DNA from: Ceratodon purpureus
Taxonomy: Eukaryota; Streptophyta; Bryopsida; Pseudoditrichales; Ditrichaceae
NCBI GenBank assembly: GCA_014871385.1
Contig: CM026426.1
Coordinates: 80,209,566 to 80,273,565, forward strand
Length of the DNA stretch: 64,000 bases
Direction of reading: 5' to 3'
Numbering within the stretch: position 1 is the first letter of the stretch; the number at the start of each line of letters is the position of its first letter. Shown one piece after another: positions 1 to 64,000 of this stretch. The notes under the pieces were generated by a model that saw only the letters and a program-made list of their open reading frames with translations, had not been told where the DNA came from and searched no databases. The position numbers were made by a program, and so were the translations under genes.

Positions 1-472
1 GCTTGTCATTTTGCCCGATGTCGCTCTTTCCCTACTAACCTGCAGCGCTCGCGCCCGACCGCCGGCGCCCGATGCAGCGCTCTCGCCCGAACGCACGCGC
101 CCAATACTGTGCGCGCCCGATCCAGGCTCGCGCCTACATGACCGCGCCCGATAAGTGTGCTCGTGACCGTCAACTGGATCGCGCCCGCAGCGACGCTTGC
201 GCACGCGCGCGGCCGAAACGACGCACGCGCCCTCGCTCTCCCGCACTCCTGCGCGCGCCCGTGACATCGCGTTCGCGCGGATGCTCGCGCCCGTCGTCCT
301 GCTCGGGCCCGTAATCGCGCTCGCGCCCGCACTAATTCAGCGCTAGGTAAATTCGTTTTACCCTTACCGTGAGTCAACTGGTCAACGCCCTTATGTGACG
401 GACACGGGGGTCTGTCTTGTCACCATGACGGACTAACGGACTAACGGACGGTCGGTCCATTATGACAACCAT
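1..472. mobile_element. Right end of a GC-rich non-autonomous MULE-like element (left part outside the window)
   Basis: The last 135 bases (338-472) align without gaps to 61170-61304, the right end of the complete copy near 58-61 kb, with about five differences. Both end in ATTATGACAACCAT. Upstream of that is GC-rich sequence full of CGCGCCCG-type words, as in the complete copy but more diverged. No transposase is visible, so the element would need one supplied elsewhere. It ends exactly where the copia 5' LTR resumes, and the next nine bases (GTATGTCGG) also occur uninterrupted in the 3' LTR at 5314. I infer insertion into the LTR with a 9-bp target duplication. Assignment to the Mutator superfamily rests on that duplication length. 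Confidence 0.7.
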
Positions 473-777
473 GTATGTCGGGGAGCATATAAAAGATGTA
501 GAAAACGTCCTCAGAGGCAGCATCAAGATTTGTTATTTCCGTTAGTTTGTTAGGTTGTTTTACTACTTAACGAAAGCAAGAGGAGATGCTTTTAAGAGTA
601 AAACACATGACCTGGATGATCATGTGCTGGATGAGTTTACGTCAAGTAAAGTCTTAGCTTTGTATTGAGTTCTTGCGGTTTGCTTCATGGAATACAGATA
701 CTGTTGAGTGACAATCTCCTGCGTATGTTCTGCCTCATGACACAATCTGTTTTCTCTTAAAACTTATATTCTCAACA
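473..777 (+). repeat. 5' LTR of the copia element, interrupted at its left
   Basis: This stretch aligns to 5314-5607 of the 3' LTR and ends in CTCAACA just before the primer-binding site. The first 46 bases present in the 3' LTR are missing here because the LTR is cut by the MULE-like element ending at 472. A TATA box and the region for transcript start are retained. Confidence 0.9.
488..495 (+). promoter_or_regulatory. TATA box of the 5' LTR promoter
   Basis: TATAAAAG stands 15 bases into the surviving 5' LTR and is identical in the 3' LTR at 5329-5336. Conservation in both LTRs and the position near the U3/R boundary suggest it is the Pol II promoter of the element. Confidence 0.6.
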
Positions 778-791
778 GGTTATGGGCCCAC
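778..791 (+). other. Primer-binding site for an internal fragment of initiator tRNA-Met
   Basis: GGTTATGGGCCCAC directly abuts the LTR. It is the reverse complement of the anticodon arm of plant initiator tRNA-Met (GTGGGCCCATAACC, anticodon CAU), not of the tRNA 3' end. The same kind of half-tRNA priming is known for Drosophila copia. The tRNA sequence is from memory. Confidence 0.8.
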
Positions 792-862
792 TTCGTGGAA
801 ACATTTAGAGTTTCCTTTCTTTTGAGAACTAGAGTCTTGTGTCTGTTTCAAACTATTCTGTC

Positions 863-3800
863 ATGGACCTAGATGATCTCACAACCAGCCTTGAAGCTGG
901 TGATCATGTCCATACCCAGACACCTTTAGTCAAGGAGATCACAGATGATCAGCGTAGTCAATCACAAGTACCGGTGTCGTTTCCAGTTAGACAAGAGTCT
1001 GTAAATCTGACCACGCATGTGGAAAAGCTCACGAGTGAGAACTACAATGTATGGAAATTTCAGATGATGATAATGTTTCGAGCTAGGAAACTTTCAGGAA
1101 TCATAGATGGTAGTTTGCAAATGGAAACCCACGATGACATGAACGAGTGGCCTGACAAAGATGCAATTTGTCAATCCATCATTATCTCAGCAGTAGAGCC
1201 TAATCTGATGCGCAGACTCATGACATGTCGGACGGCTTACCAAATTTGGCGCAGGCTGAGCACTGCGTATGAGCCTAAACGCAACTGAGAACGTGCAGCT
1301 TTTACAGCAACAGTTTTTTGATCTCAAGATGCGGCCAGACACTAATGTGATGGACCACATTAGCATGGTGGAGCAGCTGGGCAACCAGCTTACTGATCTA
1401 GGGGAGCCTGTTAGCGAACAAGCTGTAATATGTAAAGTGATTTCTTCACTTCCACCAAGCTTTCGGTACCGTATTGCTGCATGGGACAGCGTCCCACGTG
1501 ATCAGCAGACAATCGAATCTTTGACACTCAGGTTGCTCAAAGAAGAGAAGAGAAATCGCATGCAAGATGAAATTGATGCAGAGGGGGATAAAGCTTTCTT
1601 CTCTCGTGGACAGTCTTCCGGAGGAAGTCAGAAGTCAGCATCGACCGAAGAAAAGAAGAAGCGTGCCGCCAAGATTGCAGAAATTAAGAAGAAAACGAAG
1701 TGCAATAAGTGTGGTCGAAAGGGACATTGGGAGAAAGATGCCGAGTGCCCAGAGAACAAGAAGGAGAACACACAGACCAAGAGTGAGAAGAAACCAAGTA
1801 CCAAAGAAAGTGAAGCAAATGTTGTAGCAAGCGAAGATGCAGACGACAAAGATAGCTCTGCTTTTGTGGTACATTCAGGTGACGTGCATGATAAGGATAT
1901 GTGGTTCATGGACGGTGGAGCGACTGAACACATGAGTGACCGCATCGAATGGTTTCAGACCTTGCATGAGGTCGGCGAAGGCAAGTGGCCTGTAATGATC
2001 ACTTATAACAGGCGTCTATGGGTAAGAGGCATAGGTACAATACACGTCCAGTGTTTTGTTGAAGGAAAGTGGTTGAACAGGAAACTTGAACGGGTGCTAT
2101 TTGTCCCTGAGTTGAAGAAAAAATTTGTTCTCGGTAGGTCAAGCTGCTGACCGAGGCTATGTTACCACATACACAAGAAAGGCATGTTACTTAACTACAG
2201 CAAACGGAAGCGTGGTGATGACAGGAGCTCGCACGACTAAGTTGTACGAACTGAAGTTAAGAGTCACTGTTCCTACCAGCCATGCAAACGTGGTTATTGC
2301 TACAAGCTCAGAACCCGAAATGATGCATACACCAAGGCTTACGCTATGGCACCAGAGATTTGGGCACGTCAATTATGCTCAAATTGTCCGCATGCATGCT
2401 CATGGAATGGTCGACGAATTGGATCTCCAAAACCATACAGTGCCGGAGAATCCATGTGAAGGATGTGCAGTTGGAAAGAGTTTCCAAAAGCCTTTTCCAA
2501 AGAGGAGCACAACGCCTCGAGCTGATAGGTCCTGCATTTTCTTTCACACAGATGTGTGTGGTCCAATGCGACAACCATCGGTTGGTGGTGCTAGATATTT
2601 CATCTTGTTCAAAGATGATTGCTCTGTTTCAGATTTGTTTTCTGTGTAAAGGAAAAATCTGAAGTCATTGATTGTTTCAAAACTTTGTGTCCACTAGTAT
2701 CTCTTCAGACAGGGAACCAGATTCAAAAGATCCGTAGTGACCGAAGAGGAAGTACGTCAATCAAGCATTTCGCGCTTTTCTTGCTGGCCAAAACATTGTG
2801 CATGAACTCACCAGTCCATATTCGCCGGAACAAAATGGAGTGGCTGAGCTTGAAAATCGAACATTGGGGAAGTGCGTTCGCACAATGCTGCATGCAAAAG
2901 GACTGCACACTCGATGGTGGGGCGAAGCGGTGCAAACGGCTACATATTTGTTAAATCGTTCTGCATCTCGTCTCCGCCAAAGGACACATATGAGATGTGG
3001 ACAGGTTGGCAACCAGCAGTTGGTCACTTGCGGGTGTTTGGGAGTATTGCGTACGTTTACATACCCAAAGCACGTCGGACCAAGTTAGAACCGAAAGGTA
3101 TCAAAACTCTTTTCGTTGGCTATTGCAGTCACACAAAAGCCTACAGACTATGGGATCCTCGTCAACGAAGGATTATAGTAAGCCGTGATGTGATCTTCGA
3201 TGAGTTTTCATCTCCCACTGCACCGGCTACAGACGCAGTCTCAGGTCTTTTTTCTCTTTATGGTAGTTCTTCTATCTGCCAAGACAATGCTCTGCCTGCG
3301 AACAACACGTTGAACATCAAGCTACCAGGTGACGCTGTTGATAATATCAAAGTTGATCAAGACAATTTTGTACCTGAGGACCAAGTTGCAGACGATCATG
3401 TGGCTGAAGACAGTAATTCAGCGGGGATTTTGCCTGGTGCAGGTCACCATGATCATGTCGACATTCAAGGCACGCATCTTGAGGCGGAAAACCATCATGC
3501 AACCCGGCCACATCGCATACGTGGTGCTCCCACCAGGTACACCGATTACTATGTACCCAAGTCTTTTGCTGGCATTGCTAGCTCTTTCAGCTCGTCACAT
3601 TCAGTTTCTTCCAATGAAGCGATACATATTCCAGAAGACCCTGCCACGTACAATGAAGCTATGCGCAGTCCACAGGCTTCAGAGTGGCAAGCAGCCATGC
3701 AAACTGAATATGATTCTTTAATTAGTTCAGGTACATGGAAGCTTGTCCAGCTTCCCCACGGACGTAAGGCAGTAAAATGCAAGTGGATTTATCGTGTGAA

Positions 3801-5200
3801 GACGAATCCAAATGGTTCCGTTTCAAAATACAAGGCACTTTTGGTGGCACAGGGCTGTACCCAAACTAAAGGCGTGGATTATGATCAGACTTTTAGCCCT
3901 GTAGTCATATATGATGCTATCAGGGCTGTTCTCAGCATCGCAAATCAACAAGCCATGCACATGACCCAATTTGACATTCAAACGGTGTTTTTAAACGGCC
4001 TTATTGACACAGTTTTATACATGCACCAACCCCCTGGATTTGAAGTTGACAATCCAGACGGACAGCTATTGGTATGTCTGGTGATTCGAAGCCTCTATGG
4101 GTTCAAGCAATCAGGAAGGATTTGGAATAAAACTTTCAATGATTTCCTGCTGAATTTTGAGCTTGAACCTACCCAGGCTGATCCGTGTGTCTATATCTCA
4201 CGGTCCTCCCCGATTCTTATCGTCACGCTTTTCGTCGACGACGGTTTAGCTTGTAGTCCTGCAAGCGAACGTTTGGATCAGCTTATGTCGTATATAGAGA
4301 GCCGTTTTTCCACAACTCGCACCTCTGGTGATCTATATGTAGGATTGCATATTCATCAATCATTAGATCGACGCTTCATCTATGTCCATCAAGCCATCTA
4401 TTTGCGTCGCATCCTTTCTCGTTTTGGTTTTGATGGATGCCGCCTGACCTCTACTCCAGCTGATCCAAACACAACTTTGGATGACGTCGACGATCCACCT
4501 GATTCCTGAAGAAGTCACTTTTGCATACTCAGCCGCTGTTGGGTGCCTTTTATTTGCACAGACTCTTACAAGACCTGATATCAGTTTTGCTGTAAGTCGA
4601 GTTGCACAATTCTCTGTAAATCCTCAGCGACCCCATTTTCAAGCAGTGAGCCGCATTTTTCGCTACTTGGCTGGTACAGTAAATTTAGCCTTATGCTACG
4701 ATGGGCATGCTGGTAGCAACACTCTTTCTGCTTACACGGACGCTGATTATGGTGGCGACATTGTTGACAGGAAGAGCCGCTCCAGCACCTTATTACTGCT
4801 TGATCACGCACCTGTCTCTTGGGGAAGTCGGAAGCAGGCATGTGTCGCTACTTCTACGACCGAGGCTGAATATGTAGCAGCCAGCTCCATTACCAAAGAT
4901 GTTATATGGTTTCGCAGGTTACTGGGAAATCTTGGTTTTGCTCAAACCTTTCCCACCCCCTTGTTCTCTGATAATCAGAGCGCTATCCGATTGGTGCACA
5001 ATCCAGAATTTCACTGCCGCACCAAACACATCGACATTGTTTATCACTTCATCAGAGAGCACCAACAACGTGGTGACATCAACGTCTGTTACGTTCCCAC
5101 TAGTCATCAGCTTGCTGATATTTTTACAAAACCATTGCCTGCCGACCGTTTTTGCCATCTCCGCACTGCGATCGGTCTTCTTCCTTGCCCTGACCCTTGA
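863..5200 (+). pseudogene. copia gag-pol polyprotein, multiply frameshifted
   Basis: Translation starts most plausibly at the ATG at 863; an in-frame GTG lies at 839. Gag includes a retrotransposon capsid-type region and a zinc knuckle (CNKCGRKGH, then C after six residues) near 1700. The protease motif reads WFMDGGATEH at 1902, with DGG where DSG/DTG is usual. Integrase has an HHCC finger (H at 2350, CEGC at 2455) and a DDE core ending at ENRTL near 2850. Reverse transcriptase carries the catalytic FVDD box at 4231. RNase H has TDADYGG, TEAEYVA and SDNQSA. Frame changes fall near 1275, 2130, 2625, 2780, 2960 and 4490. It would copy RNA to DNA and integrate it if intact. Confidence 0.93.
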
Positions 5201-5257
5201 TACGATAGTTCATGTCTCCAGTGCTCTTTCAGCCTGCTCGCACTGGGTGCTTACAGC

Positions 5258-5267
5258 CTGAGGGGTG
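5258..5267 (+). other. Polypurine tract before the 3' LTR
   Basis: CTGAGGGGTG immediately precedes the LTR start TGTTGAAAAT. This is the expected place for the plus-strand primer of reverse transcription. Confidence 0.65.
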
Positions 5268-5607
5268 TGTTGAAAATATCGAGACATAAGCTGGAGCTCA
5301 ACCAACATGAGGAGTATGTCGGGGAGCATATAAAAGATGTAGAAAACGTCCTCAACGGCAGCATCAAGATCTGTTATTTCTGTTAGTTTCTTAGGTTGTT
5401 TTACTACTTAAAGAAAGCAAGAGGAGATGTCCTGTGTGCTTTTTAGAGTAAAACACATGACCTGGATGATCATGTGCTAGATCTCAGCTTTGTATTGAGT
5501 TCTTACGGTTTGCTTGATGGAATACAGATACCGTTGAGTGAAAATCGCCTGTGTATGTTCTGCCTCATGACACAATCTGTTTTCTCTTAAAACTTGTATT
5601 CTCAACA
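5268..5607 (+). repeat. Complete 3' LTR of the copia element (340 bp)
   Basis: It begins TGTTGAAAAT and ends TTCTCAACA, the TG...CA ends usual for LTRs. It holds the same TATA box as the 5' LTR at 5329-5336. Relative to the 5' LTR it has a roughly 10-bp insertion (TCCTGTGTGC) and lacks a segment near 640-660. Confidence 0.9.
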
Positions 5608-7960
5608 CCATTCACAACGGCGTGGCGTGACGACGTACACTGCCGGCAAGCTGGAGCCACCGAGATGCCGACCAGATGCAACGTTGAACTCATTGATCAT
5701 AAAGCTTTAACCCACCCACCAGCACAAATTACCCTCTTGACGCCTTCAGACTACACATAAACAGCAAACTCCACTAAACCAATTGGCAAACTTCGCACAA
5801 ACTCCTGTGAGGACCAGACCCTCAAACCTCAAACTCCTTCAAATTTACAAAAAAGCTCCAATCACTCCAAACCAATGAGAACAAAACCACACTAAATGCT
5901 CAAAACCGGCACCTTCAACTTTAAACATGAAAAAACCAATGTTTCTAGTGTTTTAACACATGGATAGGTAGCTCCAAAGTCCTAACACAGTTAACTGAGT
6001 CCAACAGAGCAGGACAAAACAGGCCGAGACTCTTGCTACGACGATAAATGCTTCTGATAAAAAAAATATGGTGAGTCGTGTCTAACGATACACCATAAAG
6101 AGGGAGTCGAATCACTAAGAAGAATACAAAAAGTTGTAAACAACGGCGCCGTTGCAATGTGTGACGAAGGAAAGCGAAGGGCAGCAGGGAGAGGGTGCGA
6201 TATTTTTCTAATGATTGAAGTGAGCATGATATCACAAACTTGTTCGAACAATTTTGTGAAAATCATTGGCTTAGTACTATTGGCAAGAAATCTAAAACTT
6301 GAAATAGTGGTTGGTTATTTGAGGTTGCCTATTTTTCTAGAAGAACTGACATGACATAAGTGCTTTAATCTAGTTATTTTTTCATAGCAAATCAAATGCT
6401 AATAGAAGCTAGATTCAAACTTAGGTGTTGAATTGAGACAAAAACACTAGAATTCATGGCCAAACATATAGCTATTGTACATGTAAACAGTTGTATTCAA
6501 GATAGTCTCAATTTTTCTTCTCTATTAGTAAAGAAAAAGATAATTAATTGCCATTGGAATTACATTTTTCAATATTGAACAAAAATGCTTGAAGCAAAAG
6601 TGTATTTCTCTTTCTAGTTAATATTGTTGTGGCTTACCTGTTTTCGTATTCTATAAAGATTGTTTTGAAAGTAAGAAGAACAAGAACTCCGGCCCCAAAG
6701 GAGGCAACGTGAATATATTGTTTGTTTACACTATTTATAAATCCAATGGCCACTAGACAAAGGATAATGAATCTAGAGCTACTCTGTCTTTTCAAAGGTA
6801 AAAACTTTCCTACACTAAGTGCCTTGAAAACAACTGACACGTCATTCTCCCCCAAGGTCTTTTTGGGTACCATTACAACGAGGTCTCAAGTCCCCTACCA
6901 TAGTTGGGTGGACTATGGTAGTATACACCACGTCGGCATGGAAATTCAAACTCACAACTATGAATAACTACCGGGTTTAAGCAAAAAAGGGTCTAGAGCC
7001 CCTAGGGCACCTGGACTTGAATTCAAACTTAGAACACCTTTGTTTTGAAAGTATCAGATATAGAAAAAACACTATACATTCCACCGAATAGTAGCAAACA
7101 ATTTAGCCTCTATTTAATTAGATATCTTGGTAAAGCCAAATAAATCAACAATTTGCTAAAACCACTAAAATTAATTATATAATTTTAAATGAAAATGTAT
7201 TCCTTAATCATAATCAGAACCTAAAATACCTTTCAACGTTTTTGCAAAAACTGCAAGTGTTAGGAGATATTGATATGTCTGAGAACTCTTTTAGCCTGTC
7301 AAAAATGGGCAGTTGGTATCAGTAAAAAATGCTTGCCGCAAACATTTAATTCGTCAGTCGATAATAATTATTAAAAACAAAACTTAAGATTATTTCATAA
7401 ATCCAATTATTTTAATTGTTTAGAAGATAGTAAACTGAGTCTGGAACAGATGTATGTTCTATAATAGCATTACACGTTGAAGCAAGAAATAAAGATCTTG
7501 ATCTTCAGGGATTTTCCAGGCATGTTCCAATTTTTAATGTTTAAAACAGAAGAAGAATGATTCAAATCTTGAAATTACATAGTTTAATAAAACAAACATC
7601 CGTAGAAGTGCTTCCAACTGACTTCAACTGTTCTGCAGGAAACAGCAATGCTTGACAAAGGAGGAAGCGTGCATCAATACCAGGGTATTCAGACATGTAA
7701 CCAAACCAAAGCCGAAAATGCAATTATCAAGAATCAGGATTATCTCTACAATGCTAGTACAAAAGCGCAATTCTCAGAGAGTGACTGGATCAAACTACGT
7801 TTCAAGACCAAGTCATACAGAATGAACTAAGAAATTTCGGACTGCCCAGTCGCATACTTGACAGCCCAGAGGCTTGCGAAAATTCGAGGTCTAGAAACAA
7901 ATTTCCAGCCATTTGTGCAGGTTAAGCTACCCACGCATGAGTATCAATTGAGGCATCTCT
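5608..7960. other. Intergenic, AT-rich; no supported gene
   Basis: Only short random open frames are present, and I see no repeat structure or RNA gene. The right part (about 7650-7960) may include the 3' untranslated region of the OTU gene, which ends at 7961 on the minus strand. Confidence 0.5.
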
Positions 7961-10188
7961 TCAGCGAGGAAGTAAAGGGACCACTGAATTGTAGTGTCCT
8001 CCCAGTCCAAATGCATGTCTATGAAACGATATTCTAATTGTCAGGTTCTCATTAACGTACTCCTTACCCATCTCTACATCAGGTCCGCTAGCTGAATACA
8101 CTACAATGTGTTTCCTTAGCGCTTGAGCCAAAGCCCCCAGCTCCAGCTGCCCGCCCCACGATGCCGTTGCCTCCACCTCCCTAAATGTTTATAGAATAGA
8201 TAAAGATAAGAAATCAGACTAAGGATACATAATGCAGGGTATTGATGATTTACAGCATCTGACATGAAATAAAATAGAGCATTTACCTGCAATACGTTTC
8301 ATATTTGGACTGCGGATCTTGGCACTCAATTTCTCTCTCCACGTCTCCACCAATAAAAGGCAGAAAATCTTCCACATGACTCCGCATGTAAGAAGCTGCC
8401 CGTTCCCGGAGTTGCTGATAGGATATAATCGAACAGGTATCTAGATGAAGAGTAAGCTGATCCTCGACTGCCCGGTATAGACAGTGACCATCAGGCTTAA
8501 TCTCTTTTAACCCAAGACCAAGAGGAAGAAGCTTAATATTTAGTTGTTGATCCTCGACAACTCGTGGGTCAACCAGATTGATTTTCTCCTCTTGGATTCT
8601 TTGCTCCCGATCGGCTGCTTGCTGAGCACGTTTCTCTCGAAACTTTTGGCCTTTGGAGGGCCTCGCTTGCTCACCGGATCCACTTGCTGTCACTCCTGCA
8701 ATGGCCCTCACTAAAGTGTCTATACTGGCAGCCTCCTCCTTTTGCTCACCTTTAAAACCTAAAGAAGCAAGTTCCTTTGCTTGCCGAGCTTTCATTAATA
8801 TATCTAACTTTGCAATCTGCATCATCTCCAAAAGCAGGAAAACCAATTCTTGATTGCGAGAACCTTGGAGAGTGTAAAATATATAATTTAGCAGATGTAA
8901 TCAGTTGATAATATCTAAATCCTAATACAACGAACAGTTCCAGGAATAACCACCATCAATCCATATCGTGAATACAAGTAATCGATGGTCATTTCCTGCT
9001 AAAAGCACGTCGTCTTTACTGCAATTGCAAATGTGAAGAGTAACAATACTACTCACATTCACAGCGAAAAACCAAGAAAAGCACGGGATCGTACCACAAA
9101 AGTAATTTCCGTGCATAATCATCGAAGTGGCATCGTATAGAGCAGCAGTCGAAAAGTTGAAATGGAAAAATATTTTATCGGAAGTCATTAGTAATCAAGT
9201 GAAAACCTCTTCATTAACCTCTAATAAAATCTCTCATCCTCAGACAAATCTGCGAGTCTGCAGCTGACCTCTAGTCATTGACCTTAAGGTCATCAACTTA
9301 AAGTCAGGATTTCCGTGCATTGAACTGAAGTCAACGTCATTACATACTTGTACCACACTCAAAACACAACACCTCACCTCACCCTCAGCAGATTTCTTCT
9401 TAGCCTTCTGCTCCGCTTTGCTACCTTTCGCAGCTGCTTTCTTCAGCGCTATCTCTTTGCCTTGTAGCTCCTTAACCTCCTTCCTAGTAAAACTCCAAAA
9501 TCAAGTGACACTCATCAACCTCAAACAAAGGAATTATCATGGGTTAATCACTACACACTTCACTGCAGATTACACAGATCATACTAACTCCAAAATACTA
9601 CACTAATTCATAATCACAATCTATACCCTAGAGCCACATACCAACCACGTAAAAACGACACGCGCTATTTTTCATCAACATACCCAACCAGTCCACAATA
9701 TATACAATCCAGGGCGTACCATGAATCCCAGCCAATAAATTCACAAAATAAAAACTTAAACCAAGACCTGAAAATCGCCAACCACAAAACCCCCAACTAA
9801 ATACAACCATCCATACTCAACACCCCTCCTCGTCACATCATCGAGATCTCCATCAATGCATTTCCTAAGCAATCGCCATAACCCACTAAACTGCTGACAT
9901 ACAAAAATCTGAATTTCACATCTGAGACTGCAAACTCACACAAGCAACTGCCTTGTTGGGTAACGATACCCTGATCCAGAAGCACAGCACGGATCCAGAT
10001 AAGGAGGACAAGACTTACTGGTGGCGAGAGAGCATCTCGGAGCGCGTTACCATGGCCTCCTCCTTGGGCCTGACATCTTCCACGGGGGAGTACTCCGGCT
10101 CTGCACTGGACGCATCCATAGTCGCTGCTGCTGCTCCTGCTGCTGCGTGGGCCTGGCGTTGGACTTGCGGGAGCTGGTTACAGTTCAT
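7961..10188 (-). CDS. OTU-domain cysteine deubiquitinase, OTUD6-like, four exons
   Basis: My model joins exons 10188-10019, 9483-9378, 8816-8287 and 8180-7961, all with GT-AG introns. They total 1026 bases, 341 codons plus stop, with consistent phase at each junction and no internal stop. The N-terminal half is charged and probably coiled-coil (EMLSRHQ joining [17 protein letters not shown]), as in the OTUD6 family. The OTU domain has the catalytic motif [14 protein letters not shown] (Asp and Cys) and ends with [14 protein letters not shown] (His). Family members cleave ubiquitin chains. Length fits plant OTUD6-type proteins (about 300-340 residues, from memory). An alternative start is the ATG at 10119. 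An open frame runs slightly upstream of exon 3, but splicing at GATGCAG before ATTGCAAAG gives the better family match. This is the only clearly intact host gene in the window. Confidence 0.85.
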
Positions 10189-10211
10189 GCAGATCGCAAT
10201 CTTTATTAGAC

Positions 10212-10219
10212 TAGGGTTT
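10212..10219 (-). promoter_or_regulatory. Telo-box in the 5' leader of the OTU gene
   Basis: On the minus strand this reads AAACCCTA, 24 bases or so before the first ATG of the OTU gene. Telo-boxes are frequent near transcription starts of broadly expressed plant genes. The assignment rests on motif and position alone. Confidence 0.4.
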
Positions 10220-10239
10220 CATCGACCTTCATGTGGATG

Positions 10240-10510
10240 AAAAAGTTCTGTTCATTCCTCTAAGCCGGGGACTCTGTATAAGCACCATGCTAATGAAACA
10301 GACGCTGTCATTGTTTCGGATCATCTCTTGTGTGTTAACTGTTTGTTGCTACTGTTTACCGATTGTTTACTGTTTGTATAAGTTCAATAGGTTATGGGCC
10401 TTTTACACTAGCGATTCCACTGCTACATGCACCTTCTCGCACAGTACTTCTGATTCTTCCTATGATCATAGTTCATCTGCCGATTCACAAGATATCATAG
10501 CTTCTTGAAT
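10240..10510 (+). mobile_element. Copia-type LTR end with primer-binding site and start of gag (remnant)
   Basis: GGTTATGGGCC at 10390-10400 matches the primer-binding site of the copia element at 778 and again fits the anticodon arm of initiator tRNA-Met. The T-rich sequence before it, ending TTCAATA, would be the LTR 3' end. The Ser/Thr-rich open frame after it, to about 10508, could be the start of gag. No second LTR was recognised. It sits directly upstream of the OTU gene, in opposite orientation. Confidence 0.45.
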
Positions 10511-10814
10511 CATCTTCCCGTACGTTTCTTGATTCTTGAAATTTCCCTGCTACTTTGAGTTCTGATATCATCGTTTATGCTGCGTTGGAGCTTTGGACCA
10601 GACAGCCTATCTGCATCACCATCGCATGCAACGGACTGCATCCTTCCTCTCACTGCTACGGTTAATTCTTTCTCATATCCCTCTTCCTTTTTCACTCAAG
10701 TTTTCTTTCCTTAATGAGTGCTTGTTGCGTCTCTCATGGCTATTATCTCCGATCCTCTAGTTGATCCAGATGCAAATAGTCCAAACGGGAGATGGCTATT
10801 TCCCCGTAGTAGGA

Positions 10815-11045
10815 GCTTACGTGGCCGGTCCGCCCGCCGGACCGGGCGCTAGACCCGTGCCCCACCCCGGTTTTACCCCGCCGCCGGTAGGCGGGGTAAT
10901 TACCCCGCGCTTTAAAGCCCGCCCGTCGGAACACTGACGTGTGTCCCGAGGGCATGTGTTCCACCCCTCCCAAGACATTGGGCATGCCATGGCCATCATG
11001 GCTCGTATGCCATGGCCAGGGCCATGGCCACTGAAGCCCCCATAC
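10815..11045. repeat. GC-rich island of nested palindromes
   Basis: A perfect 18-bp palindrome GCGGGGTAATTACCCCGC lies at 10891-10908, preceded by a third, inverted TACCCCGCC. A perfect hairpin with arms CCGGTCCG and CGGACCGG and a 5-base loop lies at 10824-10844. GCCATGGC occurs three times between about 10985 and 11030. Base composition is sharply richer in GC than both sides. Open frames through it are probably composition artefacts. It may be the end of an unrecognised element. Confidence 0.6.
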
Positions 11046-11552
11046 ACCAGCGTCGTGACACTGCGTTATCATTAGGGATGGAGGGTGTATGCCACAGGTT
11101 AGGGTTTAGGGTAGGATTTTTTTCACTTCTGGTTGTGGTGTTTGGAGAGCCGGGTATTTTTGAACTAACCGTATTTTTTGTAATTTTCTTTTCTAAACTT
11201 AGTAAATATTAGGACCTATGACCGTGGACAATTAAGGGCTCTGATATAAACAAATTGTAATAATATCAGTGAAAAATGTGGTAATTGTGGTAAATTGAAC
11301 ATTTGGAACTATGATCGTGTACAATGAGGGCCTACGGCCGTGGAAATTTGAATACCACCTAACGTCTAGTGATTTATAAGTTACTAGAAAGAAAATAAAA
11401 TGGAGTTTTGACGTCAAATATAATAGTGATACTTCAAATATCTTGTAGTAACCCTTTTAGTCTCAATACTTCATTTATTAAATCAAAGGCTTCATATATA
11501 CATTTCCATAATGAATTATGACTCGATAAAATCTAAGAAGAAAGATGCTTAA
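11046..11552. other. Non-coding; no supported feature
   Basis: It holds a short telomere-like run (TTAGGGTTTAGGGT near 11100), too short to mean a telomere. Otherwise it is AT-rich sequence without a credible gene. Confidence 0.5.
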
Positions 11553-12640
11553 GGAAGCCACTCTCTATAAGCTAAAACTTCACTTGATTGAAGCTAAAAC
11601 TAGTTGCATGTATGAGTGTATTTGTTTCTAAATCCAAACGACAAACAATTGTAAATAATACAAGTGCTTACAATTGGCCATTTACCATGCTTTCCAATAG
11701 CTTTTGCTGCCTACTCCTTCGAATAGGGGCACGTGCATGGTAGAAGTTGCAAAATTGTTAATTAATACTGCTAGGTCTTTGGAGGTGTGGTCAAATTCAA
11801 TTAAACAATGCATCAAAAGGCAGGGGATGAAAGCATGCCCAACCTACGCACGGTTCCTTTCAATCCTTGGGCCAGCGCACAATTGTTGGCATGCTTTGTA
11901 GATGGATCCGTCTTGTTGCGCCGGATACTCTTGATTGATTTGCGGGTGGAAAACTTGTTGTAATATGGGGGGGTCATGTAAATTGATAAGTCCACACATA
12001 ATGGATGGTCATGAGAGAGTCTTCTAGGTGACATTTCCTTCTGTTGGAGAAGTCTAATGCCTACATTCTCCAAGGATAGGATTTCTTTGCAAGAGAAGTT
12101 GGTCTCTACCTTTGAAACCTCGAGTCTTGACAACACCTACGTCCAACAAATGCTCTTTACGCATTGTTTGATTTTGTGAGTCCCATACGATAGCTATATA
12201 GATCCTCTCTTATTCTTATTGTAGTGTCCATTATGTCTGTATAAATTGGAGCAGCAGTGATCCTCCCATCTTGCACAATGCGTGAAATGCACTTCTTTAT
12301 GGTGATTGCTTGTTGAGTAAGCACATCTTGGCGGATGTCTATGAGGGTAGGTGCTTCAACAAGCCATTCTATAGAACTCGCTTCACTTTATTGAAGCTGA
12401 AACTAGCTACATGCTTGTATGTTTCAAATTTTGAATCCAAAATACAAATGACTATAGATACATAATACAAGTGCTTAAAGCTAGCCCACTAACCATCCTA
12501 TCCAATTTCTCTTATTGTCACCTCGTAGAGAAATGGGCAGGTACATGTTAGCAACTCCAAAACCATCAACTAATATTGCTAGACCTTTGAAGGTATGCCC
12601 AAACTCAATAATACAATGCATCCAAGAGCTACGGTGGGAA
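11553..12640. repeat. Diverged direct duplication, about 280 bp twice, 805 bp apart
   Basis: Copy one (11553-11830) and copy two (12358-12640) share ordered blocks such as ATTGAAGCT, AATACAAGTGCTTA and ATACAATGCATC. They diverge by many substitutions and small indels. Translated on the minus strand both give related but broken peptides, suggesting a decayed coding repeat, possibly from a retroelement. The spacer between them contains nothing I recognise. Confidence 0.55.
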
Positions 12641-14740
12641 ACATTATTCATTTTCTCAAATAAAGATGCAAAACAACAACCTTAGTAAAATTACAGAAAT
12701 GCTTAACTTAATCTCTAAAACATTGAGAAGACCAAACGAGCTCTTTACAAATTTTAAGCTCGTACGTGTGATTCAAATTTTTTTATTCTTCTTTAAGTTT
12801 TTTGATTAGGGTAGATATTCATATGACCGTATAGAAGAAAGAACTCACATAAAATTTTATGAGTATTTAAAGAATTATGAAGTTTTTTAAATTCAATCCA
12901 AATTAGAGCAGCACGGGCTAGGCTAAGAACTTTGAGATCATTTTTTTAAAAAAAACTCTATAATCGAATCATATTTTTTATCTTTTCATGAATGTAGGAA
13001 GGATTTATGGAATGCGTTTTGATAAGGCAAGCAAATCAAACAAAAAGGCATGCTTTGTGAGCACTTACAATTTTTTTTAAGAAATACATCTTTGAAGTTT
13101 TATCTTAAATTAATTTTTAAGAAAATAAAGATGAAAAAGGTCACAATTGATTTCTACAACATTTTTACCATTAATGTTACCATTTTCCTAATTTATGTCA
13201 ACATCATTAGTGATTATGGTTTTCCTATTTTCCTATCATTATATACCTCTATCCACTTTCTATTTTTTTTTAAGGCAGGTATTGTAGTCTGTTCCTTTGA
13301 ATCTTTTTTAGGGAAATCACCAACTCATGAATTGATTAAAGTACCATTTTTTTCAATTGAGAATACATAGTTATGTATTTTTGAGAATTAATGACAATCA
13401 AATTTTTCAGCTTTAGCTATCAAGAATAATTGAAAATAACTTATTCTTGAAGTTAAGGGGCTAAGATCTTGCAATTGAAATGATTATAACCCTAAATTTT
13501 GGAGTCTTTCTTTTATTAAATCAACTATAAGATGTTATGGTTGGATTCAATGAAAAAATGTCACAATTTTAAAAGAATTAGCTTGCTTTACCAAGGCCTC
13601 TCATGTTTCTACAATGCCAAAGACACTCCAAAGGCTTTCCACGTTCATGGATTGCTCCCAATGACCCTCTCATGAACATTTCACATTTTCTAAAAATTTG
13701 GTTTGATACTAATTTTAGCGCTGCTGCTTCCAGATTCCGATGAAATTCCAAGGCCTCTAAGGTCTGCTTAGTGCCGAACACACTTGAAGGGGTCCCCACA
13801 CCTCATGCAATACTCCCAAAGTCCACCTCGTGAACATTTGAGTTTTTTTAAAAATTTGATTTTGGTAGTAATTTGAGCGTTACTCTTTGTTAATTTGATG
13901 AAATTTTGGTGCTATAAGAGGTTGTGTCGGGCCCAATACACCTCCATGGAAGCACCAAATCTCATGCAAGTGGTCATAAAGACCCTCACATGAACACTTC
14001 AATCTTTAAAGAAACTAGATTTTTGTTAAACATATCGTTTTTAAGACAATACTGAGCAATGTGTTTAAAAGAGAATTCAAGCCCAAAACATGTCTAATGG
14101 CTCTTACACAATGATAATATGAAAAAAATTAGACATTACTGAGGCGTTTTAATGTTGTTTGGTGTCCAAAACATTAACCGGAGTTTTCCAATTTTCCTGA
14201 ATTTTGAAATTTCTAAGTAGAATGACGTGAGGTTGAGATTAAACATCTTCCTTTTGCATTGCTTGCTTGGTGTCAAAACTAAGTTCTACAATCCATAATC
14301 TTTTGTGGAAGCTACAATTAGATAGAATTAAGGATGGTTTTTGTTGATAAGTCTAGCTAGACTTACCGAATGAAGCCAACTTTTAACTGTGGCAACGCGC
14401 ATAGGTTTGAAACCTCAAAAACTGTGATGTCATTTTGGGTCCAAAACAACATTCATAATCTAAGTGAGCTATGGATTAAGAACGTTGCATTAAATAAAGG
14501 AATTGAATCATCGTACATAGATTGGTTGTTGTAGTTGTAAGTGAAAGTTTATACTAACTCTATTTGTGCTTATCTTCTTTGTGTGCTTCTAATTATGCAT
14601 TGTTCTTGATGGTCAAATTTGACCAACGGCATGACCCTACAATCAATTAGTTTTTGTAACTTGTGTTGTGCGTATAGTGGTTACCTGCAATTCACGGAAG
14701 GTTGGTTGGAGCTTTGTATCAAACCTTCAAATGCAATAAA
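12641..14740. other. AT-rich intergenic sequence; no supported gene
   Basis: Only short open frames occur, none with a recognisable motif. There are several homopolymer T and A runs. No tandem or inverted repeat was noticed. Confidence 0.5.
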
Positions 14741-14878
14741 AACGCCATATTCATTAAATTGGCCAATCTTGTTTATATTGGCCGCCAAACTAATCAATTA
14801 AAATGAAAAATGAACTAAAATCATACCATTTGAGCGGCCAATATATTCAAGATTGGCTAATATAACAAATATGGCGTT
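14741..14878. mobile_element. MITE-like fold-back element (138 bp)
   Basis: Two 45-base arms (14741-14785 and 14834-14878) are inverted copies with six mismatches and no gaps, separated by 48 bases. The outer ends read AACGCCATATT and the inner ends TATATTGGCCGC. Such a structure is typical of miniature inverted-repeat elements and would fold into a long hairpin if transcribed. I could not fix a target duplication; the flanks are A/T-rich (AATAAA left, TAATTT right). Confidence 0.75.
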
Positions 14879-17039
14879 TAATTTTTTATTTCGATAAATA
14901 ACCAAGTAATTTGGATATGGTTATTGATTGTAGAACCATGTCAAGAAATGGCTGTTGCTTTTGCATTGAAAGTATTTTGCTTTCTATGTTTTGACATTCA
15001 TAATGATTGTTGTTGAAAGGCAATATATTGTGGCTTGCTTTTTCTTTGAATTTTGTGAATTTTAGCCATTTGTACAACCATTATTTAAGTCATTGAGCAA
15101 GCCCTTTGTATATCCTTACAAAATACCAACTTGAATGTTCTTACAAATGTGGTAAGCACGGCCTACTACCTAATTTACTACATTGTCTATGCAGCATTCC
15201 AAAGAGAAAAAACCTAATTTTACAAAGGTTTTGTAGTGGACCACCCCTATGTAGATTTATATCTAGCGATATGCTTGAAGGTCTCCTTGTTCTTGAAATT
15301 TCTAATCTAATTACCTCTATCTATGCATGGGATAAACAATTAAAAGATTAGCTGTTGCCCACATTCAACTTTGCAAATCACTACTTTGATAATGATGGTG
15401 TGATGATGATAATTCTTTGTTTTCCCATGAGTATGATGTCAAATATTCTTAGACACCAAAAATCCTAAGGCTTTTAAATACGGACGGAATGGTGAGGATG
15501 AACCGCTTGCACCTTACATCTCTTCTTGATATATATCTATAATTGTAAGTTTTATTTGCATTTTCTTTATTTCAACTTCTTGTTTTCCAGTGTAGCTCTA
15601 CAATTAGGTTGCATCTCAATCATTTCAAACTCACCATAGGTGAGTAGTTATGAATGAATTGAGTGCTTAATGGATGAGCATCTATGACTATACCATAGTG
15701 AGTAATGGAGATCCAAATATTCTTGCTTAGTGTGTAGTTTTGGATCCAAAACAAGTATGTCGGCTAGCATATTGAATTAGATCTGACCAATCCATTTGAT
15801 GTTAATGAGCAACGTTTTTATTTTTCCAAACCATGTGCTTTGGTATATCTTAAGTGGTGAGGAGCTTGCAGAGGTGCCAAAATCTAAGTTCAAATTTCAA
15901 CCCATACTAATTCTTGATTGTTTGACTCAATGGCATTCTCTTGTTGGAATGATAAGGCACTTGAAGGCATTCCTGTCCATGCACACTTTGCTCATAGTTT
16001 GCTTCACCTGAGTTTTACTCAACAATGTTTAAGGTGAGAATGATAGACTGTATAAAAGTACTAGGATAGGTTATCCAAGAGTACTACCTTTATAAGCAAT
16101 CAATGTTGCTAATCAAATAGATGGAGTTTCTTATCGTATGTTTTGCATGGTTAGGATAAAGCCTTAGTTTTTTGGATATAGAAGCTCATGAATCTGATGC
16201 CGAGGCATCTTTTGATGTAGATAAATGCTCACTTCTTTGCTTTTGCATCTTCATGTGATCAGATAGATGCAGATTTCCTGGCATAGCTTAAGTTATATCT
16301 TCTTTATATTATATTACTTTTGTTGCTATGGTTCATTTTGTTCTAATTAAAATGTCACTTTGAATTTTGATCAATGTTGTTCATTTTTGGTCTTCGAAGA
16401 AGCATACTTCAAAAGGAAGGCTCTTGAGACAAAAAATTCAATAATAAAAAAACAAGAATTGGTTGGAAATAAAAATAAAACAATTAAAGAAGAATGAAGA
16501 AATGGAAAGAATGGGTTAAAAAATGCAAAATTTTAAGAATTTAAGGTTTAACATATCAATTCATTAAAAACCAAAGTTTGAGTCCATTGTGCATGCAACG
16601 CTATATACATAAAAAGCTGAAAATAAAAATCAACCACAAGATCAAAATTAAAAAATTAAAAAATTCCAAATCATGTTATTTCCTTTTTTATGTATACATA
16701 GTATTTTAAAATATGTCTATGATAATTTAAACGCGCCTACTAAAAATTTGTTGTTCCTCTAGGCTCAAAATATTGAATATAGTTGTTGTAGACACTAGTA
16801 TCTCAAGAACAATCAAAAGGCTATTTGCTCTCAGAATTGAAATTGCTCTATTCACATTGATTTGCTATTGTGAACCTCGATTCTCTTGCTTATACAGTTG
16901 TCTAAATGTGGTTAAATTTTGGATACAAAACATCCTCTAACACGCAAAAATAGGCTCAATTCCATCATTTTGATTTTGATTTTTTCCATAATATACTTAA
17001 TCCACGCGGTTATAGGGCCTTCATTCACCGACACAAAAT
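14879..17039. other. AT-rich intergenic sequence; no supported gene
   Basis: Short open frames only. No structured repeat was recognised before the gag-like reading frame that begins near 17040. Confidence 0.5.
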
Positions 17040-17650
17040 ATCAAAAATTTGCAAAAGTTATCGCTCACCGCTCACTATATAGTTTCTTCCCAAAAGCTGC
17101 AACTCGGCAAGTCAAGGCCTCCCGTCAGCAAGCTGCATCATCGCCAGAGACCTTAACCGCTACTGTGGACGATCCAACCGCCCAAGTAGCTTTATTGGCT
17201 ACCACTCTGCACTCTACCGCAATCGCGAGAGGCTAGCTATTGCAGGAAAGGACTGCTCTCCGGTCGGCTGTCCACTACCTACAGGCGCAGTCAGCAGCCG
17301 CAACAGTCCCGTCAAGCCGACCCTGGCCATCCCTTCGTGGCCTGGAGCTCGAGCAAGCCTTTAGAGCTCGTCTGCAGCAAGGCGACCATTTGGTTTTAGA
17401 AAACCATCAGTTGGCTTTCGAGCTTGTCACTTGCACGTTACCTGCTCGAGAACTTAGCCAAGCCGTGTATGACTACGCCACTACCAAGCAGTGAGATCTT
17501 GAGGCTGCCCTCGCCGCTCACCAAGCCGAAACTGAGCGTCAATTGCGATGTTTGATGCATTTTGAAGAGGGTCATGACTTGCAGCCTTGGCTGCTTGAAG
17601 ACGATGTTACAGCACGGGCAGAGCCAACCTCTGCAAAGCCGACTAACTGA
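17040..17650 (+). pseudogene. Decayed gag-like coiled-coil reading frame
   Basis: One frame gives a plausible protein of about 200 residues across two internal stops, at 17234 (TAG) and 17492 (TGA). The product is rich in Ala, Gln, Leu and Glu (for example LLQERTALRSAVHYLQAQ and LEAALAAHQAETERQLRC) and probably helical. Both stops are one C-to-T change from CAG or CGA. GC content is clearly above that of the flanks, typical of a younger insertion. I take it for a retroelement gag-like protein, but no zinc knuckle or other diagnostic motif is visible. Confidence 0.4.
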
Positions 17651-19104
17651 GTTCCGCCCCCAGCATGAACTACATCACCTTCGACGACCTTCTCTACTAG
17701 CTTAAGATCATCTGCACATAGCTTTAGTTACCGTACCTTTCATTAGATTTTTATTCACTAGTTTAAACTTTGTTTTTTTCATTGACAGGTTTTGCTTTCC
17801 CCCTTTCCACTGTCTCTCTTGTTCTATGGAAAGAACTTGCCAAAAAGAAGGGATAATTTTAACAAGAGATTTGCCGAGTCTCCCCTCTCATTCCCATCCA
17901 AGCCCCTTTCAGTTTCATCCCTGCAGTTTTCCAATAGTCATCCAGTCTTTGCAGATGAACTCTGTACAACCGACTGGATAAACTTTGTCCCAACCGACTC
18001 AATGAATTCTGCCAATTTTCAGAGGGTTTAAGAGGCAAGTTTAGGGTTTTTTGTGATCATTCTACACTAGAGCAAGTAGAGTGAGAGAGGTCAAAGAGCT
18101 ATTAGGAGCTGCTATACCATGTTTTGAGGCTGTTTTGATCCATTTTATGTAGTTTTGACCTCTTCTTTACTTGTATTTGTATGTTTCCAGCCTTCTATGA
18201 GGGTTTTGAGTCCCTCGTTTAGTTGGGTTTATTGGGTTTTGATGGGTTTGTGAAGGCTGGGGTTTAGTGGTTAAATCCTCTCTTTACCAGCCACATAGAT
18301 TTTGAGATTTTGAAATTACCTTAGATGCCTGAATGTCACTACGTGATGTTTTCGAGATTTCTGCCGATTGATTAACCCTGCTCCTAAAATTCCATAGTGA
18401 AAAAAATACGATCTTTGCATAGATTGGGAATGTAAAACAATAATTGAAGGAGAAAAAAAAATTGTAAATTTCATTGAGCTTGGCTTATCTTGTCCCCAAT
18501 TTCGTTTAGGCTCCGCCAAGTGCATGCACTGCATGACAACAAAGCTGTGACGAAGATGTTAGAGAAGAACGGAGCATTCTTCTCAGGAAAATCTTAGAGG
18601 AAATTCGTTGTACCTCCCATGCTGTCTAGTACCTCTGCACTCTATCCGCTGAAGGACTTAGCATGTACAATCAGTGGATGGCAGTTTCCCTTCACTGCAA
18701 CGCTTTACGCGGCATGAATGCCAATTACGATGTCACTGCTAGAAAATTACGTTAGCAAGTGACATCTTTGCCTACCATTGCGGACGCACTGAATGAAGGA
18801 AACCACTATACGCCGATGGTCGTGTGAGCCTCCTTACCTTTTTGAATATAAGATGGAGAACAAGGCCTAAAATGCCAAAAGGGTTGGACGTCTACTATGC
18901 AATACGCTCAAACAATGTTTTGTTAGTTCCAGCAACCGTATCCCCCCTTTAGACGTTCTCGCCAGCGCCCTTGCGAGGTTCATAATACCACAATCTTTGC
19001 TCTCTCCTCTGTGTTTTACTTGCAGCTTTCAAATTACATGAACTAAAAGAATTTCATTTACAAGTTAAGATTCTTACCTATGCGAATGATTGATTATTTT
19101 TTAG
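17651..19104. other. Possible remainder of the same decayed element; nothing firm
   Basis: Short frames with frequent stops. TTTTTTTCATTGACAG at 17775-17790 looks like a splice acceptor, but no convincing exon follows. 18540-18960 has coding-like composition in pieces, without a recognisable domain. Confidence 0.35.
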
Positions 19105-19640
19105 GATGTCTGACTCCAAAGGCGAGACTTTTGATGTCCGGCACCTTTGGCATTGGAGGAACAATGACTTCTTAGGCCCCACGAAGGCAAAATCATTTGA
19201 GGACAAGGAGGATGATTTACAGGAAGCGCCTCTTTAATATCGCGCAAGTAACATGTTTGGGCGCAAACGAGAGATCAATCCGCTGTGGCTTATCTCTGCA
19301 AGGAAGCAATTCCGTCCTAGACATGAGGGTTCGACCAGTTCAGCCGCCGAGAAACCCTAAACTGCAGAAGATGTGAACACTTGTGGCAAATACGGGAGCT
19401 CTAAATTGCCTGCGGAAGATGACGAGTCCACTTAAGAGAAGAACGCCAAGAGGATGTACGAGGAGCACCTACAGCACATCAATTCAAATCCAAGATAAAC
19501 ATACTTGAAGTTAACCTACGAGGAGTTTCGTTCCTAGAAATCGCTGATAAAGAAGAGTTTGGTCCAGAGGAAGACTTTGCAGTTGTAGACAAGGAGTGCA
19601 TGACTCCTCCCATTCCCCTTGAATGAAAGAATGAAGGAAT
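19105..19640 (+). pseudogene. Unrecognised acidic reading frame with repeated stops
   Basis: From the ATG at 19105 a codon-like frame reads MSDSKGETFDVRHLWHWRNN and continues with Glu/Asp/Lys-rich sequence, broken by TAA at several places. It then shifts frame near 19510 to an equally acidic stretch ending about 19622. Several stops are one C-to-T change from CAA or CGA. I do not recognise the family. It could belong with the gag-like frame 1.5 kb upstream. Confidence 0.3.
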
Positions 19641-22435
19641 GGCTCCCACGGGCTAACACGTTCTAGGAAGTTTAGCCACTAAAGCCACAGCGTACAAATT
19701 TATAGGGTATGGAAATGAAGTATCAAAGGTTGAGTTCAGTGTTAGCAATAGGTTGAACAGTCGAGGCAATTGCGTGCTTGTTTGGTATCGGCAACCGATA
19801 TCACAATTCCTCACAAGCTTGATGAGTCCGATTAAACGTTTACTCCGTTTTGAATTTTCTAATGCAAGCAAATTCCAGAGACTTGAACGCATTGCATGAG
19901 AAAATGTGTGATCAAATTTTGTAAAGGAACGTCTGTTATCCAGCCTACATACTTTGATATCTATAAACAGTCAAGTGCCCTTACATTGAGTGCGAAAACA
20001 CTAAAAATTGGTCTGGAGTACAATCTCTAATGTCAATTCCTCTTCCACAAATAAAGAGGTTACTTGACAATGCATCACCTCCCAGGATTAGGGATCACCT
20101 CTAAGTACCACCCGGATATTAACCTATCAACGAAGCTTTACATGCGTCATAGTACAAAACTCACCTTTTTCCCACTTCAACTCCTAGATTGTCCAGCAAC
20201 CTACAAACCCCTCCCGCATTGATCGGCTCTTACCATGCTACTCTCTTGGCTTCTGTCGAGGTGCTACCCACGTCTCCATATGTAAACAGATAGTGTTGTG
20301 TTGTTGCTGCCTTATCGCCGATGCGAAGGATTGGGAATATATGCCGTCTACCCTTTGCTACTACTACTCGCCTTGAATCTAATACAATCCGCAGTTTACC
20401 ACTCCAGAGCGGCGTAGGGGGAAGAGAATTGTGTGATGGCACTAAGCATCGGTTTCGCAACCTTAGCAACGGACATATGCGGAGAGACTACAAGGGAAGA
20501 GCAAATTAAAAGAGCTTCTAAATTCCTGGTGAGCCACGATTGAATATTCATGTAGCAATTTTGTGTTGTTGCTTTGTACATGGATAGCACATACGATATA
20601 TGAATTGCGCGGTCGTCCTTTCATGGTCCACGGATAGTTTTCACAGCGAATGCAATTAGGTTTCCAAGTCCGTTCCATTGCAGTGTACTACGCGATAACA
20701 CGACTTCCCGATAATTCCATGTTTAGTTCACTCAAGCCTCAATGTTGGAGGATTGCATGCTACCTTCATGGATCCTATTAACTCTTGCTTTGTGCCTTTC
20801 TTCTACCGTGGACGATGCAGCTTCGAATTCCTCGTATTTCATTACTCCATGGGTTTAATTTTGAACATCTTTGTGGGCGTTACGATATGACGATCCTCTG
20901 CCATTTTCCATTTGTATTAGATATTGTGAAGTAGGAAGGTGAACGGGTGCATGTGTACGCGTGAATTCCAAGAGGATTAATGATTACAGACCATGTGGAA
21001 ATTAGTGGTCTAAATAATCTTGTGCACTGTCTTATAATTTTATCTTCTTTACTAGGTGTTTTTGGATAGCACTGCTTGATATCGGCAGATCATTTGTAAT
21101 ATTGGTATATATGCAAGGCCAAGTGAAGCAGTTCGGGTTAAATTTGAGTGATGTTTGGCGAGCACAACATCACCGATCTTCCATAGTATCACATGCCGAT
21201 CAATTCCAAAATTGCGTTACTAGGTTTGGTATAGAAGCGAAGACACAGTATGCGATTATTGCACAGGGGTCATTGTGCGCCTTTGCAAAACCACCTTACT
21301 GCGATTAACCACGGTAGTTACTACTCTTTCAGAAGGGAAAGTTGTTGGTTTTGATTATTCTTTATGGACTTCTCTCATGACGCATTTGTTTTTGGATTGT
21401 ACTGATGGAGTGCACATAAATGTCCTGCAATTGATACCAATGTTTGCTAAAGGGGGATTGGTCAGGGGTAAAATTAATATTCGCTATGAGAAAGTAATGA
21501 ATCATGTCAAAGCTTCATCATCGATCTGCAAGAATGTGGTGGACAAATCTCCTGCTTAGTGGAACAGGGTACATTTTAGAAGCAAATTGCAATTGCAAGA
21601 CACACAGGTAGTCTTGATCTTCCATTAACAATTATATGAGTCAGTGTGCGTTCATACACTATTCTGATCGGGCATGATATCCCAAACAATAAATACAATG
21701 TTCAATTTCACACTATCTACAAGTGAAGCTTACTAGAATCTAGCATCTTCACTTAAGGAGAGTATTAAAGCCATGCTCCTACATACCTCCATCAGCACTA
21801 GCCACATCATCTGTACAACATTTTGGTATGTTTTCTGCGTGCACTATCTATGCTGACATCGCCATTGGCTATTTGCGGGCCCTGAATTTACAAAACTATT
21901 ATAAAGGATAAGGCATCGTCGACTGTGTCTAGCATATTACATCAAGAAGTCCATAACCCACTGTATGGGCCTCCCAGAGTATCCTTGCGCTTGTAGTCTA
22001 TGCAGAGATGCTTGAGTGCACAAAAATGTGTCACAGTTACCAAGTATCATCAAATCCATGGACGAGACTTATTCCTCTTCCATCCCATGCTGGTATGATC
22101 CCTTTTTGCTGTCTTCTGCAACTGATCACTCATAATAGGGGTTTGAACTTGTACTCTCTAACGTGAAACTCTTATTTATAGTCGGGCAAAAAACTTGCAT
22201 TACAGACCGGTGGATACACTTTCCCCACTCGAAGTGTGGTATATTCCGAACTGCCTTTTTGAGTTTCATTTCGGTGCAAACTGTTGATGAAGATATACTA
22301 CGATGACTTTGCCAATGGATGTGGGAAGACGTTCCCACATGTTGCCGGAAGTAAGCATAAATTTCTGGCTAAATCAGAAATAATAGTGTTCCTAGAATAC
22401 GAGCTAGATAGGAATATTACAAACATAATAGTTTT
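19641..22435. other. Intergenic; no supported gene
   Basis: Open frames are short, overlap on both strands and show no motifs. I see no structured repeat until the CCGGA-rich field begins near 22440. Confidence 0.45.
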
Positions 22436-22439
22436 AGCT

Positions 22440-23830
22440 AATAAGACGGTTGGCAGAAACTAGAAGCGAGAACCAGACATCGTGCCACAAGTCTTTGATA
22501 TCGGCTGGCCGAACGGTTCCAGTCGGACTGCAAGTTTCTAGAATCCGGAAATCTGAAGTCCGGAAATTCAAAAATCTAGACTCCAGGAGTTTGGAAATCC
22601 GGAATCCAGAAACTGTTGGACGGATATCGGAACTCAAGAATAGCAGATGGGGCCAGCTCCTATACTGACTGGAACCTCAATGCGGGTAGATAGATGTCCA
22701 AAATGCCAGAAGTCTGGCTCTTCTATAATTCAGGATCAGGTCAGAAGTAGAAATAGGTAGTTAGAAATCTCTTGACTCTTAATAGCGACTAACGATGGGG
22801 CTCAATTGCACTCGGCTATTAACATGGAGTTAGATATATTAATTTTTAGTTGTTGAGATCCAGAAGTCTTAGATCTAGAAATTCCGGATCTTAGATCCAG
22901 AAGTTTCCGATCACAAATCCTGAATTCTAGGATCTAGTGGGCCACTAGGCTGCGGAACTTTGGGTAGGAGATAGTACTTAAGCCAGAAGTTTTCTCAAGG
23001 CTTGGACCTTGTTTTTGTATTCCATTAGCTTGTGAAATTCAGAATATGTTTTGAGAAACTGTTGGAGTTTGAGCGAGTGACGGGTGCATAGCAGGTCCAT
23101 TGTGGTTCCAGCTGGAAGTACCATTGTTGCCAATAGGATTCTGGAAGTGTGTTTTCCGGTTGAGTGAATCAAGAGAGCAATTGGAGAGATTGAAAAGGTG
23201 TCAAGTGCCGAATGTTGACGGTTTCCAACGTCCGGAAGGAGCCTGGAGAGGAGGGAAGACGTACTGCAGCAAGGGCTGGTAGTCTTAAAGACACGGAGCG
23301 CCGTGTGTACACCGGAATCCTGGATAGGACCGGTCGCTTCTTTATGATAGGGACAAAAGCCTGACTAGCCAACCGGAAACGGTCTGGAAGGAGTAACAGT
23401 GTAGAAACAGTACTTGCAGCCTGACCAGAATGTCATTGTAGTATAGGATTCCATCCCTGTATCCGATATTGAGTAGCCATCTAGCCCGGTAGAGTAGACA
23501 TACTGAAATCATACCATCCGGTTGTTAGAATAGGACCAGTGGGTGTCCAGCCACTTTAAGTCACGGGGCGGTGGAGAATCCAGCCACTTTAAAGCATAGA
23601 CGGATCAGCAGGAACTGGCCACTAGTCTAAAAACCCGGAAGTTTGTCCAGTAAATTATAATAGACGTCCGGCCAAGTACCATCCGGTAGGGGATTTGGGA
23701 CGGACGGTAACTAAAGTAGACGGTGAGTAGCCATCCGGAAGCCGGTATCAGGACGGATCCGGATCTTGAGGATACAATCCGGAAATTCACACCGGTAGGG
23801 AATCTGGTTGGCTAGGAGCCAAACAAGAAA
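22440..23830. repeat. Field of short CCGGA/TCCGG repeats, both orientations
   Basis: Words such as ATCCGGAA, GTCCGGAA, CATCCGG and ACCGGAAT recur dozens of times among diverged direct and inverted copies, densest at 22540-22620 and 23620-23810. A second unit, CCAGCCACTTTAA, occurs twice near 23560-23590. No gene is supported. The field ends shortly before the CACTA transposase relic. CACTA elements often carry many short subterminal repeats that bind their transposase, so this may be the subterminal region of that element. Confidence 0.55.
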
Positions 23831-24069
23831 AGGTAGCTTATTGTCTAATAGAGGGAAAACTATAGATCTTTGTGGGAACAAACGCGGAGTGGTTTACTTT
23901 GGAGGATATTTAGTGTCAATTAAGTGCTTTTCGAAGGAATATTGATGCCACACCGTGCTACGATGGAGGAGAACAGTACTCAAGGCAGAGAGGTGTCGGA
24001 GGTCAAGAATGATAATTCACATGACCGCCAGCATCCAAAGTGGAGTTTCGGAGGATGGTGTACGATGCT

Positions 24070-25560
24070 TACGCATCAGCTGATGCATTAGAGAGGGAGT
24101 ATGGAGCATAAGAACCAGACCCCATTGACTACGCTAATGTCGGGGACATGTCAAAAGAAGAAGAAGTAAACTTTGAAATCATTATTAGAGAGTGCTCAAA
24201 TCCTCTATACGACGATTCACGGCTATACAAACTACAAGGAGGGATTGTGCTTATGACAATGTCAAAGTACTTGGGGTGTCTGATGTTTTTTTGTCGACCT
24301 TGCTTACTAATATATCCGGAAATCTTCTCCCTAGAACTATTAACCTCCCCTGTACAGCATGCGAATTGATGACCTTGATTCGTAGGTTAGGTTTAGAGCA
24401 CCAGCAAATTCACTACTGTCTGAATGGCCACGTTCTATACGAGGGGGAACAAAATGGTGAATTGATGGAGTGCCCCCAATGCAATCCCCCGAGGTATGTC
24501 TTGGGTTCTACGTCTATCCCTTTTGTTGTCCTACGGTACTTTCCATTGATATCAAAGTTAAAATGGCTATATAAATGTCTGAAGCTTGCGAACCTCTTGA
24601 ACCATTATGCCGACGTCAGGATCGATGGTACAAAATGACTTCTATTGCAGATAGTCATCAATGGAGAGAGATAAGTTGAATGTACCCGGAGTTCTAAGAT
24701 GTCGGAATGCACTTAAGGATGGCTTTGATAGTGGACAGAGTATGCCCTCACAGAAACCAATTGTCAAAGCATTCAACCTGGATAACTCTAATATCAATTT
24801 ATCGTTTCCAGGGTGGCTGACATCCAAGAATTTTTTAATTAATTTTCTCTATTGATCCAAGGTCCCAAAGCTTCTACCTCAGACAATATAAACGTCTTCT
24901 TGAAGCCCCTTGTTCGTGACCTGCTGGAGTTGTAGCACGGAGTTCCTGCAATAAACATGGCCAGAGAAGCAAGTAACATGGGTTTCATTATGAAGGGCAT
25001 ATTGATGTGAATGGTACACAATTTCCCCGCGTATGGATTGATTTCCGGCTAGACGGTGAAGGCATACGTGGCTTGTCCGGTGTGCGGAGGCAGCACCTGT
25101 TTAGAGCACTCCTGTGTGCTCAACAAAATGATCTATATGGGTTGCCGTAGGTTTCTAAATCTGGATCATAGATTCCGTCGGGAGAGGATGGCAATCAATA
25201 ACCAGATAGAGAATGGAACCTTTACCAGACAACGTGATGGTGTTCAAATCCTAGAGCAGGGCCGCGCTTGTGCAGAATGGATTCTGGCCGGTAGAGCTCA
25301 AGACTCTGATAACGACCCGAACAAAACACATGGAGTTAAAAGCGCTAGCATTTTGTATGCACTACCGTATTGGAAGGTACTTTAAATTCTGTGAGTTTGA
25401 TTTCGTGTACCTGTTCTATGTTGATGCTCAAGGTAGACTATGTGTGCACATTGATTATGTAGAAGTTGTGGATTTCAAAATGAGCATTAGTTATCTAAAT
25501 TTTCAAGCGAACTTCAAATTCATTTATATTGGGGACATTGAATAGATTTTATTGTTTCCG
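24070..25560 (+). pseudogene. CACTA (En/Spm) transposase, tnp2/Transposase_21 type, broken
   Basis: In order I see PLYDDSRLYKLQ followed, after a frame change near 24270, by GVSDVFLSTLLT. Next come a Cys-rich stretch (HYCLNGHVLYEGEQNGELMECPQC) cited here as C/H positions 24410-24490, and RYFPLISKLKWLY near 24530. Then come GPKASTSDNINVFLKPLV near 24855 and YVACPVCGGSTCLEHSC near 25060. MIYMGCRRFLNLDHRFRR follows, then HGVKSASILYALPYW near 25330. This order matches plant CACTA transposases, which excise DNA by cut-and-paste. Several frameshifts and stops make it inactive. No terminal CACTA repeats were identified. Confidence 0.8.
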
Positions 25561-27356
25561 ATCACACGTACATCCGGGTGAACTCTATTTCACGTAGCTT
25601 TCAATTTTTCACTTTGAAGTTGCTTACAGTTAGTGCTCCTTTTTTAAGTAGTCGTCAGTATGTGGCATAATTTCTGAGAGCATACATGTAATTTTTGGTA
25701 GGAATGGGTCGGAACAATGCAATCATTAGAATAGGGGGAATAAAAGAATTTGGTATCAAATAAGTTACCAATGTTAATGTATCCAGCGCTGCAACCGATA
25801 GAATTGGACAAGCATAGCATGCTGGCAGTGAGTACATCATAATATTTACTTGTGGATGTCGATGAGCGTCATACTCCATATCTAGATATATGGATTTCAA
25901 TAATAGTCTAGGGTGGCAACGTCTAACGTATCACTTGGCCTAATATTATATAACCAATCATAACGGTAGTCACTCCTAATTGCAGCACATTCATATTGAG
26001 TTTGCCATTCAAATATCCTTCATGTTATCCGTAGGCATATCGTGAATCATGTCGATGCTTTTTGTAGAATTTGCAATTGCAATGGAGTAATCCTCCTTGT
26101 AGCTTTGGACTGGCTTTTGTCCAATAGGTCAAATGTCGTCGTTAGTAGTGCCTGGACGTAACGACCTCAGCAGCCGTTTATTTCATATCTATTAACGTGT
26201 TAATCAAATAGGAATTAGGCCTAGGTTTTTGCTTTAATAACTACTTAGTTACTTAATTTTTTGCTTACTTGGATGTTGGTGAGCTTCCCGCCCAAGCAGC
26301 CTCTGCTTGTGTCAGCATGAGTAGGAAACGCTAGCTGGAGCGGTCTAACAGGGTTTGGATGGAAGTTGCGTGGCTGGATTTTGCCTCGTTGGAGTCGACG
26401 TGTCGACGATGTACGGTGAGCACCAATGGAGTGGAATTTATTGCTCTTCAAATAATAAAATCCTTTGATCCGTAACCTCGATCCATGGTTTCTTCAATTT
26501 GTTGCCACAACAGTTTAGACGTGATGGCGCCTTCGACTCTATACCGTTCACCATTAAGAAAATGGAGCGCACCGTTGTGCTTCCGACAACTGGATTATGC
26601 CACAATGAGATGCACAATTCAATGTGATCTCCTCCAAAGATTCCAAATGACAATAGCGTCCTAGACCGATGGTGCAAAATTGAATTTCAGATTAACTTGG
26701 GACTGGCGTCCGCTAGCAGCAACAGCGCCGAAGGCTTCTTCTTAGGCGGCGACAGTGGCTTCATTAGAGAGAATCGATGTAAATTGATGTACTCAACGAG
26801 AAGGTGATTTGCCTCAATGAACCTCTATGGAGTGTCCGTAGAGTATTGGGTTTTAGGATTTTGAAGTTTGGTACGATCAGACCTTGCTACAACAACATAT
26901 TCTAATATAGTAGGTTTCCAAGCTGAAGGTGTGGCCCGTGTTCCACCGAGATCTATTAGAAGTAGTTGTATTTGTGAATTTGGTCGTCTAGCAACAACAG
27001 TTATAGTTTAGAGAGTTTGTTCACATCCTTTTTTGCGTTGGTTGTATCCCAGAATCATGACAAGATTTTTTGGTTAGTTGCAGGTCACTGAGCAGCCTAG
27101 GGAAGATTCAATCAAATCTTTGGATTTTTAGGTTCCCGATGAAAAGAAGGTCTGTACGCAACACTCGATACATTCCCCAAGTTTCACTAGACGCACACTA
27201 TGCCACAGTCATCACGCGAGGTTCTAAACAAGTGGAGTTGCGCTTGAGAAGCTCATTTCCTGCACAAAGGTGTCTTGGAGACACCAACATTGACTTGTAG
27301 ACCGATGGTGACATTTACCCTAATGACCCATTAACAAGGAAGCCACTCCACTCAAA
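25561..27356. other. Decayed sequence between two mobile-element genes
   Basis: Short frames on both strands without a recognised domain. The right border of the CACTA relic and the left border of the next element must lie here, but I could not place either. Confidence 0.4.
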
Positions 27357-28232
27357 ATGCTTCAAGAATTCATTGAATTCATATGCCATGGAGAGCAAGG
27401 TCTCCAAGGATATACATATAGGCTGATGTATCATTGTATACATGGTCCTACACCACGTGAAGAGGGCATGGAGATGCAATGCAGACAGTTGAGTGAAGAA
27501 GTGCTTCTGCTTAAAAGCAAAGCTGTTGCGAGCAACTCAAAGGTGGCCTAAGATCTTCAAATATAGAGAATGCGTTGCTTTAACTTAGAGTAGACATGCA
27601 TGAATTTACAGGCTGAATTACAGGCTGTTTGCAATAGCCATGCCCATAGGGTGGAGCAATTGGAGTGCCATGTGCGAAGTACGTTGAGCGCTGCGAGCGG
27701 AGGGGCAGCTTTGAAAAAGAGACTACCTTAGGCATGGAACATAGGGCTCGGGCTCTTAGAAAGATTCACAAGTTGAAAACTAGATCAGGTGAAACAAAAG
27801 TAAGAGTGAAGCTTATGCAGACACTGCTGCAACCAGATGTTGTCAAGTATGCTGTCAACAAAAACCGAGTGTAGCATCAACGTCAATGCATGTGGGGGGA
27901 TAATGAGTCCTAAGCTAGAAGCGCAGTAGCGCTAGCTCAGATTATGTCAAAGCATGAAGGTCTAGTCCTTGCTTCTCAACCTTCTATGGCACATGTTGAT
28001 GCGGAGATTGCCAACAATGTGCTTTAATCAATTGGTTAGAGTATAGGCCCAAACAAGATTTTTGTTGCTTGCGACCAGACAGGGGTGTTCCATTGAGGAA
28101 AGGCTATCTACAAAGTTGTGAAGGCTCCCATTGTTGATTTCAATAAAGGAGTAAATAGTAGTGTTTTATCAAGCCCCTGTCATGTGAAACTCCTTCGGCA
28201 GGAGTTGAATGCCAACTTGCTACAGTATATTG
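27357..28232 (+). pseudogene. Left half of a mobile-element gene split by the 22.8-kb transposon
   Basis: The frame from 27357 is a Gln/Glu/Leu-rich probable coiled coil (QCRQLSEEVLLLKSKAVA), continuing through stops to LQAELQAVCNSHAHRVEQLE near 27620. A second readable stretch, IYKVVKAPIVDFNKGVNS, lies near 28115 and runs to NANLLQYIG at the insertion point. The codon split by the insertion (G|GT) is completed by the bases right of the 22.8-kb element after one ATTG copy is dropped. I do not recognise a named superfamily. The resemblance to moss and cnidarian mobile-element proteins is from memory only. Confidence 0.5.
28229..28232. repeat. Target-site duplication ATTG, left copy
   Basis: ATTG flanks the left inverted terminus and is repeated at 50993-50996 beside the right one. 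Keeping only one copy restores an open frame across the junction. Confidence 0.7.
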
Positions 28233-28267
28233 GGGGGGAAGCACAATAAAGTGTACCAAAAAAGTGC
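28233..28267 (+). repeat. Left terminal inverted repeat of the large transposon
   Basis: It starts with six G, then AAGCACAATAAAGTG, then TACC, an A run and GTGC. It mirrors the right terminus, which begins GGGTGG on the opposite strand. Confidence 0.8.
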
Positions 28268-30978
28268 TTAACTATTTCCCAATTTCAGCCCCTTCCGTAA
28301 ACACTAGAGAAAGTGGGATCTACGTTATGTCGATGTAAAATTGAGTTTGGGATACGGAAAGTAGACTTGATGGACTTCAAGTTCCCAAAGTTGCGGGAGA
28401 AGACATTGAGTTTACCATGGAAAACGGAGATGTCGAACTCGGACAAAGTGAACTGACTGATTTGGAAAAGTGAACAGAACGATTTAGGGTTTTTTCCGAA
28501 ATCACTTTTAATTTTGCGGGGCCCCCCGCTTTTGAAATAGGGTTATAGAAATTTACCTGTGTGAGTACTTTGCAACCTTGGATGGGCTAAAAGTACCGTT
28601 TCGACCTTTTCGCAACAGTGTTTTCGACGAAACTTTTGGGGCCCTTCAATTTATTTTTTTCAAAATTCCAATATTCTTTCCGGATGTTACCAAAGAATGT
28701 GTTTTCCCGGGGGAAAAAAAAGTGAAAAATAATTAAATAAAAAATGGACATTGTACAATAAATTCACTGTGAAAAAAGTGCTAGTGGAATGCAAGTGCTG
28801 TGGACTACTGCCACGTCACAGCCGTTAGCTCAACAGTTTGATGGGAACGTCTTTACTGTTTTCAATGAAAGCAGTTCTGTCAATCCCCGAAGACATCAAA
28901 AGAGGGTGCCAGGCGATGGTACAATCGTCAATTAGAAGGTATGAACGTGTTGATTTTTACGAAAATGTTCGATGGTAATCAATGTTGAAAAACCCTCACG
29001 ATCATGGAGAGCCTCGGTGGACACCGGAAGGTGGGAGGTAATCAACTCGAGGAGGCGGCGGAAAATGCTCAGGTGATGCCGACCGAATCAAGTGCAAGTC
29101 AGATCGAGGCTCCGACAGTGCGGCGAATGTGAGGACTGGAAGTATGGATTCCTTAATTTCTGTCTTTGCTGGAAATTAAGGTTTGAAGTGCTTGGCGTAA
29201 TTGAGCCTCGGCGGAGTGCCATGGAGTGCATCAAGAGGGCAACTGATGGAGGGAGAGGCGGCCGCGTCTTCTACTGGGCATGAGGTAAGCAAGTTTCCAA
29301 CCAAATTCAAGTTACACAAATGAGCTTCATGAATTGGAGCTAATATTGTTTGTCCATATCCAAAGTTGATGCCACTTTTGAGGTGGAGAATGTTGTGGCC
29401 GTTGCATGCACGCGGCTATGGTCACAAAGAAAAATTGGGTGGGAGCATAAGGGAATTGTAACGTGGACGTAGTTTTGAGCCTGAAGGATGCATATTGGAA
29501 TTGTAAAGTCGAAGTAGTTTTGAGTTAAGGCGTAGCTAAATTTGAGATGTATACTCATGTTCCTCTTCTAATGGTTTAGGGTTTTACGGAAGGGGAGCAG
29601 TACTCGCATCCTACGATTTCCTTTCCCAGTGTAGCGTTTAAGGTATGATGTTCGAACATATAATATTGAGTGTTGAAGTACATGTTATCCATGTGTCTCG
29701 CTTTTCTTGGGTACCTTTCTATCGATGGTGTCCACAATCGCTGAAAACGATGGCTCTGAATGTACACAGAGTGTAGTCGTCTTTGTTGTGCAGTTCAAAA
29801 CGGTTGGATCATCCATGGCTATGGTCTGCATTAGATTCACAGCTTTCTCATTGAGTTCGTTGTCACAGTTTCGGAAGTTGCACTCCATTTCTGGACAGTC
29901 AAGAAGTTCACAGTGGGAGGGTCTTAGTGGGGCGGCGATGACCTAAAACGACATCAACGACGACGGGAAAAATGTTGGCGCTTCAAATCACTCGATGAGC
30001 AGGTTTTTATTGTAAACGTACTCTGAGTATTTTCTATGAAGCAGGTAGATCCTATTAGGAGATTGACCTCTATTTACCAGATAGGTAGTCATCAGGTTGA
30101 TTTCCTCGTGACGGGGACTTCAGTAATAATCAAAGTTGACTTTGATGTGATAATTTCAGTAACTCTAGAGGAGACTTCCTGACTCGGAAGTGCTGGAACA
30201 AGCCTTTTAAGTTAATTCATTAATTCGTATTGCTAATCAGCTTGAGCATGGTACTTGCTTTGCAGGGTTTGTTAACGACAATAAAAAAAGTGTCCTCACA
30301 TACAAACTGAGTGGGGAATAGTTCTGTGTGGTGTGACTCGGAGCTTCATGGGCCTGCGTCAGACAGAGTCGTGGTTGTTCCGCCGGGACCGTGAACCTCT
30401 TGGTATGTCTTCTCTGCCTAAGCTGTGCTCATTCATGCCTTCACCATAGACACCCAAGATGTTGCTGTTGTAGTTAGTGCAGTAGCGGAAACACTTCGTC
30501 TTTGCATTTGAATTATTTTCAAAATCCATATATGTGAGAACGTTTAAAATAACATTTCTTCGAAATATGTAGCTCAATCCCCAACACGTAATGTGAGGTG
30601 ACTTTGAAGGCTGCGTTGGGAGAGCAGGTCCACTGCAATCGGACAGTTACGTCGACCCGTAGATTGGTTAATGGACGCTTTCATGGTTGAAAACAGCATC
30701 CGGGCTTAATTTCAGGTACAGAGACGTATTTCAATTACGACGGTTCTGTCCCGGAGCACTTTGGTGAAGCTCGTACTTGCTATTGTGTTTCCAAAAGTAA
30801 ATTGTGCACATGTTAGAGACCTTCAGCGGTATGCATCGTTGATATATTTACATGTCCTTTTCTATGTTTTTGAAGAATTTCCGAAGATTAAAGACTCAGT
30901 TGTGTGACTTACGAATATGTTGTTTCCAAAAGAATAAGTCCCTGAAAGTGTGGAACCCTTTTTTAACCACATTCAGTT
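28268..30978. other. Left non-coding arm of the large transposon
   Basis: AAGTG-type words recur in the first 600 bases (for example GAAAAAAGTGCTAGTGG near 28770), echoing the terminal repeat. Small open frames are present, such as 29092-29283, without a recognised domain. The region probably holds transposase-binding sites and the promoter of the plus-strand gene. Confidence 0.45.
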
Positions 30979-33900
30979 ATGGGCAACAAGAAAAATGAGC
31001 GTTGCAGGCATGCAGTGCCTGTGCGGAGAGAACTAAGGATGGAGGAGAGCCAACGGCGGGAGATAGAATTGCGTGAGAGAGCGGAGCAGGACCGCCTTCG
31101 GGTCTTGAGGTGCTGCTCTTGAAGTCAGCTGTCCATAGTGATGTGTCATTCATGCTAGTTTCAATGTGTGTGACTCTAAATTGTACTCTATTTCTGACAT
31201 ACAAGGTTTGTTTTCTGGATCCAGTAGAATGCGACAGATGGTGGGCTAAACCGAATAACATGGGTGATAACTTCTTAGTGTGCGTACTGACTGTAGGGTT
31301 GAACAGCGGCGCGAGCACCGCAGGACATGGAGAACTCGAGTTCAATCGGATCAACTTCGGGCTGCAATCAAAAATGAGACAATAGGTGAAGGATGTTTGC
31401 AGGGACATTCTGGAGAAGAACCCCCCGTTGATTTGAACGATGATGAAGGACAGTGGGAGCTCAATCGGGAGGTGGGGGAAAGAGGAGGTGATCTGAGCGG
31501 GGCAGACTTCCCGGGCAAGGATTTGGAGGGCGTGACTCAGGGAACGAAGTCTGCAGCTGATGGTGTCGAGGACATTGAGTGTACACGAGACACTCCACAC
31601 AGCCGGAGGTGCGCTTATGCTGCTGCGAAGGTTCTTAGGGTCCTCAGGCAAGTTTTAGAAGCAGGTTTCTCTGACGAAGAGAAGAAGATGGTCCTACACT
31701 ATTGTTTTGCAGATGATCTTATAGAGCCATTGACCCAGAGTTAACCACAACTGTTCTTAGGTTGTGCACTGTAGCTGCCACAACCGTGCAAAGTCTGAAA
31801 GGGGCGCTGCAAAACCTCCGTGACACACATATCCAAGGAAAGGCAAAAGTAAGAAATATTGTATTGACCGCTACTGTCTCAAAGGGCGACTCGCAGCGGA
31901 AGATTTGCAAAGCGTTGGGGGCGTCCCGGTACCTGGTTCGCAAGGCTTTCTAGCGGCGAGCAGAAGTGGATGAAACTGGTGAGAACTTGTGGGCGGGGGG
32001 GGGGGGGGGGGGGGGGTGGACAGAAAGCAAGGGAGTGATGCGCTTACTCTATAGGTCCGAGGAGCAATATGCTCTTGGTAGGAAACGGAAACCACCGTCT
32101 CTCCAAACAACAAGGATGTCAAGAGAAGAAGGATTTCCGCAAAGGAGCATGATACTCATGCCACACATTACTTGCAGGTGTCGCAGGTACAGTTTTCACA
32201 TGCACTTCAGTCACTGCGCATTAATTCCTTTCATATTTTGCTTGAAAACACCAGTTACGGTGCGCTTGAATTTGCAGGTCTTGCTGGCCCTTTCGCAGCA
32301 ACTGACATACGCTCAGTGAAAAGTACCCTTGTATACTTCAATCAGATAGTGGCACTAGTGGTTTTATACTGACATTACAAAGTTCATCAGATGGTCAATG
32401 GCGGTTTTGGTCAAACAACATGATGCTTTGTTTTGGTGGTTAATTAAAACTTGGAATGTATTCCCCGCTGTACCTAGGTTTTAGGTTCGATTTTTTTACA
32501 GTTTCTTATGCGACATGGGTTTGGATTGGATAAGGTTTGCTATGTCTTATTTGGTTGCGATTATTTTGTTATCATCTTCGTTCTGTGAGGTTGTCATGCT
32601 ACAGCACGAAGCAGTTGGTGGTAGATCATCTCTTAGAAACTGAAAGAACTGTTTTGCTGCTGTCATTTTAATATGTAGTATTAGGACATGGATACAGCTA
32701 CTTGCGTGTACTGTGCTGTGAACCGGAATTTCTTAATTCTTGTCCGGGCTGAACCTTCAACTTTGCAGTTGTTCTCATAGGCTTAAAATTAAGAAGTTAG
32801 ATTCTCGTCTTTGTTCTGCTCTAATGAGGATACCTCACCGCAGTTTGAAAACCAGACTATTTGGGTCTGTTCTGTCATAGAAAATGGTACAGTCGATGTC
32901 TGTAAGAGGCTTTGTTCTGTCCACGTGGATGTCCGTGGGCTGTGATTATGAGTCCCGGCAAATCTTAATTTAGTCCTAACCTCCACTTGCTCAGCATTGC
33001 AGTAGGCAAGAAGTTATTGCTGATCAACTGGGATCAAGTTAGCGTGGAAGCTACATAACCATAATTCAAAGTGAGATTGATTTATACGTTCATTTTGCAC
33101 CGTCTTTTTCTTCAAGTTCTAGGACATAGATCGTGAACAGATTATAGCTAATTCATGTTATGTTGTTGGCAGTTGGAGTTCCATGCAAAGTTCATGGAGG
33201 CCAGCGAGCACAATCAGGTGGGGCTGCGGGCGTTTGAACTCTTGAAGCCATATTATGTCAGAAGGTTAATGGAAAGGAACACATGTGCATGCCGATACCA
33301 TTGTGAAATGGCGGAACTAAGACTGGGTTGGAACAATATGCGGATTGCCACAAAGGGGAAACATGGCAGTCAGCGCACATGTCAATGTGAGGTATGCGTG
33401 AGCCCGCAAACTGCAGAGTCCATTGGCGAAGATCAGCGGAACAGGTGCCATGCAGACCTATCGCATTTCTGTGGAGTGACGGACCTTTGGCATAGCGTGC
33501 TCTGTCCATAGGAGGGGGACGGCTGGCATGCACAAAGCTGTATCATGGGTGAATGCGAGCACTATGGAGTGGATATGTTAATGTTATGTCCAAGGGAGCT
33601 GGACAGTGAAGGGACGCTCAAGGTGCAGTGGCACAACTTCAGAATGGTGCTGCACGGCATGACTAAGGCAGGTAAAGAGAACAAAGTATTGCGTATGACG
33701 TACCAGAATACTGCTGCTCCAATCTATTTGGACTACCTGAGGCAGAAGTTAAGACCATTCATCGTGCACAACTACACCGCTAAGTGGCAGGCGGAGCGGT
33801 ACAAAGAGTCCATCGACACCTTCCCTCCTGAATCTATACTATCAGCTGTCGATTTTGCGGAGAACTACACTTTCCAGCCTTACCAGGAAATTCAGTCCAT

Positions 33901-35664
33901 GTACTGGCTGCAGCACCAGTTTACTATACTGGTCCACATATGCTACAGATGGAACCCGGTTTACCTAGCAGATCCCAGTTCTGATGCCCCTAAGCTCTTG
34001 ACAGAATATCACTACTATACTAGTGATGATGCTGAGCACGATACTCTTTTTGTGCAGCATTGTTTTGCGTTGCACTGGAAACACATAACGGATAGGGGAA
34101 TAAAACCAAATGAGCACATTGTTTGGTCAGACAGGTGCGCAGCGTAGTTCAAGTCTCAGAGATGCTGGTACCACGTCTCAAGGTATTTCTAACGAGAGCA
34201 AACTCTGTCTTGTCTGTATGTTCCATCTGCCTCTTTCTAAACTCCTAAGGAAGAAAAGTAATTTCAGTTTTTGGATACTTTCTCTACAGGTATCCCTCCA
34301 CAACAATGAGTCCTGATCTATCGAATGGGTGTAGGATGGTATGGTCTTACTTTGGCAGTGGACATGGCAAGGGGCTCCATGATGGAGCAGGGGCAATGTT
34401 AAAGTGTGCAATCCGCAGCGAGGAAATGAACTTTGAATCCCGTACAAAGCTTCAGAGTGCGGCTGATGTCGTTGACTTCTGCAACCGCAAGGAGTCTGAA
34501 GAGCACAGAGCATATGGAAAGGCTCGGAGAACTCTCATAAGGTACTTCCATTTGATCGGGGCAAATGAGGTGGATAGAATACGTGACCTAGACTGTCAGC
34601 CCGTACCCGGCACTAGATCAGTCCTTTCCGTTTCTTCTGTGTCACCGATCGTTGTTACATACTTGCATATCAGAGAACTATCGTGCTTTTGTCCCGAGTG
34701 CATGGATGACAACCCGATGTTCTATGGAAGGCAAAATCACGTGAAACACTGGAAACTCAAGGTCTTGCAACCGTTGACGCCAATTCAGGTGAGTATAGAC
34801 CACGGTCACTGGATTCTGCAGTACCGTTACTGTGTGCGTTTTCTTTGACTTTCTGCTGAACCTAGTCGCTGGAGTGCCCAGCCAGGTCACGCACCAATTA
34901 GGTGCTTGCTGTGCAATTTAAGGACCACGGGCTTTTTGGATATGGTAGGAATTCTTTTTTTTCCTAACTCAAAGGCTAGGTCTGAATGGACTGATGTGGT
35001 GGTTTATTTAAAAATTTTGATGTGTGAAAGCTCACTCAAATTACGTAATTTGAGAGCATGGAGGAGCTTAGGGTGCGGAACAGCGATGATGCATGTGTGC
35101 ATGGCCGGGGCAATTTCAGACCGAGTTGAGGAAAGTCGGTGGAGAGAGGGTTTAGGGGAAGTGGTAGGCAACATGGGAAGGCTGGGAATGTGCAGTGGAT
35201 ATGGATTGTTAGGAGCGAGGCATTTTGTGCAATTTCATTCTTGCCCGTACTTCGCTTTCATCGCTGTGAATTTCTTGATTTGAAGACAATAGATGTCCCT
35301 TTTGACTGTGTGCTGCATGGTCTTGCTCAAAGGAGTTTACGCTTTAAGGTTTCATGTCCTACTGTGATCAATGGCTTGCTTTTGTCCAAAGACACTTCTT
35401 CGCGATCTCCACCAATTCCTAACATGTGGAATGTGCATGTCTACAATGAGCTAGAGCATGGGACAAGGGACGCGACTCCAACGAGCTAGTGAACATGCTC
35501 GTGAAACATCTGAACCGCGAGGTACGTTAACGGTGGAAGAGATCCAGATAAACAGAGGAGAAGAGGAAGGGCAGGGAACCGAACAAGATCTGGAACATGA
35601 GACTGCGGAGTTCGAGGACGACCTAGTTGACGACGTTGAGGATGAGGCGATAGTGCATTGGTAA
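30979..35664 (+). pseudogene. Transposase-like gene of the large transposon, RNase H-type D-D-D, several exons
   Basis: Exons by my model are 30979-31109, 31297-32186, 33173-34182 and 34290-34788, plus C-terminal sequence to a stop at 35664. Introns are GT-AG, and phases agree except inside the second exon, where a frame change near 31700 and a 22-G run disturb the frame. The N-terminus is basic and helical. Exon three carries NTCACRYHCE, then AVDFAENYTF (Asp at 33851). After DDAEHDTLFVQHCF it has VWSD (Asp at 34130). Exon four has YFGSGHGKGLHDGAGA (Asp at 34381). I infer these three Asp as the catalytic metal ligands of a DDE/D transposase. An acidic tail ends the protein. Stops at about 31951, 33509 and 34145 are all TAG where Gln is likely, so the copy is inactive. 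Family named only by resemblance. Confidence 0.65.
31995..32016 (+). repeat. Run of 22 G inside the transposase-like gene
   Basis: An uninterrupted G homopolymer lies in the second exon, in a Gly-rich stretch after NLWAGG. Its length may vary by replication slippage or be an assembly error, so the frame across it is uncertain. Confidence 0.9.
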
Positions 35665-38600
35665 CGTTCCAAGAAACGTGCAACATTTTGAAGGTGAGCA
35701 CTGTTGTTTGCTTTGTTTTTCTTGATTATTTTTATTGTATAATGTTTTAATGGAAATGCAAGTTTTCTGGATGTTTCGAATTGATTGAACATGGTCACGG
35801 CGTTCTGTTGTTGTGAATTCGGGCAGGACACCATGCACTGCACCTTGTAAGTGAGTTGCTAGACGTCCTTTTCTCAAGTCATACGAAGCTGAACTGCTGT
35901 GGTACAAAAGGCTCCACGGGATGTTACAATTTTTGGCGCAATCGGATGTTGACAAAACTAATCAAAGTTACAATGGCGTGACTCGGCTGCACTTTCTGAC
36001 AAGTAATGGTCACCATAAAGGTGTTGTACCTTTCAGTGAGTCCACTAAACGTTGATGGTTTTATCATTAGAAATGATCGGAGAAGCTCTATTTCATGTAC
36101 CGACTTTACTGCTCTTGACTGTTGTTATTCCTATTTGCTTTGTACTAATCGTGCTTGTCTGATACCCTTGCTGACGGATGCTTTGAAGTATAGGCATGCC
36201 ACTAATTTCCACTCCTTCTTTTGTGTTCTTGGATGTATCATATAAGGAAATCTTGATTTGCGGGATGTGCAATGGTTCACAAAAGGCAATGATTTTTTTG
36301 CCAGATTTTGGATGTATCCAATCCTCGACTTATTACTACTCAAATGATTTTGATAAGTAGATTTGCTGTTGGCAGAAATTAACGAGTGCTTTACTTTGGC
36401 GTAGTTTGATTTTTGTTAGCAGAAGCAGATATTGGTATTTAAAATCTGTGTTGTTCCAGTACTTCCTATCATGTTGGCTTCAATTATAGGAGAGGGCCTC
36501 GATTATATGAAATTGCTTTCTCTTTGTTTTGAGTTTCTGACTTCTACCTTTTACTTTGCCCGTATACATCGTGATAACATCCCATTGTTGGAAGGGTTTG
36601 GTTTAGTGTAACCCTTAACATTTGTGCAGTTATGCCTGCAGGGGCAACCTTGTTCAGCGCTATTTGCAAGCCCATCTTTGAGTTCCGACAAGGACCGTAC
36701 GTCACTGTGCGATAGAATCCTCTAGGCACAAGTATCCTCATGGCAGTCATTACTACGTGAATTTGGGCATTATTGAATTGTTCGTCAAGGAAGAGTGCTG
36801 TATGTTTGATTATTTCTCAAATCTGACATAAGTTCTCTGCATTATGTTGCATTCAATAGTTCAACTCACGCTTGCAAATTTTAGTATGATTGGCGACAAG
36901 TAACCATACTATCTAATTTGGGTCCGTGTTTAGCTAAGTCATATTGAAATAGTGTATTGTGCTAGGAGTAGTAATACATAAGCCTGTTTATGTTCGAAAA
37001 CTCTTGCAATGCCTTTGCTTTTTTGGTGAATAAGTGCATTCCGATTTGAAACTTAACATCTAGTTCAGTCTGCTCTTTGGCGGGTTTCGGCAGTTTCTGG
37101 TAAGACGTGGTAAGTATTAGGGAATCTTTTCTGAATATGACTAGACGCTTTACTCGGAGACGTGCAACCTACGGGAATGCATTTTTTGGTCAAACTGCAT
37201 TGACGAAATTCTTCTGAATGCTGTGCTTTTTTTTATCAGGCACTCTAGAGTCGGGGAACTCTGAAATGCTGTCAGAGCATACAAGCTCCCATGTCTGTTC
37301 TAAGTGAATGGTTAGCTGATGGTCGCTACTCCTTGACAGCAAGAATTGCACCTCGACTTCAAGTAGACAGTCGGTGAGTCAATTACGTTGTTTCAGGTGG
37401 TTCGTTTCAATGAAATTCACTCTTATGTAAATTTCCTTCAATGTTTGAATCTACAACGTCAGTGCTTTTCACGTGCATTTATGAAACGTTCTTTTCTTCA
37501 ACCAGTGATTATAAATAAAATGTATGATCTGATTGCCTACAATTTCATAGGTATGTTGTTGTTATTTTCTTGCATCATTGCCCTAATATTGCGGGGTTTG
37601 TCTCTGCTTGCAGCTATTTGGAGAAGAGGAACCATCATGAGTAGCAAGCGCGGGGTTAGTATAATCTATTGTGCACAAATCAGTGTTTCCAATGTACTGG
37701 CGATGGTGTTCTGAATTGGCAGAACGAGCAATACGCGAGTTGTTTTAGGTAAGCTTTTAAGGACGACGTTGGACTCATGTTATAGATTTTGCAGAGGCTA
37801 TCACTTATCTATAGTCTTTTTGTTCTGCTAGATACGAGCAGATTTCGGTAATGTCCGGAGTATTGAAACATCTCAGTCCACTTCAGCATTGCTTCAGTAC
37901 TTCTTATTTACTTCTCAGCCGAGTTCACTTCGTTCAGCTTGTCGCAGGGCAAGCTGTAGTGTTCTTCAGCATCAACTCCCTAGACGAGGAGAAGTGAAGC
38001 GTCCATGTCCTGACGTGGTTCGAGAGGTATGTTCGGCTTTCACTTGTTTTTCAAAGAAGGAATGTACTTCACCTCTGTCACGTACTCGTTATTACGGACA
38101 TAGCTTGAGCTTCCACTTAATGAGCCTCTCCAATACGCCAGGAGCTCTTTACAGCTACATGGCCATGCCGGACAGTTGTCAATTTTTGGTGAATTTCTTA
38201 GTTCCGGACTTTCTATCTGTTACCTACACGAGCGACACTGTGACTTCCCTTTAACCTCCTCCTTGTAAGTTATTGACACTGACGACAGACTTCTTTGTAC
38301 TTACTAACTATGAGTTCAATGTGCCGAGTACTCCGTATCACTGGCGGATCATATCCTTGGAGTTAACTGATTCTTGAACCCTTCTCTTCATCAGTGATAC
38401 TGACAAAGCACTTCCGCAAAGTTGCCGTCAATTGGTTGGCAAGTGTTGTAGACTTGCAAAACACATGCGACTACAGAGATTCGTGCTTCCGCGTTTAGGA
38501 AAGTAATCAAGTGACGATGCACTTTGATCCTCCTCCCTATAATAGGGCTTCACAGTCACGTTCTAGAAGTTCCCAAGAGCCTTCTTAGGTATTTGCTCCT

Positions 38601-40559
38601 CATGGGGAAAACCCTTTTCCTGTACTGAACCGCAGATGAAGAGCGTTGTTACACCTCGAACAACTTCTGAACCACTTTACTCTTGTTAAGCAGCCCTCTA
38701 CCTTCTTAGTTAACGGAGTTCACTTACAAGTCACTTTGTCTCACTTTCGCTTTTTGGATCTTGCTAGGTCAAGTACTTTTGCAAGTACCCAATAAGAAAG
38801 TGAAGTGGAAGTCAAAGTGGTCGAACAGAACAGTTTTTGCAATTGGAAAGGATAGATCGTCTGGACATGAAGCGCAGATTGTGAAGTGCAGGACTATAGG
38901 CGACACAATTGTCTTCACGAAGGTGACGAAATGCCGCTACGTGGTGAAGAAGGAATGAGCGGTGTCAGTCAGACCGCTGCCATGTTCAAAGCAAACTTCA
39001 GCAATGTATTCGGCCGCTGCTTGGACATGGACTTCAATCGAAGGCCACTTCAGTCTGCTCTACATCTTGCGCATACGACTTGTACGTCCTCGTCAGACCA
39101 TGCCAGAAAGAGATCGTAGACAATGCGCTGACAAGTACTCCTCTTTACTATGGTATCCAACTCTACATTTCGCACAATTACCTTTAAGGACCTCAATGTT
39201 TGCAGTATGCTGACATAAGATCACCTGCTATTTTTGTGTTGACATTTCCACACTTGGGATCTACATGTCATTACAGTTGTCGGTTGGACTTGGTTACGAA
39301 GGTGTGCGCATATTACATGCCATTCCCTTTCACGTTTTTGTTCTAAGCGGTAACTTGGGTGGGACTTCGCGGATAAGTGTCCTGACACTTACGTCTACTT
39401 AAGCTGTCCTTTACCTTCTTAGTTAAGACCTTTCACTTTCAAATCACATTGCTTTAGCTTCCCTGCAACCACTTTCAAATCACAGTGCTGTAGCTTGCCT
39501 CCTTTGAATGTAGCTATTGAATGTACTTTTGTCTTAGTGTTCAATGAGCAAGTGAAGCGCAAGTAAAGTCCAGCTTCTATGTGTGAGTTGAAGTGCTACC
39601 TGTGAACATTTCTTCCCTTCGCACGTTTCGAAGTGGCATAACAGTAGTAGAACATGTCGAACACAATTTTTTTGACTTTTGTTCTATCAATTTTCCGAAC
39701 TGTGTGCATGTTGTGGAGTCATTTTAAACGGTTTCAAAGTACGCCCTACAGTTTCAACTGAGGATCACGTAGTCAAAGAACCCTCCTAGTTTCTATTGTA
39801 ATCAAAACGCTTGGACACGGTCAAGATATCATTGTGCAGAGGCACAATTTCAGTGGCTAACCTTCTTTGGAGATCTTGCATCACATCTGTATAAGAGGAG
39901 TTAGAACCACCGTACGTGTAACTGTCTCCAAATTTCTCTGAAATCCTCAAAATGAGCCGCAAATACCATAGGCTCCCAGGCAATTCCGCATCAGGAATAA
40001 AATGAAATAACGATTACCAGACCCCCTAGTGCACAAGGCCCCAGTGACCAAGAACTCTCAGAAATTCCAGTGGATCCTAGTGGACCCGTTTGGAACATAC
40101 ATCACCCTCCTAGAGCACCCAATAACTAGCTCCATGGAAAATGATCTTTGTTACTTTAGAACCTTTTTGTTCTAAGGACCCGGAAAGTACACGCTGGTGA
40201 AGGCCACCACGTAGAAAACAAAGACGTAAAGAATAGTACAATTGTCACAAACTGTGGCATGTATCCCTTCCTAGCGTAACACCATTCCTGAACTACAGAA
40301 CGTAATCAAACTATGGTCACACATCCTCAGTCCGATCAATCCATGATCTTATAAAATACATAATCTAGGCAACCACTTTTAGGATCCACCCCAACTCTCA
40401 ACTCTGTTCACCCAGAACCCTGAAGAAATAGGGATTGTAAATGCGTATTCAAGCAAAAATCATACAGAAGATCCAGATACTTGGAACCAGGGATTCATTG
40501 CTGTCCCGAACGATGGAAGCGAATATATATGCAAATCAATCTATTGAACCATATTCGAC
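35665..40559. other. Interior of the large transposon between its genes; no firm gene
   Basis: Open frames are short (the longest about 120 codons at 37889) and show no domain. A diverged direct duplication is visible: 38640-38830 and 39395-39580 share CTACCTTCTTAGTTAA-type blocks and a GTACTTTTG...AAGTGAAG stretch. Words with CACTT and AAGTG are frequent, like the termini. Confidence 0.45.
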
Positions 40560-42790
40560 ACGCAGAACCATACGCACTCAAAATCCGACAAAATTGTGCC
40601 CTGCGCCCACTCAGCTGTCTCTTTCAACTGCTAATCATCTAAAGAAATGCATTCATCCAGGAAATCTTTGAAGAAAACCGTCCGCTTAAACAAAGCCGTC
40701 GCGTTAGCTCCAAGAGTATCAGCAAGATCACCCACAACTCCAATCGCAGCCTTGGTCACCACATCATCCCTGAAACAAGCAAAGCAATTGAATATTGACC
40801 GAAAAAAAGTATAAAACATTAGAAACTAAATAACATCTTGATTTCAAGATTAAACCTAATTTAGGGTTCAGAATATCACAGAAACCTGACAAAAGCCGAG
40901 CATTAAACAACCAAGTGGTAAAATGACGGAGTTGTAATGAGAGAGGAAGATTCATACCTGTCTTTATCCTGATACACATTCTCAATAAACTGCAGAATGT
41001 GCCCAGCGTAAGGCACCATCAAATTCGCCTTGTTCGACTTCAAACCTTGCAAAATACCGGATTATGCCTAAAAAATGCCACTTCGGAGCTGGTTGTTGTA
41101 ATCGATCATTTCATCGTCACCAACTGAGGGTCCAGCAGAGAGCTCCGCAGCTCCTTGAAGCATGGGCATCGCGTTAATCAAGTATTTTTCAAAGTGCTCA
41201 CCAATAGCGAGAGCAATATCACCAAAGCAAGAGAAGATAGGTGGCTTCATTGAGCGATGCAACTGGTTGCTTGACAAATCCTTTAGAAGTTGAGTCATGA
41301 TACCATCGCAGTAAGGAAGAACCTTCTCGTCCACACGAGCGACAGATATCACCAACTACACCAACAGTCACCGCACATACCTATCACGAAGCAGACCAAT
41401 ATGATTAGTGCCAGACAAGTAAATTTTAAATAAAAAAGAAACCACTTGAACCCAACTGATTCGATTCACTGAGGCGTGCGTAAATTAGAATTATATGTAT
41501 CTAAACAAACAGCACTCTGCTCTTCTATTTCTACAGATACTTATGTTCGCAAAAGGACCAATCAGTGTTCATCCCGACTACTGATCACGAAGAATGAGGC
41601 AGTATAAATACCTGGTATTCTTCAAAGTTTTGAAGACCCATTTCCAAGTACCGGTAAAATTCCCTCATGTACTTTTCAAACTCAACACCAGTGGCTCTTT
41701 ACAAGCTCCGATCCCAAGCATCGCATCCTCATGGACAGTCGCACTTCGGCAAGCGAAGACACGAAGAAACAGACCCATCGTTTGATTGGCATACTGCACA
41801 ACGCCATACCTGGTGACTTTCGTCGCACCGAGCTTCTGAATGATCACCTGCGAAAACAAAAGACATAAATGTATGTGAGCTTCTGTTCAATTTAAACAGA
41901 ATTCAAAACTTGGATTCACAATTTCTTCCAAAACATATGCTCATAAATGCGGGTAGAATTAATAATCCTGAATGAGCCATTGTTGTTATGTCAAAAGAGA
42001 GGAGACGGCTCTAGTACATTGTTCAATTTTCATGAAGAGACGACTATGTTAAACGGGGTTTGAACTACAACAATCATCCTGCGTCACCTCTCAAAAAACA
42101 ATTGCCCGATGATGAAGATGTATCACTGAAACGGTCCCATGAAAATTTAGTTTAAAAGCAACACTAGGGTGTGGATAGGAAAGTGTTAGAAGGCTCTACT
42201 CGAGGAAAGAAGATTCTCAGTTAACCCAACATACAAAGTCGGACACCCACAGAATAAAAATAAGCGACATTGACTCTTACCTGCAGAACAACAAATAGGA
42301 GAGCCTGAAGTTCACTCTCCTTATCTCGGTCATCTTACGAGAGCTCGGCCATCTGCAAAGTATGATTGAGTTTCTCCATGATGACAGGCACCAGTTGCAT
42401 GACAATCGGTGCAGTGTCCCCTGTTGAGATGCGGACCACCTCATTCAGAGTCTCATAAGCAGCTGTCCGCAGCCTAGAATCTCCAGAATCCTCTCTCTGA
42501 GTAGTTGCCAACAAGGCTTGAACAATGCTCTGGAAGAATGGAGATAACGGAGATGACGTCTGTCCGCCTTCCTCATAACCTTGGGCCAAGAAGTAAACCG
42601 CTCCACAGACCTTCTCTGCAACATTAGCTGTATCCTTGATTCTCTCAAGAAGAACAGCTAGCACCTACGGCAAGTTAGTCTGGGTGATAACTGGAGCCTC
42701 AAAGGAAGCCCTGTGAAAGAACTCAAAGATTCTTCCCATGGTCCATGCGGTGGTATCCTAAGACATGTCTTCGAACCTGGACTCAGAAGT
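40560..42790 (-). pseudogene. Importin subunit beta-1 fragment (C-terminal half), intron-containing pseudogene
   Basis: Exons from the 5' side are about 42790-42281, 41847-41612, 41380-40958 and 40769 to about 40560, with intact GT-AG introns of 433, 231 and 188 bases. Translation matches importin-beta HEAT repeats closely: NVAEKVCGAVYFLAQGYEEG, GLFLRVFACRSATVHEDAML, LPYCDGIMTQLLKDLSSNQL and MKPPIFSCFGDIALAIGEHF, ending KETAEWAQG. The protein normally carries nuclear import cargo through pores and has about 870 residues. Only about the last half is present. Stops occur at 42758, 42665, 42335 and near 41068, 41062 and 40631. A 1-base deletion near 41700 and an insertion near 41340 also break it. 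It is not a processed copy because introns remain. Confidence 0.9.
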
Positions 42791-43267
42791 CTGTGCGGGA
42801 CATCCCTCCTCCCCTTATTATGCAAAAAAACCTAAAAACAAATAAGAAGCCACACCAATACCGAACCAAGAATACCATATACAGATCTGAAGTTGTTTTT
42901 CAATAAATGCGCATATTTTATATCTTTATACAGGTCATTAATACACGCCAAGCCTCAGTGCCATGCCGGATACGCGAATGAACAAAAACTACCTAATATT
43001 GAACCGTTAACTCCTATGATCGTATTCATATGTCCAACCCAAAAAAAATAGTGCCATTAATACACATGTATACTCGACCTCGTGACCATCCCAAAAATTG
43101 AGACCCGTCACATTTAAAATCGTACGGAGTCCTTTGACCCGACCCTAAATCCAAAATTAGATCGTTCCAGATGTAGCTGTTGTCTGCATATCACATGTCT
43201 CCCTCTGCCCGATACGGTCTCAAAATTTACAACATGTAGTCACTGACTTTGCCACCTTAGAGATACT

Positions 43268-44197
43268 CTAAGGCATACTTGCGTCGCGCTTGCGCTTTGC
43301 CTGATTCCCTCCGCGACCTTGACCTTTCCCTGCATCAACAATCACAACTGGTGCTTTGAATTTCTCCTGAACTCCAATTTCGGCCAACTGCTTCATGTTG
43401 CACCCCTTCTCTGCCCTTGTCACGCCTTGCCCTGTACGTCCTCGCCCTAACATCGGCTTCTTCGCCCCTTGCACCAACCCTCCGTCAACTGAAGTCCCCG
43501 TAGTGGCACCGGGCGAGGGACATAGCTTATTTCGCAAGGCCGCCTGCCGTCGCGTCTCGACAAACCCCGTTCCTTTACTTGAGGACTTCTTAACTGTCGG
43601 GGACTCCTCAGCAATCGCCTGTTTTCCCGAGTGCACAGTGTCCACGTCAGGTACTTGGCAATCGGTTCCTCCCATGTCAGGTTCTGGATCCTCCTCAGTG
43701 GAAGGCGACGTTGCCCTATCAGTTCCCTTGCTCATCGTAGTGGTTGATGGCACATTGCCGGTGAAGGATGGTGGAATGTCTTCGTCTTCTCCCACCCCCA
43801 AAGCCGTGTCTGGTAATGTCTCCGGGATCAAAGTGCTCAGTACAATACAACCTCCACGCTCATGAGCCGCATGGGATGGCCGTTGTGCCTTACTCAAGCA
43901 GAGCTCTTCTTTATCCGAGAAGAGTATGCTTTCGTCGAACGTCCTTGTGGATAGTTGCTCAGTCGGCATTGACGGAGTCCCGGATTTATTCACCGCTGGA
44001 GGGGTACCGAGCGCCAATGCATCCAGATGTCCTGCTCTTCTTTCGTCGGCTACCCTTCCCACAGGGGACGTCGGCGTCTTCCAACTCGGAGACGCATGAG
44101 TCTTCACTTCTCCCAAAGAAGGCGTCACCACACTCTTCTGCTCAATCAACGATGGAGTCCTGGACGCCGACCCCACGTGAACTACACAAGCAATCAC
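43268..44197 (-). CDS. Long Pro/Ser/Thr-rich open frame, possible last exon of the second transposon gene
   Basis: About 309 codons stay open, rich in Ser, Thr, Pro, Gly and charged residues and without a recognised fold. The end is basic with a nuclear-localisation-like KRKRD. Near the C-terminus come KKPMLGRGRTGQGVTRAEKG and RRQAALRNKLCPS. It lies inside the large transposon on the same strand as the exon-like frames at 45.9, 47.0 and 49.6-50.2 kb, so I propose it is the last exon of that gene. Its length without a stop beside heavily broken neighbours suggests recent constraint or composition bias. Function unknown. Confidence 0.45.
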   Translation of the reverse strand: MIACVVHVGSASRTPSLIEQKSVVTPSLGEVKTHASPSWKTPTSPVGRVADERRAGHLDALALGTPPAVNKSGTPSMPTEQLSTRTFDESILFSDKEELCLSKAQRPSHAAHERGGCIVLSTLIPETLPDTALGVGEDEDIPPSFTGNVPSTTTMSKGTDRATSPSTEEDPEPDMGGTDCQVPDVDTVHSGKQAIAEESPTVKKSSSKGTGFVETRRQAALRNKLCPSPGATTGTSVDGGLVQGAKKPMLGRGRTGQGVTRAEKGCNMKQLAEIGVQEKFKAPVVIVDAGKGQGRGGNQAKRKRDASMP

Positions 44198-44307
44198 ATA
44201 CTCTGTGATTTCTCAATGTTCAGTCTGCTCTGCGCATTACTGAGTACGAATAAAAATACATGCAGTTCCAAAGAGAAACAAAATTAAGAAATTGATTTCA
44301 CTACGCC

Positions 44308-44690
44308 TTAGTGAATTGAAAGTGAGTAAGTGAGAAGAAACGGTCACCAAAGCGTTCCACCGAAATGACCGGATCAAACTGGATTCGTAGTGCTACCGCA
44401 GTAACAGTCTCCTGGAAAGTGAACGTTATCTGTTTCAAGTAATATCGCAGTGACCGAAGGTACTCCCAGTACACGTCAACCTTGTGAACTGCTGTTCAGT
44501 AGCCGTCACCATGGAAAGCAACTCCTCAGCGACGGCACCTCATGTATACAAAATTTCAATTCACCATCTTTAGTGAATTGAAGTGAGTAAGTGAGAAGAA
44601 ACGGTCATCAAAGCGGTCCACCGTAATGCCCAGATCAAAGTGGATTTGCTGTGGTACTGCAGCGACAGTCACTTGGAAAGTGAACGTGAA
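44308..44690. repeat. Direct duplication, two units of about 120 bp (44308-44427, 44569-44690)
   Basis: Both units begin TTAGTGAATTGAA, continue GTGAGTAAGTGAGAAGAAAC and end GGAAAGTGAACGT, with about 15% differences. The second contains AGATCAAAGTGGATT. A close inverted counterpart occurs next to the right terminus of the large transposon (50920-50950). This suggests shared internal and subterminal motifs, perhaps protein-binding sites. Confidence 0.65.
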
Positions 44691-45861
44691 CTCTCTTAAC
44701 ATGAACACAGTGAACAACTTGACATTCCAGACGCTCAACCAACCCCCGCAAGGACTCAGTGGTTTACCCCACAAAAGCAAAGTGATAGAGCACTTGCACG
44801 TGAAATAAGCTGAAGCATATCGATGCTACCTAACAAAGACACTGACAAAAGCACTTTTACGTTCGAACAGTGCAAACGCAGTCATGACAGGCATCACCGA
44901 CCACGATTGAGGGTGTAAGTCACTGCTAAAGCATTGATCTCACCTCACAGACTTTTGATGAACTACTTCGCCTTCAAAGCTACACTTTCTAGATCTGTAA
45001 GGGCTAAACGAAGCAGATCAAATAAACAAAGTCCATAGCACCAGCCCCGGAAAAGGTGGTGAAGTGACAAAAGCATGGAAGGCAGTGGACATTACGCTAT
45101 ATCCCTCAACCAACACCACTGAAGCGCTCTCCTATACCGTATTTGCCGCTGTGTAAGTCTGTGCCCTTGCAGTGATAACTCAAATAGCCCAGCAGTGTTA
45201 GTGCGTCGCTGTATCAGAAACTGCTTATATCAAAAAGTAAGTGACAAAGATGCCTAAGCGGAAATCACGAAGGTGAAAACAGACACTGTAGGAAAAATGT
45301 GACGTACACACTACTGTCCAGAATTCCCAGATCAACGTGGCCGCAGATATGCCTTACAATTTCCTCCGGATGATAGCGACCATATCCTTGAGGTTACCAG
45401 CAAGGAACCTCAAGTTTGAACTCACATGACGAAGACAGTTGCGAAACTTACAGTTGGTTGACGCCGCAGCTGCAACATTCCTAGTGTCACGCCTGTTGAT
45501 TCAACTTATTTGTCCTTCTACTTTCGCCTGCCGAAGTGCTGGTAGTCGGATTTGATTGGCTCCGAAGCTATCCAACCAATCCGCGTTGAACTCCATTTTG
45601 CAATTCACATTTGCGCACCTCCTTTTACCGTCACTCAACTAAGCTACGAGACAAAAGTGATGATAGCAGCAACTGCAGTCCGCAACAGAGATGTTGTGGC
45701 ACTTAAAGTAGAAGCCACAAACCGGGCAATTTATCACACTGATAACCTGAACTCGTCCCTCCGTAGGAACCCGTGGATTTCGAATTGGGAGTGAAGTAGT
45801 CCCCATCCCAGAGCCCACAGCCATCATCTGTACTTGCTCGGTCAATTTCCCACCCACATCT

Positions 45862-46252
45862 CCAATCGAGTTGACTGAGTCCCTCGTACGCGGATCTCAT
45901 GCTCAAACTTATTGAGCTCCGTCTGAAGTCCCTCTTGTTCAAATCTCAGCACCTCAGTGCGGGCACTCTCCCGATTGAGTATGTGAACTCCGAATTCCAA
46001 GTCCTTGTCAATCGGCCTCAGCTCCTCATCCTCCTCTTCACAAGTTTCTCCAATTCTGTCCTCGCCATTCTCCCCTAAGTCCCCGGCACTTTTAATGGAG
46101 TTGAAATGCGCCACCAAACTGTCACGGCGGCTCCTCATGTTGGCGCAGCTGAGGTCTTCCTCTCTCAAAGACTTCAGGCGTTCGGCTAGGGCACCATCAA
46201 CACCCTTGCACTGCTGCTGGAGCTCCTTGCTCCGCTGTTCTAGTACGCATCT
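45862..46252 (-). CDS. Coiled-coil exon of a putative second transposon gene
   Basis: After a splice-acceptor-like CTATGCTGCAG the frame is open for about 130 codons. It is highly charged with heptad character (LEQRSKELQQQCK, LRFEQEGLQTELNKFEHEIR) and an acidic cluster TCEEEDEELRPIDKDLEF. The end GGAGATGTGGGTGGG may be a donor. No family recognised. Its place in a multi-exon minus-strand gene running from about 50.2 to 43.3 kb is inferred from strand, openness and composition. Confidence 0.45.
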
Positions 46253-47045
46253 GCAGCATAGATTGACGAAACCCAGATCAGGTATGTTCCATAGTACACA
46301 GAACCATGTCACCGATTTCCAAGTTCGCATTTCCACTACCCCGCGGACACACTGTGTACAACCACATGTGCATGAGCGGTGTTCGCATAGGTGTCGAAGC
46401 AAACTTCGGGCTGTGAATATGTATTGGATGAATTACACACGTCTGTCATCCTCGTATACTCATTGCCGACGTGCGCTATTATTTTGTAGAGTTTCGCTAA
46501 TTCAGAGCCTATCAACGTCAGATGTGAAATTTCTCAGTGTCTGATCCGAGCGATAATAAATCTTGGTCATTAAACTTCCGTAGAAAATCCTGACTCTAAT
46601 CCATTTAGCAATAAAGTATCTTAGGTGATCTCACAGTTGAGGTGGACAAGTAACATCTCCTGACCAGCGCAACCTAAACTTGAGCATTAAAAGACGCATC
46701 ATAACAAATGCTAAATGCCAGTTCAATATTAGCTCTACAGCTCAGACTCACACCTCATTCGCGGTCTCACTCCTTCTACATCACAACCACCACCATTGAG
46801 CAAAGAGAAACAAATGCAAACCAGAAAGAAATGCAGAAGCCGTTGCACACCTCCACATTGCACATGTATGCACATAGTAAACATAAGCACTCACCGTGAA
46901 AACGAAAATCGTTTACCAGATCCTGTAGAAACTCATTCAAGGAACACAAGAGGCACTGGCAGAGCACCGTCACTAAATACCGCAACATCTTGTAAGGGAA
47001 ACTGTGAATTGACGTAGTTACATTGTGAAGCCATAAAATCTGACA

Positions 47046-47324
47046 TTAATGAACTTGCTTGACCGGAAATGCAAACAATACTCCGTTCGACGGTTGCTTA
47101 AGAATTTCGGGGTTGACATCTAATAGCCAGTTCCAAGCGTGCCTCACAATGATCCGGCACTCACTTCCTCTAGCTATATTCCTAAAGTGTGGAACCATGG
47201 CCACTTCAACCACTCTAGACATGTGGACATCAACTATCGAACGGTGTACCAAAACCTCCGGCATGAACCAGCGCGGTTCTGATAAAGAAGAAAACAGAGC
47301 AACCGCACGAGGTAATCCTCTCAA
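47046..47324 (-). CDS. Exon-like open frame within the large transposon
   Basis: About 90 codons with well-mixed, protein-like composition: ALFSSLSEPRWFMPEVLVHR, VAMVPHFRNIARGSECRIIV and HAWNWLLDVNPEIL. No domain recognised. It stands on the same strand between the coiled-coil frame and the 49.6-50.2 kb frame, so it may be a middle exon of the same gene. The start and splice sites are not fixed. Confidence 0.35.
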   Translation of the reverse strand: MRGLPRAVALFSSLSEPRWFMPEVLVHRSIVDVHMSRVVEVAMVPHFRNIARGSECRIIVRHAWNWLLDVNPEILKQPSNGVLFAFPVKQVH

Positions 47325-49575
47325 CGTCCATCATTACATCGGTTAGGACTGAATCCCAGTGGAACAAAGCCGCAGCCGGGTCCACGATGGCTATCCGTGT
47401 AAGGTACAACTACTTGGGCATCATATCCAAACTGTTAGCTGGTATGAACAGGACCGAAAAGAGCTAGCAAGGCCAGACATTTCTGTAACTTTCACTACTT
47501 CGCACATACCGTGTTCGAGAAGCATGCATAATGAACCACGACTATGCCCTCCTCTGTTACTATCTCTATACCAGGTTCACACACGTGTTGATAAAAGGTT
47601 GTCCACAGAATAAGTCCGTCGACAATATCAGCATACAAATGAATTTCATTTCAAATGAAATATACATGAGGGAGACATGAGTTACCACCCTCAAATGAGC
47701 AGTCAAGTCCAAATAAATGTTGTTGCACGTATAATACTCACAGACTTCCACTGTACAAACATACATTCTAGGCAGAACCTTGTCGACTCTGTCATCAGCC
47801 GCTTCGATGTTGACACGGGATGCATTAAAGAATTGCTAATAGATAAGTGACCTGTGCTTCACCCTCAAACTCATATACATACATAGGGTATCTCAACCAT
47901 CAACTCTGAAACAGAGCTACCCGTGTCTTGTCTAACCCTCAAAGGAAATTGCTCCGGTAGCGTACAACATCTGTTCTGTTCTTCCAAGCTTATCCGGTCA
48001 GCAGTTTTCCAGCACCCCTCTCTGGAATGAGCGGCTGCTGCCAGAGGCGTTCAACTATCCCGGTACCCGCTGCGTTGGGAGACTTCAAAAACCTTTTTGT
48101 TCAAAAAGTCGGAGAACATGTAATATGCGTTCAACTAGAAGCTCTCTAAATCCCTATAAACCGTGCTATTGGTCATATCAAAACTGTAACAATAAACTTT
48201 CGATGGAATAGCGACCTACTGTATCTATAGTTGCTTGCCTTCTCATATTTAATGCTCCCATCTAAATTGAAACCTCGAAATAGACATTTTAGACACGCAC
48301 GCTCACCTTAAGCACCGAGCTTGGAGGTGACTAGGATTAGCACATCCTGTCATCCTCCCAAAAACCACTAAAAAACTAGGTGATAGTTCAACAAACATGT
48401 GACGTCTTGTTCTCTCAAATCAGATCCATGCATGATCTGATTACAAGCCACCAAAACTTACAATCTAGCTTAATTGTTACAGGCTAGAAGTAAATTCAAA
48501 AACATAAAAACCAGTAGTAGACTATGAAACTGAAAACCGCAAATCCTTCCATAATGATCTGGCCCTGAAACACATTGGAAGGATCGTGAAAGTTTATTAA
48601 GGTAACAAATGGTGGTAACCATGAAATGAATACATAGTTTGCAGACAAAAGGTGACATTCACTACTCTGAGTCAATACATTTCGCAAGCATTCCCAATCT
48701 GCTGAGTGGACGTCGGAACCCTCTGGTCCTTTTAGGGTTCACGTGCTTGTTAAATTCTTTTTAAACTCAGCTTCTGTACATTACGGGCTACGCTCATTTT
48801 ATCTGCCCAACGCTCCAAGTATAAAAATTGCAAAGCTGATCATGGACACCTACGTTTTGTTTAATGTTGATCAAAACCTCTAATCTAGGACATGGAGACG
48901 TGTTTCTCAATAGTATTATCCCTCTCACAAAGACTGCATCACTGGAATCAAATGACAGTACATCTATGACGAAAAATAGTCTGCTATTAAAACCCCATGA
49001 CTTATTTCTGTTTCAGAGCCCAACAAAGATGATAAACGACAAGACAAATATTAAAAGGCGAATAACTGCGCCGTTGAAGATTGAGGACCAGAATTGAAAA
49101 TCCCGTTTCAATGCGTACTACTCGCATCTGGCTGTGTCAATGACCTAAACCTAAAATCACATATTACATTAACAGGAGTTGCACTGTTCTCAACGCTTAC
49201 TCGAGAACATCAACCCCCACTTGATCTGCGCTGCAGCATGAGTACATTACAGAACATGTTTTATAACAAAATAATCGAAAGCTAGTAACACATACCAGAC
49301 TGTATCCATTCCGAGTCGATGTCCTGTAACAGACAGTAAAAACATAAGAACCTTTAACAGGTACCACAGCATGATACTCATCCCCAATCGGACATTTACC
49401 AACCAAGCGAGCTTTATCATGGACATTACAGAACAACCATTGAAAACCGGATTGAACTGTGCAAGGTATGTACAGGGGACATAAAACATTTCAAGCTATT
49501 TACGCATGTATGATTGGCGGATTGTTCTAGAGATGTATAAATGATTTTCAGAATCAGGTAACAAATGCAGAACTC

Positions 49576-50223
49576 ACATCTTTGGCCCAATCCTGCCAGC
49601 GTCTCCTTCGGCATCCTCCAACATCTGAAGCACCTCCGAACTCTGGTCCTCGAAGCGGGCTCGCACGTTGTTCCAACCTGGCGTTGATCCCCACCTTGAC
49701 ATCTACTGTTCCCTAAATTCTCCAAACATGGAATTCCCTGAAGCTCATCCCACTTTGAGTGTAGGGCCTCCTCCACTCTTCCATCCTTCTGCCTCGCAAT
49801 ATACTGCTTCCTACAAATGTCATGGGCAAATTTGGCCCAATTGATCTTACACTTCCCCTCCCTCTCCGCCAACCAGCTCCTTAAAAAATAACAAGCAAAC
49901 TCCTTATTGGGAGGTGCATGGTTGTACATTAGAAAATACTTTTCCCAGATTGTACCGCACTCAGCCTCCGTGATGAATTCATTTGCAACCACTCGGATCC
50001 CACTGCCTCCTTTATTTGGAAATACCCTCTCCAAATGGGCCTCGCTGATATGCGTCGTTCCACATTCTGTCTTTCCGCAAATGCCGGCGTCCTCTAACTC
50101 CAGCTTCTCTGCAAAATCCTGCACAGACCACCTGCACCGTAAGTGGAGTCCTTTTGCGAACTTGATCCTCTCCCCCTCTTTCATGTTCAGGTCTGCATCA
50201 GATTTGGGGAGGGTAGAAGCCAA
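49576..50223 (-). CDS. N-terminal exon of a putative second transposon gene
   Basis: The first in-frame ATG is at 50184; the open frame extends a little upstream. The product includes KEGERIKFAKGLHLRCRWSV, a segment around CGTIWEKYFLMYNHAPPNKE and WLAEREGKCKINWAKFAHDI, then HSKWDELQGIP. After that a better coding signal lies one frame over (SRWGSTPGWNNVRARFEDQS), so a frameshift or unmarked splice is likely near 49720. AGAT|GTGAGT near 49578 is a good donor. The Trp-rich pattern looks like a real folded protein, but I cannot name it. It lies only about 0.8 kb inside the right terminus. Confidence 0.5.
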
Positions 50224-50870
50224 CTTCGCTTTACTGTGGCCATGGCGTAGCTAATCTGTCTTGACTAGTTTCTCCTATCACATGCAAGATCGTGCATGTG
50301 CACTCGCAAGCACCGAACCTTAACTTTCGTTATCCATGATGCACTGGTCCACTGCAAACCCTGTGTCGAGACACCCCAAACTGAAAAATGCGTTGTTCCA
50401 ACTAATTGCTACGACAGTGAATTAGCGACCATGCAACCCCCGAGATCACTCGATCAACTGTTGAACGCTAAATCGTCCAATTTTTCCCCACCCTTCCTGG
50501 CTACGAACTCTCCCAAAAGAACTTTCTTCTTGCAACTACCTTGCTCTTCCGGAAAGTGGCTAGCCAGTGAAGTGAGCATGACAAGTGATGGAGAATACTA
50601 GTTGGCGCAACCTATCCCGAACAATTTTGCATAGACCCTCTTTAACATAAATGACGCCGGATACGCACCTGACTGCATCAATTCACCTCCCTTGGAAAAG
50701 GGGCTCATCAGGTTGAAGCACTGAACAAGCTACGGAGCATTCAGAACTCATCTTTGCGGGATCCCCCACAATGAAGACTCACAATTTTGGCTTCCGTGTC
50801 CACCCCTAAACCCTTGCAACAAGTGTCACCCTAATTCCTACTCTCCTATCTCGCAGTTCAACCACCCCCT

Positions 50871-50910
50871 AGGTTCCCAAGCGTTCCCAAGCATTCCCAA
50901 GCGTTCCCAC
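50871..50910. repeat. Four 10-bp tandem units (GCGTTCCCAA type) near the right terminus
   Basis: GGTTCCCAA, GCGTTCCCAA, GCATTCCCAA and GCGTTCCCAC follow each other about 80 bases inside the right end of the large transposon. Their placement suggests subterminal sites. Confidence 0.8.
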
Positions 50911-50958
50911 TGTACCCATACAGGCCACTGCGAATTCACTTTGATCTGGTCACATTTT

Positions 50959-50992
50959 GCACTTTGTGGTTCACTTTATTGTGCTTCCACCC
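50959..50992 (-). repeat. Right terminal inverted repeat of the large transposon
   Basis: Read on the minus strand it starts GGGTGGAAGCACAATAAAGT and ends CACAAAGTGC, matching the left terminus apart from three substitutions and one base less in the A run. Confidence 0.8.
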
Positions 50993-50996
50993 ATTG
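50993..50996. repeat. Target-site duplication ATTG, right copy
   Basis: It is identical to 28229-28232 and directly follows the right terminus. Confidence 0.7.
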
Positions 50997-52989
50997 GTAA
51001 ATACTACCATGGTGAAGGTTGACTGACGTTGCCATCAACTTTTAAGTAGAACAAGACACCCAAGGACATGGTAAAATTAGACATCTTGATTGAAAAGAAT
51101 TCCTACTTCACAGACCCTTGACGTTGTCCAAAGAAGCATGGTGATCTTTCTACGGAATCATGGAAGTAGGTGTGTTTCTTCCATAGATTATGTAAGCACT
51201 TCACTTTTCTTTTTTTCAATGTTTGTTGTCAGCAAATCAAGGTTTTGGGCTCTACCTATGCCCTCACAACCACTTACTATGTTTCCACAGAGTTGAGAGG
51301 GGCACCGCTGGTATTTGTCATGAAATTAGACAAGGCTCAGATTGTGAATGTCAAGATATTTGAATGTGTCAGTATCACGTTGATGAATAGGGTACTAGAT
51401 ACAAACATTCAGAAGGACCATGCCATGTTTTTCTCAGTCCAATTGGAGCAGGAAATTTGGTCAATTACAACCTTCCAAGTGGAGAAGGAGTCCTACGAAG
51501 TTCTCTCTTGGATATTTAGAAAAACCAAGTTTCCAGCTATGATTACAGCACAATCAAATGGCCGGAAACTTCAAGTCCTTGAAGTTGGTGAATTCCATGT
51601 GGAGTGGCACCTCGCCGGAGATATGAAGACGATCAAGTGTATGTACGGGCTTCAATCCGAGCCTTCATATGCAATGAACTGCATATACTAGAACAAAAGA
51701 GGGTTAAGCTTACCGTGGGGACAGCAAGTCAGGCAAATACTGCCATTTGGAAACGTGCTAAACCCAACTGGATGGGAGGAATGTTTGCCAACACTGTGGC
51801 AGCAAAACCCTCTGACATGAGTGCACATACAAGGTAGCGGCCTATCTTGCCCATTCCATTGTATAGAGTGTACATTTGTGCACTGCATGCCCAAGTTCAC
51901 GACTATAGCAATAGAGCAAATGGAGATGTCCTTGTCAGCAATCGGGCCTCATGGTGGCAACGTGGAGATTAGAAAGGATACAAAGCTGAGTGGCAGCACA
52001 AAATATGTGCCACAGAAACCATCTTACAATGGCGTTGTTGCCAGCAAATTTTTTAGACCAAGCATTTGGTTTGATAACGACAAGGCCTGGAAAGACGTAT
52101 GTCAAGCCGAGAGTAATAATAGTCGCAGTGGTGCGGACCGTAGGGCAATGGCTACTATGAAGCAAGCCTTTGAAGAGGTTCTACCATACTTCAGCGATTT
52201 GGTGTTGACATCAGAACAACGACTCCAGTTCAAAGGAAAGATAGAAATGTAGGGAACAACATTTTTATAGGCCTTTGGAGAGGAGCATGTTTCCAATGAC
52301 ATGGTGAGTTCTATTCTAGTTTTTGAGATTATTTAGGGGCTGATGTTAGAGGTTGCTTTCTTTAAACTTGCCAATAAGTTTTAACATTGTTTTGGCTGTT
52401 GACAACATGTACTTGTGAGGCACGCGTGTTGGTTTGCGAAGGAATATGGTAGTCTGTTCGTCTAGAGTTGTCAGGGTATGGAGAAATCTCATCATGAAGC
52501 AAAGGCAGCAAATCAAGCACATACAGCTCATGGGGGTGGCAAAGAGCGCATCAATATTATTTTGCAACAACTCTAGCATTGGTACCAAGATAATCAACTT
52601 TGGAGTAACAAGAAATTAGAGTGCGCCAATGTTCTCTATACCTCGGTTGATGAAGGAAGGCTAGCCCCTTCGTGTAGAAGACGCGAGCAGTGGCATCAAT
52701 CAAATGCTGCGAGGGCCTGGGCAAATTGGCACTCTTGGCAACAACGTATTGGCAATGCGTGGGTATGTAACTCCGTGGGAGGTGGTAGGCGAGACGATGT
52801 CCAACCATCAAATTCTCCCTATAAAGAGGATCCTAAGGGAGATGGCAACGATGTGGATCCTGAGGACGATAGCAACTATGCCGGCGGTGTGGACGTTGGC
52901 AACTCTACCGGCGGTGTGGATGTTGGACGTATTGAATGTGGCTGCCAACAATGTTTTCTTTTAGGTAGGTTAGACCATGATTATCCCTA
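50997..52989 (+). pseudogene. Right half of the mobile-element gene split by the 22.8-kb transposon
   Basis: The frame continues from LLQYIG with KYYHGEG. It then gives readable stretches in changing frames: TPKDMVKLDILIEKNSYF, STELRGAPLVFVMKLDKAQI, VEWHLAGDMKTIKCMYGL and KPNWMGGMFANTVAAKPSDM. Next are PILPIPLYRVYICALHA, SAIGPHGGNVEIRKDTKLSG and CQGMEKSHHEAKAA near 52470, with an acidic repeat region GGVDVGNSTGGVDVG near 52880. The many frame changes and stops mean it is dead. I recall similar long proteins from moss and coral genomes as transposon-encoded, unverified. No catalytic triad could be fixed. Confidence 0.6.
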
Positions 52990-53360
52990 AACATGATTTT
53001 TGGGTTTATTCTTCAATAGCAATCTACAAATACATTACTATATTTTTTGGATATTTTCACTTATTCACTAAGTGGCTAATCCAAGCAAATAATAATCTTC
53101 ATAATGAAGGACCCTTGGAGAGGGTAGCAAATCCATCAACATGAGGACACTGGCAACAACGTGGACAGTGACAAAGCTAGCAACATTTGTGTGTGAATTG
53201 ACTACAATGTGTTTAGTCATCATGTTGTGGCTATGTAGAATGTGGCTGCCAACAATGTTTTCATTTAGTTTAGACTATGGTTTTCCCCTACACATGTTTT
53301 TTGAGTAATTCACTAAAGTGCCTAATCCAAGCAATTAATCTCCATATTGAAGGATTCAAT
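52936..53360. repeat. Direct duplication at the 3' end of the split gene
   Basis: AATGTGGCTGCCAACAATGT opens both copies (52936 and about 53238). Both continue through TTTTC, a CCCTA-ACATG stretch, then TAATCCAAGCAA and a GAAGGA block. Spacing is about 300 bases, and the second copy is shorter and diverged. It may be a duplicated terminal segment of the element. Confidence 0.6.
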
Positions 53361-53563
53361 GAATGTGTCTCAGTAATCATATGAACTAGTCACCGTAAGG
53401 TTAAGATTTTTATTTGTGAGGCGATTTTCCTTTAGCCCTTATCAAGTAAGGAAGTGAGGTTTAAGGTTGTGGCAATGATATGCATTGAGTGGCAATTAGG
53501 GCCGTTGTAAGCTTCCCACCAAACCATTATGCTCCCCTAAATAAATTTTGTTTAAGAGTCTCA

Positions 53564-53578
53564 CCCCCCCCCCCCCCC
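53564..53578. repeat. Run of 15 C
   Basis: A simple homopolymer in otherwise non-coding sequence. Confidence 0.9.
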
Positions 53579-53748
53579 TTAAAGCATTCTAATGTCCTCT
53601 TAAGTACACTCGGCCTTGTTCCCATACGGCACATGTGGTTGACTCTAACACTCTTAAGCACCTCTTTATTTTTTTGGCCGTCCTCTTGTTTCCAGCAAGC
53701 GCCCTCGCGATTGTATTGACAAGGCAGTACTCGGGCACCGTGGAGATT

Positions 53749-54194
53749 CTAGATGTTCTGGGCAACGTCACGATCATGCACCCCCTTCATGCCGTTGAAA
53801 ACCGCGGCAGGTGTTGAAGAGGGGCGCCGCAGCACTCGAGAGGAGGAGGCCGTGGAGATTCTACGTTCGGCGTAGTTGCAGCTTGAGGAAGGGGCCAGGG
53901 AGGGGACCGTGAAGATTCTGCGTGAGGAGCGGGCGCAGCTGCAGCGTGAGGAGCGGGATGGAGCTGCAGCGTGAAGAGCATGCAAACATGCAATGTGAAG
54001 AGCGGGTGAACCTACAGCATGAGGAGCAGGCGCAACTACAGCATGAGGAGCGAGTGCGTCGTCACAAGCGGCGGGAGGAGAAGCGAGCTTCACATCTTCA
54101 AGCGCCGGCCAAAGCGTTGCGGGGAAAGCTATTACCCTGCCCAACTAGAAGGCTGGCAGCTTTGAATTCCAAATCCCTATTGCACAATACATGA
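53749..54194 (+). pseudogene. Charged repeat-rich reading frame, gag-like
   Basis: The translated frames contain several diverged copies of a short unit of the type LQREER or LQHEE with seven-residue spacing (REERAQLQREER, EERVNLQHEEQAQLQHEERV). These are followed by a basic HKRREEKRASHL. Such a unit would form a long charged coiled coil. Frame changes occur near 53960 and there are stops upstream. The DNA is GC-rich beside AT-rich flanks, suggesting an insertion. A retroelement gag is possible but unproven. Confidence 0.35.
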
Positions 54195-54685
54195 CCACTG
54201 TAAATACTAGCTTGATCAACTCGATGATCCCTACGGAGGCCTCTAACGCTCCATCGTGGTCTAGAACGCAACCGCGACTACTCTCTCACAACTAGGCCAG
54301 CTTCAAATGACCGTTGGCACCATTTTGACTTCAACATCTTGCGCACATTGTGTCTTGAAGGTAGAGCAGCAAATCAATTCTAGTAGGCGGTCTAATTTCC
54401 CCAATTTTTGCAGGAATTCTTAAAGCCTACCACCGCTAACAACCTTCTTCCTGCTTGGAATTTGTGCGCGGCAAAGGCTCTTCTTATCAGCTCTAACAAG
54501 ACACGCGCAAGAGAGCACACGCTCTTTGTTGCAACTATTAGCCAGACCCATAAAACATAGAGGTGGCGACCTCGTGGCACCATTGGTGCCAATAAGATAA
54601 AGTGCACATTCATGCCCAAAATTTCAAGCACATGGGAAACCTAAAGGCCTTTTGGAGACTCCTAATTTCTCCTAATGTTAATCCA
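54195..54685. other. Possible continuation of the gag-like fragment; no firm gene
   Basis: Short broken frames without a recognised domain. Confidence 0.35.
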
Positions 54686-54973
54686 TTAAATGCTGAATTC
54701 AAACAATTTCTTTAGTGCTTTGTTGTTTGGCATTGTTTGTAACAAATCCATAATATTAGAAATAAAATGCTTAGAATCTTTATGGCCATTTAGTGACGTC
54801 TCTACTTCTACCAATGCCAATGAGCTTGGTCCAGCATCATTTGATTTACCAAAAGAATATCCAGTCTCGAGGGCCACATGATTCGCCAGATTTCCATTGA
54901 CCACTTTTTCCTCTACATCCTCCAAGGTTGTTTTGCCCTTCTCCTTCCTTGAAGATTTTTGGGTATCCTCCAT
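54686..54973 (-). CDS. Hypothetical open frame, charged
   Basis: This is a 95-codon frame starting with ATG, rich in Lys, Glu and Ser (SSRKEKGKTTLEDVEEKVVN), then ISNIMDLLQTMPNNKALKKL. It follows the 198-codon frame on the same strand after a 95-base gap and could be its second exon or a separate fragment. No family recognised. Confidence 0.3.
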   Translation of the reverse strand: MEDTQKSSRKEKGKTTLEDVEEKVVNGNLANHVALETGYSFGKSNDAGPSSLALVEVETSLNGHKDSKHFISNIMDLLQTMPNNKALKKLFEFSI

Positions 54974-55068
54974 ATCAAGTCTAGAAATTCAAAGCTCCTC
55001 ATTTTGAGCGGCTGCATAAACATAGTTGCAAGTATATTGTTCACAAATTTCTGCTTAAAATCTCGAGG

Positions 55069-55665
55069 TTACAAAGCAGAATCGTAAGAATTTTTAAGAT
55101 TTTCCATTGTAGAAATGGAATGTACAACTGGCCACATACCAGGCTTTGTTTTCAACTCATCCACTACATTTCTCGTGGAGTGTAAATCCAGATGACATGA
55201 ACCAGGAATATATGTTTGATTTTTCCCAATCCAGAGCAAGTTCCATTTTGTTGTTGGAAATGTGCTCCAATATATTTTGTGCTTTAAGATTACTTCTACA
55301 TATACCATACATAACAAGGAATAACTGAGATATCCTTTGCTCTTTAAGCAATCCCTGAACAAAGCTTGCCAAACCTCAAATGCATAGTGCCTGAAGTGAT
55401 CATCCTTGCACAGTTGTGGCTTGCAAGCGTAATTCCTTGTATTGACCTCGTGATGATCCTCATGCCAGAGTTTTTCAATATGGTACATCTTCTTATATGC
55501 TTTGCACTCTCTAATAGTCCAAAAACTAAGGCCAACAGATTCCCATCCTTCTTCAGCTAGTATTCCTGGATTGTCTAGGATTTTCCAATGCAAAGTGTGA
55601 CTAGCACCCTTCTTCTTGTTCTTCCTTTCTAATCCTTGGGTTGGAGCACCTTGCAAATTCTCCAT
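55069..55665 (-). CDS. Hypothetical protein, 198 codons, uninterrupted
   Basis: It begins with ATG (MENLQGAPTQGLERKNKKKG). It reads as a Trp-, Tyr- and His-rich globular protein (TLHWKILDNPGILAEEGWES, IEKLWHEDHHEVNTRNYACK, FEVWQALFRDCLKS, ending NSYDSAL). AACAAGGCAG just upstream may be a splice acceptor, with more coding-like sequence to about 55840. I do not recognise the family. Long openness and mixed composition suggest a real or recently dead gene, possibly another mobile-element product. Confidence 0.45.
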   Translation of the reverse strand: MENLQGAPTQGLERKNKKKGASHTLHWKILDNPGILAEEGWESVGLSFWTIRECKAYKKMYHIEKLWHEDHHEVNTRNYACKPQLCKDDHFRHYAFEVWQALFRDCLKSKGYLSYSLLCMVYVEVILKHKIYWSTFPTTKWNLLWIGKNQTYIPGSCHLDLHSTRNVVDELKTKPGMWPVVHSISTMENLKNSYDSAL

Positions 55666-55859
55666 AACTGCCTTGTTTCAAATAGACAAGGTAAACCCCT
55701 TACTTCATTTTCTAATTTATTGCAATGGAAGTGCAATTTCCAAAATGAGGGACTTACATCCATTACAATTGTTACATTGTTCCAATCAACTTTTGAAAAA
55801 CATAATGTACAACCATCATTGGAAAATGATCCTCGCTCATGGGAAATTTTCAATTAAAT

Positions 55860-56633
55860 TTAAAGTTTTGTATAAAACACCGCAATCCATTATGTTGTAA
55901 AATTGCAAATTTGTTTGGGAAAATTTATGATAAAAAAATAACATAAATTTATACTTTGTGTGCTGTAGTCCTGTTTTTTTTTTTTTTTTGTTTTTTTTTT
56001 TTTAATTTTAAATGTTTATTTATTTTTTTTAAAAACGTATTGTAAGTTGCAAATTATCTATATTTAACTTCAAATTCAAGATACCGTGCGTGACCCCTAA
56101 AAAACACGTACTTCCATACTATTTTTTCTACCATTTCTCTGATAGAAAAAAATCCAAATTCTATATTTACTTAAGTAGTATGACAGCAAATGTTATCCCT
56201 CCATAATTTCCTTTTAGAACAATAATGTAAAATATGTTCAAAATTTGTAGAGATTGTACTTTTAAGAGGTGTTAAACTATGAAACAAAGACAATTGATTA
56301 CTCAAAAGCTATAACACATCTTCATTCATCTACCTATTATACAAATGCGTATTATTCTTTGTATATTATTAAGCTCCGTTTAAAGAATATAAATATATAT
56401 ATGCAATTATGGAAGGTTTTAAATCAATAATTAATTCACAATATATGCTACTAATACTTTTGGTTGTTAATAAGTATCGAAGTAATAATACTATGGACAT
56501 GTAGGATGTAAAGCTCTTTCTGAAATATATGATATGTATACATATTTACATGTAATGAAATCAACATTTCAATATCTATATGTATTTGTGTGAATTTAAC
56601 CAAGACATCAATTAAACTACATATAAATGATTC

Positions 56634-56673
<40 letters not shown>

Positions 56674-56962
56674 TACTAATACAAATGCATCTATAGAGCA
56701 TCACGAATCAATAATCAATTCATGCTCTATATCATCAAAGCAATTGATAGTCAATAAGTGTCAAATGTAAGATTAATTCAGGCACACAACATGTAAGGGC
56801 CTTTATGGGAGAATAGAAATTATATAACGATAATCTTTATCACCTTATAAAATATATATAATTTGGATACGCATTTATATTATGCTGTACTTTATGGAAT
56901 TAATGCTTATCCCCAGATATAAATTAATATATAGTGAATATTGCAATTCTATTTTTCTATAA

Positions 56963-57045
<83 letters not shown>

Positions 57046-58039
57046 GCATAATTATTAAGAATGTCTTACGTACCTATTTGGTTTAAATTTTTCATAAGGA
57101 ATAATATCCTTCTTAATTAATGAGAATGATGGAGATCTTTAATGTACCACATAAATTCTAGTTTTGGAGTCATTAATATTTGTAACATGTATTACTGCAT
57201 ATTCCTTGTTAGAACTACCTTTCAATGTCACGTTTTTTGAATCCACCTCTTCCAATCTAAATTTTAACATTACTCTTCAGATGGAACCAAAATTTTCAGT
57301 ATATACAAAAGAGAAGAACCCTTTATAAATATCAAAATTAAAATCTCCCTTATGCATATCGGAGTGTTTTGCCTCATATTGTTAATCGTAATTTTTTTTA
57401 GAATTTGCCTATGATATAGTAGTTGGTACAAATCATTTTGCACAATTTCGCTATAATAGGTGTCAACATAGTATTTAACATTGAGCTGGAGTCAAAAGCA
57501 ATTTATTACACATAATTTTCTACACTTCTACTAATTGGACGTTTTATATATTTTTCAAAGAATATAAGGACATAATATTTCTAACCACTAGAAAAGGCAA
57601 GTAATTAACCCATCATGCATTAGAGAAAAGTATGGAGTTTGCTTTGTAATTCAAAAAATACGCGAACGTAACCATTCTTTAGTGGGCGGGCCTGATGTAT
57701 GAGAGTTTAATCCCAAGTCACATGCACCCCTTTAAGTGTGGTGACAATTCTACAAATTCTGTGGAATAGTTATTTTACTATCCAGATCATTTGTTAGGTT
57801 ACTTTGAAACCAATGGATGTGGTCAGTACCTTGCTTACAATCTCAAACTGTTGGTCTGATTTTCACAATAGTAATTTTGTTATTTTGCAACCGTTGACAA
57901 ACATGAGGACCTCATAGAGTTAGGAAGATTGTTACTTTAATCCTTCGAGATATATTCCTACTTAGTTTGCAACCATGCCTCGAAACAACAACAAACCCAG
58001 AATTCCAAAGAAGATGGCAGTAATGGATTAGGATGCTAC
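55860..58039. other. AT-rich spacer with microsatellites; no gene
   Basis: Long T runs (55974-56003), (AT)n at about 56637-56670 and about 56967-57042, and scattered TATATA. No reading frame of note. The last 80 bases lead to the left target duplication of the MULE-like element. Confidence 0.6.
58031..58039. repeat. Target-site duplication GGATGCTAC, left copy
   Basis: It is identical to 61305-61313 on the other side of the MULE-like element. Nine bases is the usual duplication length of Mutator elements. Confidence 0.75.
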
Positions 58040-58258
58040 CAAGGTTGTCATAAATTGCCATAAATTGCCATAAAATTGTCATGTAGTCACGTGACGGACG
58101 TGACGGACGGTTATCGGACGAGCTCCCCCGCGCGAGCAAAATTACAGTCCTCACAGTTTACTACTGTTTACCATGGGTGGCGCCCGTCGACGCGTTTGCT
58201 CGCGCCCGTAGGCACACGCGCGAGCACTCGGGCGCGCGCGCAAAAAAATAAAATAAAA

Positions 58259-58376
<118 letters not shown>

Positions 58377-58979
58377 TTTTTATTTTTTATTTTTTATTTT
58401 ATTTTTTGGTTTTTTGGTGCGCGCGCCCACGTGCTCGCGCCCATAGGCACGCGCGCAAGCACTTGGGCGCGCGCACCAAAAAAAAAATAATAATAATAAT
58501 AAATAAATAAATAAATAATTTTTTTTTAATTTTTTTTTTGCACGCGCCCGAGTGCTCGCGCGCGTGCCTACGGGCGCGAGCATTCAGGCGCGAGACTTTC
58601 ACAAAGAAATTGTTCATTTCATTTTGGTGATAGTTCATCCTTTGGGCATGTGCATGTAGGCATGTACATAGGAAAAAATAAAGCACCAAAATGAAATGAA
58701 CAACTTCTTGGTGGAGGTTGGGTGCATGCGTGTCGGTGTGCGTAGAAAAAACTAGCACAAAAATGAAATGAAACCGAACTCCCAATACTCATGTAGATAT
58801 GTTCTTGTATGATTTGAATCCTCATTTTTGTACTATTAAAGTTACACTTGTTAAATATAGTTTTATATTTTGTTCATGATTGCATTCCTTAATTAAATAT
58901 GTAAATAACTTATATTTCATGTTATTCTTGAATTTATTTACCATGTTTCATTCAATTGGCACATATAATAAGTTTACAT

Positions 58980-59620
58980 AACAAATATAGGAAAAAAAAT
59001 ACATCATAGACTTGGAATGATAAAATAAATACATGATAGACTAAGAATGGAAGAAAAAGAAAAAAAGAAGATAGAATGGAATAGTAATGAAGTTAAAAAT
59101 AACAAGATGATAGAATAGAAGACAATTAAAAAAATATATAAAAATAAAAGATGACATGGGCGATTAATCGAAGAATAAATAAATAAATAAATACATCATC
59201 CACTAGAAATGGAAGAAAAGGAAAACAAGAAGAGAGAATGGAATTATAATGAAGTTAAAAGGGACGAGATGATAGAATGGGAGACAATTGGAAATTTTAA
59301 TACATAACAATAAAAGATAGAATGTGAAACCAATGGAAGAATAAATAAATAAATAAATACATGATAGGCTAAGAATGGAAGAAAAGGAAAAGAAGAAGAC
59401 AGAATGGAATTATAATGAAGTTAAAGGGATGAGATGATAGAATGGAAGACAATTGGAAATTTTAATATATAAAAATAAAAGATAGAATGTGAGACCAATG
59501 GAAGGCTAATAAAATAAATAAATACATCATCCACTGGATATAGAAGAAAAGGAAAACGAGAAGATAGAATGGAAGAAGAATAGAAAAATCAACAAATAAA
59601 GGGATAGAATGGGAGAAATA
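58980..59620. repeat. A-rich tandem array, four units of about 165 bp
   Basis: Units start near 59031, 59192, 59358 and 59523. Each has ATACATSATM-type openings, AATGGAAGAAAAGGAAAA, GATAGAATGG and AATAAATAAATAAATA. The four copies differ by scattered substitutions and small indels. All lie within the MULE-like element. Confidence 0.75.
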
Positions 59621-60167
59621 TAAAAAAAAGTCATGGATAAAAAGCCATCAAGTGTGATGAACGACATAGTCAACAATGAATTGACGTTTCAATAGATAAT
59701 GATTTAATCAACGCGAAGATAGTGGAAATGTACACAAAATGTTCTAGTTTAAACAAAATTAAACTAACTCCAAAATCTTCTACTAATCTAATTATCTATG
59801 CCTATTGCTACTATTTTAATTCTAATATCATATTACAAAAATGTTCTCATCACTCATCGATCTCCATCACATCGCGTACTGAGCAATTCAGCTCCCTGGT
59901 CTGGCAACAATTATTTGTGCATAAAATTGCAATGAACAGCTTCTTGATGGAAGTCCGATGCAAGCTCTTAGGCGAGTGCAGACGGGCGCCAGTACTCGGG
60001 TGCGAGCATACCGGCGAGTGCAAAGGAGGAAGTAGCACCAAAATGAAATGATCAAGAACTTGGGGGAAGTCCGGCGCACGCAATCGGGCGAGTGCCATCG
60101 GGCGAGTGCGGACGGGCGCGAACATACGGGCGAGTGCGAAAAAAAATAAAAAATAAAAAATTTCAGA

Positions 60168-60786
60168 ACTTTGGCTGGTTTCTGTGTGCGCGTTTGCTGA
60201 TACACTCGCGCCCATCTGCGCGCGCGCGAGTGCGGACGGGCGCGAACATACAGGCGTGTGCAAAAAAAATAAAAAAATAATAATAATTTTTTTTAAAAAA
60301 AAAAAACTGTGGCTGGTTTCTGTGTGAGCGTTTCCTGATACGCTCGCGCCCGTCTGCGCGCGCTCGTGTGCGAACGGGCGCGAGCATACAGGCGAGTGCA
60401 AAATTTTTTTTTTTTTTTTTTTTTTAATTTTTTTTAACAAACTTTGGCTGATTCCTGTGTGCGCTTTGCTGATATGCTCGCGCCCGTGTGCGCGCGCCCG
60501 ATTGCTCGCACTCAATGGTGGGAGTAGCACCAAAATGAAATGAACAACAACTTGGTGGAGGTCCGACGCACGCCATCGGGCGAGTGCGGACGAGCGCGAG
60601 CATACGGGCGAGTGCGGACGGGCGCAAGCATACAGGCGAGTGCGAAAAAAATAAAAATAAATAAATAAATAAAATAAAATAAAATTTTAAAACTTTGGCT
60701 GGTTTCTGTGTGCGCGTTTGCTGATACGCTCGCGCTCGTCTGCGCTCGCGCGAGTGCGGACGGGCGCGAATATACGGGCGAGTGCG

Positions 60787-60817
<31 letters not shown>

Positions 60818-60924
60818 TTTTTTTTTAAAACTGTGGCTGGTTTCTGTGTGCGCGTTTGCTGATACGCTCGCGCTCGTCTGCGCGCGCGCGAGTGCGGACG
60901 GGCGCGAACATACGGGCGAGTGCG

Positions 60925-60961
<37 letters not shown>

Positions 60962-61075
60962 AAAAAAAAAAACTGTGGCTGGTTTCTGTGTGCACGTTTG
61001 CTGATACGCTTGCGCTTGTCTGCGCGCGCGCGAGTGCGGACGGGCGCGAACATACGGGCGAGTGCGAAAAAAAAA
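60168..61075. repeat. GC-rich tandem array with poly-A spacers, six units
   Basis: Units begin ACTTTGGCTGG or ACTGTGGCTGG near 60170, 60306, 60441, 60693, 60830 and 60971. Spacing is about 136-141 bases, with one double-length gap. Each continues TTTCTGTGTGCGCGTTTGCT, GATACGCTCGCGC, a GCGCGCGCGAGTG core and GGCGAGTGCG, and ends in a run of A up to about 40 bases long. The alternating GC core and A tract is regular. Confidence 0.85.
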
Positions 61076-61304
61076 AATTAAAAAAAAAAAATTAAAAAAA
61101 TAAAAAAATTAAAAAATTTTTCCGCACCTGCCTGTATGCTCGCGCCTGAATGGACGCGCGCGCAAAAGTCAGCGCTAGGTAAATTCGTTTTACCCTTACC
61201 GTGAGTCAACCGGTCAATTCCCTTATGTGACGGACACGGGGGTGTGTCTTGTCACCATGACGGACTAACGGACTAACGGACGGTCGGTCTATTATGACAA
61301 CCAT

Positions 61305-61313
61305 GGATGCTAC
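61305..61313. repeat. Target-site duplication GGATGCTAC, right copy
   Basis: It matches 58031-58039. If the element and one copy are removed, a frame can be read across the junction (VMD, stop, DATNDLNWRAKDR). Confidence 0.75.
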
Positions 61314-62480
61314 TAATGATCTCAACTGGAGAGCAAAGGATAGGTAGCAAGACAAAGAAAAGGAACTATGGATGTGCACAACTTGCAAGAAGTTTGTGAA
61401 GATAAAACATCTCCTAAGGTTGTCGCTTGTAGGAGGTTTGATATTTGACCGTGTCATGAGGGGCCATGTGATACTTGTGCAGATGAGCATTTTTGTACAA
61501 GATATCACGAGATTGCTACAATGTGCATAAACTCTTGGCCACGAACTTTTCTAAAATCTAATATGGCAATTGTGTAGGTAGAAATTTCCTTGTACAAAAT
61601 AGAAACGCTGGGATACAAGCACTTGGGCTTCCACCAAATTATGGGGGAGATCACTATAGTGACCATCTTTTCTCTAATCAAGGTGGCAATGACCTGCACC
61701 GTCTACATAATTCTAGCAACTACCATCAGACTGTTCACGATTGTGGCAAATATTAGCATTGTTGACAAGATTATGGCAACTATCATTGCCGTGCACACAA
61801 TCATGGCCACCTTGTCCTCAATCGCAACACCAATTACCACCATACCAATAACGACATCAACACTCCGGTAACATATGGTGAAAGAAGGCAACAGTACTTG
61901 CTACTGCCCCAGAGATGGTCATTATGGGACAAAATGTAAATCTCCTGAAATCCATCCTAATTCATAGGTCATGCCATTGAGTAAATAAAAAATCCCTACT
62001 AATTTGTGGGACACTTATAACAGATCTACAGTTTTGGCTAGAAGTGACGAAGAACATCAACCTATAAAAGTACGCGTCCTCCAAATCAACAATATGATTT
62101 TTCATATTGGAATGACAACATACCGCCTCCAACATTTTGTGCTCACGAGGAAATCGAGTTAGATTTCATGTGGAAAATGGATGAAGCCACTCATTAGAAC
62201 AAGCAAGATTATATTAAACAACTTGAACAACATTCTTTCTATCTAGAACGGGAGTGAAGATTGAGAGAGAATGCAATGAAGGAAATTTTTGTAAATGGAG
62301 GTGGGCTAGGGCAAAACTTTTACGAAGGAGGTGGGCATAGTCAAAACTACTATGATGACTAGCTGACACGTTTATGAAGGAGCTCGGCCTAGTCAAAACT
62401 AAGGCAATGAAGCAGGATCCAGTTGAAGACACGGTGACCACTCCAAGAACAAGTAGTTGTAAATGTAATAATTCTCAAAA
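61314..62480 (+). pseudogene. Decayed coding-like sequence interrupted by the MULE-like element
   Basis: Readable stretches include ELWMCTTCKKFVKIKHL near 61365 and an Asn/His/Tyr/Gly-rich segment NYGGDHYSDHLFSNQGGN near 61640. A repeat-like GGGLGQNFYEGGGHSQNYYD occurs near 62300. Stops are frequent. No domain recognised. Composition suggests a low-complexity gag or nuclear protein fragment. Confidence 0.3.
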
Positions 62481-63737
62481 GGTGATTTGTGAATGCGTTT
62501 TAGACAGTTTTGGCGAGTTTTGTTGCTTTTGAAAAAACCCAAATGGTACCGCACATTTTTACATGGATGTATTGTCCCCCATTATCTTCTATCAGAGTGA
62601 CTAGAATTATGTCTATCATTTTCAATTGTCTATAACTTTTCAAGCAAGTTAAGGAAGTAAAGCTTCAATATATTTGAAGAGTCTATGATGTGAAAGCGTT
62701 TGTTCCGTGTTTTCTTTTTTTATCATGTGTAAAAACTTATGATTTTGAAGGAGAGGGCCATTTTCAATGCTTCAGCGGTCTAGGTATTCCAAACATTGAC
62801 TATTATAGAAATACATATTCTCATAAGGGGGACATCATTATTTTTGTCTTTGATGTATCAAAGAATTTTTATGTAAAAGTTTAAGAAAAAATATAGGATA
62901 GATAAAATAAACTACTACAAAGGAAGATGGAAAAGCATGGAGATTCCAAGAGAACAGGAAAACATGGAAGTTGCAAGAAAAAGGCAAAGCCCGGAAATTT
63001 CATGAGATGGGGAGACATCTTAATCCTCTTATGACTGGGTATCAATGCACTTGGAAGAAGAAATTTTACAAGAATAAAATTAGGAGTAGGAAAGGAGGAA
63101 TTTGAATAGTTTAGAGAGAAAGGGGTAGAAGAGGCTTAGAGAGGATCAACTAGGAAGAATTTGCTTTGGAATCTTAAATTAATCATGTCATCTAACTTGG
63201 ATTAGTAAGGCAAGAATCCAACCTAAAAGGATGTTGAGTCTTGCACGCATCTGAGCACAAATTGTGGAAATTGTGGTCTGCCTATGATAGAGGAGACATC
63301 AATGTAACCAAGAAAGTTAAAATCAAAACTTGCCACATCAAAAACTTGAGAGACATCAAAGGCCACTTCTAGTGTAACAAAGCATTAAAAGGTGCAGGCT
63401 TGAAAAATTGCAAAGGATTCATTGGCAACTAATACACATGGCTACAAATAAAGAGAAACTGCGGCAAGCAAGGCAATCATGGAAGATAGAAGGGTCAAAA
63501 CGTCTCTATAATGTCCCACCTCAAATGAAAAGAAACATTATTAAGCTTTATAAAATGTATATGCTGGCTTACAAAAAAACATCAGATACATCAGATTCTG
63601 ATGTATTCTAATTCAGTAAGTGATACACTATATATTTGTAGTACTCTATATCAGAATTTATCGCAGAAATGCTTTCTTGCGACCGGTCATTTGTAAGTAT
63701 CTGAAAATTGGTTGATAATGTGAGACAATCTACCTAC
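62481..63737. other. Non-coding or decayed; no firm gene
   Basis: Two short open frames (62690-62884 and 63408-63611, the latter basic and helical) have no recognisable domain. Confidence 0.4.
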
Positions 63738-63898
63738 CTCACCACGTGTGTTTTTTAAGACTCTATCCAAATAAATTCTGAAAGTATCCATGAGATCTTC
63801 AATATTAGTGAACATCCTTGGTGGTCGTTCCAAATTGTGGTATGCAACCGACATCTCAAGGTTGTTGATCATGTCAGCAATCATTGCACTAGCATATT
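63738..63898 (-). CDS. Possible internal exon of an unknown gene
   Basis: A pyrimidine-rich acceptor TTGACCTCTGTAG precedes it and GAG|GTAGGTAG follows as donor. The 161-base exon stays open in a frame reading EYASAMIADMINNLEMSVAY, then HNLERPPRMFTNIEDLMDTF, then RIYLDRVLKNTRGE. Residue mix looks like a folded helical protein. I do not recognise the family, and further exons would lie on either side, partly outside the window. Confidence 0.35.
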
Positions 63899-64000
63899 CT
63901 ACAGAGGTCAAATACAAATTGTAAATGATCTAAATATCTTGAGTAGGCCTATGCAACTACGCCACTTGAAGGTCCCCCCAATATATATATATATATATAT

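Follow-up and report, generated by a model that had tools for sequence, protein, structure and literature searches.

Sola transposons (Sola1, Sola2 and Sola3) combine 4-bp target-site duplications (TSDs) and a DDD transposase with terminal inverted repeats (TIRs) of 11 to 1124 bp and, as far as the consulted parts of two accounts describe them, usually measure 2 to 9 kb with some above 15 kb and occur in the moss Physcomitrella (PMC10741241, PMC12477816). One giant representative, Sola1-1_Ec32 of the brown alga Ectocarpus, is 21.5 kb long in the same accounts (PMC10741241, PMC12477816). More generally, reports of giant DNA transposons cover algae, fungi and other groups (PMC12477816, PMC6431247), including Kyakuja-Dileera-Zisupton (KDZ) elements of up to ~30 kb with accessory genes (PMC12477816), and excerpts of a further source give 8-bp TSDs for Zisupton and the Dileera element described (PMC12730594). 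Three other groups are relevant by their termini and TSDs as summarised in these sources: Mutator with TSDs of 7 to 12 bp (PMC10741241), Ginger with TSDs of 4 to 6 bp, an integrase-type transposase, TG...CA termini and TIRs of 40 to 270 bp (PMC10741241), and CACTA/EnSpm with CAC...GTG termini and 3-bp TSDs (PMC12730594).

The locus analysed here lies in a 64,000-nt stretch of Ceratodon purpureus (GCA_014871385.1, contig CM026426.1, 80,209,566 to 80,273,565 of the forward strand), hereafter the window, and spans 22,760 bp (28233 to 50992) with coordinates exact to a single base (Table 1). Its 35-bp TIRs give the element GGG...CCC termini, are identical in 31 of 35 columns of the inverted alignment (28233-28267 against 50992-50959), share the perfect 17-base core GGAAGCACAATAAAGTG and are flanked on both sides by ATTG. 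Seven inverted pairs of at least 42 bits exist in the window, of which only the TIR pair has an exact 4-bp flanking repeat, and such inverted pairs appeared in 0 of 60 dinucleotide-preserving shuffles. There is strong support for a long TIR transposon that has a transposase and duplicates 4 bp of its target, and we put at roughly 0.93 the probability that it is a copy of a giant cut-and-paste DNA transposon family with a DDD transposase, a 4-bp staggered cut and an importin capture, whose nearest superfamily is Sola. The first-pass annotation had proposed a two-gene DNA transposon with these borders, inverted termini and ATTG flanks; the borders held to the base, as did the DNA transposon itself and its plus-strand transposase-like gene (a DDD transposase, broken in this copy), while the single putative minus-strand second gene gave way to several frames (B, C and D) plus a captured fragment of a host importin-beta gene. 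Rfam gave no match at the gathering threshold.

Table 1. Features of the element and its flanks (window positions)
Feature	Position	Strand	Evidence or state
TSD ATTG, left copy	28229..28232	.	single ATTG at 3 of 4 paralogous empty sites
Left TIR	28233..28267	+	terminal alignment; genome matches of left 201 bp
Transposase N-terminal part, helix-turn-helix-like (by eye)	31271..32195	+	open 318-aa frame in C1 copy; here TAG at 31951 and frameshift at ~32.05-32.08 kb (by eye)
Internal inverted repeat arm 1, in transposase intron	32470..32774	+	68% to arm 2
Transposase exon, Cys-rich stretch and first two putative catalytic Asp	33155..34182	+	TAG at 33509 and 34145
Transposase exon, HGKGxHDG motif (third Asp)	34290..34787	+
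Transposase C-terminal exon remnant	35455..35661	+	by-eye likeness to 202-aa frame of C1 copy
Importin-beta gene, C-terminal half (aa ~428 to stop)	40566..42767	-	introns kept; several stops and frameshifts
ORF D, 314 aa	43268..44212	-	open; 82% identical and open in C1 copies
Gene C, coiled coil and RING-like Cys/His cluster	45357..46303	-	one frameshift, two in-frame stops
Internal inverted repeat arm 2, downstream of gene B	49060..49364	-
Gene B, ~225-aa protein	49577..50244	-	frameshift near 49645 (tblastn), another near start (by eye)
Right TIR	50959..50992	-	terminal alignment; genome matches of right 201 bp
TSD ATTG, right copy	50993..50996	.
Part of the other repetitive gene family hosting the insertion	51266..52318	+

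The transposase and its affinities

By its motifs and modelled structure, the transposase is of the DDD type with an integrase-like core and a predicted RNase-H fold, for which Foldseek E-values are weak (best 8e-3, to Piwi proteins). The joined window exons matched no Pfam family at E up to 10, nor did P0009, P0001, P0054 and P0068 at E up to 1; NCBIfam held no matching model, a transposase profile found nothing among solved-structure sequences at E up to 1, and collections of viral and prokaryote contigs contained no transposase relatives. Everything in the window copy except D is disrupted and the element is not coding-intact. Among the 112 transposase matches listed, 62 have no in-frame stop, and in a 30.2-kb relative on C1 the frames of the transposase, C and D are open. 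Because the first stops seen are TAG and TAA, an alternative genetic code was weighed, but it was rejected: the donor gene of the importin piece and many relatives are open, and the residues replaced at the importin-piece stops vary (Q, E, Y, L and S).

By published descriptions, Sola is the closest known superfamily. The moss family shares with it the 4-bp TSD (ATTG, CTTA, GGTA and AAGG at long copies; ACAC, ATTT and TGTA at short ones), the DDD transposase with a predicted RNase-H fold and a TIR length within the Sola range, but its full copies of 15.3 to 37.9 kb exceed the usual Sola length. Sola1-1_Ec32, according to the same partial accounts, likewise has its transposase and a further gene on opposite strands (PMC10741241, PMC12477816), yet that further gene encodes a ParB/methyltransferase protein whereas the moss element has three other frames and a host-gene capture.

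The remaining groups agree less well. Pfam includes a KDZ model, and the moss transposase gave no Pfam match at the E-values stated above. Giant size and accessory genes are common to the moss element and to KDZ as excerpted above, but no 8-bp TSD is present, as the 8-bp flanks GTATATTG and ATTGGTAA differ. Unlike Pack-MULEs, the element has a TSD of 4 bp rather than 7 to 12 bp and retains its own (broken) transposase within 22.8 kb. Ginger, as summarised in the source seen, resembles it in TSD length range and in having an integrase-type transposase, but the moss element has GGG...CCC termini with TIRs of ~35 bp and no Pfam integrase match; the same termini and the 4-bp TSD separate it from CACTA/EnSpm.

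The strongest competing reading places the element in an undescribed superfamily distinct from Sola, with which it would share the 4-bp TSD and the DDD triad by convergence only. The missing Pfam and NCBIfam matches speak for it, as does the lack of relatives in viral and prokaryote contigs even though Sola is reported, in the part of the source consulted, from bacteria (PMC10741241). TSD length, DDD triad, a moss host, a size above 15 kb and an accessory gene on the opposite strand nevertheless fit Sola as published in the accounts available, and we rate this alternative somewhat short of even odds. A literature search of largely open-access papers, with the original Sola paper outside it, did not find the moss element described. 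More tentatively still, the family may constitute an undescribed plant and algal superfamily, as a rule ~15 to 40 kb long or more, with a module of four frames (the DDD transposase, B, D and C, the last a coiled coil with a RING-like cluster) and with many open-frame transposase copies. Such a superfamily would capture host genes and disperse them, in this case to the largest contig, maybe a sex chromosome.

Accessory frames and the captured importin-beta segment

Frames B, C and D are conserved on the minus strand of the element. Protein B has no domain match, and its structure model (pLDDT 69) gave no meaningful Foldseek match; against solved-structure sequences it hit only fusion and maltose-binding-protein chains (best E 0.006), and viral contigs held no relatives. 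C has only weak, sub-threshold coiled-coil and RING-like matches to solved-structure profiles, and D has no match in Pfam. These results would suit independent host genes captured once, but all three frames recur inside the copies on C1 and at C6:67 Mb, 68 to 88% alike to the window, and one search gave 15 members of the B family and 14 of the C family, which makes such an origin improbable. In the 30.2-kb C1 copy, gene B has one in-frame stop. To judge from their conservation inside the unit, B, C and D may aid transposition.

The importin-beta piece has a different history. It covers 2.2 kb, starting midway through exon 1 and ending with the stop codon, and was found only in the intron-containing donor gene of the same genome (C3:16323748-16326029) and in three element copies that differ from the donor by 8.6 to 9.3%. 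A 6-base microhomology, CATGTC, marks the capture junction. All three copies have in common two deletions and a stop at host position 16325930, indicating that the piece was broken before spreading, and the two copies that extend far enough share two further stops; stop-table rows 16326023 (at the junction), 16324565 (a frame error, marked in the host too) and 16324958 (in all three copies, a possible indel alignment effect) were set aside. Its presence in three copies at separate places could suggest functional cargo that aids nuclear import of transposition proteins, but the common lesions predate the spread and both C1 copies, which retain more open frames, lack the piece, so that we regard such a role as very improbable. 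On sequence comparison, it is instead one broken importin-beta capture, multiplied.

Copies, empty sites and family size

All copy counts are lower bounds from the matches listed. The left 201 bp have at least 40 genome matches (39 besides the window) at 92 to 100% identity, 39 of the 40 listed starting at query base 1, and the right 201 bp likewise have at least 40, with 35 of the 40 listed starting there. At eight loci around the left end, the sequence inside is alike and that outside varies by place. When the flanks were joined and compared with the same genome, 39 of 40 matches listed crossed the junction uninterrupted, revealing empty sites; the four paralogous ones examined have a single ATTG at the junction in three cases and ATAG in the fourth. 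At the protein level, the joined flank genes gave 15 homologues, all matching the right side only.

A second full copy with both ends measures 15,346 bp (TSD CTTA) and has lost the transposase core; two more span 31,464 bp (TSD GGTA) and 37,899 bp (TSD AAGG). Among four further paired loci examined, the one on C3 showed no left TIR and the one on C5 showed neither TIR within the short stretches covered; the copy at C6:87.98 has lost its left part. The C1 copies of 30.2 kb and 33.4 kb, the second with 10,000 N at the expected place of the transposase, have mismatched flanks (TTAT/ACCA and ATAA/TGGT), a pattern that we attribute to inversion between two oppositely oriented copies. A correctly ordered and oriented transposase lies within 50 kb of 24 of the 40 right ends listed (16 lack one in place), compared to 0.3 by chance in a random control that assigned 18 Mb to any contig whose length was not known; two C12 right ends use one transposase, so that the 24 pairs represent 23 distinct loci. 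Of six short copies looked at, L007 has a TSD (TCAT) after a one-base border shift, and L003 and L005 match only after a shift of one or two bases.

The first-pass annotation had asked whether copies of the ends stop at different points: they share the same stop, apart from those few shifted short copies. The search that it proposed for empty sites succeeded, and a second locus bracketed by both ends was found in the 15,346-bp copy, albeit without the transposase core. Its remark that few such elements are this long fails inside this genome, where 20 to 40 kb is common and giant size is a habit of the family. That two short elements of the same family in opposite orientation merely flank, by chance, a stretch of host DNA bearing an importin-beta pseudogene is practically negligible as an explanation, even though the genome does contain short derivatives that have these ends, because the end core occurs only twice in the whole window, the outer flanks carry an exact TSD, much of the window-element interior lies again between the same ends at C6:2.49 Mb and the flanks rejoin into an uninterrupted repeat.

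Proposed history and significance

Copies and empty sites establish structure and duplication, and the predicted fold suggests the transposition chemistry: a DDD transposase would recognise the 35-bp termini and insert with a 4-bp staggered cut. An ancestor of the window copy would have acquired the host importin-beta piece, introns included, probably via template switching during gap repair, and the already broken passenger would then have been carried to three or more sites on C6, a contig of 110 Mb. With its transposase now broken, the window copy presumably made its last move while intact or in trans through open-frame relatives.

Ceratodon purpureus offers a plant genome in which a family commonly 20 to 40 kb long coexists with many open transposases and short derivatives, and the B, C and D proteins are candidate transposition or silencing factors. 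For one lineage, a single genome contains the donor gene, the junctions of the capture, its three descendants and the empty sites. This is a complete natural experiment in which the capture of genes by TIR transposons, in many cases deduced from fragments, becomes datable and dissectable per base.

Borders, copies and empty sites

The first-pass annotation had proposed a two-gene DNA transposon with matched inverted termini, and its borders hold up: the termini are identical in 31 of 35 alignment columns, share a perfect 17-base core with no further site in the window at up to 3 mismatches, and are both adjoined by ATTG. Among seven inverted pairs of at least 42 bits in the window, only the element's own ends carry an exact 4-bp outer repeat, and no pair of that score arose in 60 dinucleotide shuffles. 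Strand composition agrees with a single unit of two converging halves: G-C skew is positive (+0.14) in 28233-38000 and negative (-0.15) in 38001-50992. The longest skew fall within 10-56 kb (37869-51288) was matched in size by none of 1,000 shuffles of 500-base blocks, and the left-hand rise is less sharp, beginning near 20.4 kb. The window element is a real giant transposon copy with complete ends but is coding-dead.

Further copies of the ends, as anticipated, stop at the same points across this genome of 362.5 Mb, in which the window occupies 80209566-80273565 of contig C6 (110.5 Mb, which would fit the sex chromosome of Ceratodon purpureus). The 201-base left end has 40 listed matches (from 1750 first-look candidates) at 92-100%, the window's own included, of which 39 begin at the first base; for the 201-base right end, this is true of 35 of the 40 listed (from 624). 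A second locus bracketed by both ends also exists on C6, but the expected gene content is only partly there: this copy aligns with the window copy in two blocks (95.9% and 94.5% identical) and lacks window 31873-41346, hence the transposase core. Four other paired loci were read, and two of them, on C7 and C1, gave both ends with a target site duplication (TSD); at those on C3 and C5 the left terminal inverted repeat (TIR) was not seen in the 3.5 kb fetched, nor the C5 right TIR at up to 2 mismatches. Three of six short copies examined are 738-739 bp long with clean TSDs (ACAC, ATTT, TGTA), a fourth (L007) has TCAT once its border is moved one base, and L003 and L005 fit a TSD only with the border moved one or two bases.

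Two inverted copies on C1 lie 3.9 kb apart, and their flanks (TTAT, ACCA / ATAA, TGGT) are pairwise reverse complements, a signature of inversion through recombination between two inverted copies; read from these flanks, each once had a 4-bp TSD. In the 30.2-kb copy (element positions 16783-22981 and 14967-15872), 6.2 kb takes the place of the importin region described below and about 3 kb of additional sequence lies elsewhere; its frames of 254 and 302 aa could be other cargo.

Empty sites were likewise recovered: when the window flanks were joined with one TSD, 39 of 40 listed matches span the junction, the remaining one being the window's own right flank, and four sites read closely have ATTG (three) or ATAG (one). 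These sites are paralogous because the element lies within another repetitive gene family, for which no Pfam match was found; one search gave 15 homologues, and 40 genome matches are listed among 368 candidates, mostly on C6. The transposon belongs to a multi-copy family with fixed ends, a 4-bp TSD and empty sites.

Features of the window and related loci
Feature	Coordinates	Length	Details
Window element	window 28233-50992	22.8 kb	TSD ATTG
Second copy	C6:2491160-2506505	15,346 bp	TSD CTTA
Full copy	C7:3785143-3816606	31,464 bp	TSD GGTA; read by hand
Full copy	C1:11275497-11313395	37,899 bp	TSD AAGG; read by hand
Inverted copy (L011-L014)	C1:20021380-20051592	30.2 kb
Inverted copy (L014-L017)	C1:20055484-20088864	33.4 kb	contains 10,000 N
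Captured importin-beta piece	window 40566-42767		minus strand
Importin-beta donor gene	C3:16323748-16326029
Inverted repeat inside element	window 32470-32774 / 49060-49364	305 bases	68%; one arm within a transposase intron, the other downstream of gene B; coding not obvious
Target repeat	window 51266-52318; flanks 28100-28232, 50997-51150		abundant gene family
Ty1/copia retrotransposon	window 473-5607		reverse transcriptase domain; direct repeats 94-96% alike near ends
OTU-type cysteine protease exon	window 8286-8900		minus strand; possibly of a host gene
tnp2 (Transposase_21, CACTA-type) gene fragment	window 25053-25382		about 3 kb from left flank
Repeated segment	window 334-477 and 61166-61309	144 bases	95%; copies 60.8 kb apart
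Arg/Ala-rich frames	window 58-61 kb		repeated units

Transposase linkage and classification

The transposase is linked to the ends: it lies within 50 kb, in correct order and orientation, at 24 of 40 listed right ends (23 transposase loci, as two right ends on C12 share one), at distances of 14.1-43.5 kb. None of the 40 has one on its outer side, and in two same-side pairs the strand is wrong. Random placement (1,000 trials) gave a mean of 0.32 pairs and a maximum of 3. Giant size is the rule in this family. The transposase probe has at least 112 genome matches, and 62 of the 112 listed, some spanning only part of the probe, have no in-frame stop.

The element likely works like Sola. Published Sola transposons combine a DDD transposase with 4-bp TSDs, have TIRs of 11-1124 bp, are at times longer than 15 kb and occur in Physcomitrella (PMC10741241). 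The element may itself be a Sola: three of four features compared, namely the DDD transposase, the 4-bp TSD and the TIR and element lengths, are seen here, the fourth being sequence homology to a Sola transposase. Ectocarpus is reported to have a 21.5-kb Sola1 with a gene on the opposite strand, and giants whose transposases are often predicted pseudogenes (PMC12477816). Membership of an unnamed superfamily is possible. The element misses a tested defining feature of each of KDZ, CACTA, Ginger and Pack-MULE. Given its integrase-like DDD core, it probably moves by cut-and-paste chemistry; broken copies may be mobilised in trans, and the conserved minus-strand frames B, C and D might assist transposition.

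Capture of a host importin-beta fragment

The captured piece is collinear with the host importin-beta gene on C3, its donor, at 90-92%. The donor exon is open over 620 aa around the probe and spans aa 1-588 of a plant importin-beta probe without a stop; the captured part runs from about aa 428, within this exon, to the stop codon of the frame. Introns are retained, so copying happened at the DNA level. All four candidate places have the exon; besides the donor these are the window, the second copy and a locus at C6:87.97 Mb. A 5-bp deletion, a 76-bp deletion and a stop at host position 16325930 are common to all three captured versions, and two more stops to the two copies extending that far; other stops tabulated occur in one copy alone or were set aside. 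Divergence of the captured versions is 8.6, 9.3 and 9.0% relative to the donor and 3.5-4.0% among themselves. There was thus a single capture, broken before the copies parted and later multiplied. The C1 inverted copies lack the piece, with window 39756-42759 unmatched there at E ≤1e-10. Donor and element share CATGTC at the upstream junction, which suggests template switching at microhomology, and the capture may have proceeded by repair. The record of this one host-gene capture is unusually complete.
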